NCBI RefSeq assembly: GCF_004122735.1
Contig: NZ_SDIF01000018.1
Location: forward strand, 1 to 64,000
Direction: 5' to 3'
Source: Streptomyces sioyaensis
GTDB lineage: Bacteria; Actinomycetota; Actinomycetes; Streptomycetales; Streptomycetaceae
Length of the DNA stretch: 64,000 nucleotides
The position numbers and the translations under genes were made by a program. The notes under the pieces are model-generated. The model worked only from the letters and a program-made list of their open reading frames with translations, was not told the DNA's origin and did not search any database. This document shows positions 1 to 64,000 of the stretch, piece after piece. Position 1 is the stretch's first letter. Each line of letters opens with the position of its first letter.

Positions 1-81
1 AACAACCCCCACAACTCCTCCGGCGACCCCACCCCACCAGGGAACCGACAACTCATCGCCACAATCGCCACCGGCTCATCC
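1..81 (-). other. Module 10 ketosynthase, N-terminal start only
   Basis: The last visible codons of PKS D read [20 protein letters not shown], the invariant opening of a PKS ketosynthase. This shows that at least one further extension module follows module 9 on the same polypeptide. Its AT and reductive domains are not visible. Confidence 0.93.
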
Positions 82-3000
82 GGCGATATCGTCACTGCCG
101 GAGCTACGGCTCCCGCATCGGCCGTGTCGTTGCCATCGGACAACTCGCCTTCCAGGTAGCGAGCCACCACCAGCGGAGACGGGTAGTCGAAGACCAGAGT
201 GGCGGGCAGCGGCAGCCCCGTGGCTGCCTGCAGATGGTTGCGCAACTCCACGGCGGTGAGGGAGTCGACACCAAGGCCCCGGAAGTCGCGTGTGGGCTCG
301 ATCGCCTCGGGGCCGGGGTGTCCGAGGACCAGTGCCGCCTGGGTGCGTACGAGTTCCAGCAGCTCGGCTCGCCGCTCGTCCTGGGACAGCGGGGCAAGCC
401 GGGACCGCAGAGCGTCGGCCGGTGTCAGCTCCACCGCCGAGGAGACCGCGGTACGACGCGCACTTCTCCCCAGCAGCCCGCGCATGAGCGGCGGAAGAAC
501 GCCCGCGGCATGCTGCTCTCGCAACATCGTGTGATTCAGCTGCACCGGGACAACCACGGGTACGGCGGTGTGTCGAGCGGCGTCGAACGCCTCCACACCG
601 CGCTCCTCGGTGAAGGGCGTGATGCCGCCGCGTGCCATGCGCTGGAGGTCGGCTTCGCTCAGTTCGCCGGTCATTCCCGCGCCGGGCGCCCACGCACCCC
701 ACGCCAACGACCGTGCCGGCAGCCCCGACCCGCTACGCCGGCACACCAGGGCATCCACAAACGCGTTCGCCGCCGCATAGTTGGCCTGGCCCGCGCTGCC
801 GAAGGTTCCCGCCACCGACGAGAACACCACGAACTCCGCCAGGTCCGCACCACGCGTCAGCTCGTCCAGATGCACCAGCGCATCCACCTTCGGCGCCAGC
901 ACCGCGTCCATGCGTGCGGGCGTCAGTGAGGACAGCATGCCGTCGTCGAGTACGCCGGCGGTGTGGACGACGGCGGTGAGGGGGTGATGCTTCGGTACGG
1001 AGTCCAGCAAACCGCTCAACGCCTCACGGTCGGCGATGTCGCAGGCAGCGACCTCGACCTCCGCGCCGAGAACACGCAGTTCATCACGCAACTCGTCCAC
1101 ACCAGGAGCCGCCGGGCCCCGACGGCTGGCCAACAGCAGGTGCCGAACCCCGTGCTCGGCCACCAGATGCCGGGCCACCAACGCACCCAGACCACCCGTA
1201 CCCCCCGTGACCAGGACCGTCCCCTCCACATCCAGCGGAACCGGCATACTCAGCACGACCTTGCCCACATGCCGCGCCTGACTCAGATACCGGAAAGCCT
1301 CAGGCGCCCGCCGCACATCCCACGCCGTCACCGGCAACGGCTCCAGCACACCCCCCTCGAACAACTCCCGGACCTGCGCAAACATCTCCCCGATCCGGTC
1401 CTCGCCCGCCTCCATCAGATCGAACGCCTGATAGCGCACACCATCGTGCTCCGCCGCCACCCGCTCCGGCTCACGGATATCGGTCTTGCCCATCTCCAGG
1501 AAACGACCACCCCGCGGCAACAGCCGCAGCGAAGCATCCACGAACTCCCGCGCCAGCGAATCCAGCACCACATCCACACCCCGGCCGCCGGTCTCCGCCA
1601 GGAACGACCGCTCGAAGTCCAGATCACGCGACGAGGCAATATGCGCCTCGTCCAGACCCAGCCCCCGCAAGGTGTCCCACTTGCCGGGGCTCGCCGTCGC
1701 GAACACCTCCGCGCCCAGATGACGCGCCAACTGCACCGCAGCCATGCCCACACCACCGGCACCGGCATGCACCAGCACCGACTCACCCGCCCGCAACCCA
1801 CCCAGCTCCACCAGCGCGTAATACGCCGTCAAAAACACCACCGGAACCGAGGCCGCCTGCGCGAAGGACCAGCCCTCGGGAACACGGATCACCATCCGCT
1901 CATCCGCCACCGCCACCGGACCGAAGGCGTACGGGAACAACCCCATCACCCGGTCACCCGGCATCAGGCCCACGACACCGGGGCCCGTCTCGGTCACGAC
2001 GCCGGCGCCCTCCAGACCCAGCGCGCCCGCGTCACCGGGGTACGTGCCGAGGACGTTGAGCACATCGCGGAAGTTCACACCGGCAGACCGCACCGCGATG
2101 CGCACCTGTCCCGGCTCCAGCTCGTCCCGGACCTCGGGGCGCCGCACCAGGCGCAGGCTCTCCAGCGTGCCCTCGTCGGCGTTTTCGAGGCGCCATCCGT
2201 CCTGCGGCAGGCACGGCATCGACAGCTCGTCCCGCCGGATGTTCGTGCTCAGCCTCGGCAGGTAGGCCGTGCCTCCCCTCAGGGCGAGTTCGGGTTCACC
2301 CGAGGCCAGGGCGGTCGGCAGCGCTGCCAGCGAGGCGTCCGTGCCGTCGACATCCACGAGCACGAAGCGGTCGGGGTGCTCGACGCGTGCGGCACGGACG
2401 AGGCCCCAGACCGCGGCCTGAGCGGGGTCGGGCTGTTGCAGTTCCGCCGGAACGGCGTTCCGTGTCACCACCACAAGTCGGGTGGTGGAGCGGCGCTCGG
2501 CTTCCGTCCATTCCTGTAGGCAGGCCAGCGCCCGACTCGTGGCGGCCCGTGCGGCCGCGGGAGTTCCGTCAGGTTTTCCGATGAGGGCGTCGAGGCGCAG
2601 CGCGACGAACGGAGGCATCGCATCATCGTCCGGTGCGGAGCCGCGGTCATGGAGATCGCCGCGATCCCCGAGATCACCGAGATCCCGGAGATCCGCGAGA
2701 TCGACGAGGTCGACCGGCTCCGCGGCGGTCTCGGGCACGCGAGTCCAGTCGACCCGGTACAGGGCATCGGAGTGGGTGCTGCCCTGCCAGGCGCGGCTGA
2801 ACGTCTCAGCCGTCATCGGCTGCCGTGTGAGGGAAGCGATCTCCGCCACCGGCTGTCCTACGGCATCCGCCAGCTGGAGCGACAGCCCGCCGTCCGCACT
2901 CGCCGAGATACGTGCCCGCAGCACGGTGGCTCCCGAGGCGTACAGCTTCACGTCCTGCCAGGAGACCGGCAGTTGTCCGAGTACGGCAGTCTCGTCCGCT

Positions 3001-6000
3001 TCGAGTGCCAGGGCATGGAGGACGGTGTCCAGCAATGCGGGGTGCAGCCCGAATGACGAGGGCTCCGATGATTCGGGGAGCTCCACCGTGGCGAAGACGT
3101 CGGCGTCCCGCCGCCAGACGGCACGCAGCCCGCGGAAGGCGGGGCCGTAGGCGATCCCGGCGTCGGCGAAGGCCTCGTAGAGACCGTCCGTCGGGACGGA
3201 CTGCGCTCCTTCCGGGGGCCAGACGGCGAAATCGAAGGTCTCGCGGTGAGCGGCCGCTCCGAGCAGGCCGGTGGCGTGCCGGACCCATGGTTCCTCCGCG
3301 ACGCCGGTGCTCCCGACGCGGCAGGAGTGGAGGGTCAGTGCGCGGGTGCCGTGCAGGTCCGGCTCCTCGATGCGCATTTGCAGCTGGACGGATTCGTGGG
3401 CCGGGAGCACCAGGGGGGCTTCGATGGTCAGCGACTCGACGTGGTCGCAACCGGCCTGGTCGGCGGCGCGGAGCGCGAGTTCCAGGAAGGCCGTACCGGG
3501 AACGAGGAGGGAGCCGTCGACGACGTGGTCCGCGAGCCACGGGTGGTCCTGCGCGGAGAGCCGACCGGTGAAGACGACGGAGTGCGAGTCGGCGAGGGTC
3601 ATGGTGGCCCCGAGCAAGGGGTGCTCGGCCGCCTGCAATCCCGCCGAACCGAGATTGGTGGCGTTGGTGTGGGCGAGCCCGAGCCAGTAACGCTGGTGCT
3701 GGAAGGCGTAGGTGGGCAGTTCGACCTGGCGCGCGCCGGTGCCGGCGAAGAGCGTGGCCCAGTCGACGGGGACGCCGCGGGCATAGGCGTGGCCGAGTGC
3801 GGTGAGCAGCCCGGTGGCCTCCGGACGGTCCTTGCGGAGGGCGGGGACGAGGAGCTGGTCCGCGCCTGCGTCACTGTCGAGGCACCCCTGCGCCATGGCG
3901 GTCAGGGTGCCGTCCGGCCCGATCTCCAGGAACCGGGTGACCTCGTGCTCCGCCAGCCACCGGATGCCATTGGCGAAGCGGACGGCTTCGCGGACGTGCC
4001 GCACCCAGTAATCGGGAGACGTCAGCTGATGCGACAGGGCGAGCTCGCCGGTCACGTTCGAGACCACCGGGATACGCGGTTCCTCGTACGCCACGCTTTC
4101 CGCGACGGCACGGAACTCGTCGAGCATCGGCTCCATCAGCGGCGAGTGGAAAGCGTGACTCACCGGGAGCCGCTTCACCTTCCGACCCTCGGACTCGAAA
4201 CGCCCGGCGATGTCCGCCACCGCGGATTCCTCGCCGGAGATCACGACCGACTTCGGGCCGTTCACCGCGGCGACACTCACCCGCTGCTCCAGGCCCTCCA
4301 GCAGCGGCAGCACCTCGTCCTCGGCGGCCTGGAGAGCGACCATCGCCCCACCCGCCGGCAACGCCTGCATCAGCCGTCCGCGTGCCGCCACCAGCCGACA
4401 CGCGTCCTCCAGCGACAGCACGCCCGCCACATGTGCAGCCGCCAACTCCCCGATGGAATGCCCCACCAGGAAATCCGGCCGGACGCCGAAGGACTCGACG
4501 AGCCGGAACAGCGCCACCTCCACCGCGAACAACGACGGCTGAGTGAAACCGGTCCGATTCAGCGCCTCGGCATCGTCGCCGAACACCACACCCCGCAGTG
4601 GCGTCGCCAACTCGCCGTCGAAGTGTGCGCACACCGCGTCAAACGCATCCGCGAAGACCGGGAAGGACTCGTACAACTCCCGGCCCATTCCGGGTCGTTG
4701 TGCCCCTTGGCCGGTGAACAGGAAGGCAAGGCTGCCTTCGGAGGTGGCCATGCCTTCGGCGATGTTGCCCTGCGGCTCGCCGCGGCCGAGGGCGTGCACG
4801 CTGGCGAGCAGCGTTTCCCGGTCCTCGCCGAGTACGACGGCTCGGTGTTCGAACGGCGATCGGGTGGTGGCGAGCGAGAGTCCGACATCCCGCAGGTCGA
4901 GGGCGGGGTGGGCGGTCAGATGCGCCGCCAGGCGCTCTGCCTGCGCCCTGAGCGCCGCCTCGGTGCGTCCGGACAGGACCCAGGGGACGAGGGCCGGTGC
5001 GGGCGTCCGGGTGGCTGCGCCCTGGGGCTCGTACTCGGGCTCGTCCTGGGATGCGTCCTGGGGTTCGTCCGTGGGGGGCTGTTCGAGGATGACGTGGGCG
5101 TTGGTGCCGCTCACGCCGAAGGACGAGACACCGGCCCGGCGGGGCCGGTCTCCTTCCGGCCATGGCATGTCTTCAGCCAGCAGCCGTACCTGCCCGGTCG
5201 ACCAGTCCACGTGCGAGGACGGGTGCTCCGCGTACCGCGTCCGCGGCAGGACGCCGTGCCGGAGGGCCTCCACCATCTTGATGACACCGGCCACACCGGC
5301 TGCCACCTGCGTGTGGCCGATGTTCGACTTCACCGAACCCAGCCACAACGGCCGGTCCTCGTCGCGGTCCTGGCCGTAGGTGGCCAGCAGTGCCTGGGCC
5401 TCGATCGGATCGCCCAGGGTGGTGCCCGTGCCATGGCCCTCGACCGCATCGACGTCCGATGTCGTCAGGCCCGCGCCGGCCAGTGCCTGCCGGATGACCC
5501 GCTGCTGGGAGGGGCCGTTCGGGGCGGTGAGGCCGTTCGACGCACCGTCCTGGTTGACGGCGGAGCCGCGGACGACCGCGAGCACCTGATGGCCGTTGCG
5601 CCGGGCGTCCGAGAGGCGCTCCACGAGCACGACGCCGGCGCCCTCACCCCAGATGGTGCCGTCCGCGGCGTCGGCGAACGGCTTGCAGCGGGCGTCCGCG
5701 GCAAGGCCCCGCTGCCTGCTGAACTCGATGAACGCACCGGGCGTGGACATCACGGTGACGCCGCCGGCGAGGGCGAGGTCGCAGTCGCCCGAGCGCAGGG
5801 ACTGTACCGCCAGGTGCAAGGCGACCAGCGACGACGAGCATGCCGTGTCCACGGTCACCGCGGGCCCCTCCAGGCCCAGGGCATACGCCACGCGGCCGGA
5901 CACCACGGCGCCGGAGCTTCCGGTGAGCAGATGGCCCAGGAGGTCGTCGGGCATATCGACCGAACCCGACCCGTAGCCCTGGTAGCCGCAGCCCACGAAG

Positions 6001-9000
6001 AGTCCGCTGCGGCTGCCCCGCAGCGAGAGCGGGGCGATGCCGGCCCGTTCGACGGCTTCCCAGGAGATCTCCAGCAGCATCCTCTGCTGGGGGTCCATCG
6101 CCAGGGCCTCGCGGGGTGAGATCCCGAAGAAGCCGGGGTCGAAGTCGCCGGCGCTGCGGACGAATCCGCCCTCGCGCACGTAACTGGTGCCCGGGCAACC
6201 GGAGTCGGGGTCGTAGACGGCGTCGATGTTCCAGCCGCGGTCGTCGGGGAAGGGCGTGATGGCGTCGCCGCCGTCGGCGATCAGCTTCCAGAGGTCCTCC
6301 GGTGACCGTACGTCCCCCGGATAGCGGCAGGCCATGCCTACGATGGCGATCGGTTCCCCGTCATCCTGGACGGGCTGCGCGAGGGCTGCGGTGTGCTGCT
6401 CGCCGAGATCCCCCAGGAGTTCGGCGCGCAGATGACGTGCCAGTGCCGTCGGCGTCGGATAGTCGAAGACCAGCGTCGGGGACAGGGGCAGCGCGACGGC
6501 CGTGGAGAGGGTGTTGCGCAGTTCGACGGCGGTGAGGGAATCGGTGCCGAGTTCCTGGAAGGTGCGGGTGGTCTCGACGGCGTCGGGGCCCGGGTATCCC
6601 AGTACGGTGGCGGTGGTCCGGCGTACCAGGCGGAGCAGGTGTTGTTCCTGTTCGGCGGGGGTGCGCAGGGCGGCGAGGAGGGTGCGGACGTCGTCGGTTC
6701 CGGTGTCCTGGGCGGGGTTCTGGGCGGCGGCTTCGGGCAGTTTGCGGAAGAGCGCGTTGCGGCCCGCGGGGAACAGGTCCCAGTCGATGTCGGCGATGAC
6801 GAGGTGTGTCTCGCCGTGGTCGAGTGCCTGGTGCAGCGCGACCAGGGCGGTCTCCGGCTCCATGGGCGGCAGGCCCGCGCGGCTGAGCTTGGCGCGCAGG
6901 GTGGGGTCGGCCGCCATGCCGTCGTGTGCCCACGGGCCCCAGGCGACGCTGGTCGCGGGCAGGCCCTGGGCCCGCCGGTGCTGGGCGAGGGCGTCCAGGC
7001 CGGCGTTGGCCGCCGCGTAGTTGGCCTGGCCGGCCGCGCCGAGGGTGCCCGCGATGGAGGAGAAGAGGACGAACGCGGTCAGGTCGTGGGCGCGGGTCAG
7101 TTCGTGGAGGTTGGCGGCGGCTTCGGTCTTGGGGCGCAGGACGGTGGCGAACCGCTGCGCGTCCATGGTGGCGAGGGTACCGTCGTCTAGTACGCCAGCG
7201 GTGTGGAAGACGCTGGTCAGGGGCTGGTCTTCGGGGAGGGAGGCGAGGAGTTGGGCCAGTGCGTCGCGGTCCGCGGGGTCGCAGGCGGCGAGGGTGGTAC
7301 GGGTGCCGTGTGCCGCGAGTTCGTCGACGAGGTCCTGGGCGCCCGGGGCGTCGGGGCCCCGCCTGCTGATGAGCAGCAGGTGCGCGGCGCCTTCGCGGGC
7401 CAGTTGGCGGGCGAGGGCGGAGCCGATGGTGCCGGTGCCTCCGGTGATCAGCGTGGTGCCGGCCGGCGTCCAGGCGGACGAGCCGCGGGGCCGTTCCGGG
7501 CGGGGGGCCCGGACCAGTCGGCGGGCGAAGAGGCCGGAGGCGCGGAGCGCGAACTCGTTGCCGTTCTCGGTGTCGTGGCCGGGGGTGTGGAGCACCGCAC
7601 AGAGTCGGTCCAGGGCGCGTTCGTCGAGCTGTTCGGGCAGGTCGACGAGGCCGGTCCAGTGGTCGGGGTGTTCGATGGCGGCGCTGCGGCCGAGGCCCCA
7701 GAGGGTGGCCTGCCCGGGGGCGCTGAGCGGGTCGGAGCGGCCGATGCTGACGGCGCCCCGGGTGGCGGTCCACAGCCGGACGGGGGCGTCGGTGCGGAGC
7801 AGTGCCTGGACGAGCGCGCCGGTCAGGGTGAGGGCGGCAGGGGTGTCGGGGTGGTGGGGGTGGCGGGCGCTGCCGAGGCCGAGGAGGGAGAGGACGTGCA
7901 GCTCGTCCGGGACATGAAGTTCGTCCGGGTCGCGGTCCCGGTCGGGGGTCTCCTCGATGCGTTGCGCGAGGTGGTCGGCTTCGGCGCGGATCTCCTCGAT
8001 GCGTTGCGCGAGGTGGTCGGCGTCGGCGTCCGGCGGCAGGCTCAGGGTGGTGACGGTCGCGCCGTGCCCGGTCAGTGCGGTGGTGAGGGCGGCCGCGACG
8101 GGCCGGTGGTGTTCGCCGTCCGTGTCGGGGACGAGGAGCAGCCAGTGGGCCGGGGCGGTCGGGGCGGGCTGGGCGTCGACGGGCTCCCAGTGCTCCGCGT
8201 ACCGCCAGGTCCCGGCGGTGGAGTGCTGTTGCCGGTCGCGGTGGAAGGCCGCGAGGGCGGGGACGACCGGTTCGAGGAGGGAGCGGTCGAGGCTGAGGCT
8301 GTCGGCGAGTTCGGGCACGTTCTGCTGCTCGACGGCGGTCCAGAACGCGGAGTCGGCCGGCCGGCTGCCGGGCGTGTCGTCGGCGGGTGCGGAGTGCAGC
8401 CAGTAGCGGGTGCGCTGGAAGGCGTACGTGGGGAGGTCGACGCGGCGCGCGCCGGGCAGCAGGGCGGCCCAGTCCAGGGGGACGCCGGAGACGTGGAGCC
8501 TGCTGAGCGCGGTGAGCAGGGCGACGGCCTCGGGGGTGTCCTTGCGGAGGAGCGGGGTCAGCAGTCTGTCGCCGTCGGGCAGGCAGGCCGCGGCCAGCGC
8601 GGTGAGGGTGCCGTCGGGACCGAGTTCGACGAGCCGGGTGACGTTGCGGTCGGCGAGGGCGCGGACGCCGTCGGCGAAGCGTACGGCCTGGCGGGCGTGG
8701 CGTACCCAGTAGTCGGGGCTGCACAGGTCGTCGGCGGTGGCGAGGCGGCCGGTGACATTGGAGATGACGGGTATCTGCGGCCGCTGGTAGGTGAGTTCGC
8801 CGGCGATGGCGCGGAGCTCGTCCAGCATCGGGTCCATGAGCGGCGAGTGGAAGGCGTGGCTGACCCGCAGTCGGGAGACCTTGCGTCCCAGGTCCCGGAA
8901 GTGGCCGACGAGGGTGTCGACGGTGGCTTCGTCGCCGGTGATGACGGTGGCGTCGGGGCCGTTGACCGCGGCGATGCTCACGCGGTCCGCGGTGTCCGCC

Positions 9001-11216
9001 AGCAGCGGCCGCACCTCGGATTCGGTCGCCTGGAGGGAGGCCATGGCGCCGCCGGGCGGGAGCGCCTGCATCAGCCGTCCGCGGGCCGCCACCAGGCGGC
9101 AGGCGTCCGGGAGGGACAGCACGCCGGCGGTGTGCGCGGCGGCGAGTTCGCCGATCGAGTGGCCCATGACGACGTCGGGCTTGATGCCCCAGGAGCTGAG
9201 CAGCCGGAAGAGGGCCACTTCGAAGGCGAAGAGCGCGGGCTGGGTGTGTCCGGTGCGGTCCAGCAGTGCCGCGTCGTCGCCGAAGACGGTGGATCGCAGC
9301 GGCTGTCCGAGCTCCGGGTCGAGGTGGGCGCAGGCGGCGTCGAAGGCGTCGGCGAAGACGGGGAACGTCTCGTACAGCTCGCGGCCCATGCCGAGACGCT
9401 GGGCGCCCTGGCCGGTGAACAGGAAGGCGGTCTTGCCGCGGAGCGGGGAGCCGCTGACGGCGCCCGCGGCGTCCGGGCCCTCCTCGGCGAGTGCGGTCAG
9501 CTTGCCGTGCAGATCGGCCGGGTCGGTGCCGAGCAGCACCGCACGGTGTTCGAAGGCCGACCGGGAGGTGGCGAGCGAGTAGGCCAGATCGTGCGGGTCC
9601 GCGTCGGGGTGGCGCTCCAGGTGTGCGCGCAGACGGCCGGCTTGTGCCCGCAGGGCGTCCACACTGCGGGCGGAGAGCACCCACGGGAGGTGCGGAAGTC
9701 GGGCCGGGGTGTGGTGCGGGGCGGCTTCGTCGGCCGTTTCCCCGGACAGGGCGGCGGTTTGCCCGGCCACCGCGGCCGTTTCCCCGTCCACCGCGGCCTG
9801 TTCCCCCGCGGCCGGGGGCTGTTCCGGGGCGTCCGGGGACGGGGTCCGGTCCTCCGGGGCCTGTTCCAGGATGGTGTGGGCGTTGGTGCCGCTGATGCTG
9901 AAGGAGGAGACCGCGGCGCGGCGCGGCCGGTCACCGTCCGGCCAGGTCACGGGCTCGGTCAGCAGCCGGACGCGGCCCGCCGACCAGTCCACGTGGGTGG
10001 AGGGCCGGGTGGTGTGCAAGCTCTGCGGCAGGATGCCGTGCCGCAGGGCGAGGACCATCTTGATCACGCCGGCCACACCGGCGGCCGCCTGGGTGTGCCC
10101 GAGGTTGGACTTCACCGAGCCCAGCCACAACGGCCGGTCGGCCGGGCGGTCCTGGCCATAGGTGGCGAGCAGTGCCTGCGCCTCGATCGGGTCGCCCAGC
10201 GTCGTACCGGTGCCATGGGCCTCGACGGCGTCCACGTCGGCGGCGGTCAGCCCGGCGCCGGTGAGCGCGGAGCGGATCACCCGTTGCTGTGCCGGGCCGT
10301 TGGGGGCGGTGAGGCCGTTGGAGGCGCCGTCCTGGTTGAGGGCGCTGCCGCGGAGCAGGGCGAGCACGGGGTGGCCGTTGCGGCGGGCGTCGGAGAGCCG
10401 TTCGACGAGGAGCATCCCGGCGCCCTCGCCCCAGCCGGTGCCGTCGGCGTCGTCGGAGAACGGCTTGCACCGGCCGTCGCGGGCGAGTCCGCCCTGCCGG
10501 TCGAACTCGACGAAGGCGGCAGGGGTGGACATGATCGCCACGCCGCCCGCGAGGGCGAGGTCGCATTCGCCCGCCCGCAGGGACTGTGCGGCGAGGTGCA
10601 GGGTGACCAGCGAGGAGGAGCAGGCGGTGTCGACGGTGACGGCGGGGCCTTCGAGGCCGAGAGCGTAGGCGACCCGGCCCGAGACGACGCTTCCCGTGGT
10701 ACCGGTGAGGATGTGTCCCTCGACGCCCTCGGGGACGTTGCCGCGCAGCCCGGAGCCGTACTCCTGATTGCTGCAGCCCGCGAAGACGGCGGTCCGGCTG
10801 CCGCGCAGCGTCATCGGGTCGATGCCCGCCCGCTCCAGTGCCTCCCAGGACACTTCCAGGAGCAGGCGCTGCTGCGGGTCGGTGGCCAGCGCCTCGCGCG
10901 GGCTCATCCCGAAGAACTGCGGATCGAACTCGTCGGCGGTGTGCACGAAGCCGCCGCGGGTGGTCGTCACGTCGAGGGCGCCCAGGTCCCAGCCCCGGTC
11001 GGCGGGGAATTCGGACAGCGCGTCGACGCCCTCCGCGAGCAGCTGCCAGTAGTCCTCGGGGGTCTGCACTCCACCGGGGAAGCGGCAGCTCATGGCGACG
11101 ATGGCGAGGGGTTCACCGGCGGCGTCGACCAGCTGCTGGTGCTGTTTGCGCAGCCGGTCGTTCTCCCGCAGCGAGGCCCGGAGGGCTTCGACGATCTGAT
11201 CCGCGGACGTGGCCAT
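1..11216 (-). CDS. Type I modular polyketide synthase D (modules 8, 9 and start of 10), 3' end beyond the left edge
   Basis: Cytoplasmic multienzyme extending the chain received from PKS C. The frame is open from ATG 11216 to position 1, giving about 3739 visible residues. The start has GGAGAG seven bases upstream. Residues 1-35 form a charged helical N-terminal docking segment (start [16 protein letters not shown]) unlike those of PKS B and C. Visible domains with active residues: KS8 (Cys199), AT8 (Ser687), KR8 (Tyr1400), ACP8 (Ser1560), KS9 (Cys1793), AT9 (Ser2254), DH9 (His2564), ER9 (NADPH loop near 3154), KR9 (Tyr3480), ACP9 (Ser3652), then the beginning of KS10 (from about 3713). Both ATs are malonyl type. 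The gene follows PKS C by 58 bp in the same direction, so it is very likely cotranscribed. The rest of module 10 and any release domain lie outside the window. The family is certain; the total length is unknown. Confidence 0.97.
941..1961 (-). repeat. ER-KR duplicated segment, copy in module 9
   Basis: About 1.02 kb, covering most of the ER and the first half of the KR, is nearly identical base for base to 12324-13344 in module 7. The offset is a constant 11383 bp and only scattered substitutions are seen. Similarity falls sharply at both ends: by 1962 the sequences differ at many positions. This looks like recent duplication or gene conversion. Confidence 0.92.
2651..2716 (-). repeat. 9-bp periodic repeat encoding Asp-Leu runs in the module 9 linker
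   Basis: GAGATC recurs every nine bases (GAGATCNNN). The coding strand reads [17 protein letters not shown], a low-complexity run in the structural part of the reductive region. It is in frame and should be a tolerated linker expansion. Confidence 0.8.
6401..11117 (-). other. Module 8: KS-AT(malonyl)-KR-ACP
   Basis: First module of PKS D. KS has [10 protein letters not shown] has [11 protein letters not shown] and HAFHS (malonyl). There is no DH between AT and KR: the sequence runs from the post-[11 protein letters not shown] motif straight into the structural KR half. KR has the LDD motif (B-type) and Tyr in ANYAAANAG. The ACP serine sits in [10 protein letters not shown], with Thr where the other ACPs mostly have Phe. 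Expected product: an acetate unit with a beta-hydroxyl. Confidence 0.92.
7949..8021 (-). repeat. 42-bp in-frame tandem duplication in the module 8 structural KR
   Basis: The 31 bases at 7949-7979 recur exactly at 7991-8021, a 42-bp period. The protein repeats [10 protein letters not shown] twice. A neighbouring short duplication repeats DELHV. The reading frame is preserved. Confidence 0.9.
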
Positions 11217-11274
11217 TGGTCAGCTCTCCATCATTCCGGCTTCGTCGGGTGTGGCTTCGTCGGGACGGCGGTGC

Positions 11275-14200
11275 TCAACCGTCCGATGCGCCGAACGCGA
11301 GGCGCACAAGGTCGTCGACTTCCATGCTCTCGATGGCATCGGAGTCGGGGGCGGGATCGGCCTCGGGCTCCTGGTCCGGGCCGGGTGTCACCGGCCGCGC
11401 CAGCGCCAGCAGGTCGTCGAGCAGCCCGGCCGCCCGCAGGCGGGCGAGGGGAATGGCGGCCAGGGCGTCGCGTACCGCTGCTTCGTCCTCCGGCGCGGCG
11501 GCCGGCTCCGCGGGCTGCTCGGGGACGAGCTCCGCGCACAGGTGGTCGGTGAGGGCCAGCGGGGTGGGGTAGTCGAAGACGAGCGTGGCGGGCAGCAGGG
11601 CTCCGGTCGCGGTGCCGAGCCGGTTGCGCAGCTCCACCGCGGTCAGCGAGTCGAAGCCGAGGTCCTTGAACGACTGCTGGTCGCCGACCTCTGCCGCGGA
11701 GGCGTGGCCGAGTACGGCGGCGACCTGGGTGCACACCACGTCGAGCAGGGCATGGTGGGCCTCGTCGCGGGTCAGGGTGGCGAGCGTACGGGCCAGGGTC
11801 TCGGCGGAGCCCGGTCCGGCCGGTGCCGCCGGGCCCGCCGCCGTCCGGCGTGCCGCGGTCGGCAGCAGGCCGCTCAGCAGCGGCGGTACGGGCCCGCCCG
11901 AGCCCAGGGCGCGGGGGTCGACCAGCATCGGCAGCAGGGCTGCCTCGGGCCGGCCGAGCGCCGCGTCGTAGAGGGCGAGTCCGCGGTCGGCGGGCAGGGC
12001 GGGCAGACCCGCGCGTGCCATGCGCCGCAGATCGGCTTCGGTGAGCCCGCTGGTCATGCCCGTCGTGCGGGACCACGGCCCCCAGGCCAGCGAGGTGGCG
12101 GGCAGTCCGGCGGCCCGGCGCTCGGCGGCGAAGGTGTCGCAGAAGGCGTTGGCGGCGGCGTAGTTGGCCTGGCCGGGAGCGCCGAACACCCCGGCGGTCG
12201 AGGAGAAGACGACGAACGCCGCCAGGTCCTCGTCACGGGTGAGTTCGTGCAGGTGGGCCGTCGCATCGGCCTTGGGGCGCAGGACCGCGCCGAGCCGCTG
12301 CGGGGTGAGCGAGGTGACGACGGTGTCGTCGAGTACGCCGGCGGTGTGGACGACGGCGGTGAGCGGATGGTGCTTCGGTACGGAGTCCAGCAAACCGCTC
12401 AACGCCTCACGATCGGCGATGTCGCAGGCAGCGACCTCGACCTCCGCGCCGAGAACACGCAGTTCATCACGCAACTCGTCCACACCAGGAGCCGCCGGGC
12501 CCCGACGGCTGGCCAACAGCAGGTGCCGAACCCCGTGCTCGGCCACCAGATGCCGGGCCACCAACGCACCCAGACCACCCGTACCCCCCGTGACCAGGAC
12601 CGTCCCCTCCACATCCAGCGGAACCGGCATACTCAGCACGACCTTGCCCACATGCCGCGCCTGACTCAGATACCGGAAAGCCTCAGGCGCCCGCCGCACA
12701 TCCCACGCCGTCACCGGCAACGGCTCCAGCACACCCCCCTCGAACAACTCCCGGACCCGCGCAAACATCTCCCCGATCCGATCCTCGCCCGCCTCCATCA
12801 GATCGAACGCCTGATACCGCACACCCGCATGCTCCGCAGCCACCCGCTCCGGCTCACGGATATCGGTCTTGCCCATCTCCAGGAAACGACCACCCCGCGG
12901 CAACAGCCGCAGCGAAGCATCCACGAACTCCCGCGCCAGCGAATCCAGCACCACATCCACACCCCGGCCGCCGGTCTCCGCCAGGAACGACCGCTCGAAG
13001 TCCAGATCACGCGACGACGCAATATGCGCCTCGTCCAGACCCAACCCCCGCAACGTGCCCCACTTGCCGGGGCTCGCCGTCGCGAACACCTCCGCGCCCA
13101 GATGCCGCGCCAACTGCACCGCAGCCATCCCCACACCACCGGCACCCGCATGCACCAGCACCGACTCACCCGCCCGCAACCCACCCAGCTCCACCAGCGC
13201 GTAATACGCCGTCAAAAACACCACCGGAACCGAAGCCGCCTGCGCGAAGGACCAGCCCTCCGGAACACGGATCACCATCCGCTCGTCCGCCACCGCCACC
13301 GGACCGAAGGCGTACGGGAACAACCCCATCACCCGGTCACCCGGGGTGAATCCGATGACGTCGGGGCCGGTCTCCGTGATCACGCCCGCGCCTTCGAGGC
13401 CGAAGGCTCCGGCGTCGCCGGGGTACATGCCGAGGACGTTGAGCACATCGCGGAAGTTCACGCCGGCGGACCGCACCGCGATGCGGACTTCGCCCCGTGC
13501 CAGGGGGCGTGTGGCGTCGTCGTGGGGCATGAGGGTGAGGTGGTCGAGGGTGCCCTTGCCGGTCATGCCGAGGCGCCAGGAGGTGCCGTCGGTGGGTTCG
13601 GGCAGCGCGGTGCCGGCGTGGACGGGGGCGACCTTCGGCAGGTGCACGGTGCCGCCGCGGACCGCGAATTGGGGCTCGTCGGTGGCCAGTGCGGCGGGCA
13701 GCGCGGCGTACGAGGTGTCCTGGCCGTCGAGGTCGGCGAGGACGAACCGGCCGGGGTGTTCGGACTGTGCCGAGCGCACCAGGCCCCAGATCGGGGCGGC
13801 CGCAGAATCGTGGTGGGTGGTGCCGGGGGCGTCGACGGCTCCCCGGGTGACGAAGACTAGCCGGGCCGCGGCGGGTGGGTCCGCCAGCCAGCGCTGGACC
13901 AGTTCCAGGGCGCCGGTCGCGGCCTCGTGCGGGTCGGCGGCGGGGAGGGCCACGAGGACGGTGCCGGTGGTGTCGTGGAGGTCGGCCGGGTCGGTCAGGC
14001 GGGTCACGGGCAGGCCGGCGCCGTCCAGGTCGGCGGCGAGGTCCGCGCTGTGCAGGACGAGGAGGTGGGCCGGCTCCTCGGGGGGCGTCGTGGGGAGGGG
14101 TGCCACGGGCCAGTCGAGGTGGTAGAGGGGGCCGGCGGACCGGGCGGAGAGCGCGATCCGGTCGGCGGAGATCTCCCGCAGCGTCAACGCCTCGATGTCG

Positions 14201-17200
14201 GCGACGGGCCGGCCGTCGGCGTCGGCGAGGGCGAGCGCGACGGTGTCGGGTGCGGACAGGTCGAGGCGGACGCGCAGGTGCGTCGCCCCGGTGGCGTGGA
14301 TCTGCACGCCGCGCCAGGAGAAGGGCAGGCGTCCGCTCCCGGTGTCCTCCGTCGGCAGGAAGGCGGTCGCGTGCAACGCCGCGTCGAGCAGCGCCGGGTG
14401 GAGCGCGAAGCGGTCCGCGTCCTGGTGTGCCGGCTGGGGCAGGGAGACCTCGGCGTGCACCTGGTCGCCGTGGCGCCAGGCGGCACGCAGGCCTTGGAAG
14501 AGCGGCCCGTAGTCGAACCCGCCCGCGCTCAGCTGCTCATAGATGTCCTCGACGGGGAGGGGCTCGGAGCCGGCGGGCGGCCATGCCGAGGGGGCGGGGG
14601 CCGTGGGCTCCGGAGGGGCGGCGGTGAGGGTGCCGGTGGCGTGCAGCGTCCAGGGCTCGCCGGCAGCCGGGTCGACGGGGCGGGCGTGGACGGTGAACGG
14701 CCGGTGGCCCTGCCCGTCGTCGGAGCCGAGGACCGCTTGCAGGTCCATCGCGTCCTGCTCGGGCATGACGAGCGGGCTGACCAGGGTCAGGTCCGCCACC
14801 CGGGGGCAGCCCGCCCGGTCGCCTGCCAGGACGGCGAGTTCGAGGAAGGCCGTACCGGGGACCACGACGGTGCCCGCCAGGGCGTGCTCGGCGAGCCACG
14901 GCTGGTCGGCTGTCGAGAGCCGGCCGGTGAACAGGTGGCTGCCGTCGGCGAGTTCGACGGCCGCGCTCAGCAGCGGATGGCCGGCCGGGCTGATTCCCGC
15001 GGTGGCGAGGGCGCGGGGAGTGGGCCAGTAGCGCTGCCGCTGGAAGGGGTAGGTGGGCAGGTCGGCGACGGTGGTGTGTCCCGGGTGGGCGTCGGCGACG
15101 GCGGTACGTGCCGGGTGGGCGTTGGCGACGGCGGACCAGTCGAGGTCCGCGCCGTGGACGTGGGCGCGGGCGAGGCCGTCGAGCAGCGAGCGGGACTCGG
15201 ACGTCCGGTCGCGGAGCAGCGGGATGACGGCGGTGTCGGCAGCGTCGGGGGGCAGGCAACCGGCCGCCATGGCGGAGAGGGTGCCGTCGGGGCCGATTTC
15301 GACAAAGCGCTGGACGCCCTGTTCGGCGAGCCCGCGGAGGCCGTCGTGGAACCGGACGGCTCCCCGCACCTGACGCACCCAGTAGTCGGGGAGGTGCAGT
15401 TCGGTGGCGGCCTCTCCGGTCAGGTTGGACACGACGGGGAGGCGCGGCTCGTGGTAGGTGAGGGCCTCGGCGACCGTGCGGAAATCGTCGAGCATCGGGT
15501 CCATGTGCGGTGAGTGGAACGCATGGCTGACCCGGAGCTGCTTGGTCCGGCGGCCGTCGGCGGCCAGTTGGTCGGCGATCCGGGTCACGACGGCACGGTC
15601 GCCGGAGAGCACGACGGAGTCGGGGCCGTTGACGGCGGCGAGGGAGACCTGCTGGTCGAGCCCGTCGAGCAGCGGCCGCACCTCGGCCTCCGTCGCCTGG
15701 AGGGCGACCATGGCGCCGGACTCCGGGAGCGCCTGCATGAGTCGGCCGCGGGCGGCGACCAGGGCGCAGGCGTCGGCCAGGGAGAACACCCCGGCGAGGT
15801 GCGCGGCGGTCACCTCGCCGATGGAGTGGCCCAGCAGGTGGTCGGCGCGCAGGCCGGTGCTCTCGACGAGGCGGTGGAGGGCGGTCTCCATGGCGAACAG
15901 GGCGGGCTGGGTGTATTCCGTCCGGTGCAGCAGTCCGTCGGTGTCGTGGAACATGACGTCGCGCAGCGGCCGGTCGAGGTGGTCGGCGAAGTGTCCGCAG
16001 ATCTCGTCGAGGGCGTGGGCGAACACCGGGAAGGTGCGGTGGAGTTCACGGCCCATGCCGGGGTGCTGGGCGCCCTGTCCGGTGAACAGGAAGGCGGTGC
16101 GTGCGCCGGGACGGGCCACGTCGAGGGCGGCTCCGGTGGCCGGCTTCTCGCCGGCGGCCAGCCCGCCCAGGGCGGACAGCAGGCCGGCCCGGTCGGTGCC
16201 GTGGGCGACCGCGCGGTGCTCGAAGGACGCCCGGGTGGTGGCCAGGGCGTGGCCGACGGCCGCGGCGGGCAGGTCGGGGTGGTCAGCGGCGTGCGTGTGC
16301 AGGGCCGTGGCCAGGGCGCGGAGTGCTTCGGGGCTGCGGGCGGACAGCGGCCAGACGAGCGGCAGCGGGACGGTGTCGGTGGGCTCTTGTGCGTCCGGTG
16401 CCGGTTGTGCGTCCGGTGCCGGCTGCGTGCCGTCCGCGGGTGCGGCGGGCGCGGCCGGTTCCGGGGTGGGCTGTTCGAGGATGAGGTGGGCGTTGGTGCC
16501 GCTGAAGCCGAAGGAGGAGACGGCGGCTCGGCGGGGGCGCCCGTGCTCGGGCCAGGTGGTGGGGGCGGCCAGCAGCTCCACGGCGCCCTCGGTCCAGTCC
16601 ACATGGGACGAGGGGGCGTCGAGGTGCAGCGTCTGCGGCAGCAGGCCGTGGCGCAGGGCCTGCACCATCTTGATCACTCCGGCCACGCCGGCCGCGGCCT
16701 GGGTGTGCCCGATGTTCGACTTCACGGACCCGAGCCACAGGGGCTGGTCCCCGGTGCGCTCCTGGCCGTAGGTGGCGAGCAGTGCCTGGGCCTCGATCGG
16801 GTCGCCGAGTGTCGTGCCGGTGCCGTGGGCCTCGACGGCGTCGACGTCACCGGCGGTGAGGCGGGCGTCGGCGAGCGCGGCCCTGATCACCCGTTGCTGG
16901 GAGGGGCCGTTGGGTGCCGTGAGGCCGTTGCTCGCGCCGTCGGAGTTGATGGCGCTGCCGCGGACGACGGCCAGCACCGGGTGCCCGTTGCGCCGGGCGT
17001 CGGACAGCCGCTCGACCAGCAGCATGCCGGCGCCCTCGCCCCAGCCGGTGCCGTCGGCGCCGTCGGCGAAGGCCTTGCAGCGGCCGTCGGCGGACAGTCC
17101 GCGCTGGCGGCTGAACTCCAGGAACGCGGCGGGCGTGGACATCACGGTAACGCCGCCCGCCAGGGCGAGCGAGCACTCCCCCGACTGGAGGGCGCGGACC

Positions 17201-20200
17201 GCCCAGTGCAGGGCGACGAGGGAGGAGGAGCATGCCGTGTCGACGGTGACGGCCGGGCCTTCGAGGCCGAAGGAGTAGGCGATCCGTCCGGAGACCACGC
17301 TCGCCGCGTTGCCCGTTCCCAGGTATCCGCCGACGGACTCGGCGGCGTTGCCCAGGACGGTGGTGTAGTCCTGCCCGTTGGTGCCGGCGAAGACGCCGGT
17401 GCGGCTGCCGCGCAGGGACAGCGGGTCGATACCGGCCCGCTCGAACGCCTCCCAGCAGATCTCCAGCAGGATCCGCTGCTGCGGGTCCATGGCCAGGGCC
17501 TCGCGGGGCGATACGCCGAAGAATCCGGCGTCGAAGCGGTCGGCCTCGGTGAGGAAGCCGCCCTGGCGGGTGTACGTCGTGCCCTCGTGTTCCGGGTCGG
17601 GGTCGTACAGCGCCTCGGTGTCCCAGCCCCGGTCGTCGGGGAACTCGCCGATGGCGTCGCCGCCGGCGGCCAGGAACTCCCAGAAGGCGTCCGGGGTCCG
17701 GATGCCGCCGGGGAAGCGGCAGCTCATCGCGACGATGGCGACGGGCTCACCGGCGGTCGTGGCGTCGGCCCCGGAAGCCGTCAACTCCTGCCCGGTGCCG
17801 AGCAGTTCCGTCAGCAGGTAGCCGGCGACGGCCGAGGGTGTGGGGTGGTCGAAGACCAGCGTGGCCGGCAGCGGCAGTCCGGTGCGGCGGCCGAGCGCGT
17901 TGCGCAGTTCGAGGGAGGTCAGGGAGTCCAGGCCGAGGTCCCCGAAGGCCCGGTCGGCGTCGACCCGGCCCGCCGAGGTGTGGCCGAGGACGGCGGCGAT
18001 CTCGGTGCGTACCAGGTCGAGGATCCGGGCGTGGCGCTCTTCCGGTGCCAGGGCAGTCAGGGCGTCGGCCGGGGCGGGCCCGGTGCCCGGTGCGGCCGCC
18101 GGGGCCGCGGTCCGCTTGGCGGGCCGGCCGGCGAGCCCCCGGAGCAGCGGGGCAACCGCCGGGCCGCTTCTGCGGATCGCGGCGACATCGAGCGGTACCG
18201 GGACCGGTACGGCCCGGTCCTGGGCCAGACAGCGGTCGAACAGGGCGAGCGCGGCCTCGGTGGGCAGCGCGCCGACGCCGCCGCGGTCCATTCGCCGCCG
18301 GTCCGCCTCGTCCAGGCGGGCGCTCATCTCGCTGCGCTCCGCCCACATTCCCCAGCCGAGCGCCATGGCCGGGCGGCCCTCGGCGCGGCGCCGGTGGGCG
18401 AGCGCTTCCAGGAAGGCGTTGCCGGCGGCGTAGTTGCCCTGGCCGGGGCCGCCGAAGGTGGCGGCGGCCGAGGAGAAGAGGACGAAGGCCGACAGGTCGA
18501 GGTCCCGGGTGAGCCGGTCGAGGTTGACCGCGGCGTCGGCCTTGGGCCGCAGGACGGTGGCGATCCGCTCGGGGGTGAGGGAGGAGATCACCCCGTCGTC
18601 GAGGACACCGGCGGCGTGCACGACGGCGCCCAGGGGGTGTGCCTCCGGGAGGGTGCTCAGCAGGTCGGCCAGGGCGGTGCGGTCGGCGACGTCGCAGGCG
18701 GCGATGGTCACCCGGGCGCCCAGCTCGCGCAGCTCCGCGGCCAGTTGTACGGCGCCGGGCGCGGTCGCACCGCGGCGGCCGACGAGCAGCAGATGCCGTA
18801 CGCCGTGTCCGGTGACCAGGTGTCTGGTGACGGCGGCGCCCACGGTTCCGGTGGCTCCGGTCACCAGCACCGTGCGGAACGAATCGAAGCGCGCCCCGGC
18901 CTCGGGGTGGGTACCCCGGGAGTGCTGGGGCAGCCGGGTCAGGCGAGGAGCCAGGATGCGCCCGGCGCGGAGGGCGAGCTGGGTTTCCCCGGCTCCCGTG
19001 GCCGCGCCGACCGCCGCGGTGGACAGGGCGTCGGCGCCGCCCTCGTCGTCGGCATCGGCGTCCACGAGCAGGAAGCGGTCCGGGTTCTCCGACTGCGCCG
19101 AGCGCACCAGGCCCCACACCGCGGCGGCGGGCAGGTCGGTGACGGTCTCGTCCGGGCCGGTGGCGACGGCACCCCGGGTGAGGAGGACCAGTCGCGCGGG
19201 GGCGAGGGCCGGCCGGGCGAGCCAGTCCTGGAGCAGCGTCAGGGCGTGCCCCGCCGAGGTGTGGGCGGTCTCGGCCGGTTCGCCGGTGCCGCCGGTCCGC
19301 CAGGGCACGACGACAAGGTCGGGGACGTCGGCGCCCTGCTCCACTTCCGTGGCGAGCGCGTCCAGTGCGCGGTGGAACGCGGGCGCTTCCGGGTCGGTCC
19401 CGGGGTTTTCCGCGTCGGTCCCAGAGTTTGCCGCGTCGGTCCCGGGGCCTTCCGCGCCCAGGACGGCGATCCGGCAGGGCGGCTGCTGCGGGGTGGGCGG
19501 TGCCAGTGCGGTCCACTCGACGGTGAAGAGATCGTCGCGGCCGGAGGACGGCTGCGGCGGTGCGGCCTCGGTGGCGGGTGCGGGCACGGGGGTGACGGAG
19601 CCGAACGAGGCGACGGGCTCGCCGAGTTCGTCGGTGAGATGGATCTCCAGGCTGCCGTCGTCCGCGGGTGCGAGGCGGGCGCGCACCGATTCCGCGGCCA
19701 CCGCGTGCAGCACGCACTCGCGCCACGACGCGGCGACGGCGCCGGGGTGTCCCGCCGCCGGGAGCGCCCCGAGCACCGCGTCGAGCAGCGCCGGGTGCAG
19801 GGCGAACCGGGCCGCGTCGCCGCGGTACGCCTCGGGCAGCGCGGCCTCGGCGAACACCGTGTCGCCCTGTCGCCATACGCCCACCAGCCCGTCGGGCGGG
19901 GGCTCCTCGCCTTCCTGCGGCGCGGGCAAGGCGTCCACGTCCACCGGCCGGGCGTCGGCGGGGGGCCAGCTCCGCAGGTCGTGGCCGGTGCCTGGGGGCG
20001 GCTGCGGGGTGAGGACGCCGTGGGCGTGCCGGGTCCACGGCGTCTCGTCGTCCTGCCGGTCGGCGGCGCGGGAGTGCACCGTGAGGGCCCGCGCTCCGTC
20101 CGGTTCCGCGGCGGCGCCGAGCACCACCTGGAACTCGACGGCGGACCGCTCGGACAGCACGAGGGGGGCGTCCACGCCGAGTTCGGCGACGTGCTCGCAG

Positions 20201-23200
20201 CCGGCCACCGCCCCGAGGTGCAGGGCGAGGTCGAGGTAGGCGCTCGTGGGGAGCTGGACGCGGCCGTCGACCGCCCGGTCGGCGAGCCAGGGGTGGGCGG
20301 ACGGGGTGAGGCGTCCGGTGGAGACGACGGCGCTGCGGTCCGCCAGCGTGATGGCCGTGGGGAGCAGCGGGTGTTCGCCGGTGCGGTGCGCGCCGGCCGC
20401 CTCGGGGGCCAGCCAGTAGCGCTCGCGCTGGAAGGCGTAGGTGGGCAGGTCGACGCGGTCGGCGCCGGGGAAGAGGCGGTCCCAGTCGGGACTCGCGCCG
20501 CGGGTGTGCAGGGCGCTCAGCGCGGTGAGGACGCTGTGGGTCTCGGCCCGGTCCTTGCGCAGGGCGGGGACGAAGAGGTGGCCGGGGTGGCCGGGGTCCG
20601 CGTCGAGGCAGCCCTGGGCCAGGGCGGTGAGCGTGGCGTCGGGCCCGATTTCGAGGAAGCGGGTGACCCCGCGCTGGTCCAGTGCGCGGATGCCGTCCGC
20701 GAACCGTACGGCCTCCCGTACGTGCCGCACCCAGTATTCGGCGGTTCCCAGGTCGGTGGCCGGCTCCCCGGTCACATTGGAGATGACCGGGATACTTGGC
20801 TGATGGAACGTCAAATCCTCGGCGAGGGCGCGGAATTCGTCGAGCATGGGGGCCATCAGCGGGGAGTGGAAGGCATGGCTCACCCGGAGTCGCCTGGCCT
20901 TGCCGCCCTGCTGCTCGAAGCGGCGGACGAGCGGGGCGAGCACCTCCTCGTCGCCGGCCACGACGGTCGTCCCGGGCCCGTTGACGGCGGCGATGCTCAG
21001 CCGTTCGCCGGCGTCGGCCAGCAGCGGCAGCACCTCGGCCTCGGCGGCCCGGAAGGAGAACATCGCGCCCCCGGCCGGCAGCGCCTGCATCAGACGGCCG
21101 CGGGCGGCCACGAGCCGGCAGGCGTCCGGCAGCGAGAGCACGCCGGCGATGTGCGCGGCGGCCAGCTCCCCGATGGAGTGACCGAGCAGGAAGTCCGGCG
21201 TGAGACCCCAGGATTCGACGAGCCGGAAGAGCGCCACCTCGAAGGCGAACAGGGCAGGCTGGGTGAAGCCGGTCCGGTCCAGCGCCGCCGCGTCCTGGCC
21301 GAAGACGACGTCCGCGAGCGGCTGTGGCAGCTCCGGGTCGAGGTGGGCGCAGATCCCGTCGAAGGCCTCCGCGAAGGCGGGGAACGCCGCGTGGAGGTCG
21401 CGGCCCATCCCGAGTCGCTGAGCGCCCTGGCCGGCGAAGAGGAACGCGGTCTTGCCGCGGCCGGCCGTGCCCCGGACGGCCGCGCCGTCGTCGCCCCGCG
21501 CGAACCGGGCGAGGTGCTGGAGCAGCTCCGCACGGTCCTCGCCCAGCACCACCGCGCGTTCCTCGAAGGCGGTACGGGTGGTGGCCAACGAGGCACCGAG
21601 ATCCACGGCACGGACGTCCGCGGGCAACTCGCCTGCGTGGGCGAGGAGTTGGGCCGCCTGGGCCCGGAGGGCCGGTTCGCTGCGGGCGGAGAGCACCCAG
21701 GGCACCACCGGGAGCGGCGCGGCGGGTCGCGGCGCTCGGGCGGAGTGCTCGGCGGACGGTGCGGGCTCCGCCTCGTCGGAGCCGGCGGCAGGTGCTTCAG
21801 TGCCGACTGCCGGGGCTTCGGTCCCGGCGGGCGGGGCCTGTTCGAGCACGGCGTGGGCGTTCGTCCCGCTCACCCCGAAGGCCGAGATCCCGGCGCGCCG
21901 CGGCCGGTCGGTGTCCGGCCAGTCCACGGCGTCTGTGAGCAGCCGGACCTCGCCCTCGCTCCAGTCGACGTGGGTGGAGGGCCGCTCGGCGTGCAGGGTG
22001 CGGGGCAGCACACCGTGCTGCATCGCCTGCACCATCTTGATGACTCCGGCGACACCGGCCGCGGCCTGGGTGTGCCCGATATTGGACTTGACCGTGCCGA
22101 GCCACAGCGGGCGGCCGGCGTCCCGTTCCTGGCCGTAGGTGGCGAGCAGCGCCTGGGCCTCGATGGGGTCACCGAGGGTGGTGCCGGTGCCGTGCGCCTC
22201 CACGGCGTCCACGTCGGACGCGGTGAGACCCGCGGCGGTGAGTGCCGCGCGGATGACCCGCTGCTGGGACGGCCCGTTGGGGGCGGTCAGCCCGCTGCTC
22301 GCCCCGTCCTGGTTGACGGCGGTGCCCCGGACGAGGCCGAGGACGCGATGGCCGTTGCGGCGGGCGTCGGAGAGCCGTTCGAGCAGCAGCATGCCGACGC
22401 CTTCGCCCCAGCCGGTGCCGTCGGAGTCGTCGGAGAACGCCTTGCAGCGGCCGTCGGCGGACAGCCCGCGCTGGCGGCTGAACTCCAGGAAGGTGACGGG
22501 GGTGGACATCACCGTCACCCCGCCGGCGAGGGCGAGCGAGCACTCCCCCTGGCGCAGCGCGTTGCAGGCCAGATGCAGGGAGACCAGGGACGAGGAGCAG
22601 GCGGTGTCGACGGTCACCGCCGGGCCTTCGAGGCCGAAGGTGTAGGCGACCCGGCCGGAGGCGATGCTGGCGGCGCTGCCGTTGCCCAGGTGTCCTTCGA
22701 GGCCGGCGGGCGGCTCGGTGAACCGCGAGCCGTAGTCGTTGTACATGACACCGACGAAGACGCCGGTGGGGCTGCCCTTGAGGGACTGCCGGCGCAGCCC
22801 GGCCCGTTCGAAGGCCTCCCAGGACGTTTCGAGGAGGAGGCGCTGCTGCGGGTCGGTCGCCAGCGCTTCGCGGGGCGACATGGCGAAGAAGTCCGGGTCG
22901 AAGTCGGCGGCGTCGTGGAGGAAGCCGCCTTCCCGGGTGTAGCAGGTGCCGGGGTGGGCCGGGTCCGGGTGGTAGAGGGAATCCACGTTCCAGCCGCGGT
23001 CCTCCGGGAAGGGCGTGATGCCGTCGGTGCCGTCGGCGACCAGCTGCCAGAGGTCCTCGGGCGAGCGCACATTGCCGGGGTAGCGGCAGCTCATGGCCAC
23101 GATCGCGATGGGCTCGCGTTCGCGGGCCTCCATCTCGCGCAGCCGCTTGCCGGTGCGGTGGAGATCCGCCGTCACCCTCTTCAGATAGTCGCGGAGCTTT

Positions 23201-23211
23201 CCCTCGCTCAC
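11275..23211 (-). CDS. Type I modular polyketide synthase C (modules 6 and 7)
   Basis: Takes the chain from PKS B and passes it to PKS D. It has 3978 residues. GTG start 23211 is supported by AAGGGAG seven bases upstream. Residues 1-32 are a coiled-coil N-terminal docking segment (start [17 protein letters not shown]), nearly the same as in PKS B. Domains with active residues: KS6 (Cys205), AT6 (Ser679), DH6 (dead, Arg979 for His), KR6 (Tyr1594), ACP6 (Ser1763), KS7 (Cys1994), AT7 (Ser2463), DH7 (His2776), ER7 (loop near 3358), KR7 (Tyr3684), ACP7 (Ser3855), then a C-terminal docking tail ending [17 protein letters not shown]. That tail differs from those of PKS A and B, as expected if it pairs with the distinct N-terminus of PKS D. 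A 362-bp gap with a terminator and a palindromic box separates this gene from PKS B, so it probably has its own promoter. Confidence 0.98.
11511..17748 (-). other. Module 7: KS-AT(malonyl)-DH-ER-KR-ACP
   Basis: Fully reducing extension module. AT has [11 protein letters not shown] and HAFHS (malonyl). DH shows [16 protein letters not shown] and [10 protein letters not shown], so it looks active. ER has [15 protein letters not shown] has LDD (B-type) and Tyr in ANYAAANAF. Expected outcome: an acetate unit and a fully saturated beta carbon. The ER and the first half of the KR are almost identical to module 9. Confidence 0.94.
12324..13344 (-). repeat. ER-KR duplicated segment, copy in module 7
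   Basis: Partner of 941-1961 (constant offset 11383 bp). The KR sequence diverges completely after the LDD motif, so the second half of KR7 has a different history from that of KR9. Confidence 0.92.
17787..23115 (-). other. Module 6: KS-AT(malonyl)-DH(inactive)-KR-ACP
   Basis: KS (DTACSSSL) and AT ([16 protein letters not shown], malonyl) look intact. The DH has Arg at residue 979 where the catalytic His belongs ([10 protein letters not shown] instead of HxxxGxxxxP), and the usual YGPxF stretch is missing from a shortened segment. [10 protein letters not shown] is still present. KR has LDD (B-type) and Tyr in GNYAAGNAF. The ACP serine is in [10 protein letters not shown]. Expected outcome: an acetate unit with a retained beta-hydroxyl. 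Confidence 0.9.
20248..20283 (-). other. Degenerate DH active site of module 6 (His to Arg)
   Basis: The coding strand reads [13 protein letters not shown]. In modules 5, 7 and 9 the same place reads DH or EH followed by the HxxxGxxxxP pattern. The base that makes an essential His in PKS dehydratases is absent, so dehydration is not expected here. Confidence 0.88.
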
Positions 23212-23347
23212 AGTTCAGCTCCCTTCCCCGGACCGCTCGGCGGACCGGCGGCCTGCCTCACAGCGGCGACCACGACGCTGGATTCCTCTACTCGCTGATC
23301 ACATTCTGTGGGCGCCGGTCGGCCGAATTGAGCGCTGGCCGGGGACT

Positions 23348-23363
23348 CTAAGAGAACCCCTAG
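23348..23363 (-). promoter_or_regulatory. Palindromic box resembling a PAS-LuxR operator, upstream of PKS C
   Basis: The plus strand reads CTAAGAGAACCCCTAG, about 137 bp upstream of the PKS C GTG. It matches the box upstream of PKS A in the same orientation, and identity extends a few bases outside both arms. The reverse complement CTAGGGGTTCTCTTAG partly fits the published PimM operator CTVGGGAWWTCCCBAG. Confidence 0.55.
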
Positions 23364-23477
23364 GAGCTTCCCGGCCCGCCTCGACGGGCTCTGTCGGGTG
23401 TCCGCCGCCGTCGGCCGGCGGTGCGCTACGGGGACGCGGCCCGCTGTCTGCGGTCCGCATGCGCGTGCTCCCGGACG

Positions 23478-23522
23478 GCACCGGCTCCGGCCGCCCGTCA
23501 GGAGGGCAGCCGGAGCCGGTGC
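23478..23522 (-). terminator. Strong hairpin terminator after PKS B
   Basis: Perfect 14-bp inverted repeat: GCACCGGCTCCGGC at 23478-23491 pairs with 23509-23522. The 17-base loop could form a small inner stem. It begins about 52 bp after the PKS B stop codon and should separate A-B transcription from PKS C. No U-tract, as is usual in high-GC actinomycetes. Confidence 0.8.
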
Positions 23523-23573
23523 AGGGGCGCTCAGCGGCGTACGGGCACTCAGCGTGTACGGCCGCTCAGCGCG

Positions 23574-26500
23574 TCATGATCCGCCGAGTTCGTTCTCGAT
23601 GAAGTCGAACAGCTCGTCGTCCGACGCCTGGTCCAGCCGGTTCTCCAGTTCGGCGTCCGGGTCCCCGGGGAGGCTGTCGAGCCGGTCCATGAGGCCCTGG
23701 AGCCGGCTGCGCAGCGCTGCCCTGGCGGCGGTGTCGTCCATGAGCCGCTCGGCCTGTGCCTCCCACGCGTCGAGCGGACCGGACACGGCGCCGCCGTCGG
23801 CCGACTGCTGTTCCACCGCGGCTGCCAGCCTGCCGAGCAGGTGGTCGGCCAGTCCGCCCGGTTCCGGGTAGTCGAACAGCAGGGTCGCGGGCAGCCTGGT
23901 CCCGGTCACAGTGGTGAGGCGGTTGCGCAGCTCGACGGCGGTCAGCGAGTCGAAGCCCAACTCCAGGAAGCCGCGTTCGGGATCGATCGCGTCGGCCGAG
24001 GTGTGGCCCAGGACCAGCGCGGCCTGCCCCAGGACGGCATCGAGCACCGCCTGGCGCCGGTCCCGCTCCGGCAGCCCGGCGAGGCGGGTGCCGAGCTGTC
24101 CGGCTTCGGCGACGGCCGCGGGGGCCGGCCGGCCCGCCGGAGGCCGCGGCGCGGTCAGCGACCGCAGCAGCGGGGGCACCTCACCGGCCGCGCTCTGCAG
24201 CGCCGCCAGATCGAGCTTGGCGGGGACGAGGAACGCCTCCTTGGTGGCGAGCGCGGCATCGAACAGCGCGAGCGCCTGCTCCGACGGCATGGGGCGCACC
24301 CCGCCCCGGGCCATCCGGTGCAGGTCGGTCTCGTCCAGCTTGGTGGTCATCCCGCTGCGTTCGGCCCACAGTCCCCAGGCGAGGGAGACGGCCGGCCGGC
24401 CCGCTGCCCGGCGGGCGTGCGCGAACGCGTCGAGGAACGCGTTGGCCGCCGCGTAGTTGCCCTGCCCGACCCCGCCGAAGGTCCCGGCGAGCGAGGAGAA
24501 CAGGACGAACGCCGTCAGGTCGAGGTCACGGGTCAGCTCGTCGAGGTGGAGTACGGCGTCCGCCTTGGCCCGCAGCACGGTGTCCATGCGGTCGGGCGTC
24601 AGGGAGCCGATCACCCCGTCGTCGAGGACGCCCGCGGTATGGACCACCGCGGTGAGCGGACGTTCGGCGGATACCGACGCCAGCAGCCGGGCGGTGTCGT
24701 CCCGGTCGGCGAGGTCGCAGGCGGCGATCTCGACCTCCGCGCCCAGTTCGCGCAGCTCCTTCTCCAGTTCGGGCATCCCGTCCGCGGTCCGCCCACGACG
24801 GCTGGCGAGCAGCAGGCCGCGCACGCCGTGGGCCGTCACCAGATGACGGGCGACGAGCCGGCCGAGCATGCCGCCGGCCCCGGTGATCAGCACCGTGCCG
24901 TCGGTGCCGAGGCCCCGGAAGGGCTCGGCGGCGCGGGCCCGTACCAGGCGCGGCACCCGGGCGGCGCCGTCGCGCAGCGCGATCTCGGGTTCGCCGGTCG
25001 CCAGGGCGGCCGGCAGCGCGGCCGCGGAGCGTGCCGTGCCGTCGTGGTCGAGCAGGCCGAAGCGGCCCGGGTTCTCGGCCTTGGCGGTGCGCAGGAGGCC
25101 CCAGGCGGCGGAGTGCGGCAGTCCGGAGACCGTCGCGCCGGCCCGTTCGGCCACGGCGTCACGGGTGCACAGGACCAGCCGCGAGGCGCTGAACCGCTCG
25201 TCGCTCAGCCAGGCCTGGGCCAGGTCCAGTGCGTGGTGCACGGCCCGGCGGGTGGCCTCGGCCGGGTCGCCGTCGGTCGGCGGGCAGCCGACGAGGACCG
25301 TTGCGGGCACCTCGGCCCCGGCGTCGACGGCCGCGGCCAGCGCGGACAGCTCCGCGTACCGGGCACCGTGCCCCTCGGGCACCTCCGGCACCCCGTCCGT
25401 GCCGAGGACCGCATACTGCTCGGCCGGCGGGCCACTCAGCGGCAGGTCCGCCCAGTCCATCCGGTACAGGTCGGCCGGCTTCGGTCCGGCGGCGGCCAGT
25501 TGTGCGGGGTCGACCGGCCGCAGGACGAGCGCCGGTATCGCGGCGAGCGGGGCGCCGGACGCGTCCGCCAGCTGCACGGCGTAGGTGTCGTCGGCCTGTC
25601 GGACGAGACGGACCCGCAGGGTGTCCGGGTGTGCGGCCGGTGCCGCGGTGACCGCCCGGAAGCTGAAGGGCAGCACGGCCCGTTCGGTGCCGGGGGCGGC
25701 CAGGGCGACGGTGTGCAGGGCGGCGTCCAGCAGCGCCGGATGCAGCACGAAGCCGGTGTCGCGGTACTGCTCGGGCAGGGTGACCTCGGCGAACACCTCG
25801 TCGCCCAGGCGCCAGGCGGCCTCCAGACCGCGGAAGGCCGGCCCGTAGGCGAAGCCGTTCGCGGCGGTGCGCTCGTACAGGTCGGAGACGTCGACCGGCT
25901 CGGCGCCGGGCGGGGGCCAGGCGGTGAGGTCGGTGGGCGTCCCGGTCTCGGGGGTCCCGGTCTCGGGCGGGCCGTCGGCGAGGGTGCCCTCGGCGTGCCG
26001 GGTCCAGGGCTGTCCCTCGTCGTCCGGGCGGGTGGCGGGGCGCGAGTGCACGGACAGCGGGCGACGGCCAGACTCGTCCGGGTCCCCGACGGTGAGCTGG
26101 AGCTGCACCGTGCCGTCCTCCGGGACCACCAGCGGGGCCTGCAGGGTGAGTTCCTCCAGGTGGCCGGCGCCGGTCCGGGCGCAGGCCTGGAGCGCCAGTT
26201 CCAGGAATCCGGTGCCGGGGAAGAGCAGCGTGCCGTCCAGGGCATGGTCGGCCAGCCACGGCTGGCGGCCCGCCGAGAGCAGCCCGGTGAACAGGGCACC
26301 GCCGGAACCGGCGAGCGGCACGGCCGCGCCGAGCAGCGGATGGCCCGCGGCCTGCAGCCCCACGGCGGAGACGTCCGTCAGGTCCGTGCCGGCCTCCAGC
26401 CAGTACCGCTGCCGCTGGAAGGGGTAGGTCGGCAGCGGCACCCGCCGGGCACCCGAGGGCGCGAGGCAGCGGTCCCAGTCCGGGCCGTGGCCCCGCAGGT

Positions 26501-29500
26501 GCAGGTGGGCGAGCGCGGTGGTGAGCGACTCGGCTTCGTCGGTGTCCCGGCGCAGCACCGCACCGAGGGAAATCCCGTCCGTGGTCAGGCACTCGTCCGC
26601 CATGGCGGTAAGCACCCCGGACCCGAGGTCGAGAAGTGTCCGCGCGCCCAGCTCTTCCAGCGTCCGGGCCCCCTCGTGGAACCGGACCGCCTGCCGTACG
26701 TGCCGCACCCAGTAGGCGGGGCTGCACAGCTCCTCGGCCGTGGCCGGGCGCCCGGTGACGTTCGACACGACGGGTGTGGTGGGCGGCTGGTAGTCCAACT
26801 CTGCTGCCACGGCGGCGAATTCGTCGAGCATCGCGTCCATGTGGGCGGAGTGGAAGGCATGGCTGACCCGCAGCCGCTTGGTGCGGTGGCCGGCGGCGGC
26901 CAGGTGACCTTCGAGCTCAGCGACGGCGTCCTCGTCGCCGCTGAGGACGACGGCGGCCGGCCCGTTGACCGCCGCGAGCGCGACCCGGTCCTCGTACGGT
27001 GCGAGCAGCGGCAGTACGTCCTCCTCGGCCGCCTGGACGGACACCATGGCGCCGCCGGCGGGCAGGGCCTGCATCAGCCGACCGCGGGCGGCGACCAGGG
27101 CGCAGGCGTCCGTCAGGGAGAACACCCCGGCGACATGCGCGGCGGCCAGTTCACCGATCGAGTGGCCGAGCAGCAGGTCCGGGTGCACGCCGTAGCTTTC
27201 GAGCAGCCGGAACAGGGCGACTTCGAGGGCGAAGAGACCGGCCTGGGTGTAGACGGTCCGGTCGAGCAGCTCCGCCTCGGGCGTGCCGGGCTCGGCGAAC
27301 AGCACCTCGCGCAGGGGGCGGTCGAGGTGGCCGTCGAGGTGGGCGCAGACCGCGTCCAGGGCGTCGGCGAAGGCATCGTGGGTCGCGTAGAGGCTCCGTC
27401 CGGTCCCGGCGCGCTGCGATCCCTGCCCCGGGAAGAGGAAGGCCAGCTTTCCGCCGCGCGCGCGGTCCACGGCGACCCGCGGGTGCTCCCGGCCCTCGGC
27501 GAACGCCAGGAGGACCTCGGTCAGTTCATCGGTGTTCCGGCCGAGGAGGGCGGCCCGGTCCTCGAACGCGGTGCGCGAGGTGGCCAGGGACAGCGCGACA
27601 TCGGCGGGCGCGAGTTCGGGGTGGCGGGCCAGGTGTTCGGCCAGCCGCCGGCCCTGGGCCCGCAGGGCCGTGGCGCCCCGCGCGGACAGCAGCCAGGGGA
27701 CGACGGCCGCCGGGGCGTCGGGGGTCTCCGGCAGGCTGCCCTGCGGTGTGGCGCCGGGCTCGACGGCCACCGGCTCGGGCTCCTCCAGGATCACATGGGC
27801 GTTGGTCCCGCTGATGCCGAAGGCGGAGACGCCGGCCCGGCGCGGGCCGTCGCCCGGTGTCCACTCCTGCGGCTCGCTCAGCAGCCGTACGTTCCCCGCC
27901 GACCAGTCGATGTGCGGCGACGGCCGCGCGGCGTGGAGGGTGCGCGGCAGCACACCGTGCCGCATCGCCTGCACCATCTTGATGACTCCGGCGACACCGG
28001 CCGCGGCCTGCGTGTGGCCGATGTTGGACTTGATCGAGCCGAGCCACAAGGGGCGTTCCGCGGGCCGTTCCTGGCCGTAGGTGGCAAGGAGCGCCTGGGC
28101 CTCGATCGGGTCACCGAGCTGGGTGCCGGTCCCGTGCGCCTCGACGGCGTCGATGTCCCCGGCAGCCAGCCCGGCGTTGGCCAACGCCTGGCGGATGACC
28201 CGCTGTTGGGACGGCCCGTTGGGTGCCGTCAGGCCGTTGGAGGCACCGTCCTGGTTGACGGCCGTGCCCTTGACGACGGCCAGTACCGGGTGTCCGCGCC
28301 GACGGGCCTCGGACAGCCGCTCCAGCAGGACGACACCGACGCCCTCGGCCCACCCGGCGCCGTCGGCATCCGCCGAGAACGCCTTGCAGCGGCCGTCGGG
28401 AGCGAGCGCCCGTTGCCTGCTGAATTCGATGAACGTCTGCGGGGTGGAGATCACGGTCACACCCGCGGCCAGCGCCAGCGTGCATTCGCCGGACCGCAGG
28501 GCCTGGGTCGCCAGATGCAGGGCGACGAGCGACGACGAACATGCGGTGTCCACCGTGACGGCCGGCCCCTCCAGACCGAAGGTGTAGGCGATCCGGCCGG
28601 AGGCGACGCTGCTCGCGCTGCCCGTCGCCAAGTATCCCTCCATGCCCTCCGGGGCGGTGTGCGCACGGGAGCCGTAGTCGTTGTAGTTCGAACCGACGAA
28701 GACGCCGGCCGCCGTGCCGCGGAGCACCTCCGGGTCGATGCCGGCCCGTTCGATCGCTTCCCAGGAGGTCTCCAGGAGGAGCCGCTGCTGCGGGTCGATC
28801 GCGACGGCCTCACGCGGTGAGATCCCGAAGAACGCCGGGTCGAAGTGGTCGGCGTCGTAGAGGAACCCGCCGTCGCGGGCGTAGAAGGTGCCCGGCTTGT
28901 CGGGGTCCGGGTCGTAGAGCCGCTCGATGTCCCAGCCCCGGTTGGTGGGGAAACCCGAGACGGCGTCGGTGCCCCCGTCGAGCAGCCGCCACAGCTCCTC
29001 GGGCGAGTCGGCCTGCCCCGGGTAGCGGCAGCTCATCCCGACGATGACGACCGGATCGTCGTCGACCGGAACGGCAGGTGCGGCCGCCTCCGCGCGCTCC
29101 GGCACCGCGCCGAAGAGGCCGTCGTGCAGGAACGAGGTGAGCGCGGTCGCCGTCGGGTGGTCGAACACCAGGGTGACCGGCAGCCGCAGACCCGTCGCCT
29201 CGGCGAGCCGGTTGCGCAGCTCGACGGCGGTCAGCGAGTCATAGCCCAGGTCGCGGAACGCCCGGTCGGCGGGGATCGCGTCGGGCCGGTCGTAGCCGAG
29301 GACGGCGGCGGCCGCGGCCCGTACGTCGTCCAGCAGCGCGGCACGCCGCTCTGCCGGTGCGCGTTCCCGCAGCCGCGCGACGAGCGGCGCGGCGTCGCCG
29401 CGCGCCGCGGCCTCGTCCGCACCCGCCCCAGCCGACGCCTGGACCTCGGGCAGTTCACTCACCGCGGCGACCTGCCGGGCCGTGGCCTTGTGCCAGTCGA

Positions 29501-32500
29501 CGTCCGCGACGACCAGGAACGTCTCGTCCTCGTCCAGGGCCGTTTGCAAGGCGGAGACGGCCAGGTCGGGATCCATCGGCGGCACTCCGTCGCGGCGCAG
29601 CCGCTCCGCCAGTTCCTCGCCCACCAGACCGCCGCCGCCCCAGGCTCCCCAGGCGATCGAGGTCGCGGGCAGTCCCTCGGCGCGGCGCTGCAGGGCGAGC
29701 GCGTCCAGGCAGGCGTTCGCCGCCGCATAGCTGCCCTGGCCGGGACCACCGAGCGTGCCCGCCATGGAGGAGAACAGGATGAACGCCGAGAGGTCCAGAT
29801 GCCGGGTCGCCTCGTGAAGGGCGAACGCGGCGCCCGCCTTGGGCTCCCACACGGTCCCGGCGCGGTCCGCGGTGAGCTGGTCGATCACCCCGTCGTCGAG
29901 GACTCCCGCCGTATGCACCACCGCCGTCAGCGGCTGCTCCTGCGGCAGGCTCGCGACGAGTGCCGCCACCGCCTCCCGGTCACCGACATCACAGGCCCGC
30001 ACGGTCGCCCGCGCGCCGAGCCCGGCCAGCTCCTCGACGAGTTCGGCGGCACCCGGCGCCTCGGGGCCCCGGCGGCTGACGAGTACGAGATGCTCCGCAC
30101 CGTTGCGGGCGAGCCAGCGGGCGAGATGCCCGCCCAACGCGCCCGTACCACCGGTGACCAGGACGGTGCCGCGCGGCCGCCAGCCCTCACCGGCCGGCCG
30201 GTCACCCGGGAGCGACCGCACCATCCGGCGGGTGAAGACACCGGAACCGCGCAGCGCCACCTGGTCCTCGCCGCGGGTCCGCGCCAGCAGGGCGACCAGC
30301 CGGCGCCCGGCCCGCTCGTCCACCTCACCCGGCAGATCGACGAGCCCGCCCCACCGCTGCGGATATTCGAAGGCGGCGATACGGCCCAGCCCCCACGCCA
30401 TCGCCTGCGTCGGGTGAGCAACGGCATCGGCGCGGTTGACCGACACCGCACCCCGGGTCGCACACCACAGCGGAGCGTCGATCCCGGCATCACCGAGCGC
30501 CTGGAGCAGCGACGTCATCAGGACCAGCCCGGCCGGCAGGCTCTGGGGGGCGGTCCACGGCTGCTCGTCCAGGGCCACCAGGGACAGCACCCCGGCAATC
30601 GCCCCGGCCGCCGTCCCCGCCTCGTCCCGCAGGCGGCCCGCGAGCCGTTCCCGGTCGGCGTCCTCCGTGCCGACGATCAGGGTCCGGATGTCCACGTCGC
30701 CCGACCGGAGCGCGCCGACGACACCCTCGACCACCGGGGCGTCCTGGTGGCCCTCCGGTACGACCACCAACCACGTACCGTCCAAGCCGGTGCGCTCGGG
30801 CTCGGGTTGGGGCCGCCAGACGATCCGGTAGCGCCAGCCGTCGACCGTGCTGCGCCGCTGCCGCTGCTGGTGCCACAGCGAGAGCGCGGGCAGCACCTCG
30901 CGCAGCGCACCGTCGTCGGACAGCCCGAGCGTCTCGGCGAGCGTGTCCGCGTCCCCGCGCTCGATGGTCTCCCAGAATCCGGCATCGACGACTCCCGAAG
31001 CACCCGACCCGGCTGCGGGCTTGGGCGATTCGAGCCAGTAGCGGCGGTGCTGGAAGGCGTACGTGGGCAGGTCCACGAGCCGCGGACCTGCGGCGGCGAA
31101 GGCCGGGGACCAGTCCACCTCCACCCCGTGTACGTACAGCTCACCGAGGGAGGCGTAGAGCCGCGACAGACCACCGTCGTCACGACGCAACGTGCCCGAC
31201 ACCACGGCATCCGCGCCCGCCGCCTCGGCCGTCTCCTGCACCGGCATCGTCAGCACGGGATGTGGGCTGACCTCCACAAACACCCGATGATCCGCAGCCA
31301 GCAGCGCACGCACCGCAGGCTCCAACCGCACCGTCTGCCGCAGATTGGTGAACCAGTACCCGGCATCCATCTCCGCCGTGTCCAGCCACTCCCCCGTCAC
31401 CGTCGAAAAGAACGGCACGGACGACGTCCGGGGGGCGACCGGCGCCAAGACCTCCAGCAACTCCTCGCGAATCGACTCCACATGAGCCGAGTGCGAGGCG
31501 TAATCCACCTCGATGCGACGCGCACGCACCTCGCGCTCCTTGCACCCGTCCATCAGCTCGTCGAGCGCATCCGCATCGCCGGAGACCACCACGGACGACG
31601 GGCCGTTGACCGCCGCCACCGAAATCCGACCGCCCCAGGGCTCGATCAGGTCCGATACGTCGGACGAGGGCAGGGCCACCGACACCATTCCGCCACGACC
31701 CGACAGCGCACGGATCGCCTTACTCCGCAGCGCCACCACCCGGGCGCCATCCTCCAAGCTCAGGGCACCTGCGACGCAGGCCGCGGCGATCTCCCCCTGA
31801 CTGTGACCGACGACCACCGCGGGCTCCACACCATGGGCGCGCCACACCTCCGCCAGCGACACCATCACGGCCCACAACACCGGCTGCACCACATCCACCC
31901 GGTCCAGACCCGGCACGCCCTCATCCCCACGCAACACCCCAGTCAGCGACCAATCGACAAACGGCTCCAACGCCGCCTCACACTCCGCCAACCGACCCGC
32001 AAACACCGACGAGGAATCCAACAACTCCACCGCCATACCGACCCACTGCGACCCCTGACCCGGGAAGACGAACACCGTCCTGCCCGGGTCACCCACCGCA
32101 GTCGTGGGGCTCAACTGCCTCAGCTTTTCGGCCAGTTCATCAATCTCCGAGCCCACGACGACCGCCCGGTGCTCGAACGACGACCGCGAAGCCACCAACG
32201 ACCAACCCACATCAGCCGGCGACCAGTCGGCGTCCGTCACCCGCGACGCCAACCGCTCCGCCTGCGCCACCAACGCGTCGGCGGAACGCCCGGACACCAC
32301 CCACGGCACGAGCACGCCGCCCGAGGCCGAAGCCGAAGCCGACGGAACAGGCTCCCCTTCCTCAGCCATCGTCGCCTGCTCGGACTCCTCCGCCTGCTCG
32401 ACGATCACATGCGCATTGGTCCCGCTCACGCCGAACGAGGAGATGCCGGCACGGCGCGGACGGTCCTCTACAGCCGTCCACGGCCGAGCCTCGGTCAGCA

Positions 32501-35500
32501 GCTCCACCGCGCCCGACGACCACTCCACATGCGGCGACGGTTCGTCGGCGTGGAGCGTCGCCGGCAGCTCGCCGTGGCGTAGCGCCTGCACCATCTTGAT
32601 GATCCCGGCCATGCCGGAAGCGGCCTGGCTGTGTCCGATGTTCGACTTGACCGAGCCGAGCCACAGCGGCCGGTCCGCGGCACGCTCCTGCCCGTACGTG
32701 GCGAGCAGCGCCTGCGCCTCGATCGGATCGCCCAACGACGTGCCCGTACCGTGCGCCTCCACCGCATCCACCTCACCGGCCGACAGACCGGCATTGGCCA
32801 GCGCGGCCCGGATGACCCGCTGCTGGGAGAGGCCGTTGGGAGCGGTGAGGCCGTTGGACGCACCGTCCTGGTTGACCGCCGTCCCGCGGACGACCGCCAG
32901 CACCCGGTGGCCGTTGCGGCGGGCGTCCGAGAGGCGTTCCACCAGCAGTACGCCGACGCCCTCGGCCATGCCCATACCGTCGGCCGACGCCGAGAACGGC
33001 TTGCACCGCCCGTCCCGCGCCAGCCCCCGCTGCCGGCTGAAGCCCACGAGGCCGATCGGTTCGCTCATCACCGCTGCGGCTCCGGCGATCGCCAGGGAGC
33101 ACTCCCCGGAGCGAAGTGCCTGCACTGCCAGATGCAGCGACACCAGTGAGGACGAACAGCCCGTGTCCAGCGTGACCGCGGGGCCTTCCAGTCCGAGCGT
33201 GTAGGAGATGCGGCCGGAGGCAATGCTCGTCACCGTTCCGGTGATGAGGTGCCCCTCCAGTCCTTCGGGGGCTTCGCCCGTGCCGTACCCCTGGTAGGCG
33301 GCTCCGAAGAAGACGCCGGTCGGGGTGCCGCGCAGGGTTCGGGGGTCGATGCCGCCGCGCTCGATCGCCTCCCAGGAGGTCTCCAGGAGGAGCCGCTGCT
33401 GCGGGTCCATGGCGAGGGCCTCGCGCGGCGAGATCCCGAAGAACTCGGGGTCGAAGTCACCGGCCGCGTCGAGGAATCCGCCCTCGCGGACGTAGCAGGT
33501 ACCTGTGCGGTCCGGGTCCGGGTCGTAGAGCCCGTCGAGGTCCCAGCCTCGGTCGGCGGGGAACTCCGAGATCGCGTCCGTCCGTTCCCGCACCAGCTGC
33601 CACAGGTCCTCGGGCGACTGCACGCCTCCGGGGTAGCGGCAGGCCATGGACACGATCGCGATGGCGTCGTCCTCGGCCGGGGCGGCGGGGGCCACGGTTT
33701 CCGGGGCGGCGGCCGGTACGGACAGGGCGCCGCTCGCACCGACCAGGGTGGTCTCCAGATGCCCGGCGAGCGACTTCACGGTCGGATGGTCGAAGACCAC
33801 GGTGGCGGGGAGCTTCAGTCCGGTGGCCGCGTTGAGCCGATTGCGCAGCTCCACCGCGGTGAGGGAGTCGAAGCCCAGCTCGCGGAAGGCGCGGCCGACC
33901 TCGACCTCCGAGGTGTCCGAGTACCCGAGTACGGCCGCGACCTGCTTGCGTACGAGGTCGGCGAGCTGCCGCTCACGTTCGGCCGGAGCCAGCCCGGCGA
34001 GCTGGGTGCGGAGCGACTCGGCGGTGCTTTCGGCGGCGTCCGTGTCGGCCTCGTCGGCCTCCAGTGCCCGCAGTACCTCGGGGACCTCGTGCAGCAGCGG
34101 GCGGCGGTGCGCGGCGGTGAAGACGGGGACGAAGCGTTCCCAGTCGATGTCGGCCACGGCGAGGAAGGTCTCATCGTGATCGAGCGCCTGCTGGAGTCCC
34201 AGTACGGCCAGGTGCGCAGGCATGAACGGAATGCCGCGCCAGCGCAGCTGTTCCTGGACCACATCGACGGCCATCCCGCCGCCTTCCGGGCTCCAGATAC
34301 CCCAGGCGATCGAGGTACCCGTCAGGCCGCGGGCGCGCCGGTGTGCGGCGAGCGCGTCGACGTAGGAGTTCGACGCCGCGTACGCACCGTGGTCTCCACT
34401 GCCCCAGGTTCCGGCGACGGACGAGTACAGCACGAAGGCATCGAGTCCGTCGCGGTCGAAGAGTGCGTCGAGGTTGCGGGCACCGAGCAGCTTGGCGCGG
34501 GCCCCCTCGGCGAACTCCTGCAGCGTGGTGTCGGCGAGCGGCACGAGCAGGCCGACGCCGGCGGTGTGCACGACGGAGCGGATGGCCGGGCCGTCCGACT
34601 CGACCTGGGCGACCAGCTCGGCCAGCGCATCGGCGTCCGTCACATCGCAGGCGGCGATGGTGACGCGGGCGCCCAACTCGGCGAGTTCGTCCCGCAGTTC
34701 GGCCGCGCCCGGCGCGTCCGGGCCACGCCGGCTGGTCAGCACCAGATGCTCGGCGCCGCTACGGGCGAGCAGCCGGGCGGTGTGCGCACCGAGACCACCG
34801 GTACCGCCGGTGACCAGGGCAGCTCCGCTGGTACGCCAGGGGGTGGCCGGCTCGCCACCGTCCAGTGGGGCGCGGGTCAGCCGGCGAGTGAGGAGCGCGG
34901 AACCGCGGAGGGCAAGCTGGTCCTCCTCCCCACCCGCCGCGAGGACACCGGACAGCAGGGCCGCACCACGGTCGTCCAATGCGGCGGGCAGATCGACGAG
35001 TCCGCCCCACTGCTTGGGGTGCTCCAGGGCGAACACCCGGGCCAGGCCCCAGACGGCGGCCTGGAGCGGGTGCCGGACCGCGTCGTCGGAGGAACCGGTG
35101 GCGGCGGACTCGGTCGTGAGCAGCCACAGCGGGGCCTCGACGTCGACGTCGAGGAGCGCCTGCATCAGGGCCACGGACTGCACCAGTCCAACGGTGACTT
35201 CGGGGAACTCGGTCAGCGGCCGCTCGTCCAGGGCGAGGAAGGAAAGGACGCCGCTGGGGGCGCCGGTCGTCAGGGAGTGTCGCAGCTGGTCGGCCACGCC
35301 TCCGCGGTCGGTGGTCGAGTCCTCAAGAACGAGGAGTACGGTCTCGGCGCCGTTGTCCCCGATGCTCTGGAGAGTGGCGCGTACGAGGTCGTTGTCCAGG
35401 TAGTCGGCGGGGACCACGACGAGCCAGGGTCCCGCCAACTTGGCTTGTTCGGGCTCGGGTTGGGGCCGCCAGGCGATCCGGTAGCGCCAGCCGTCGACCG

Positions 35501-38459
35501 TGCTCCGCTGCTGCCGACCCTGCCGCCACGACGACAGCGCCGGCAACACCTCACGCAACGCCCCCGCATCCGCCAGCCCCAACGTCGCCGCCAGACCCTC
35601 CAGATCCTCCCGCTCCACCGTCTCCCAGAACCGCACATCCACCGGATCAACCACACCGGCCACCGACGACTGACCCGACTCCAGCCAGTAGCGGCGGTGC
35701 TGGAAGGCATACGTAGGCAGGTCCACGAGCCGCGGACCTGCGGCGGCGAAGGCCGGGGACCAGTCCACCTCCACCCCGTGTACGTACAGCTCACCGAGGG
35801 AGGCGTAGAGCCGCGACAGACCACCATCGTCACGACGCAACGTGCCGGTCACCACGGCATCCGCGCCCGCCGCCTCGGCCGTCTCCTGCACCGGCATCGT
35901 CAGCACGGGATGTGGGCTGACCTCCACAAACACCCGGTGATCCGCAGCCAGCAGCGCACGCACCGCAGGCTCCAACCGCACCGTCTGCCGCAGATTCGTA
36001 AACCAGTACCCGGCATCCATCTCCGCCGTGTCCAGCCACTCCCCCGTCACCGTCGAAAAGAACGGCACGGACGACGTCCGGGGAGCGACCGGCGCCAAAA
36101 CCTCAAGCAACTCCTCGCGAATCGACTCCACATGAGCGGAATGCGAGGCGTAATCCACCTCGATGCGACGCGCACGGACCTCGCGCTCCTTGCACCCGCC
36201 CATCAGCTCATCCAGCGCATCCGCATCGCCCGAGACCACCACGGACGACGGGCCATTGACCGCCGCAACCGAAACCCGACCACCCCAGGGCTCGATCAGA
36301 TCCGACACCTCGGACGAGGACAGCGCCACCGACACCATCCCACCACGACCCGACAGCGCACGGATCGCCTTGCTGCGCAGGGCAACCACCCGGGCGCCAT
36401 CCTCCAAGCTCAACGCCCCGGCCACACACGCCGCGGCAATCTCCCCCTGGCTGTGGCCGACGACCGCCGCAGGCTCTACGCCATGGGCCCGCCACACCTC
36501 CGCCAGCGACACCATCACCGCCCACAACACCGGCTGCACCACATCCACCCGGTCCAGACCCGGCGCACCCTCAACCCCCCGCAACACCCCAGTCAGCGAC
36601 CAATCGACAAACGGCTCCAACGCCGCCTCACACTCCGCCAACCGACCCGCAAACACCGGCGAAGAATCCAACAACTCCACCGCCATACCGACCCACTGCG
36701 ACCCCTGACCCGGGAAGACGAACACCACATCGGCGTCCCCCTCCAGGGCGTCCGCGTCGCCCACCACCGCACCGGCGGGGGTCTCGCCCTCCGCCACGGC
36801 GCGCAGTCCGGCGACCAGTGCGTCCTGGTCGGTGCCCACCACCACGGCTCGATGCTCAAGTGCCGCGCGCGAGGCCACCAGCGCATGCCCGGTGTCCACC
36901 GGCGACCGGCCGGCGGTCTCCGCCCACGACGCCAGTCGCTCTGCCTGCGCACGCAAGGCCGTCGCGGAGCGTCCGGAAACCACCCAGGGCAGCGCGGCGG
37001 GCGCGGCCCGCTGTACGGGGGCGGCCGCTGCGAGCTGCTCGTCGGCGGATTCGTCGGCAGGTTCCTCGACCGGTGCCTGTTCGAGCAGGACATGGGCGTT
37101 GGTGCCGCTGCCGCCGAAGGACGACACACCGGCCCGCCTGGGCGCGTCGGTCTCGGGCCAGGCGGTCTCGTCGGTGAGCAGCCGGACGTTCCCCGTCGAC
37201 CAGTCCACATGCGGTGAGGGCGCGTCGACGTGGAGCGTCGGGGGCAGTACGCCATGGCGTATCGCCTGCACCGTCTTCATCACTCCGGCGATGCCGGAGG
37301 CGGCCTGTGCATGTCCGATGTTCGACTTGAACGAGCCGAGCCACAGCGGCCGGTCCGCGTCGCGGTCCTTGCCGTACGTGGCGAGCAGCGCCTGGGCCTC
37401 GATGGGGTCGCCGAGCGTGGTGCCCGTACCGTGTGCCTCCACCGCGTCCACCTCACCGGCGGACAGACCGGCATTGGCCAGCGCGGCCCGGATGACCCGC
37501 TGCTGGGAGGGACCGTTCGGCGCGGTCAGACCGTTCGAGGCACCGTCCTGGTTGGTGGCGCTGCCGCGGATGACCGCGAGTACCGGATGGCCGTTGCGGC
37601 GGGCCTCCGACAGGCGCTCCAGCAGCAGGACGCCGACGCCTTCGCCCCATGCGGTGCCGTCGGCGGCCGCGGCGAACGGCTTGCACCGGCCGTCTCGCGC
37701 GAGCCCCCGCTGCCGGCTGAACTCCACGAAGTTCCGTGCCGAGGACATCACGGTCGCTCCGCACGCGAGCGCCATCTCGCACTCGCCGTGCCGCAGCGCC
37801 TGGACGGCCAGATGGAGGGCGACCAGCGAGGACGAGCACATGGTGTCGACGGTGACGGCCGGCCCCTCCAGCCCGAAGCTGTAGGCGAGCCGTCCGGAGA
37901 GCACGGCCGCCGAACCTCCGGTCAGCAGATGGCCCTCGACGCCCTCCGGGGCGGTGTTCCCGTCGGCGGCAGCGGCGTAGCCCTGGTTGCTGGACCCGAC
38001 GAAGACGCCGGCTGCGCTGCCGCGTACCGATGTCGGGTCGATGCCCGCACGCTCGAAGGCCTCCCAGGAGGTCTCCAGGAGGAGCCGCTGCTGCGGGTCC
38101 ATGGCCAGGGCCTCGCGCGGGGAGATCTCGAAGAAGCCGGCGTCGAACTCCGGGGCGTCGTAGAGGAAGCCGCCCTGGCGGACATAGCTGCTGCCCGCGC
38201 GGTCGGGGTCCGGGTCGTAGAGCTTGTCCACGTCCCAGCCGCGGTCGGTCGGCATGGGCCCGATGGCGTCGGTGCCCTCGGCCACCATCCGCCACAGCTC
38301 TTCGGGGGAGGCCACTCCTCCCGGAAGGCGGCAGGCCATCGCGACGATCGCAATGGGATCGTGCTCTCGCGACTCCACCTCCTGCAGCCTGCGGCGGGTC
38401 TGCCGCAGGTCCGTGGTGACCCGCTTGAGGTAGTCGCGGAGCTTGTCCTCGTTGTCCAT
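23574..38459 (-). CDS. Type I modular polyketide synthase B (modules 3, 4 and 5)
   Basis: Extends the chain delivered by PKS A through three condensations. It has 4961 residues. ATG 38459 has GAAGGG ten bases upstream. Residues 1-33 are an N-terminal coiled-coil docking segment (start [18 protein letters not shown]). Domains with active residues: KS3 (Cys208), AT3 (Ser670), KR3 (Tyr1360), ACP3 (Ser1532), KS4 (Cys1768), AT4 (Ser2220), KR4 (Tyr2911), ACP4 (Ser3075), KS5 (Cys3307), AT5 (Ser3767), DH5 (His4072), KR5 (Tyr4669), ACP5 (Ser4838). The C-terminal docking tail ends QASDDELFDFIENELGGS, very like that of PKS A. Starter-side modules 3-4 are methylmalonyl type and module 5 malonyl, so the switch from propionate to acetate units occurs inside this protein. 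It lies 46 bp after PKS A with no terminator between, implying cotranscription. Confidence 0.98.
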   Translation of the reverse strand: MDNEDKLRDYLKRVTTDLRQTRRRLQEVESREHDPIAIVAMACRLPGGVASPEELWRMVAEGTDAIGPMPTDRGWDVDKLYDPDPDRAGSSYVRQGGFLYDAPEFDAGFFEISPREALAMDPQQRLLLETSWEAFERAGIDPTSVRGSAAGVFVGSSNQGYAAAADGNTAPEGVEGHLLTGGSAAVLSGRLAYSFGLEGPAVTVDTMCSSSLVALHLAVQALRHGECEMALACGATVMSSARNFVEFSRQRGLARDGRCKPFAAAADGTAWGEGVGVLLLERLSEARRNGHPVLAVIRGSATNQDGASNGLTAPNGPSQQRVIRAALANAGLSAGEVDAVEAHGTGTTLGDPIEAQALLATYGKDRDADRPLWLGSFKSNIGHAQAASGIAGVMKTVQAIRHGVLPPTLHVDAPSPHVDWSTGNVRLLTDETAWPETDAPRRAGVSSFGGSGTNAHVLLEQAPVEEPADESADEQLAAAAPVQRAAPAALPWVVSGRSATALRAQAERLASWAETAGRSPVDTGHALVASRAALEHRAVVVGTDQDALVAGLRAVAEGETPAGAVVGDADALEGDADVVFVFPGQGSQWVGMAVELLDSSPVFAGRLAECEAALEPFVDWSLTGVLRGVEGAPGLDRVDVVQPVLWAVMVSLAEVWRAHGVEPAAVVGHSQGEIAAACVAGALSLEDGARVVALRSKAIRALSGRGGMVSVALSSSEVSDLIEPWGGRVSVAAVNGPSSVVVSGDADALDELMGGCKEREVRARRIEVDYASHSAHVESIREELLEVLAPVAPRTSSVPFFSTVTGEWLDTAEMDAGYWFTNLRQTVRLEPAVRALLAADHRVFVEVSPHPVLTMPVQETAEAAGADAVVTGTLRRDDGGLSRLYASLGELYVHGVEVDWSPAFAAAGPRLVDLPTYAFQHRRYWLESGQSSVAGVVDPVDVRFWETVEREDLEGLAATLGLADAGALREVLPALSSWRQGRQQRSTVDGWRYRIAWRPQPEPEQAKLAGPWLVVVPADYLDNDLVRATLQSIGDNGAETVLLVLEDSTTDRGGVADQLRHSLTTGAPSGVLSFLALDERPLTEFPEVTVGLVQSVALMQALLDVDVEAPLWLLTTESAATGSSDDAVRHPLQAAVWGLARVFALEHPKQWGGLVDLPAALDDRGAALLSGVLAAGGEEDQLALRGSALLTRRLTRAPLDGGEPATPWRTSGAALVTGGTGGLGAHTARLLARSGAEHLVLTSRRGPDAPGAAELRDELAELGARVTIAACDVTDADALAELVAQVESDGPAIRSVVHTAGVGLLVPLADTTLQEFAEGARAKLLGARNLDALFDRDGLDAFVLYSSVAGTWGSGDHGAYAASNSYVDALAAHRRARGLTGTSIAWGIWSPEGGGMAVDVVQEQLRWRGIPFMPAHLAVLGLQQALDHDETFLAVADIDWERFVPVFTAAHRRPLLHEVPEVLRALEADEADTDAAESTAESLRTQLAGLAPAERERQLADLVRKQVAAVLGYSDTSEVEVGRAFRELGFDSLTAVELRNRLNAATGLKLPATVVFDHPTVKSLAGHLETTLVGASGALSVPAAAPETVAPAAPAEDDAIAIVSMACRYPGGVQSPEDLWQLVRERTDAISEFPADRGWDLDGLYDPDPDRTGTCYVREGGFLDAAGDFDPEFFGISPREALAMDPQQRLLLETSWEAIERGGIDPRTLRGTPTGVFFGAAYQGYGTGEAPEGLEGHLITGTVTSIASGRISYTLGLEGPAVTLDTGCSSSLVSLHLAVQALRSGECSLAIAGAAAVMSEPIGLVGFSRQRGLARDGRCKPFSASADGMGMAEGVGVLLVERLSDARRNGHRVLAVVRGTAVNQDGASNGLTAPNGLSQQRVIRAALANAGLSAGEVDAVEAHGTGTSLGDPIEAQALLATYGQERAADRPLWLGSVKSNIGHSQAASGMAGIIKMVQALRHGELPATLHADEPSPHVEWSSGAVELLTEARPWTAVEDRPRRAGISSFGVSGTNAHVIVEQAEESEQATMAEEGEPVPSASASASGGVLVPWVVSGRSADALVAQAERLASRVTDADWSPADVGWSLVASRSSFEHRAVVVGSEIDELAEKLRQLSPTTAVGDPGRTVFVFPGQGSQWVGMAVELLDSSSVFAGRLAECEAALEPFVDWSLTGVLRGDEGVPGLDRVDVVQPVLWAVMVSLAEVWRAHGVEPAVVVGHSQGEIAAACVAGALSLEDGARVVALRSKAIRALSGRGGMVSVALPSSDVSDLIEPWGGRISVAAVNGPSSVVVSGDADALDELMDGCKEREVRARRIEVDYASHSAHVESIREELLEVLAPVAPRTSSVPFFSTVTGEWLDTAEMDAGYWFTNLRQTVRLEPAVRALLAADHRVFVEVSPHPVLTMPVQETAEAAGADAVVSGTLRRDDGGLSRLYASLGELYVHGVEVDWSPAFAAAGPRLVDLPTYAFQHRRYWLESPKPAAGSGASGVVDAGFWETIERGDADTLAETLGLSDDGALREVLPALSLWHQQRQRRSTVDGWRYRIVWRPQPEPERTGLDGTWLVVVPEGHQDAPVVEGVVGALRSGDVDIRTLIVGTEDADRERLAGRLRDEAGTAAGAIAGVLSLVALDEQPWTAPQSLPAGLVLMTSLLQALGDAGIDAPLWCATRGAVSVNRADAVAHPTQAMAWGLGRIAAFEYPQRWGGLVDLPGEVDERAGRRLVALLARTRGEDQVALRGSGVFTRRMVRSLPGDRPAGEGWRPRGTVLVTGGTGALGGHLARWLARNGAEHLVLVSRRGPEAPGAAELVEELAGLGARATVRACDVGDREAVAALVASLPQEQPLTAVVHTAGVLDDGVIDQLTADRAGTVWEPKAGAAFALHEATRHLDLSAFILFSSMAGTLGGPGQGSYAAANACLDALALQRRAEGLPATSIAWGAWGGGGLVGEELAERLRRDGVPPMDPDLAVSALQTALDEDETFLVVADVDWHKATARQVAAVSELPEVQASAGAGADEAAARGDAAPLVARLRERAPAERRAALLDDVRAAAAAVLGYDRPDAIPADRAFRDLGYDSLTAVELRNRLAEATGLRLPVTLVFDHPTATALTSFLHDGLFGAVPERAEAAAPAVPVDDDPVVIVGMSCRYPGQADSPEELWRLLDGGTDAVSGFPTNRGWDIERLYDPDPDKPGTFYARDGGFLYDADHFDPAFFGISPREAVAIDPQQRLLLETSWEAIERAGIDPEVLRGTAAGVFVGSNYNDYGSRAHTAPEGMEGYLATGSASSVASGRIAYTFGLEGPAVTVDTACSSSLVALHLATQALRSGECTLALAAGVTVISTPQTFIEFSRQRALAPDGRCKAFSADADGAGWAEGVGVVLLERLSEARRRGHPVLAVVKGTAVNQDGASNGLTAPNGPSQQRVIRQALANAGLAAGDIDAVEAHGTGTQLGDPIEAQALLATYGQERPAERPLWLGSIKSNIGHTQAAAGVAGVIKMVQAMRHGVLPRTLHAARPSPHIDWSAGNVRLLSEPQEWTPGDGPRRAGVSAFGISGTNAHVILEEPEPVAVEPGATPQGSLPETPDAPAAVVPWLLSARGATALRAQGRRLAEHLARHPELAPADVALSLATSRTAFEDRAALLGRNTDELTEVLLAFAEGREHPRVAVDRARGGKLAFLFPGQGSQRAGTGRSLYATHDAFADALDAVCAHLDGHLDRPLREVLFAEPGTPEAELLDRTVYTQAGLFALEVALFRLLESYGVHPDLLLGHSIGELAAAHVAGVFSLTDACALVAARGRLMQALPAGGAMVSVQAAEEDVLPLLAPYEDRVALAAVNGPAAVVLSGDEDAVAELEGHLAAAGHRTKRLRVSHAFHSAHMDAMLDEFAAVAAELDYQPPTTPVVSNVTGRPATAEELCSPAYWVRHVRQAVRFHEGARTLEELGARTLLDLGSGVLTAMADECLTTDGISLGAVLRRDTDEAESLTTALAHLHLRGHGPDWDRCLAPSGARRVPLPTYPFQRQRYWLEAGTDLTDVSAVGLQAAGHPLLGAAVPLAGSGGALFTGLLSAGRQPWLADHALDGTLLFPGTGFLELALQACARTGAGHLEELTLQAPLVVPEDGTVQLQLTVGDPDESGRRPLSVHSRPATRPDDEGQPWTRHAEGTLADGPPETGTPETGTPTDLTAWPPPGAEPVDVSDLYERTAANGFAYGPAFRGLEAAWRLGDEVFAEVTLPEQYRDTGFVLHPALLDAALHTVALAAPGTERAVLPFSFRAVTAAPAAHPDTLRVRLVRQADDTYAVQLADASGAPLAAIPALVLRPVDPAQLAAAGPKPADLYRMDWADLPLSGPPAEQYAVLGTDGVPEVPEGHGARYAELSALAAAVDAGAEVPATVLVGCPPTDGDPAEATRRAVHHALDLAQAWLSDERFSASRLVLCTRDAVAERAGATVSGLPHSAAWGLLRTAKAENPGRFGLLDHDGTARSAAALPAALATGEPEIALRDGAARVPRLVRARAAEPFRGLGTDGTVLITGAGGMLGRLVARHLVTAHGVRGLLLASRRGRTADGMPELEKELRELGAEVEIAACDLADRDDTARLLASVSAERPLTAVVHTAGVLDDGVIGSLTPDRMDTVLRAKADAVLHLDELTRDLDLTAFVLFSSLAGTFGGVGQGNYAAANAFLDAFAHARRAAGRPAVSLAWGLWAERSGMTTKLDETDLHRMARGGVRPMPSEQALALFDAALATKEAFLVPAKLDLAALQSAAGEVPPLLRSLTAPRPPAGRPAPAAVAEAGQLGTRLAGLPERDRRQAVLDAVLGQAALVLGHTSADAIDPERGFLELGFDSLTAVELRNRLTTVTGTRLPATLLFDYPEPGGLADHLLGRLAAAVEQQSADGGAVSGPLDAWEAQAERLMDDTAARAALRSRLQGLMDRLDSLPGDPDAELENRLDQASDDELFDFIENELGGS
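23810..29065 (-). other. Module 5: KS-AT(malonyl)-DH-KR-ACP
   Basis: First malonyl module of the line ([16 protein letters not shown]). DH looks active: HALDGTLLFP, AYGPAF and [10 protein letters not shown] are all present. KR has a slightly unusual nucleotide loop (GAGGMLG rather than GGTGxLG), LDD (B-type) and Tyr in GNYAAANAF. There is no ER. Expected outcome: a double bond at the incoming beta carbon. Confidence 0.93.
29100..33675 (-). other. Module 4: KS-AT(methylmalonyl)-KR-ACP
   Basis: KS has Cys in LDTGCSSSL. AT has GHSQGEIAAAC and YASHS (methylmalonyl). No DH is present. KR has LDD, so B-type, with Tyr in GSYAAANAC; KR1-KR3 lack LDD. ACP serine is in [10 protein letters not shown]. 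Expected outcome: a methyl-branched unit with a beta-hydroxyl of the B configuration. Confidence 0.92.
31028..32076 (-). repeat. Methylmalonyl AT repeat block, module 4 copy
   Basis: Nearly identical to module 3 at 35678-36726 with a constant offset of 4650 bp. It spans the post-AT linker, the YASHS region, the GHSQG active site and the AT N-terminus. One of five such blocks. Confidence 0.9.
33730..38360 (-). other. Module 3: KS-AT(methylmalonyl)-KR-ACP
   Basis: KS has Cys in DTMCSSSL. AT has GHSQGEIAAAC and YASHS (methylmalonyl). KR lacks LDD and has TWGSGDHGAYAASN, with Trp eight and His three residues before the catalytic Tyr, the A2-type fingerprint as I recall it. Catalytic Ser, Tyr, Asn and Lys are all visible, so it is probably active. 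Expected outcome: a methyl-branched unit with a beta-hydroxyl. Confidence 0.92.
35459..36726 (-). repeat. Methylmalonyl AT repeat block, module 3 copy
   Basis: Aligns with module 2 (40485-41752, offset 5026 bp) through the post-AT linker and the GHSQG end, and with module 4 (offset 4650 bp) through the middle. Different stretches match different neighbours, so the block is a mosaic. Confidence 0.9.
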
Positions 38460-38505
38460 GTAGCGTCAGCCCTTCAAGAAACCGGCGGTCGGTGTACGTT
38501 CCGGA

Positions 38506-41500
38506 TCAGCCGATCCCGAGTTCCCTGTCGATCAGGTCGAACATGTCCTCATCGCTCGCTTCCGCGAGTTCGTCGTCGACGGTCTCCACCGGTGGCGGCG
38601 CCTGGCCTTCCCAGTGGGCGAGCAGGCCGCGCAGCCCTTCGGTGAGCGCCCGCCGGGTGTCGTCGTCGGTGGCCGCTTGCAGTGCGCTCGCGACCTGTTG
38701 CAGCTCGGGGAGCACGGGGGCTGCGCTCCCCGCGTCCGGTTCCGGGGGCAGGAGTGCGTCCCGCAGATACTCGGCGAGTGCGGTCGGTGTGGGGTGGTCG
38801 AAGACCAGAGTGGCCGGGAGTGTGAGGGCGGTGGCCGCGTTGAGCCGGTTGCGCAGCTCCACTCCGGTCAGTGAGTCGAAGCCCAGCTCGCGGAAGGCCC
38901 GCGCGGGCCTGACCGCATCGGTGGAGGAGTGCCCCAGTACGGCGGACGCCTGGGTGCGAACGAGGTCCAGGAGCATGCGCTTGCGCTTGGGCTCCGGGAG
39001 CGCGGCCAGCTTGCCCGGCAGGTCAGAGACCTTCTCGCCGGCCTGGCCGTCCGCCTGTTCCTCTTGGCCGGCGAGCAGTTGCCGTACGTCCGGCAACTCG
39101 TCCAGGAGAGGCCGAGGCCCGCTCACCGTGTAGGCGGGGAGGAAGCGGTCCCATCGGATGTCGGCGACGACGAGGGTGGTCTCCCCGTGGTCGACGGCTT
39201 CCCGTAGCGCCCGTACGGCCAGGCCGGGATCCATTGCGGGGACACCGCGGCGACGCAGCTGCTCGGCCACGGCCTCGTCGACCATGCCGCCGCCCGCCCA
39301 GGCACCCCAGGCGAGGGAGGTGGCCGGGCGGCCCTGTGCCCGGCGCCATTCGGCGAGTGCGTCAAGAGCGGCGTTGGCTGCCGCGTAGGGTCCCTGACCG
39401 CCGTTGCCCCACACGCCGGCGCCGGAGGAGAACAGCACGAAGGCGTCCAGCGGGTGATCGGCCAGCAGCTCGTCGAGGTGACAGGCGCCGGAGACCTTGG
39501 CGTGTACGGCGGCCATGGCGTCATCGAGGGAGGTCTCGTCGAGTCGGCGATCCTCGCCGACGACGCCCGCGGTGTGCACGACGGCGGTCAGCGGGGCCTC
39601 GTCGGTGAACGAGTCCAGCAGCTTGGCCACGGCGGCCCGGTCGGTCACATCGCAGGCGGCCACCGTGACGCGCGCACCGAGCGCGGTCAGCTCGGCGGAC
39701 AACTCGGACGCGCCGGGGGCATCCGGGCCGCGCCTGCCGGCGAGTACCAGGTGCTCGGCACCGTCGGCCGCGAGCGCCCTCGCCACATGGGCGCCGAGGG
39801 CTCCGGTGCCGCCGGTGATGAGGACCGTGCCGCGCGGCTGCCACGGCTCGGCCGCCGCCGACGGGTCGAGGGGCGCACGCACCATGCGCCGGACATGGAC
39901 GCCGGACGGGCGAATCGCGTACTCGTCCTGGCTGCCGCCGTCGCCGCTGAGCAGGGACAGGAAGCGGCGCAGCGCGGGCTCGTCCAGGGTCGCCGGCAGA
40001 TCGATCAGGCCACCCCACCGCTCCCGGTGATCGAGACCGAAGACCCGGACCAGACCCCAGATGGCAGCCTGACCGGGGTGACGTATCGGGTCGGACACCC
40101 GGTGGGTTTCCGGTCCCCGCGCGGAGGCATCGGTGGAGACGGCCCCCTGGGTGACCGCCCACAGCCGGGCTTTGACCTCCGTATCGGCAAGTGCCTGGGT
40201 GAGCGCCAGGGTGCTGAGCAGACTGCCGGGCACTCCCCGGTGGCCGCCGGCATCCCGGTCGTCCAGCGCGAGCAGCGACAGCACGTGCAGCGGGTCATCG
40301 GCAGTACCGGCCAGCACCGCCAGCTGTGCGGCCAGTTCCGCACGGTCGGCGGTGGCCGATACGGGCATGATGCGGGCCCGATCGCCGAGACCGCGGGAGG
40401 CCGCCTGCACCAGGTCGTCCTCCACGTGGTCGGCAGGAACGACGATCAGCCAGCTGCCCGCCAACTCGCCGTTCTCCGGCTCGGGTTGGGGCCGCCACAC
40501 GATCCGGTAGCGCCAGCCGTCGACCGTGCTGCGCTGCTGCCTGCCCTGCCGCCACGACGACAGCGCCGGCAACACCTCACGCAACGCCCCCGCATCCGCC
40601 AGCCCCAACGTCGCCGCCAGACCCTCCAGATCCTCCCGCTCCACCGTCTCCCAGAACCGCACATCCACCGGATCAACCACACCGGCCACCGACGACTGAC
40701 CCGACTCCAACCAGTAGCGGCGGTGCTGGAAGGCATACGTAGGCAGGTCCACGAGCCGCGGACCAGCGGCAGCGAAGGCCGGGAACCAGTCCACCTCCAC
40801 CCCGTGTACATACAGCTCACCGAGGGAGGCGTAGAGCCGCGACAGACCACCATCGTCACGACGCAAGGTGCCCGACACCACCGCGTCCGCCCCCGCCGCC
40901 TCGACGGTTTCCTGAAGCGGCACGGTGAGTACGGGATGCGGGCTGACCTCTACGAAGGTGCGGTGGCCGGCCGCGATGAGGGCTTCGATGGCGGGCGCGA
41001 ACTCCACCGTCCGCCGCAGGTTGGTGAACCAGTACCCGGCATCCATCCCCGCCGTATCCAGCCACTCCCCCGTCACCGTGGAGAACAGCGGTACGGACGA
41101 CTTCCGGGGCGCGACCGGCGCCAGGACCTCCCTCAGCGTCTCCTCGATCGACTCCACATGCGCCGAATGCGAGGCGTAATCCACCTCGATGCGACGCGCA
41201 CGCACCTCGCGCTCCTTGCACCCGCCCATCAGCTCATCCAGCGCATCCGCATCGCCGGAAACCACCACGGACGACGGGCCATTGACCGCCGCAACCGAAA
41301 CCCGACCGCTCCACGGCTTGATCAGATCCGAGACGTCGGACGAGGACAGCGCCACCGACACCATCCCACCACGACCCGACAGCGCACGGATCGCCTTGCT
41401 GCGCAGGGCAACCACCCGGGCGCCATCCTCCAAGCTCAACGCCCCGGCCACACACGCCGCGGCAATCTCCCCCTGGCTGTGGCCGACGACCGCCGCAGGC

Positions 41501-44500
41501 TCTACGCCATGGGCCCGCCACACCTCCGCCAGCGACACCATCACCGCCCACAACACCGGCTGCACCACATCCACCCGGTCCAAGCCCGGCGCACCCTCAT
41601 CCCCACGCAACACAGGAGTCAGCGACCAGTCCGTGAACGGCTCCAACGCCGCCGCACACTCCGCCAACCGACCCGCAAACACCGGCGAGGAATCCAACAA
41701 CTCCACCGCCATACCGACCCACTGCGACCCCTGACCCGGGAAGACGAATACCGTCTTGCCCGGATCGCCGATCGCAGCAGTCGTGGGGCTCAACTGCCTC
41801 AGCTTTTCGGCCAGTTCATCAATCTCCGAGCCTACGACGACCGCCCGGTGCTCGAACGACGACCGCGAAGCCACCAACGACCAACCCACGTCAGCCGGCG
41901 ACCAGTCGGCGTCCGTCACCCGCGACGCCAACCGCTCCGCCTGCGCCACCAACGCATCGGCAGAACGCCCGGACACCACCCACGGCACCACCACACCCGC
42001 ACCGGAAGCCGAAGACGACGAAGCAGACTCCCCTCCATCAGCCGACTTCGCCTGCTCGACGATCACATGCGCATTGGTCCCGCTGATGCCGAAGGACGAG
42101 ATGCCGGCGCGGCGCGGACGGTCCTCTTCCGCCGTCCACGGCCGGGCCTCGGTCAGCAGCTCCACCGCGCCCGACGACCACTCCACATGCGGCGACGGCT
42201 CGTCCACATGCAGGGTCGCCGGCAACTCGGCGTGCCGCATGGCGAGCACCATCTTCATGACACCGGCCACGCCGGAAACGGTCTGGGTGTGCCCGATGTT
42301 CGACTTGACCGAGCCGAGCCACAGCGGCCGGTCCGCGGCACGCTCCTGCCCGTACGTGGCGAGCAGCGCCTGCGCCTCGATCGGATCGCCCAACGACGTG
42401 CCCGTACCGTGCGCCTCCACCGCGTCCACCTCACCGGCCGACAGTCGGGCATCGGCGAGCGCGGCCCGGATCACCCGCTGCTGGGAGGGACCGTTGGGTG
42501 CGGTGAGGCCGTTGGACGCACCGTCCTGGTTGATCGCCGTCCCGCGGACGACCGCCAGCACCGGGTGCCCGTTGCGGCGGGCGTCCGAGAGGCGTTCCAC
42601 CAGCAGTACGCCGACGCCCTCGGAGAGGGCAAAGCCGTCGGCCGCCGCCGAGAACGGCTTGCACCGTCCGTCCCGCGCCAGCCCCCGCTGCCGGCTGAAG
42701 CCGAGGAACGGTCCGGGATCAGCCATGATCATCGCGGCTCCCGCGACGGCGAGCGAGCACTCCCCCGAGCGGAGTGCTCGCACCGCCATGTGCAAGGCGA
42801 CCAGAGACGACGAGCACGCCGTGTCGACCGTGACGGCTGGACCTTCCAGGCCGAGCGTGTAGGCGACCCGGCCGGATGCGACGCTCGCGGCCGCTCCGGT
42901 CGCGAGATATCCCTCGATCTGCTCGGCGGCCGCCATGCGCAGGCGGTTCCCGTACTCCTGATCGGTGACGCCCATATAGACGCCGGTCCCGCTGCCGCGC
43001 AGGGATTTGGGGTCGATGCCCGCGCGCTCGAAGACCTCCCAGGAGGTCTCCAGGAGGAGCCGCTGCTGCGGGTCCATGGCGAGGGCCTCGCGCGGCGAGA
43101 TCCCGAAGAACTCGGCGTCGAAGTCACCGGCGTCGCGCAGGAATCCGGACTCCCGGACGTAGCTCCGGCCCGGCTGATCGGCATCGGGGTCATAGATGCC
43201 GTCCAGGTCCCATCCGCGGTCGGTGGGGAAGGCCGACATCGCGTCGACGCCGTCCCGGACCAGCCGCCACAGGTCCTCGGGCGACTGCACGCCCCCCGGA
43301 TAACGGCAGGCCATGGACACGATGGCGATCGGGTCGTCGTCCGCGGGGAGCGGCACGAGGGCGGGGGACGTGGCCGGCTTCGCGGCGGGTTCCTCCCCGC
43401 CGGTCAGTTGGGCCTCGACGTAGCCGGCGAGCGCTGCCGGGCTGGGATGGTCGAACACGACGGTCCTGGGCAGCCGCAGGCCAGTGGCCCGGCTCAGGCG
43501 GTTGCGCAGCTCGACGGCGGTAAGCGAGTCGAAGCCCAGCTCCTTGAAGGGGCGTTCGGAGTCCACGGGGGCCGTCTTGTCGTGACCGAGCACGGAGGCG
43601 ACCTGTTCGCGGACGAGATCCAGCAGTGCTGCGGTGCGCTGCCGGACATCGAGTCCGGTCAGCTTCTCGGCGAGCGGCGACCGGGCAGAGCCGCGCTCGT
43701 TCCCGCTGCCGTCGGCTCCGGGTCCGTCTCCGTCCTCGTCCGCCACGAGTTGCGGGATCTCCGTGAGCAGGCGGCTGGGCCGTACCGAGGTGAAGACGCT
43801 GTTGAAGCGCCGCCAGTCCACGTCGGCGACCGCGATCGAGGTCTCGTCGTGGTCGAGCGCCTGCTGGAGCGCGGTGAGGGCGGTGTCCGGGTCGATGACG
43901 GGCACCCCGCGGCGCCGCAGCACCTCGTGGATCGAGTCGGCGATCATGCCGCCGCCCGCCCAGGGGCCCCAGGCGACCGACAGCACCGGCAGTCCGTCGG
44001 CCCGCCCGCGTTCGGCACGGGCGTCGAGGAGCGCGTTGGCGGCGGCGTACGCGCCGTGATCGGCCACTCCCCAGGTGCCGGAGATGGAGGAGAAGTAGAC
44101 GACGGCGTCGAGTTGTGCGGGATCGAGTGCGGAGGACAGATGGTCGGCTCCGGCGACCTTGCCCGCGAGCGCCGCCGCGAGGTCTGCCGGCCCGGCCTCC
44201 GCCAGCGAGCCGAGGGCGCTGACACCGGCGGCGTGCACCACTGCCCGGACCGGGCCGTGGTCCTGCTCGATCTGCCGTACGAGGTCCGCCACCGCCTGCC
44301 GATCGGCGATGTCGCAGCCCGCCACGGTGACCTGGACACCCTGGTCACGGAGTTCGGAGCACAGTGCGGCCACGCCGGGGACATCGGCGCCACGACGGCC
44401 GGTGAGGACGAGGTGTTCCGCGCCGTTGGCGGCGAGCCAGCGGGCGATATGGGCACCGAGCGCTCCGGTGCCACCGGTGACGAGGACGGTGCCGCGGGGG

Positions 44501-47500
44501 CGCCAGGAGCGCCGCGGGGGCTTCCCGGCGGCCGGTGCGGGGACCAGCCGCCGCCCGAACACGGCCCCACGGACGGCGAGTTGATCCTCGTCGCCCCCGG
44601 CTGCCAGGATCCGCGCCAGCAGCGCGACTGCCTGATCGTCTGCCGTCGTCTGACCGTGTGCGGCCACCTGACCGCCGGCCTGGCCGGGCAGGTCGATGAG
44701 CCCGCCCCAGCGCTCCGGATGCTCCAGCGCGGCGACCCGGCCGAGACCCCAGATCCCGGCCTGGTCGGGGTTCGTCGGCGCATCGTCCTCGCCGGCGGGT
44801 CCACCCGGGGAGGCACTCGTGGAGGCACAGGTGGCAGCCTCAGCAGTGGTACCGACCGCGACCGCGCCTCGGGTGACGCACCACAGCGGGGCCTCGATCC
44901 CGGCGTCGCCGAGGGCCTGGAGCAGTGCGAGGGTGAGCGAAAGACCGCTGGGAACGCAGGGGTGGGTACGGCCCGGCCGTTCGTCCAGGGCGAGCAGCGA
45001 CAGCACACCGGCAAAGGGACCGGGCCCGGCACGCAGCAGATCCGCGAGCCCGGCACTGTCGTCCACGTTCACCGTCAGCGAGTGGGTGCGTGCGCCGGCT
45101 TCTGCCAACGCCTCGCGGGCGCCGTGCACCAGCGCGTCGTTCTCGTACCCGGCCGGAACCACCACGAGCCAGTCGCCGTCGAGTTGCCGGGCAGCCGGCT
45201 CCGAGAGGGGCCGCCACACGACGCGATAGCGCCAGCCGTCCGCGGTTCCCCTCTGCCGCCGATTCCGGTGCCACGACGACAGCGCAGGCAGCACATCGTC
45301 CAGTGCCTCGGCGCGGGGCAGCCCGAGAGTGCCCGCCAGCGTCGCCGCGTCCTGGTCCCCGACGGCCGTCCAGAACGCCTCTTCCTCCGGGGAGGCGGCC
45401 ACGGCCGGGGCATCCGGCTCCAGCCAGAACCGCTGCCGCTGGAATGCGTACGTCGGCAGCTCCACCCGGTGCGGGCGGCGGTCGGCGAACGCGGGAGACC
45501 AGTCGACGTCCACGCCGTGCGCGTACAGCACACCGAGTGAGGTGTAGAGCCGGTCGAGGCCTCCGTCGTCCCGGCGAAGGGTGCCGGTCACCACCGCGTC
45601 CGCGCCCTCGTCCTCGACGGTTTCCTGAAGCGGGACGGTGAGTACGGGATGCGGGCTGACCTCCACGAAGGTACGGTGGCCGGCCGCGATGAGGGCTTCG
45701 ATGGCGGGCGCGAACTCCACCGTCCGCCGCAGGTTGGTGAACCAGTACCCGGCATCCATCTCCGCCGTGTCCAGCCACTCCCCCCTCACCGTCGAGAACA
45801 TCGGCACGGACGACTTCCGGGGCGCAACCGGCGCCAAAACCTCCAGCAACTCCTCGCGAATCGACTCCACATGAGCCGAGTGCGAGGCGTAATCCACCTC
45901 AATGCGACGCGCGCGCACCTCGCGCTCACGACACCCAGTCATCAACTCGTCGAGCGCATCCGCATCGCCGGAGACCACCACGGACGACGGGCCGTTGACC
46001 GCCGCCACCGAAACCCGACCGCCCCACGGCTTGATCAGGTCCGACACCTCGGAGGAGGACAGCGCCACCGACACCATCCCGCCACGACCCGACAGCGCAC
46101 GGATCGCCTTACTCCGCAGGGCGACCACCCGGGCGCCATCCTCCAGACTCAACGCCCCGGCCACACACGCCGCGGCAATCTCCCCCTGGCTGTGACCGAC
46201 GACCACCGCGGGCTCCACACCATGGGCGCGCCACACCTCGGCCAGCGACACCATCACGGCCCACAACACCGGCTGCACCACATCCACCCGGTCCAAGCCC
46301 GGCGCACCCTCATCCCCCCGCAACACCCCAGTCAGCGACCAATCGACAAACGGCTCCAACGCCGCCTCACACTCCGCCAACCGACCCGCAAACACCGGCG
46401 AAGAATCCAGCAACTCCACCGCCATACCGACCCACTGCGACCCCTGCCCCGGGAAGACGAAGACGGCTCCTGCCCCGGGGGAAGTGGGTACGACGCCGGT
46501 GACGGTGTGGGGGCCGGGGTCGCCCTCGGCCACGGCGTGCAGCTCCGCGAGCAGTGCGGCGCGGTCGGCGCCGATGAGCGCCGCTCGGTGTTCCAGTGCC
46601 GCGCGAGTGGTGAGCAAGGAGTGCGCGACGTCGTAGGGCGCGGCGTCGGGGAGGGAGACGAGATGGGCGGCGAGTGCGGCTGCCTGTGCGCGCAGTGCTT
46701 CGGGGGTCCGGCCGTGCACGACCCATGGCACGACGGGCTGGTCCGCGCTTCCGGTGCTGCCGCCGTCCGCTGTTTCCGCGCCGTCCTGGCCTTCGTCGAA
46801 CTGACCCTGGTCGCCGTCCTGGCCCTGGTCGAACTGCTCCTGGTCGCCGTCCTGGCCCTCGTCGTCGGCCCGTTCGTCCGGGAGCGTTGCCGGCGGCTGT
46901 TCCACGATCACATGCGCATTGGTGCCGCTGATGCCGAACGACGAGACGCCGGCCCGGCGCACCTGCCCGTTCTCCTCCCACGGCTGGGCCGCGGTGAGCA
47001 GCCGAACCGTGTCCGCCGACCAGTCCACGTGCGGGGACGGTGCGTCGAGGTGCAGGGTTTCCGGGAGGACGCCGTGTCGCAGGGCGAGCACCATCTTGAT
47101 GACCCCGGCGACACCGGCGGCGGCCTGGGTGTGCCCGATGTTGGACTTGAGCGAGCCGAGCCACAGCGGCCGGTCCGCGTCGCGGTCGCTGCCGTACGTG
47201 GCGAGCAGCGCCTGCGCTTCGATGGGGTCGCCGAGCGCCGTGCCGGTGCCGTGCGCCTCGACCGCGTCGACCTCGGAGGGCCGCAGCCCGGCAGCGGCCA
47301 GCGCGGCCCGGATCACGCGTTCCTGCGAGGGGCCGTTGGGGGCGCTGAGGCCGTTCGAGGCGCCGTCCTGGTTGGTGGCGCTGCCGCGCAGCACGGCAAG
47401 CACGGGGTGGCCGTGGCGGCGGGCCTCCGAGAGGCGTTCCAGCAGCAGGATCCCGGCGCCCTCGCCCCATGCGGTGCCGTCGGCGGCCGCGGCGAACGGC

Positions 47501-50500
47501 TTGCACCGGCCGTCGGGCGCGAGCCCCCGCTGCCGGCTGAACTCCACGAACATGCCGGGCCGCGACATCACCGTCGCCCCGCCGGCGAGCGCGAGTGTGC
47601 ACTCTCCCGCGCGCAGGGCCTGCGCCGCGAGGTGCAGCGCCACCAGGGAGGAGGAGCACGCCGTGTCCACGGTGATGGCCGGTCCTTCGAGACCTAGCGT
47701 GTAGGCGATCCGCCCGGAGGCCACGCTCGTGGTCGTTCCGGTCAGGACATGGCCCTCGACCTGGTGGCCCGCCTGGTGCAGCCGGGGGCCGTACTCCTGC
47801 GCCATGGCACCGACGAACACGCCCGTGAGGCTGCCGCGGACGCCCGTCGGGTCGATGCCTGCGCGTTCCAGCGCCTCCCAGGAGGTCTCCAGCAGAAGCC
47901 GCTGCTGCGGGTCCATCGCCAGGGCCTCGCGCGGCGAAATCCCGAAGAACCCGGCGTCGAACGAGGCGGCGTCGAGGAACCCGCCCTCGCGTACGTAGCT
48001 GGTGCCCGAGTGTTCGGGGTCGGGGTCGTACAGCCCGTCGGTGGGCCAGCCCCGGTCGGTGGGGAACGGTGACACAGCGTCCACCCGGTCCCGCAGAAGC
48101 TGCCAGAGGTCGTCGGGCGACTGCACGCCACCGGGGTAGCGGCAGGCCATCGCGACGATGGCGATCGGCTCGTCGGGGTCGGTGGCCGGGCCGTGCACCG
48201 GCTCCAAGGTGTGGGGGGCGCCGAGGAGTTCGGCGTCGATATAGCCGGCCAGCCGGGTGGGTGAGGGATGGTTGTACAGCGCCGTGGACGGCAGCCGTAC
48301 CGTGAGGGCGCGGTTCAGCCGGTTCCGCAGCTCCACGGCGGTGACCGAGTCGAAGCCGAGATCCTTGAATGTCCGGCCCATGTTGAGCGCGGAGGGTTCC
48401 CGGTGGCCGAGCACGGCGGCTGCGTGGTCCCGTACGACGTCGAGTGTCGGTCGGTTCGTCCCGGGGCTGTCGGTCGTGGGGTCGACGGGCCGGCCCGGCT
48501 CGTCGGTGGCGGTCCGGCGGGGGCGCTCGGCGGAGTGCTCCACCCAGTGCCGCTCACGCTGGAAGGCGTAGGTGGGCAGGTCCACGAGCCGGGGACGGTG
48601 GGCAGCGAAGGCCGGGGACCAGTCGACGTCCACGCCCTGCGCATACAGCTCGCCGAGTGAGGCGTAGAAGCGGGCGAGGCCGCCCTCACCGCGGCGCAGG
48701 GTGCCCACGACCGCCCCCTCGGCGCCCGCGGCCTCGACCGTCTCCTGTACCGGCATGGTCAGGACGGGGTGCGGGCTGACCTCGACGAATGTGTGGTGGC
48801 CGGCCGCGGTGAGGGCTTCGATGGCGGGCGCGAACTCCACGGTCCGGCGCAGGTTGGTGAACCAGTACCCGGCATCCATTTCCGTCGTATCCAGCCAGTC
48901 GCCCGTCGTCGTCGAGAACAGCGGCACGGACGACTTCCGGGGCACGACCGGCGCCAGGACCTCCCTCAGCGTCTCCTCGATCGACTCCACATGCGCCGAA
49001 TGCGAGGCGTAATCCACCTCGATCCGGCGCGCACGGACTTCACGCTCCCGGCACTCCTCCACCAGCCGGCCCAGAACATCGTCATCACCGGAGACCACCA
49101 CCGACGACGGACCATTGACCGCCGCAACCGAAACCCGTCCATCCCACGGCTCGATCAACTCCTCCACGTCAGGCCGGGGCAGCGCCACCGACACCATTCC
49201 GCCCCGGCCGGACAGCGCACGGATCGCCTTACTGCGCAGCGCCACCACCCGGGCGCCATCCTCCAAGCTCAACGCCCCGGCCACACACGCCGCGGCAATC
49301 TCCCCCTGGCTGTGGCCGACGACCGCCGCAGGCTCCACGCCATGGGCCCGCCAAACCTCCGCCAGCGACACCATCACCGCCCACAACACCGGCTGCACCA
49401 CATCCACCCGGTCCAAGCCCGGCGCACCCTCATCCCCCCGCAACACCGCAGTCAGCGACCAGTCCGTGAACGGCTCCAACGCCGCCGCACACTCCGCCAA
49501 CCGACCCGCAAACACCGGCGAGGAATCCAGCAACTCCACCGCCATACCGACCCACTGCGACCCCTGACCCGGGAAGACGAACACCGTTCCGCCGGAGTGG
49601 TCGGTCGCTTCGCCGAGTGTGACGGCGGCATCGGGACGTCCCTCCGCCACCGCCCGCAATCCGGCGGTCAGTTCGCCGGGTTCCGCGCCCACGACGACGG
49701 CCCGGTGCTCGAACGACGACCGTGACGCCACCAACGACCAGCCCACGTCAGCCGCCGACAGCCCCCTCCCGGCCACCCGCGACGCCAGCCGCTCCGCCTG
49801 CGCCGCCAGGGCTTCGGCAGTACGCGCGGACACCACCCATGGCACCACCCCACCGACACCCGTAGCCGACGACTGAGCCGAAGTGGAAGTGGAAGACGAC
49901 GAAGCAGACTCGCCTCCATCAGCTCCATCAGCTCCGTCCGCCGACTCGCCTCCGTCAGCCGACTCCGCGCCATCAGCCGACTCCGGCTGTTCGGACTCCT
50001 CGGTGCGCCCCACGATCAGATGCGCATTCGTGCCGCCCATTCCGAACGACGAGACGCCGGCGACGAGTTGCCGCCCCTCCTGCGCCGTCCATGCGCCGGA
50101 CTCGGTCTGCACCCGCAGGTTCAGGGCGTCGAGCGGGATGTCGGGGTGGGGGGTCGCGAAGTTCAGGCTCGGTACGAGGTGGCCGTGCTCCACGCACAGC
50201 ACCACCTTCAGCAGTCCCGCGATGCCGGCGGCGCCTTCCAGGTGGCCGATGTTCGTCTTGATCGAGCCCACCGGCAGCGGGGTGCTCCGTCGTGGGTCGG
50301 TGCCGAGAGCGGCGCCGAGCGAGGCGGCCTCGATGGGGTCGCCGACCTTGGTGCCGGTGCCGTGCAGCTCCACATAGCCGATGTCGCCGGGGTGGATGCC
50401 GGCGCGTGCGCAGGCCAGGCGCAGCACCTCTTCCTGCGCGGCGGCATCCGGGGTCGTGAGGCCGGGCCCGCCGCCGTCGTTGTTGACCGCCCCGCCGCGG

Positions 50501-51315
50501 ATCACGCAATGCACGTGGTCGCCGTCCGCCAGTGCCTTGGAGAGGGGCTTGAGGACGACGAGGCCGCCTCCTTCGCCGCGTACGAATCCGTCCGCACGGG
50601 CGTCGAAGGTGTGGCAGCGGCCGCTCGGGCTGAGTGCCCCGAAGCGAGCCATGGCGATGGTGCTCTCGGGGGCGAGGTTGAGGTGTACCCCGCCGGCCAG
50701 GGCGGTGTCGCAGTCTCCGCGGCGCAGGCTGTCGCACGCGGTCTGGACCGCGACCAGTGAGGAGGACTGGGCGGTGTCCAGGGTCATGCTGGGGCCGCGC
50801 AGACCGAGGTGGTAGGAGAGGCGGTTGGCGATCAGGCCACGGTTGAGGCCGGTCGGAGTGTGGTGGTCGAGAGCCTCGGGGCCCTGCTGGTGGACGAGGA
50901 CGGCGTAGTCCTCGACGGTGGCGCCGATGTACACCCCGGTCCGGTGGCCGTGGAGCCGTTCCGGACGGATGCGGGCGCTTTCCAGGGCTTCCCAGCCGAG
51001 TTCGAGGGCGAGCCGCTGCTGGGGGTCCATCGACTGCGCCTCGCGTGGTGAGACGCCGAAGAATGCGGCGTCGAAGGCGGCGACATCGTCGAGGAAGCCG
51101 CCCCGGGCCGGCTCGGACACCCCTGACTGCGCGAGGAGTTCGGCGGACCACCGGTCGGCCGGCGCCTCGGTGACCGCGCTCCTGCCGTCGCGGAGGAGTT
51201 CCCAGAGGGCATCGGGGTCGGCTGCCCCGGGCAGGCGGCAGGAAAGGCCGATGACCGCGATCGGCTCGCCGTGCGGCGAGGGAATCGTGGAGCCCGCGGT
51301 TTCCGACCCGTTCAT
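38506..51315 (-). CDS. Type I modular polyketide synthase A (KSQ loading module, modules 1 and 2)
   Basis: Starts the polyketide and performs the first two condensations. The chosen start is ATG 51315 (4269 residues). AGGGAG lies eight bases upstream of it but directly abuts the alternative GTG 51324. Domains with active residues: KSQ (Gln183), AT-L (Ser669), ACP-L (Ser990), KS1 (Cys1220), AT1 (Ser1709), KR1 (Tyr2423), ACP1 (Ser2597), KS2 (Cys2834), AT2 (Ser3280), KR2 (Tyr3977), ACP2 (Ser4148). A C-terminal docking region of about 75 residues ends ASDEDMFDLIDRELGIG. Like other first PKS proteins it lacks an N-terminal docking helix and opens almost directly with KSQ. All three ATs are methylmalonyl type. 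It is transcribed divergently from the 2,3-dehydratase, with a palindromic box about 90 bp upstream. Confidence 0.98.
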   Translation of the reverse strand: MNGSETAGSTIPSPHGEPIAVIGLSCRLPGAADPDALWELLRDGRSAVTEAPADRWSAELLAQSGVSEPARGGFLDDVAAFDAAFFGVSPREAQSMDPQQRLALELGWEALESARIRPERLHGHRTGVYIGATVEDYAVLVHQQGPEALDHHTPTGLNRGLIANRLSYHLGLRGPSMTLDTAQSSSLVAVQTACDSLRRGDCDTALAGGVHLNLAPESTIAMARFGALSPSGRCHTFDARADGFVRGEGGGLVVLKPLSKALADGDHVHCVIRGGAVNNDGGGPGLTTPDAAAQEEVLRLACARAGIHPGDIGYVELHGTGTKVGDPIEAASLGAALGTDPRRSTPLPVGSIKTNIGHLEGAAGIAGLLKVVLCVEHGHLVPSLNFATPHPDIPLDALNLRVQTESGAWTAQEGRQLVAGVSSFGMGGTNAHLIVGRTEESEQPESADGAESADGGESADGADGADGGESASSSSTSTSAQSSATGVGGVVPWVVSARTAEALAAQAERLASRVAGRGLSAADVGWSLVASRSSFEHRAVVVGAEPGELTAGLRAVAEGRPDAAVTLGEATDHSGGTVFVFPGQGSQWVGMAVELLDSSPVFAGRLAECAAALEPFTDWSLTAVLRGDEGAPGLDRVDVVQPVLWAVMVSLAEVWRAHGVEPAAVVGHSQGEIAAACVAGALSLEDGARVVALRSKAIRALSGRGGMVSVALPRPDVEELIEPWDGRVSVAAVNGPSSVVVSGDDDVLGRLVEECREREVRARRIEVDYASHSAHVESIEETLREVLAPVVPRKSSVPLFSTTTGDWLDTTEMDAGYWFTNLRRTVEFAPAIEALTAAGHHTFVEVSPHPVLTMPVQETVEAAGAEGAVVGTLRRGEGGLARFYASLGELYAQGVDVDWSPAFAAHRPRLVDLPTYAFQRERHWVEHSAERPRRTATDEPGRPVDPTTDSPGTNRPTLDVVRDHAAAVLGHREPSALNMGRTFKDLGFDSVTAVELRNRLNRALTVRLPSTALYNHPSPTRLAGYIDAELLGAPHTLEPVHGPATDPDEPIAIVAMACRYPGGVQSPDDLWQLLRDRVDAVSPFPTDRGWPTDGLYDPDPEHSGTSYVREGGFLDAASFDAGFFGISPREALAMDPQQRLLLETSWEALERAGIDPTGVRGSLTGVFVGAMAQEYGPRLHQAGHQVEGHVLTGTTTSVASGRIAYTLGLEGPAITVDTACSSSLVALHLAAQALRAGECTLALAGGATVMSRPGMFVEFSRQRGLAPDGRCKPFAAAADGTAWGEGAGILLLERLSEARRHGHPVLAVLRGSATNQDGASNGLSAPNGPSQERVIRAALAAAGLRPSEVDAVEAHGTGTALGDPIEAQALLATYGSDRDADRPLWLGSLKSNIGHTQAAAGVAGVIKMVLALRHGVLPETLHLDAPSPHVDWSADTVRLLTAAQPWEENGQVRRAGVSSFGISGTNAHVIVEQPPATLPDERADDEGQDGDQEQFDQGQDGDQGQFDEGQDGAETADGGSTGSADQPVVPWVVHGRTPEALRAQAAALAAHLVSLPDAAPYDVAHSLLTTRAALEHRAALIGADRAALLAELHAVAEGDPGPHTVTGVVPTSPGAGAVFVFPGQGSQWVGMAVELLDSSPVFAGRLAECEAALEPFVDWSLTGVLRGDEGAPGLDRVDVVQPVLWAVMVSLAEVWRAHGVEPAVVVGHSQGEIAAACVAGALSLEDGARVVALRSKAIRALSGRGGMVSVALSSSEVSDLIKPWGGRVSVAAVNGPSSVVVSGDADALDELMTGCREREVRARRIEVDYASHSAHVESIREELLEVLAPVAPRKSSVPMFSTVRGEWLDTAEMDAGYWFTNLRRTVEFAPAIEALIAAGHRTFVEVSPHPVLTVPLQETVEDEGADAVVTGTLRRDDGGLDRLYTSLGVLYAHGVDVDWSPAFADRRPHRVELPTYAFQRQRFWLEPDAPAVAASPEEEAFWTAVGDQDAATLAGTLGLPRAEALDDVLPALSSWHRNRRQRGTADGWRYRVVWRPLSEPAARQLDGDWLVVVPAGYENDALVHGAREALAEAGARTHSLTVNVDDSAGLADLLRAGPGPFAGVLSLLALDERPGRTHPCVPSGLSLTLALLQALGDAGIEAPLWCVTRGAVAVGTTAEAATCASTSASPGGPAGEDDAPTNPDQAGIWGLGRVAALEHPERWGGLIDLPGQAGGQVAAHGQTTADDQAVALLARILAAGGDEDQLAVRGAVFGRRLVPAPAAGKPPRRSWRPRGTVLVTGGTGALGAHIARWLAANGAEHLVLTGRRGADVPGVAALCSELRDQGVQVTVAGCDIADRQAVADLVRQIEQDHGPVRAVVHAAGVSALGSLAEAGPADLAAALAGKVAGADHLSSALDPAQLDAVVYFSSISGTWGVADHGAYAAANALLDARAERGRADGLPVLSVAWGPWAGGGMIADSIHEVLRRRGVPVIDPDTALTALQQALDHDETSIAVADVDWRRFNSVFTSVRPSRLLTEIPQLVADEDGDGPGADGSGNERGSARSPLAEKLTGLDVRQRTAALLDLVREQVASVLGHDKTAPVDSERPFKELGFDSLTAVELRNRLSRATGLRLPRTVVFDHPSPAALAGYVEAQLTGGEEPAAKPATSPALVPLPADDDPIAIVSMACRYPGGVQSPEDLWRLVRDGVDAMSAFPTDRGWDLDGIYDPDADQPGRSYVRESGFLRDAGDFDAEFFGISPREALAMDPQQRLLLETSWEVFERAGIDPKSLRGSGTGVYMGVTDQEYGNRLRMAAAEQIEGYLATGAAASVASGRVAYTLGLEGPAVTVDTACSSSLVALHMAVRALRSGECSLAVAGAAMIMADPGPFLGFSRQRGLARDGRCKPFSAAADGFALSEGVGVLLVERLSDARRNGHPVLAVVRGTAINQDGASNGLTAPNGPSQQRVIRAALADARLSAGEVDAVEAHGTGTSLGDPIEAQALLATYGQERAADRPLWLGSVKSNIGHTQTVSGVAGVMKMVLAMRHAELPATLHVDEPSPHVEWSSGAVELLTEARPWTAEEDRPRRAGISSFGISGTNAHVIVEQAKSADGGESASSSSASGAGVVVPWVVSGRSADALVAQAERLASRVTDADWSPADVGWSLVASRSSFEHRAVVVGSEIDELAEKLRQLSPTTAAIGDPGKTVFVFPGQGSQWVGMAVELLDSSPVFAGRLAECAAALEPFTDWSLTPVLRGDEGAPGLDRVDVVQPVLWAVMVSLAEVWRAHGVEPAAVVGHSQGEIAAACVAGALSLEDGARVVALRSKAIRALSGRGGMVSVALSSSDVSDLIKPWSGRVSVAAVNGPSSVVVSGDADALDELMGGCKEREVRARRIEVDYASHSAHVESIEETLREVLAPVAPRKSSVPLFSTVTGEWLDTAGMDAGYWFTNLRRTVEFAPAIEALIAAGHRTFVEVSPHPVLTVPLQETVEAAGADAVVSGTLRRDDGGLSRLYASLGELYVHGVEVDWFPAFAAAGPRLVDLPTYAFQHRRYWLESGQSSVAGVVDPVDVRFWETVEREDLEGLAATLGLADAGALREVLPALSSWRQGRQQRSTVDGWRYRIVWRPQPEPENGELAGSWLIVVPADHVEDDLVQAASRGLGDRARIMPVSATADRAELAAQLAVLAGTADDPLHVLSLLALDDRDAGGHRGVPGSLLSTLALTQALADTEVKARLWAVTQGAVSTDASARGPETHRVSDPIRHPGQAAIWGLVRVFGLDHRERWGGLIDLPATLDEPALRRFLSLLSGDGGSQDEYAIRPSGVHVRRMVRAPLDPSAAAEPWQPRGTVLITGGTGALGAHVARALAADGAEHLVLAGRRGPDAPGASELSAELTALGARVTVAACDVTDRAAVAKLLDSFTDEAPLTAVVHTAGVVGEDRRLDETSLDDAMAAVHAKVSGACHLDELLADHPLDAFVLFSSGAGVWGNGGQGPYAAANAALDALAEWRRAQGRPATSLAWGAWAGGGMVDEAVAEQLRRRGVPAMDPGLAVRALREAVDHGETTLVVADIRWDRFLPAYTVSGPRPLLDELPDVRQLLAGQEEQADGQAGEKVSDLPGKLAALPEPKRKRMLLDLVRTQASAVLGHSSTDAVRPARAFRELGFDSLTGVELRNRLNAATALTLPATLVFDHPTPTALAEYLRDALLPPEPDAGSAAPVLPELQQVASALQAATDDDTRRALTEGLRGLLAHWEGQAPPPVETVDDELAEASDEDMFDLIDRELGIG
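38740..43347 (-). other. Module 2: KS-AT(methylmalonyl)-KR-ACP
   Basis: KS has [10 protein letters not shown] has GHSQGEIAAAC and YASHS. KR lacks LDD and has VWGNGGQGPYAAAN: Trp eight residues before Tyr and Gln rather than His three before it, an A1-type fingerprint. Expected outcome: a methyl-branched unit with an A-type beta-hydroxyl. Confidence 0.92.
40485..41752 (-). repeat. Methylmalonyl AT repeat block, module 2 copy
   Basis: The post-AT linker and active-site end match module 3. The stretch around 40890-41110 instead follows the loading module and module 1 sequences. The N-terminal AT segment after 41780 matches module 4 (32102-32260). This is a clear patchwork. Confidence 0.9.
45595..46462 (-). 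repeat. Methylmalonyl AT repeat block, module 1 copy
   Basis: The active-site end is offset 4713 bp from module 2 and 3120 bp from the loading module. The region near 45610-45760 matches module 2. Confidence 0.88.
46781..46864 (-). repeat. 33-bp in-frame tandem repeat in the module 1 KS-AT linker
   Basis: Units at 46781-46813 and 46814-46846 plus a partial unit at 46847-46864. The protein repeats GQDGDQEQFDQ and GQDGDQGQFDE. It is an acidic Gln/Asp-rich linker just after KS1. Confidence 0.92.
48211..51270 (-). other. Loading module: KSQ-AT(methylmalonyl)-ACP
   Basis: The KS-like domain reads LDTAQSSSL: Gln183 replaces the catalytic Cys. The other active-site motifs (ELHGTGT, KTNIGH) remain. 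In known KSQ domains this gives decarboxylation of an ACP-bound malonyl or methylmalonyl group instead of condensation. The AT has GHSQGEIAAAC and YASHS, so the loaded unit is predicted to be methylmalonyl, giving a propionyl starter. ACP serine is in GFDSVTAVEL. Confidence 0.95.
48711..49585 (-). repeat. Methylmalonyl AT repeat block, loading module copy
   Basis: The fifth copy of the AT block. It is more diverged than the module copies in the middle (EECREREV region) but almost identical around GHSQG and the AT N-terminus. Confidence 0.85.
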
Positions 51316-51323
51316 CAATCGCA

Positions 51324-51329
51324 CTCCCT
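51324..51329 (-). promoter_or_regulatory. Ribosome-binding site deciding the PKS A start
   Basis: The minus strand reads AGGGAG, eight bases before ATG 51315. The in-frame GTG at 51324 overlaps the end of this site and so cannot use it. Confidence 0.75.
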
Positions 51330-51406
51330 ACGCGAAGCGACACACTCACGGCTGGAGTTCACCGTTCCACAGCGGCGGGCTCCCAAAGGCGGGCCGAAGG
51401 CCACCT

Positions 51407-51422
51407 CTAGGGGAACTCCTAG
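51407..51422 (-). promoter_or_regulatory. Palindromic box resembling a PAS-LuxR operator, upstream of PKS A
   Basis: CTAGGGGAACTCCTAG, with CTAGG and CCTAG arms. It matches 13 of 16 positions of the PimM-type operator CTVGGGAWWTCCCBAG. It lies about 90 bp upstream of ATG 51315, and a near-copy in the same orientation precedes PKS C. Confidence 0.6.
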
Positions 51423-51602
51423 GGGCGGCGGAGGGCCGTTCCGTACCGCCCTGAGCAGGGCTTCCGCGGGGGTACGCGACCTGTGCCGGAGGCTGTGCCG
51501 CGGCCTCCGCCGCGGCCTTCGGCCACGCGACTTCCCGGCACTCGCTCTCCGGCACCCGATCTCCGGATACGCGGGTGCACCGGCCGCCGCCCGGCGTCAG
51601 CG

Positions 51603-51634
51603 GACGAGCCGCGGAGACGACGAGCCGCAGAGAC
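51603..51634. repeat. 16-bp tandem repeat upstream of the dehydratase gene
   Basis: GACGAGCCGCGGAGAC is followed directly by GACGAGCCGCAGAGAC, 15 of 16 bases identical. It is about 95 bp before ATG 51728. A regulator site is possible but unproven. Confidence 0.7.
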
Positions 51635-51727
51635 TAGGTGAATGCCAGGACTCCCCGGTGCAGGCTGCGGGAGGAGAGGTCGGCGGCCGTCGGTGCCGTA
51701 CACACATCAGCGTGGAGGGGCGCAGTA

Positions 51728-53146
51728 ATGCAGATGGACAGCGCAGTGGAGCCTTTGCACTCACCCGGCTCCGCAGTGTCTTCCCGGCGGGCGGTGGCAC
51801 TGTCGTCCCGGCTGGCCGCCTCCGCGCTGGCCACCGAGGGCGGGGTGATGAGCAATGAGGCGTTCCACGCGTGGTTCGAGGAGCGGCAGCGCACCCATGC
51901 GCTCCAGGTCAGCCGGATACCCTTCGGGGAACTGCGGGGCTGGGGCTTTGCTCCCGGCACCGGCAACCTGCGGCATGACAGCGGGCGCTTCTTCTCCATC
52001 GAGGGCATCCGGGTCCGCTCCGACTACGGGCCGGTCCGCGAATGGTGCCAGCCGATCATCCACCAGCCGGAGATCGGTGTGCTGGGCATCGCGGTCCGGG
52101 AGATCGACGGGGTGCTGCACTGTCTGATGCAGGCCAAGCCGGAGCCGGGGAACGCCAACGGGGTACAGCTGTCCCCCACGGTGCAAGCCACCAAGAGCAA
52201 CTACACGCGGGTGCACGGCGGTTCGTCCGTGCCGTACATGGACTGCTTCGTCGATCCCGATCCGCGGCGGGTGCTGGCCGATGTGCTCCAGTCCGAGCAG
52301 GGTTCGTGGTTCTTCCGGAAGCGCAACCGCAACATGGTGGTCGAGGTGGGCCCGGAGGTCGAGGCGGGCGAGGACTTCTGCTGGGTCACCCTGGGCCAGC
52401 TCGGTGCGCTGCTGCGCCGGCCCGATCTGGTGAACATGGATGCCCGTACGGTGCTGTCCTGCATCCCCGACTGGCGGGCGGGTTCGTCGACGGCGAATGC
52501 CGGCCTGCACTCCGATACGGAGCTCCGCAGCTGGGTCACGACGCGACGGGCCCGGCACGAGATCACCACCGAGCCGCTGCCGCTGGGCGAGGCCGAGGGC
52601 TGGCGCCGCTCGCCGGATGCGATCTCGCATGAGAGCGGGCTCTTCTTCAGCATCGTCGCCGTCGATGTCAGTTCGCACCGGCGTGAGGTTCCCGCCTGGT
52701 CGCAGCCGCTGCTCGCACCGCACGGGTTGGGGATGGCAGCGCTGCTGGTGAAGCGGATCGGCGGCGTGCCGCATGCGCTGCTGAGCGCCCGGGTCGAGCC
52801 GGGTTTCCTCGATGTGGTGGAGCTGGGGCCGACCGTGCAGTGCACTCCGGAGAGCTATGCCCATCTTCCCGCGGGGGACCGCCCCCGGTATCTCGACGCC
52901 GTGCTGGACGCGGACCGCCGTCCGGAGCGGACGCTCTTCGATGCCGTGCTGTCGGAGGAGGGCGGCCGCTTCCTTGACGCCCGCAGCCGCTATCTGATCG
53001 TCGAAGTGGACGAGGACTTCCCGACCGAGGCGCCCGAGGACTTCCGGTGGGTGACGCTCTGTCAGATCAATGAGCTGCTGAAGCACAGCCACTATCTGAA
53101 TGTGCAGGCCAGGACCCTGGTCGCGGCGATGCGGACGCTGCCGTAG
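51728..53146 (+). CDS. NDP-hexose 2,3-dehydratase
   Basis: Member of the EvaA/TylX3/SpnO-type family. These enzymes remove water from C2-C3 of an NDP-4-keto-6-deoxyhexose, the first step to 2-deoxysugars attached to macrolides and related products. Start ATG 51728 is chosen because GGAGGGG lies seven bases upstream; this gives 472 residues, the usual family length. An in-frame ATG at 51638 lacks such a site. The protein is an internal repeat, as the family requires: GWGFAPGTGN(72-81)/GWRRSPDAIS(291-300), SPTVQATKSNY/GPTVQCTPESY, WVTLGQLGALL(219-229)/WVTLCQINELL(441-451), and DARTVL/QARTLV near each half's end. No signal peptide; cytoplasmic. It is divergent from PKS A. The partner 3-ketoreductase, other sugar genes and glycosyltransferase are not in this window. 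Confidence 0.95.
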   Translation: MQMDSAVEPLHSPGSAVSSRRAVALSSRLAASALATEGGVMSNEAFHAWFEERQRTHALQVSRIPFGELRGWGFAPGTGNLRHDSGRFFSIEGIRVRSDYGPVREWCQPIIHQPEIGVLGIAVREIDGVLHCLMQAKPEPGNANGVQLSPTVQATKSNYTRVHGGSSVPYMDCFVDPDPRRVLADVLQSEQGSWFFRKRNRNMVVEVGPEVEAGEDFCWVTLGQLGALLRRPDLVNMDARTVLSCIPDWRAGSSTANAGLHSDTELRSWVTTRRARHEITTEPLPLGEAEGWRRSPDAISHESGLFFSIVAVDVSSHRREVPAWSQPLLAPHGLGMAALLVKRIGGVPHALLSARVEPGFLDVVELGPTVQCTPESYAHLPAGDRPRYLDAVLDADRRPERTLFDAVLSEEGGRFLDARSRYLIVEVDEDFPTEAPEDFRWVTLCQINELLKHSHYLNVQARTLVAAMRTLP

Positions 53147-53171
53147 CCGGACCGCCGGACCGGAAGGGTGC

Positions 53172-53200
53172 GGCACCGGCACTCCGGGAGTGCCGGTGCC
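53172..53200. terminator. Bidirectional hairpin terminator between dehydratase and TetR genes
   Basis: Perfect 12-bp stem: GGCACCGGCACT at 53172-53183 pairs with 53189-53200 around a 5-base loop. It lies 25 bp after the dehydratase stop and 78 bp after the convergent TetR stop, so it can serve both. Confidence 0.82.
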
Positions 53201-53278
53201 CGGCGCGGTCCCTGCCCTCTTGAGGACGGCATGGGCTTGCTGCGTGCGCCGGGACGGTGCGGGGCGGCCCGGCGTCGT

Positions 53279-53905
53279 TCAGGAGGCGGACCGGGTGGCG
53301 CGGTCGAAGATGTCGGCGAGCTTGCTGCCGTAGCTTTCGAGGTCGACGCCGGGGGTGAGCTTGTGGTGCCGCAAGGTGTTGTCGATGGCCCCGCGGATGG
53401 CCACGGCCATCACCCGCGGTTCGACGTCCGCGAACTCCCCGGCGGCCAGCCCCTTGTCGAGACAGTCCACGAGGGCGTCGATGGATGCGGTGGCCTGGTT
53501 GATGGCGCCGACCGGGACGTTGTCCCGGTCACGGGTGCCGATGACGATCTCGGCCAGGGCGAGGGTGTGCCCGGGGTACTTCGCCATGAAGTCGAGATTG
53601 GACTCGATATAGGCGCGGAGCTTCGCCCGGTAGGTCGGCGCGTGCTGTATGCGGGGCCCGACGAACTCCTCGGCGGCCCGCAGGACCGTGGCCACCACCT
53701 CGTCGAAGAGCTCTGCCTTGCCGGCGAAGTAGTACGAGATCATGCCCGTGCTGCTCAGGCCGGCCCGCTGGGCGATCTTGCTGAACGAGGTGTTGGGGTA
53801 GCCGTGCTCCGCCACCGTGTCGATGGCCGCCCGCACGATCTGGGCGCGCCTGGCTTCCTCGGTGAAGGTCCGGCCGCCTTGCTCACTCACCCGCTTCGCA
53901 CTCAC
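53279..53905 (-). CDS. TetR/AcrR-family transcriptional regulator
   Basis: DNA-binding repressor type; ligand and targets unknown. About 208 residues, typical for the family. The N-terminal helix-turn-helix spans roughly residues 18-65: an IVRAAIDTVAEHGY helix, then FSKIAQRAGLSSTGMISYYF and the GKAELFDEVV helix. The rest is a helical ligand domain of the TetR C-terminal kind. The start is uncertain: GTG 53905 is taken, with TTG 53911 and GTG 53890 possible. A good promoter (-35 CTGACA, 17 bp, -10 TATGCT at 53917-53945) puts the transcript start near 53910, so the mRNA may be nearly leaderless. It is downstream of the GntR gene on the same strand, 105 bp apart, and convergent with the dehydratase. 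Confidence 0.93.
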   Translation of the reverse strand: MSAKRVSEQGGRTFTEEARRAQIVRAAIDTVAEHGYPNTSFSKIAQRAGLSSTGMISYYFAGKAELFDEVVATVLRAAEEFVGPRIQHAPTYRAKLRAYIESNLDFMAKYPGHTLALAEIVIGTRDRDNVPVGAINQATASIDALVDCLDKGLAAGEFADVEPRVMAVAIRGAIDNTLRHHKLTPGVDLESYGSKLADIFDRATRSAS

Positions 53906-53916
53906 GAGCAAAAAGT

Positions 53917-53945
53917 AGCATAAGCAAGCAAGACCCGGCTGTCAG
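53917..53945 (-). promoter_or_regulatory. Sigma-70-type promoter for the TetR gene
   Basis: The minus strand reads CTGACA, a 17-bp spacer, then TATGCT, close to the consensus for a housekeeping sigma factor. The predicted transcript start falls within a few bases of the possible start codons. Confidence 0.6.
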
Positions 53946-54010
53946 CGCTCAGCGAGCAGTGCTCAGCCCCCAGCAGTCAACGCGCACAGTCAAGGTTCAA
54001 CACTCAACGT

Positions 54011-54808
54011 TCAGCGGTCTGCCGGTTGCGGGAGCCCCGAAGTCGCCGCACACCGGCAGCTCGGGGTGGCGGTGCGGGCATCGGCGGCGGAAACACTGCG
54101 ATCCGGCCGGACGATGGCGCTCAGTGCCGACTCGACATGTTCGAGGTGCGCGGTCATGGCCCGCACGGCGCCCTCTTCGGAGCGCTCGACGATCGCCGCG
54201 ACGATGGCGTGGTGCTCCCGGTTCGACTGCTCGCGGCGGTCCCTGGCCAGCATGTCGAGAAAGGTGGACTGCCGGGCCAGGGCGTCCCGGATCTCCTCAA
54301 TCACCTTGCGGAACACGGGGTTTCCGGCCGCCTGGGCGATGGAGATGTGGAACAGGGTGTCCAGAGCGACCCAGGCCGTGGTGTCGGTCTGCCGCTCCAT
54401 CCGTACGAGCAGCCGGTCGAGGAGATCCAGGTCGTCCTGGGTGCGCCGGGTGGCGGCGTAGGCGGCGACCGGGATCTCCACGTGCCGGCGGACCTCGACG
54501 AGGTCGCGGGAGGAGTACGCACCGAAGATGGGGTCCTCCGTGGCTCCCGGCGAGGCGACGTACGTCCCCTTGCCGGCGCGGGAGGCCGTCAGCCCCAAGG
54601 CCTGCATGGCGCGGAGGGCTTCGCGGACGACGGAGCGGCTCACTTCGAAGCGCTGGCCCAGCTCCGCCTCCGAGGGGAGCTTGTCCCCGACCACGTAGTC
54701 GCCCCGCTCGATGGCGCCACGCAGGTCGCTCAGCACGGCCTCCATCGCATTGACGCGCCGAGTCGGGACCCGTGCTGTCCTGCTGTCCAGGTCGACCATG
54801 CGTCGCAT
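54011..54808 (-). CDS. GntR/FadR-family transcriptional regulator (FCD domain)
   Basis: DNA-binding regulator with an effector domain of the FadR/FCD class, which usually senses small carboxylates; the effector here is unknown. 265 residues. Winged helix-turn-helix at about 22-90: LRGAIERGDYVVGDKLPSEA, then LGQRFEVSRSVVREALRAM and GKGTYV. The FCD helical domain at about 100-235 includes LDTLFHISIAQAAGNPVF and NREHHAIVAAI, with the His residues that bind metal in many FCD proteins. The C-terminus is a short Ala/Thr/Cys-containing tail. The start is either ATG 54808 or ATG 54799. A TTGACG/CAAGAT pair at 54807-54836 would favour 54799. Nothing links it by motif to the PKS, but it sits in the cluster's regulatory block. 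Confidence 0.94.
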   Translation of the reverse strand: MRRMVDLDSRTARVPTRRVNAMEAVLSDLRGAIERGDYVVGDKLPSEAELGQRFEVSRSVVREALRAMQALGLTASRAGKGTYVASPGATEDPIFGAYSSRDLVEVRRHVEIPVAAYAATRRTQDDLDLLDRLLVRMERQTDTTAWVALDTLFHISIAQAAGNPVFRKVIEEIRDALARQSTFLDMLARDRREQSNREHHAIVAAIVERSEEGAVRAMTAHLEHVESALSAIVRPDRSVSAADARTATPSCRCAATSGLPQPADR

Positions 54809-54852
54809 CTTGTGGTCGCGCCGCGAAACGCGTCAACGAGCACGGCGGACTT

Positions 54853-54868
54853 CTGCGTTTTTCCCTAG
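54853..54868. promoter_or_regulatory. Possible PAS-LuxR operator upstream of the GntR gene
   Basis: CTGCGTTTTTCCCTAG matches 13 of 16 positions of CTVGGGAWWTCCCBAG, with a strong right half. It is about 16 bp upstream of the TTGACG hexamer suggested for the GntR gene. Confidence 0.35.
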
Positions 54869-55454
54869 AAGAGCGGCCGAACGCGATCGACCGGAGGTCA
54901 TGGGTACCGGCCAGGACCTGCATCAACACAAGAAGGGACGTTTGGCGGTGCAGAGCGGGCCGTTAGTCCGGTTGACACCTCTCACCTGGAGTTCGACGAT
55001 GCGTGGTGAACTTGTCAGACAGCCGGACAGGCACGACTGAGAGGTTCGGTTCCGGCTGCCCGTTCACCACCCCTCGGCGCGGTAGCCGGACCGGCACACC
55101 CCCGGCCCGGCCACAAGCCGCGGCCACCGCCGGCGGAGGAGAAGCCTCAGATTCTCCTCAAGAGCCTCACAGCGCACCCGAGATGAGTGCGTAACATTGG
55201 TCACACCGTTACGACCCGGCAGTCTCCCCGACGGAATTCTGCTTTGCCCGCACCGTGCGATCCACGGTGCCGGCGCTGCTCGGAGCCCGAAGCCGCACCG
55301 AGCCCGGACCGTCCGCGAAAACTTTCATGAGGGACGCCGTTCGCAGTCAAATTCCTTTCCCCGGAGAGGCTACCGCCGAGTATTTCCGCCCGGCCCTTCC
55401 GGGATGCGCCCGGGCCTGCCTCCGATTGTTGCCGCAGCGCACCGTTCCCGGCCC

Positions 55455-55471
55455 CTGAGAAGGGTTCTCAG
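55455..55471. promoter_or_regulatory. Perfect 17-bp palindrome upstream of the first LAL gene
   Basis: CTGAGAAGGGTTCTCAG has 7-bp perfect arms around GGG. It is 369 bp before ATG 55840. Its size and symmetry fit a dimeric regulator's operator. Confidence 0.45.
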
Positions 55472-55839
55472 AATGATGTGGCAACCTTGAACGCAGCGCA
55501 TGACGAAATACCCGTGAACCGCACTGCCGTTGGAAGGTGAACGCCGCCAGGAAGCACAGCAGAAACCAGCTCACCGCAATCCACGCCGGGCGCTCGGCGT
55601 GAGCGGCAAAAAACCCCAGCAGGCTGCCTCGACCGCACTGCCCAGCCGGATTTTTGCGCTTCCTGCCCCTCCTCCAGCGCCACCTACGGCGGCATGTCCG
55701 TAGCCCTACGCACCCTGTGCGCCGACGGCGCGCGGTCGGGAGATCCCCGGTACCGCTCCCCGCTTGCCCACACCGCGTGCGACACCCTCGGCACACGCCG
55801 CCGCGACAACAGCTCGCGGTCTGAAGGGATCTGAACCTG

Positions 55840-58659
55840 ATGTTGCTGGACCGCGATACTGAACTGGACCTCACGGCCGCCGCCCTGAGAAGCGGGCGGG
55901 GTGCTCTGGTCCTGGTCAGCGGTCCGTTGGGGGTGGGCAAATCAGCGCTCCTCGACGGCATCAGCGCACTCGGCGCGGCGCAGGGAGCCCAGCACCTGCG
56001 GGTGAGCGCGGCCCCGATGGAGCGGGACTTCTCCCTGGGAGCCGCTCGCCAGCTTCTGGAACCGGCGCTGCGGGACGCTTCGCCCGAGACGCGGGAGCGA
56101 TGGACCTCGGGCGCCGCGGGCCCGGCGCGCTGCGCGCTCGACGCCGGCCTGCCCGGCGGCGTCGGACCGTCCGAGACCGTCCTGGGCGGCCTCACCGTAC
56201 TCCTTGCGAACATGGCCAGCGACCAGCCCGTTCTCATGCTCGTCGACGAGCTGCAATGGGCGGACCCGGCAACCCTCGCGTGGCTGCGACACCTGAGCGG
56301 GCGGCTGGCCGACCTGCCGGTCGTGCTGGTGTGTGCGGTCCGCGAGGGCGAGACCCTCACCGGACATCCGGCGGTCCAGGAGATCGTCGGACAGGCCACG
56401 CACACCCTGCGCCCCGGAAACCTGGCGCTGCAGGACACCCACGAGCTGATCCGGCGGTATTACGGGGAAGCGCCGGACGAGGCGTTCGCGGCGGCCTGCC
56501 ACCGGGCCACCGGCGGCAATCCCCTGTTCCTGAGCTGCCTGCTGGCGGATGCGGCGCCCCAGGGCCTCCGGCCCACCGCGGACAACGCCGAGGCGGTGGC
56601 CGCGCTCCGGCCGGCCTCGCTGCAACACCGGCTGATGCGCCGCCTGGACGCGCGATCGAAGCAGGTCAGGAGGGTTGCCCGGGCAGTGGCCGTGCTCGGC
56701 GACGCCACGCACCCCCAGCTGCTGACCAGGCTGGCCGAGGTGGACTCCGCCGGGCTGGATCATGCCCTGCGACAGCTGACGGATCTCGGCCTGACGACCG
56801 GCATGCGGCTCCCCCGGTTCGTCCACGCCCTCGTGCAGTCGGCGGTGGCGGAGGGCATCCCCCTGGAGGAGCGGACCGTCATGCATGCGCTGGCCGCCGA
56901 GTCACTGCACCGGGCCGGCCTGCCGCCCGAGCAGGTGGCGAGGCATCTGATGACCCTGACGACACCGACCTACACCTGGGCCACCGAGGTGCTGCGCGCG
57001 GCTGCCTTCGCCGCGCAGCGCAGGGGCGCGCCCGAGGTCGCCGCGGGCTATCTGCGACGGGCCCTGATGGATAGTTCACCGGACAACTACCGGGCGGAGT
57101 TGCTGATCGACCTGGCCACGGCGGAACGCAGCTTCGCCCCGTACGCCTCCGTGCGGCACATCGCCCAGGCCGTTTTGCTGTGCGACGGACCCATTCAGCG
57201 CGCGCAGGCCGTGGTGCGGCTGGCCCCCAGCGCGTTCGCCTCGACGCTGCTGCCCGTCCACGAGCTGCTGCGCGAGGCGGCGGACGCGCTGGGGCCCGGC
57301 GAGCGGCTGCAAGGATCGGACCGGGAGCTGGCACTGCGCCTGGAGGCCCGTGTCCGGCAGTCGACGCTGCCGGAGCCGGAGCAACTGGCCGACTCCGTGG
57401 CCCGTCTCGTCGGTCTGGGCCCCGAGCCGAGGACCGAGACCGTGGCCGAGCGGGAGCTGCTCGCCCCGCTGCTGGGTGCCGCGACGTTCTCCAACGCGCT
57501 GCCCGCCCATGAGGTGGCACGGGTGGCGAACCGCGTCCTCCAGCACGAGCCGACCGTGCCCGCGCATGTGCACACCACGATGCCGCTGGTGGTGGCCAGC
57601 CTCGTGGCCGCGGACTCCGTCGACGAGCTGGATTCCTGGCTCGGTGCGGTCCAGGAGAACGCGGCGGGTCGGCAGACGCGCGTGGAGCGGGCGATGATCG
57701 GCACCGAGCGGGCGCTCGTCTCGCTGGCCCGTGGCCGGCTGACCCAGGCCAAGGAGCAGGCGCTCGCGGCCTTCGAGCTGGCCGGGGCGAAGCACGAGGA
57801 GGTCTTCACCCTGTCGTCGATGACCCTCGCCGCCTGCGCGATCCTCACCGGCGACCACCAGCTCGCCGACCGGCTGATCGCCGTCAAATACCGGGCGGAG
57901 GAAGATCCCTACGTGTGGTCGGGGCTGGCCATGCTGAAGGGGCAGAGCGCGGCGCGGAAGGGCGATCTGGACGCCGCACTGGGCTGCTTCCTCGACGCCG
58001 GGCGCCGTCTTGAGCAGTGCGGATGGCTCAATCCGGCGCTGCTGCCCTGGGCCTCGGCCGCCGCGTTCCTGCACCTCTACCTCGGCGATCACAAGCAGGC
58101 CAGGGAGCTGAGTGCGCTGGAGGTGGAACGGGCCCGTGCCTGGGGTGCGCCGGGACCGCTCGGCCGGGCGCTGCGCGTGCACAGCCACATGGTCGAGGGC
58201 CCGGGCAGCGTCGAGGTGCTGCGGGAGGCGGTGGACGTACTGCATGTGTCCGCCAACCGCTTCGAGCTGTGCCAGGCCCTGCTGGATCTCGGCGAGCACC
58301 TCGGCCCGGCCGACGCCCGTGGCCGTGCGGCGCTGCGTCAGGCCCACGCGGAGGCGGTCGGGTGTGACACCCCCTGGCTGGCCCGCCGGGCGGAGGAACT
58401 GCTCGCCGGCGCACCGCCGGACCCGGAGACCGCACGCGGTCAACTCACCCCCGCGGAGTGGAAGGTCGCCGAGCAGGCCGCCTCGGGGCGGACGAACCAG
58501 ATGATCGCCGACGAGTTGAACATCACGTGCCGCGCCGTGGAAAAGCATCTGACGAATTGCTACCGCAAGATGTCAATTCCGGGTCGCGCGCATCTCGGCG
58601 CCGTATTGGAAGAACTCGACCGGCAGCCCGACTCGTCCGGCGCGGCGGCCCCTTCCTGA
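55840..58659 (+). CDS. LuxR-family LAL transcriptional regulator (ATPase, TPR-like, HTH)
   Basis: Large ATP-binding activator of the kind that switches on macrolide and polyene clusters. 939 residues, normal for LAL proteins. Walker A GPLGVGKSALL at 28-38 and Walker B LMLVDELQWAD at about 132-142 define the N-terminal ATPase. The long helical middle carries TPR-like repeats. The C-terminal LuxR helix-turn-helix is at about 868-925 (LTPAEWKVAEQAASGRTNQ, ADELNITCRAVEKHLTNCY). AAGGGA lies about ten bases before ATG 55840. The gene is followed by a strong terminator, so it is probably monocistronic. Likely target: the PKS promoters or other regulators, by inference from context only. Confidence 0.96.
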   Translation: MLLDRDTELDLTAAALRSGRGALVLVSGPLGVGKSALLDGISALGAAQGAQHLRVSAAPMERDFSLGAARQLLEPALRDASPETRERWTSGAAGPARCALDAGLPGGVGPSETVLGGLTVLLANMASDQPVLMLVDELQWADPATLAWLRHLSGRLADLPVVLVCAVREGETLTGHPAVQEIVGQATHTLRPGNLALQDTHELIRRYYGEAPDEAFAAACHRATGGNPLFLSCLLADAAPQGLRPTADNAEAVAALRPASLQHRLMRRLDARSKQVRRVARAVAVLGDATHPQLLTRLAEVDSAGLDHALRQLTDLGLTTGMRLPRFVHALVQSAVAEGIPLEERTVMHALAAESLHRAGLPPEQVARHLMTLTTPTYTWATEVLRAAAFAAQRRGAPEVAAGYLRRALMDSSPDNYRAELLIDLATAERSFAPYASVRHIAQAVLLCDGPIQRAQAVVRLAPSAFASTLLPVHELLREAADALGPGERLQGSDRELALRLEARVRQSTLPEPEQLADSVARLVGLGPEPRTETVAERELLAPLLGAATFSNALPAHEVARVANRVLQHEPTVPAHVHTTMPLVVASLVAADSVDELDSWLGAVQENAAGRQTRVERAMIGTERALVSLARGRLTQAKEQALAAFELAGAKHEEVFTLSSMTLAACAILTGDHQLADRLIAVKYRAEEDPYVWSGLAMLKGQSAARKGDLDAALGCFLDAGRRLEQCGWLNPALLPWASAAAFLHLYLGDHKQARELSALEVERARAWGAPGPLGRALRVHSHMVEGPGSVEVLREAVDVLHVSANRFELCQALLDLGEHLGPADARGRAALRQAHAEAVGCDTPWLARRAEELLAGAPPDPETARGQLTPAEWKVAEQAASGRTNQMIADELNITCRAVEKHLTNCYRKMSIPGRAHLGAVLEELDRQPDSSGAAAPS

Positions 58660-58687
58660 CCCGCCCCGCCCTCGTCTTTGTGGTATC

Positions 58688-58714
58688 GGCCGGCGCCGCC
58701 GAGCGGCGCCGGCC
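58688..58714 (+). terminator. Hairpin terminator after the first LAL gene
   Basis: Perfect 11-bp inverted repeat (GGCCGGCGCCG, 58688-58698, and 58704-58714) with a 5-base loop, 29 bp after the stop codon, followed by TCTCTC. Confidence 0.82.
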
Positions 58715-58821
58715 TCTCTCAACAATCCGGTCATGACAAAGAGTTATTGCTACCGCACCGTATTGACACCGAACCACCGAACCCAGACACCACAGTGTTT
58801 TGCTATTTGCCACATGTCGCG

Positions 58822-58851
58822 TTGACTCCCGGGATGTGGCGTTCCTAGGCT
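58822..58851 (+). promoter_or_regulatory. Sigma-70-type promoter before the PAS-LuxR gene
   Basis: TTGACT, 18-bp spacer, TAGGCT. The predicted transcript start is near 58858. That leaves room for the ribosome-binding site GAAGGAG at 58901-58907. Confidence 0.5.
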
Positions 58852-59004
58852 CGGAGCAGCGGAATACCAATGCAAAGAAAGGCACTTCGCTCCGTGGACC
58901 GAAGGAGCGGGGACGACCAATGCCTCATTCGACGGCGTATTTTCCGGCGCGTCGACCGCAGAAAGACGGTAGCTCCCTTGACATCCCAGCACTACGCCGA
59001 CCCG

Positions 59005-59853
59005 ATGCCTCTGGCGGCGGCCCCTCACCCCCCGACCTCCCACACGCCGCGCGGGCCCGATCAGCCTGCCCTCGCGGCGGGGCGGCGCCCGCTTGAGCAC
59101 CAACAAGCCTGTATGGCCAGCCTCGACGCCACGCTGGCGATCGTGGCCGCCGATGCGGAGTTCTTCCGGCTCTTCGGCCAGGACTCCACCGAAGCGTGTG
59201 GACGCAGCCTCTACTCGCTTTTGCACCCCAGCGCTCCCGCTCTGCTGAACCGGCACTTCGCCCGCCTGGCAGAGGGGCACCGCGCACGGTTCGTGGAACG
59301 GATGGTGGGCATCCGTGGCGAGGAGGTGCCGTTCTCGGGCGAACTGACCGGCATAGCGGTGCGCAGCGAATCGGAACAGGCACCGTCCTTCGTCGTGGTC
59401 GTGCGGCCCGACGACGAGTCGGCCTCGCCCACCGGCCAGGATGACGCGCCGGCCGGCCGCAGGCAGTTGCTCACCCAACTCGACGCGCAGATCCTCGAAG
59501 GCGTCGCGAGCGGCGCCTCCACCGTCCAACTGGCCGCCCGGCTCTACCTCAGCAGGCAGGGCGTGGAGTACCACGTCGGCCTGATGCTGCGTCGGCTCAA
59601 GGCGCCCAACCGCGCCGCGCTGGTCGCCCGGGCGCACTCCATGGGGATGCTCACCATTGGCAGTTGGCCGCCCAGGGTCCTCCCCGAGTTCGTGAAGGAC
59701 ACCGACAACCGCCGCAGCCGCAGCCGCCGGGCGGACGCTCCCCGGCCGCGCACCGCGGCCGCCTCCCGACGCGAGGCCTCGGTGCCTCGCACATCGCCGA
59801 CCGTACCCGGCGCCCGGACCGCTCCGGGCATGCCCAACTCCCGGGCCTCATAA
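59005..59853 (+). CDS. PAS-LuxR transcriptional regulator (PimM-like)
   Basis: Combines an N-terminal PAS sensor fold (about residues 34-140: MASLDATLAIVAADAEFFRL, then GRSLYSLLHPSAP and the beta strands up to SFVVVVRPDDE) with a LuxR-type helix-turn-helix (about 155-215: LDAQILEGVASGASTVQLAA, RQGVEYHVGLMLRRLKAPNR). This architecture is that of PimM, AmphRIV and NysRIV, which activate polyene macrolide genes by binding 16-bp palindromes. After the HTH there is an Arg/Pro/Ala-rich tail of about 50 residues not typical of the family. The start is uncertain. ATG 59005 (282 residues) is chosen because codons upstream of about 58985 lack the GC3 bias; ATG 58870 (327 residues) and ATG 59113 (246 residues) are also in frame. 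None has a good ribosome-binding site. It has its own promoter and terminator. Confidence 0.93.
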   Translation: MPLAAAPHPPTSHTPRGPDQPALAAGRRPLEHQQACMASLDATLAIVAADAEFFRLFGQDSTEACGRSLYSLLHPSAPALLNRHFARLAEGHRARFVERMVGIRGEEVPFSGELTGIAVRSESEQAPSFVVVVRPDDESASPTGQDDAPAGRRQLLTQLDAQILEGVASGASTVQLAARLYLSRQGVEYHVGLMLRRLKAPNRAALVARAHSMGMLTIGSWPPRVLPEFVKDTDNRRSRSRRADAPRPRTAAASRREASVPRTSPTVPGARTAPGMPNSRAS

Positions 59854-59879
59854 GGCTTCAGCACGGCCGGCAGCACAGT

Positions 59880-59903
59880 GGGGCGTCCCCGATGGGGCGC
59901 CCC
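59880..59903 (+). terminator. Hairpin terminator after the PAS-LuxR gene
   Basis: GGGGCG and CCCC (59880-59890, one bulged T) pair with GGGG and CGCCCC (59894-59903) around a 3-base loop, 27 bp after the stop, followed by a C/T-rich run. Confidence 0.8.
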
Positions 59904-59982
59904 CTCTCTGTTCCCCCGGCGCCCGATCTCCGTGCACCAGGGCGGCCGTTCCTCCTCCCCGCGCGGGAACCACTCCTCGGAT

Positions 59983-59998
59983 GTAGGGAATTCCTCAA
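59983..59998. promoter_or_regulatory. PimM-like palindrome upstream of the second LAL gene
   Basis: GTAGGGAATTCCTCAA matches 13 of 16 positions of CTVGGGAWWTCCCBAG, including the full GGGAATTCC core. It is about 800 bp upstream of ATG 60795. Confidence 0.45.
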
Positions 59999-60152
59999 CT
60001 GCCTTTGACGACAATGGAAATGTCGCCGACGCCGCCCTCGGGACCCGGGCCCCCGCGCTCCGAGGGCCTTGCTGGGACGGCGACGAGGCCGGCCTACGCC
60101 TCCGGCCGGAAGCACACCGGCTCCGTGTGGACAATCCCCCTCCTCACGGAGC

Positions 60153-60185
60153 CGGTGTTGCGTTGCGGGTCGGTGTTGCGTTGCG
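60153..60185. repeat. Tandem repeat of CGGTGTTGCGTTGCG
   Basis: Two exact 15-base copies at 60153-60167 and 60171-60185, 18-bp period, in the leader region of the second LAL gene. Confidence 0.8.
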
Positions 60186-60747
60186 ACGACCGGCGACTAC
60201 GCGCGGTAGCCGGCCCATTCGCCTTCTCTTCACGGCCAGTTGTTGCAACGTCAAGTTCTTTCGCGCCCTGGTCGGCGCCGCCCCCGCCGCTGCGGCCGCA
60301 GAGCACCACTGGCGTCACCGCAGTCCGTCGAGCCGCACCGTGCACGGGTCTCACTCCTGGCCGGGCGCTCGGGCTAGAGTCAGCTCAGCTGGAAAGCGTC
60401 GTCGCCCGGGCTGACGTCACCGCCGGCCCGGGCACATTCCCCCGAGGGGAGATGTCCCGGCCCAGGTACGGGCAGTCGGCGCGTTGCGGCACGGCGCCCA
60501 TGTGGCCCCGGGGAGACCTCTTCGCCCAAGCTTCGCCTGCCGGGCACCCGCGGAGGTCTTTTGTTCACCGCATATAGGAGAAACTGGAGAAAGTGTCCCT
60601 ACGGGGAGAGGGCGAAGACACAGCCATGGACCGGCAGCATTTCTGTGCGCAGGGGCGCCGCCGCGGACCACGCGGGGGCTGTGCGGGGGCGGAGCGGCCG
60701 GTGGCCGGCGGCCGCGCGGATGCTGCACCCCTGCCCGTAGGGGACTG

Positions 60748-60767
60748 CCCGGCACGACCGTGCCGGG
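60748..60767 (+). promoter_or_regulatory. Perfect inverted repeat next to the second LAL start
   Basis: CCCGGCACG and CGTGCCGGG separated by AC, 27 bp upstream of ATG 60795. A second short palindrome (CCCCTGCCCGTAGGGG) lies immediately before it. It could be an operator or an mRNA hairpin acting on translation. Confidence 0.5.
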
Positions 60768-60794
60768 TGCAGATGCGGACAGAGGAGACTCCCG

Positions 60795-63674
60795 ATGACC
60801 GACGGGATACCCACCGACGCGTTCGAATGCCAACGGGACCGGTTGACGCTCGTCAACCGCGAGGAGGAGATGGCCTCTCTCTCCGCCCTCGTGCAGGACG
60901 CCCGCGCCGGATCAGGCGGTATCGCGCTCCTGGAGGGCGTCGTCGGTATCGGGAAGAGTCTGCTGCTGGACAGGCTGGTGGCCACACTCCCCACCGAGAA
61001 TCTGCACGCACTTGAGGCCCGGTGTGACGCGCTGGAGCGCGACTTCCCGTTCGGTGTCGTGCGCCAGCTCTTCGAACCGCTGCTGGCCACCCTCGACGAA
61101 CCGCGGCTCTCCCGGCTGCTGGCGGGCAGTGCGCGGTCGGCCGCGCAGGCGCTGAGCGGTGAGACGCTGCCGGGCGACGCCATGCTGTCCAGCGAGGACA
61201 TGTCGTACGCCGTGCTGCACGGGCTGTACTGGTTCACCTGCAATCTGGCGGCGGAGGCGCCGCTCGTGATCGTGGTCGACGACGCGCACTGCGCCGATAT
61301 GGCCTCGCTGCGCTTCCTGACCCACCTCGCCCGCCGGATCGAGGGCCTGCCCATTCTGCTGGTGCTGTCCCAGCGCACCGGCGACGAGGCGACGGACGCC
61401 GCGCTCCTCGGTGACATCGCGGGACAGCCGCTCTGCCGGGTGCTGCGGCCCGGTCCGCTGGACTGCCACGGGGTCGGCCATCTGGTGAAGACCGTCTTCG
61501 GCCATGAGGCGGACGACGAGTTCCACGAGGCCTGCCGGGCGATCACCGGCGGTATCCCCCTGCTCGTGCACTCCCTGCTGAGCGTGCTGCGGCTCGGCGG
61601 CCGGCCGCCCACGGTCGACAGTCTGCAGTACATCTCCGCGCAGGACGGCGCCTTCTTGCACGAGGCGGTGCGGGCCGTCCTGCAGAGTCAGCCCGAGTCC
61701 ACCGCGGCGGCGGCCCTCGCCCTGGCCGTGATGGGCGACGACGCCCTTCCGGAGGTGTGCGCACGGCTGGCCGGGCTGGATGACGCGACCCACTCGGCCG
61801 CGATGCGGGCCCTGCGCTCCAACGGACTGGTCTCGGAGGTCGACGACGGCCGGAGATGGTCCTTCAACCACGGGCTGATCAGGGAAGTCATCGTGGCGGA
61901 CCTGGCGCCCGAGCAGCTCGCGCAGGCGCATCAGCGCGCGGCCCGTCTGCTGCTGGACGCGGGGGCGCGGGTCGAGCAGGTGGCCGGCCATCTGCTGCTG
62001 ACCACCCTGCCGGCTACCGAGGACTGGGCGGTGAGCGTGCTGCGGGAAGCCGCCCGGGAGGCGTCGTTCCGTGGCGCCCCGGCGCTGGCGGTGGATCTGC
62101 TGCGGCGCTGTCTTCCCGCGCAGGGGCAGCCGCCGGAGGACACCTCGGTCCTGGTGGAGCTGGGTCTGGCCGAGGCGAGCGTGGACCCGCAGGCGAGCGT
62201 CCGGCATCTGCAGGCCGCACTGCCCCACGTCCATGAGCCGTCGCTGCGCTTCCGTGTGCTCAGTTCGCTGGCCAGCGGCCTGGTCCGCAGTGGGCAGTCC
62301 CTCCAGGCGGTGCGGCTGCTCGCCGATCAGGCTCCGTCGGTCCACGACGCCGATCTGCAGCGCCTTCTGGAGGGGCAGCGGCTGATGGCGTCGGCCGAGG
62401 ACCTCAAGAGCCTCGCGGTGACCCTGCGGGAGTATCCGTTCGACATCAGCCGGCCCGGCAACACCCCCGGTGAGCGGGCCCTGATCGCCGCGGGCGCCGG
62501 CCTGTGCTCGGTGCGCGCGGACCGGGCTCAGGAGTCGGCCGCCGCGGCCCGCCGGGTGCTGGAGAGCAGCGTGCCCGGTATCGACTCGCCGTTCTTCCTG
62601 ACCACGGCGGCGACGGCACTGCTGTACGCGGGGCTGCCGGACGAGGCGGACGCCGCCTATCAGCGCATCCTCGACGCCACCCGGCAGAGCCAGCGGCTGT
62701 TGCTGTACGGCCTGTGCCTGTCGCTGCGGGCCGAGGCGCGGTACCGGCTGGGGGCGCTGTCCGAGTCGCTGGCGGCCACCCGGTCGGCGCTGAATGTGGT
62801 GCCGCCCAGCCACTGGGGCCGCACGCTGGCGCTGCCGGTCGCGACCCAGGTGCATGCGCTGATCGACTGCGGTGACCTCCCCGGCGCCGATGCGGCGGCC
62901 TCCCAGGCCTTCCCGTCGACGAGTCTGGACACCTGGCAGTGGAACGAATTCCTGTGTGCGAGGGGGCGGCTGCGGCTCGCTCATCAGGATCCGAAAGGGG
63001 CACTGGCGGATCTCCTGGAAGCCGGCAGACGGCAGCAGGAGTGGACCCGGACGAGTCCCGCCGTGTCGTCCTGGTGGTCGTGGGCCGGCCGTGCCCATCT
63101 CGCGCTGGGGGCGCTCTCGCCCGCCCGGGAACTCGCTGAGGACGCGGTGGAACGCGCCCGGAAGGGGCGGCTGACCGATGCGCTGGGTGCCGGTCTGCGG
63201 CTCCTGGCGACGACCGAGAGCGGCCCCCGGAAGCTAGGCATGCTGGAGGAGGCGCTGTCCGCCCTCGACGGTTCCCCGGCGCGGCTCGAACTGGCGCACA
63301 CGCTGGTCGACTACGGCTCCGCGCTCCATGCGTGCGGACACACGGAGTCGGCACGCGAGACGCTGCGCCAGGGGCTCGATCTGGCGTATTCGCTCGGCGC
63401 GGCCCGGCTGCGCGTCCGGGCCAATGACGCGCTGCTGGCCACCGGTGCCCGTCCGCGCCGGGTCACGTCGAGCGGGGTGGAGTCGCTGACCCCGAGCGAG
63501 GCCCAGGTGGCACGGATGGCCGCGGTGGGGGACACGAACCGGGAGATCGCCGAGGAGCTGTTCGTGACCCAGCGCACCGTCGAGCAGCATCTGACGTCCG
63601 TGTACCGCAAGCTCGGGGTGTCCGGGCGCCGGGGCCTGGGTGCGTTCCTCGACCCCGAACGGGCGGCGAAGTGA
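60795..63674 (+). CDS. Second LuxR-family LAL transcriptional regulator
   Basis: ATPase-type activator with 959 residues. GAGGAG lies seven bases before ATG 60795. Walker A GVVGIGKSLLL at 48-58 and Walker B LVIVVDDAHCAD at about 157-168. The helical middle has TPR-like segments such as RVLSSLASGLVRSGQSLQAV and SPARELAEDAVERARKG. The C-terminal LuxR HTH is at about 890-950 (LTPSEAQVARMAAVGDTNRE, EELFVTQRTVEQHLTSVYRK). It resembles the first LAL protein only at family level, so it is a separate regulator and not a recent duplicate. Upstream hairpins and a PimM-like site suggest it may be controlled by other regulators of the block. Confidence 0.96.
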   Translation: MTDGIPTDAFECQRDRLTLVNREEEMASLSALVQDARAGSGGIALLEGVVGIGKSLLLDRLVATLPTENLHALEARCDALERDFPFGVVRQLFEPLLATLDEPRLSRLLAGSARSAAQALSGETLPGDAMLSSEDMSYAVLHGLYWFTCNLAAEAPLVIVVDDAHCADMASLRFLTHLARRIEGLPILLVLSQRTGDEATDAALLGDIAGQPLCRVLRPGPLDCHGVGHLVKTVFGHEADDEFHEACRAITGGIPLLVHSLLSVLRLGGRPPTVDSLQYISAQDGAFLHEAVRAVLQSQPESTAAAALALAVMGDDALPEVCARLAGLDDATHSAAMRALRSNGLVSEVDDGRRWSFNHGLIREVIVADLAPEQLAQAHQRAARLLLDAGARVEQVAGHLLLTTLPATEDWAVSVLREAAREASFRGAPALAVDLLRRCLPAQGQPPEDTSVLVELGLAEASVDPQASVRHLQAALPHVHEPSLRFRVLSSLASGLVRSGQSLQAVRLLADQAPSVHDADLQRLLEGQRLMASAEDLKSLAVTLREYPFDISRPGNTPGERALIAAGAGLCSVRADRAQESAAAARRVLESSVPGIDSPFFLTTAATALLYAGLPDEADAAYQRILDATRQSQRLLLYGLCLSLRAEARYRLGALSESLAATRSALNVVPPSHWGRTLALPVATQVHALIDCGDLPGADAAASQAFPSTSLDTWQWNEFLCARGRLRLAHQDPKGALADLLEAGRRQQEWTRTSPAVSSWWSWAGRAHLALGALSPARELAEDAVERARKGRLTDALGAGLRLLATTESGPRKLGMLEEALSALDGSPARLELAHTLVDYGSALHACGHTESARETLRQGLDLAYSLGAARLRVRANDALLATGARPRRVTSSGVESLTPSEAQVARMAAVGDTNREIAEELFVTQRTVEQHLTSVYRKLGVSGRRGLGAFLDPERAAK

Positions 63675-63778
63675 CGTCGCGGCCGTAGGGCGTCCGGGCG
63701 CCGTGCCGCGGGGAGCGGTCCGCCCTCTCACCGTGCTCGGCCGTCCCCGGTCCATGGCGGCCGGGGCGCAGCGGCCGG

Positions 63779-64000
63779 TCACCGCGCGGTGTCCGTAGCG
63801 GCCCCGGACCCGTGCGCCGGGCTCGTCGGCCCTCCGTGGGCGGCGGGGACGACGACCGAGGTCACGATCAGGCCCGCCCGCACGGCCCAGCGTCCCTGGA
63901 AGCCGGTCAGCACCTCGTCGCCGAGCGGCCATCCGGGCACCAGCAGCCGCGCGGTGAAGGTCCCGTCGTCCGGGTCGAAGGAGAGGAATGCGTCCTCGAA
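63779..64000 (-). CDS. Hypothetical protein, C-terminal 73 residues only
   Basis: An open frame enters from the right edge on the minus strand and ends at a TGA (63779-63781). Third codon positions are almost all G or C and the residue mix is ordinary (FEDAFLSFDPDDGTFTARLL, then VPGWPLGDEVLTGF), which supports real coding. The last 20 residues are Gly/Ala/Pro-rich. I do not recognise the family. It is convergent with the second LAL gene, 104 bp away, and may mark the edge of the cluster or another cluster gene. Confidence 0.7.
   Translation of the reverse strand, partial: FEDAFLSFDPDDGTFTARLLVPGWPLGDEVLTGFQGRWAVRAGLIVTSVVVPAAHGGPTSPAHGSGAATDTAR

Follow-up and report, generated by a model that had tools for sequence, protein, structure and literature searches.

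The five ATs of presumed methylmalonyl type in a modular PKS of Streptomyces sioyaensis form a mosaic of converted tracts. Conversion is centred on the ATs (and on one ER-KR pair), homogenises the copies in this species as well as in Streptomyces kronopolitis, goes together with strand skew and has left the module order conserved. We consider it very likely that non-crossover homologous recombination between modules keeps copying short tracts, so that the ATs stay alike and KS and KR-ACP diverge by module. The first-pass annotation had already read the blocks as a gene-conversion mosaic; this reading is supported by partner switching, the PHI test, the fit of a breakpoint and an AT tree that rejects orthologue pairing, and it has to be extended: the blocks are GRINS, and conversion has been at work in both species. 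The skew, the ER-KR repeat family and the unskewed KS repeats had escaped that annotation.

The assembly line and its skewed AT blocks

The window, the whole stretch of 64,000 nucleotides that was analysed, is the start of contig 90 in a fragmented genome (7.85 Mb in 289 contigs). Four large PKS genes, all on the minus strand, carry a loading module (LM), whose KSQ has the motif DTAQSSSL, followed by modules M1-M9; the contig end cuts the line off inside M10 (Table 1; Pfam domain evidence covers PKS genes 1 and 2 only). The ATs of LM and M1-M4 have the motifs GHSQG and YASH, which we take to mark the methylmalonyl type, and those of M5-M9 have GHSIG and HAFH, presumably the malonyl type. An NDP-hexose 2,3-dehydratase gene at 51638-53146 suggests a deoxysugar. 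No paper on this cluster was found by title in the literature searched.

Table 1. Positions in the window of PKS genes, GRINS blocks and shared tracts
Feature	Position	Strand	Evidence
PKS gene 1: LM (KSQ-AT-ACP), M1, M2	38506-51324	-	ORF, motifs, Pfam
PKS gene 2: M3 and M4 (methylmalonyl-type AT), M5 (malonyl-type AT)	23574-38459	-	ORF, motifs, Pfam
PKS gene 3: M6 and M7, malonyl-type ATs, ER in M7	11275-23211	-	ORF, motifs only
PKS gene 4: M8, M9, start of M10; runs off contig end	3-11216	-	ORF, motifs only
AT GRINS block LM	48654-49614	-	mean best identity 0.90, GC skew 0.21, TA skew 0.23
AT GRINS block M1	45474-46494	-	identity 0.92, GC skew 0.20, TA skew 0.30
AT GRINS block M2	40434-41814	-	identity 0.95, GC skew 0.23, TA skew 0.27
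AT GRINS block M3	35394-36744	-	identity 0.97, GC skew 0.27, TA skew 0.33
AT GRINS block M4	31014-32334	-	identity 0.93, GC skew 0.23, TA skew 0.32
ER-KR GRINS block M7, partner M9	12264-13464	-	GRINS scan; 345-nt exact run with M9
ER-KR GRINS block M9	894-2094	-	GRINS scan, paralogue/orthologue windows
247-nt exact tract of M3, shared with M2 (41336-41582)	36310-36556	-	M2-M3 global P 0.0005
166-nt exact tract of M3 in the post-AT linker, shared with M2 (40544-40709)	35518-35683	-	exact run
Tract of M3 shared with M4 (31066-31433)	35716-36083	-	97-98% in 150-nt windows
87-nt exact tract of M2, shared with M1 (45674-45760)	40961-41047	-	M1-M2 global P 0.0005

For GRINS (Nivina et al. 2021 PNAS) we took the definition from the available parts of two citing papers (PMC10394414, PMC9899208): repeats of about 1 kb that are >80% identical, lie in one cis-AT PKS, have strong GC and TA skew and are taken as converting. 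The scan followed PMC9899208, as far as the accessible part describes it, with 150-nt fragments in steps of 30, >80% mean identity for at least 500 bp and mean absolute skews >0.15; ungapped identity replaced the pairwise-aligned one. The window's PKS genes contain 15 high-identity regions, seven of which are GRINS, i.e. the five AT blocks and the ER-KR regions of M7 and M9. The other eight are KS repeats, and all eight fall short of the skew threshold (on GC skew). In the 25.5 kb examined of S. kronopolitis there are ten high-identity regions, and the five AT blocks are GRINS.

The AT blocks of S. sioyaensis are 960-1380 bp long, in agreement with the 0.9-1.3 kb first given for them, with mean best ungapped identities of 0.90-0.97 and mean absolute skews of 0.24-0.28 and 0.26-0.34. 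The signed whole-block values (GC skew 0.20-0.27, TA skew 0.23-0.33) lie partly above and partly below the >25% worded in the part of PMC10394414 at hand. In all five the coding strand is rich in G and T; at third codon positions the ATs have G 0.57, C 0.26, T 0.15 and A 0.02, the KS have C 0.52 and G 0.38. Gene conversion between the copies, also part of the definition, is borne out by the PHI, GENECONV-style, breakpoint, tree and simulation results described below. A change of extender unit, which is a proposed role of GRINS and no criterion of membership, was not seen: GHSQG and YASH are kept in all ten ATs of the two species, so the exchange appears chemically silent when judged by the motifs.

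Partner switching within the AT

With the GHSQG motifs as anchors (49317 in LM, 46197 in M1, 41484 in M2, 36458 in M3 and 31808 in M4), the distances between the AT serines from LM to M4 are 3120, 4713, 5026 and 4650 bp, exactly the four offsets reported before (5026, 4650, 4713 and 3120 bp). The blocks align without gaps at these offsets, which confirms that they are free of indels, and all five show high ungapped identity between roughly -330 and +690 relative to the anchor.

The best partner module differs along the block. M3 matches M2 in the linker (95-99% in 150-nt windows starting at +600 to +825), and this match reaches the post-AT linker, where it includes the 166-nt exact run; in the middle M3 matches M4 (97-98% for window starts between +300 and +600). 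Both matches had been recognised in the first-pass annotation. That M2 matches M1 also stood (95% for window starts of +375 and +450, including the 87-nt exact run), but its placement around the AT C-terminus did not: the match sits within the C-terminal half of the AT, not at its end. M2 and M3 share their 247-nt exact run over the active site, and LM and M2 are 97-98% identical in the N-terminal AT part. The loading AT participates mainly near its N-terminus, although an exact LM-M2 run of 79 nt at +294 shows that some exchange also reaches its C-terminal part. The longest exact runs between AT blocks measure about 80-250 nt.

The PHI test gave P = 0.001 in both species, the floor of 1000 permutations. 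In a GENECONV-style test with column permutation (n = 2000), global P was ≤0.005 for seven of ten module pairs in S. sioyaensis and for four of ten in S. kronopolitis, where the other six did not reach 0.005. The breakpoint analysis proposed along with the mosaic reading, a search on an 80-nt grid in the AT blocks of both species, argues against a single tree over the whole block. One breakpoint raised lnL by 94 in S. sioyaensis and by 75 in S. kronopolitis (delta AICc -162 and -123, delta BIC -99 and -61), and the gain in 20 alignments simulated on the single S. sioyaensis tree, the only tree used for simulation, was at most 14.6. AICc kept dropping to six segments, the maximum tried; BIC favours two. 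The lnL gain is partly due to branch lengths and not to topology. In an AU test of all 15 topologies at 0.05, the whole-block topology was rejected in two of seven sub-segments of S. sioyaensis (370-690 and 610-690, which overlap) and in two of four of S. kronopolitis (-270 to 130 and 130-210), the sub-segments having been picked from the same data.

Two lineages compared

A locus of S. kronopolitis matches the whole of PKS gene 1 (85% in the best segment) and, when extended to its contig end, covers all four PKS genes with 87-90% nucleotide identity in aligned codons. A second close orthologue was not found: among the best 74 of at least 539 candidates only this locus (85%) was close, the next having 63%; a scan of 392 genomes of the same genus, the own one among them, scored two candidates in each, and the best non-own match to the upstream region reached 75%; and of 61 genomes (own included) four, again with the own one, passed 1e-200, the best other at 74%.

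We aligned the five modules and compared orthologue and paralogue in 60-codon windows. Over the AT, in each of its six windows, three to five of the five modules have a best paralogue that is closer than the orthologue, in both species. In the three KS-AT linker windows a paralogue is closer in one or two of five modules in S. sioyaensis and in none to two in S. kronopolitis, and in window 255-315 it is closer in two of five, from the M2/M3 linker exchange. Between 315 and 975, which covers the post-AT linker, KR and ACP in 11 windows, no module has a closer paralogue. Four of the seven KS windows have no closer paralogue in either species; the remaining ones have it in three of five modules in both, in one of five in both, and in one of five in S. 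sioyaensis only. The first of these, unskewed, is thus homogenised too, and therefore conversion is neither confined to skewed blocks nor skew-making by itself.

The trees give the same picture. For KS, the tree of orthologue pairs falls short of the best one by no more than 0.4 lnL, and forcing species clades costs 1229 lnL and is rejected; in the free tree M1 stays unpaired (support 51). For KR-ACP the corresponding values are 0.0 and 1869 lnL, again with rejection. For the ATs it is orthologue pairing that is worse, by 98 lnL (pAU 6e-4). The best tree of the M1-M4 ATs alone separates the two species (bootstrap 82); species clades for all five ATs jointly are rejected (pAU 0.005), and in trees of all five the LM AT groups across species. 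In the codon windows the orthologue of the LM AT is the closer one from roughly codon +75 onward. The pattern of concerted evolution, ATs branching by cluster and KS by module, is thus found for M1-M4; it does not extend to the five ATs jointly or to most of the LM AT's C-terminal part. In the C-terminal third of the AT, M3 and M4 of both species cluster together, which points to an exchange that predates the species split, with later homogenisation within each species. Some partner pairs recur in both species, M2-M3 (active site and linker), M3-M4 and M1-M2; other choices are not shared, such as M2-M4 near +150 in S. kronopolitis, where the exact repeat runs are shorter.

At fourfold sites the ATs are more alike within S. 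sioyaensis than between orthologues (0.768 versus 0.679; CI of the difference 0.042 to 0.133), and the opposite holds for KS (0.568 versus 0.760) and KR-ACP (0.471 versus 0.773). Within S. kronopolitis the mean AT paralogue identity (0.683; CI of the difference -0.040 to 0.045) just equals the orthologue value of 0.679 and stands out only against KS and KR-ACP. A cleaner case comes from the ER-KR pair of M7 and M9. Over 11 windows of 30 codons its paralogues are 0.94-1.00 identical in S. sioyaensis and 0.89-1.00 in S. kronopolitis, the orthologues 0.74-0.94, and the edge is sharp, the order flipping at window position about 12340. The malonyl-type ATs of M5-M9, compared by nucleotide identity only and not by tree, are closer to their orthologues (0.890) than to their paralogues (0.691 in S. 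sioyaensis, 0.696 in S. kronopolitis). For the mosaic reading this comparison of two species is stronger evidence than the fit of a breakpoint, and altogether it points to gene conversion that continues in both lineages and is bounded by domains.

Alternative explanations, mechanism and relation to known systems

Could the repeats have been copied or collapsed by a short-read assembly? Exact repeats of 345, 247, 179 and 166 nt come close to the length of short reads and the genome is split into many contigs, but an artefact is very unlikely because the separate, independently assembled S. kronopolitis cluster shows the same likeness of ATs and ER-KR within the species, with the same architecture, some of the same partners and shorter exact runs. 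Recent duplication of whole modules would fit the similar architecture of M1-M4 and the best KS paralogues (70-95% identical in S. sioyaensis). It would have brought the flanks along too, however, which the KS and KR-ACP trees contradict: orthologues are closest in both flanks, and the best KR-ACP paralogues in S. sioyaensis are just 51-72% identical. We regard it as extremely unlikely. All ATs share the specificity motif and unusual third codon positions, yet that selection or convergent codon usage keeps them alike without recombination is extremely unlikely, given a fourfold identity of 0.768 against the 0.471 expected from composition alone (composition shuffle), exact runs up to 247 nt and partner switching within a single domain.

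An import of AT blocks into one lineage from another cluster or strain would be in line with the fourfold orthologue identity, which is lower in GRINS (0.688 in AT, 0.671 in ER-KR) than outside (0.783). Such an import is highly unlikely, as it leaves the mosaics within the cluster unexplained, and no source appeared among the sequences compared. In BLAST against 85 of 91 loci (the other six being own or S. kronopolitis loci) the five best-scoring matches per block outside S. kronopolitis had 71-75%, the best S. kronopolitis match per block had 85-89%, and other methylmalonyl-type ATs of the S. sioyaensis genome had ≤69% over >700 bases. A third cluster >90% identical to the S. sioyaensis blocks but not to those of S. 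kronopolitis was absent from the loci compared. Conversion between modules has findings counted against it as well: the AU rejections in only two of seven and two of four sub-segments, the mean AT identity in S. kronopolitis, six of ten pairs there that did not reach 0.005 in the permutation test, the rejection of species clades for all five ATs and the homogenised KS window outside the skewed blocks.

It is tempting to go further and see the skewed blocks as hotspots with partly fixed partner preferences, in which strand-asymmetric mutation or biased repair, coupled to recombination, makes the coding strand G/T-rich. The recurrence of some partner pairs in two species, the lower fourfold orthologue identity in GRINS (0.69 and 0.67 versus 0.78) and the move of third positions from C-rich to G- and T-rich speak for it, but we consider it rather doubtful, since homogenised KS sequence is without skew and unbiased conversion that sorts old paralogue differences could lower orthologue identity too. 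A polarised-substitution test for biased conversion (138 fourfold sites) was discarded: S. sioyaensis leans to high-copy C-to-G, S. kronopolitis does not, and mispolarisation is likely.

As for the mechanism of conversion between modules, short tracts would be copied from module to module by non-crossover homologous recombination, which fits because the tracts are indel-free, the module order is unchanged in both species and the domain edges are sharp. RecA-type recombination may be the machinery. Crossovers were presumably lost because they would delete modules, which would account for their absence, and the outcome is probably nearly neutral, because all five ATs retain the same specificity motifs.

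One line thus combines converting methylmalonyl-type ATs, malonyl-type ATs without such homogenisation (M5-M9) and a second family, ER-KR, that also converts; in a close relative the same experiment has been run again. Counted from the AT serine, exchange has its edges at about -270 to -330 on one side and +690 nt on the other, with a longer reach in M2/M3. These edges are junctions tolerated by natural selection and may aid AT-swap engineering. The pair of clusters can also be used to ask whether skew comes before or after conversion.

GRINS and concerted AT evolution have already been described, and the S. sioyaensis cluster is a further, well-controlled example. The GRINS literature, in the parts available, stresses faster diversification, and PMC11907408, in its accessible part, ties GRINS to late AT diversification; in the two clusters studied here homogenisation is the visible effect, because in both species exchange joins ATs that share their motifs. 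In the sections at hand, Medema et al. 2014 (PMC4256081) describe several families in which ATs but not KS branch by cluster, and AT conversion between the two meridamycin clusters. Compared with what these sections report, concerted AT evolution is resolved here to tracts within the domain, with skew, a malonyl-AT control and an ER-KR family. According to the text available of Wlodek et al. 2017 (PMC5663706), repeated PKS sequences recombine with one another, junctions in AT regions join modules with the same extender, and such accelerated evolution in the laboratory alters module number, giving contracted and expanded products. Unlike this, the exchange in S. sioyaensis and S. kronopolitis is conversion-like, because the module order is kept.

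Repeats of the ER-KR part

Besides the five methylmalonyl ATs, the polyketide synthase (PKS) has a second family of GRINS, the skewed, high-identity repeats that are taken to undergo gene conversion. It comprises the ER-KR parts of modules M7 and M9, which have an exact run of 345 nt in common, and the pair is likewise homogenised in the orthologous cluster of S. kronopolitis. Weaker relatives are found on contigs C69 (81%) and C88 (78%).

Features of the assembly line and its flank
Feature	Window position	Strand	Basis
ER-KR part of M9, second GRINS family	894-2094		Repeat scan with skew criteria
M9 malonyl AT, partly skewed	3942-4541		Skew in 100-codon window
ER-KR part of M7, second GRINS family	12264-13464		Repeat scan with skew criteria
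KS of M4, unskewed repeat	32394-33084		Repeat scan, exact-run comparison
KS of M2, unskewed repeat	42054-42744		Repeat scan, exact-run comparison
NDP-hexose 2,3-dehydratase	51638-53146	+	Pfam PF03559, E 1.8e-160

KS, AT and skew elsewhere in the line

Between the KS domains of M2 and M4, identity reaches 99%, with an exact run of 131 nt, yet neither is skewed; this probably reflects homogenisation without GRINS. The M4 KS has the active-site variant DTGCSSSL (window 33167), kept in S. kronopolitis. Both assemblies (window 1-90; contig 10 end of S. kronopolitis, L090) break off where the KS of M10 begins, a domain that is repeated in the line; visual comparison puts the two ends no more than a few dozen codons apart.

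In the malonyl AT of M9, one 100-codon window is skewed (GC +0.24, TA +0.35) and fourfold identity to the orthologue is low (0.60). Since its closest partners (75-85%) are on other contigs of the genome, there may be a family of malonyl ATs that undergoes conversion in another part of the line. From the AT to the KR of M8 (window 6001-9000), coding-strand GC skew is of opposite sign (about -0.25); this stretch yielded no high-identity region in the repeat scan.

Genes beside the PKS

The PKS is adjoined by a gene for an NDP-hexose 2,3-dehydratase, pointing to a deoxysugar on the product; GntR/FCD, LuxR-type and PAS-LuxR regulators follow.
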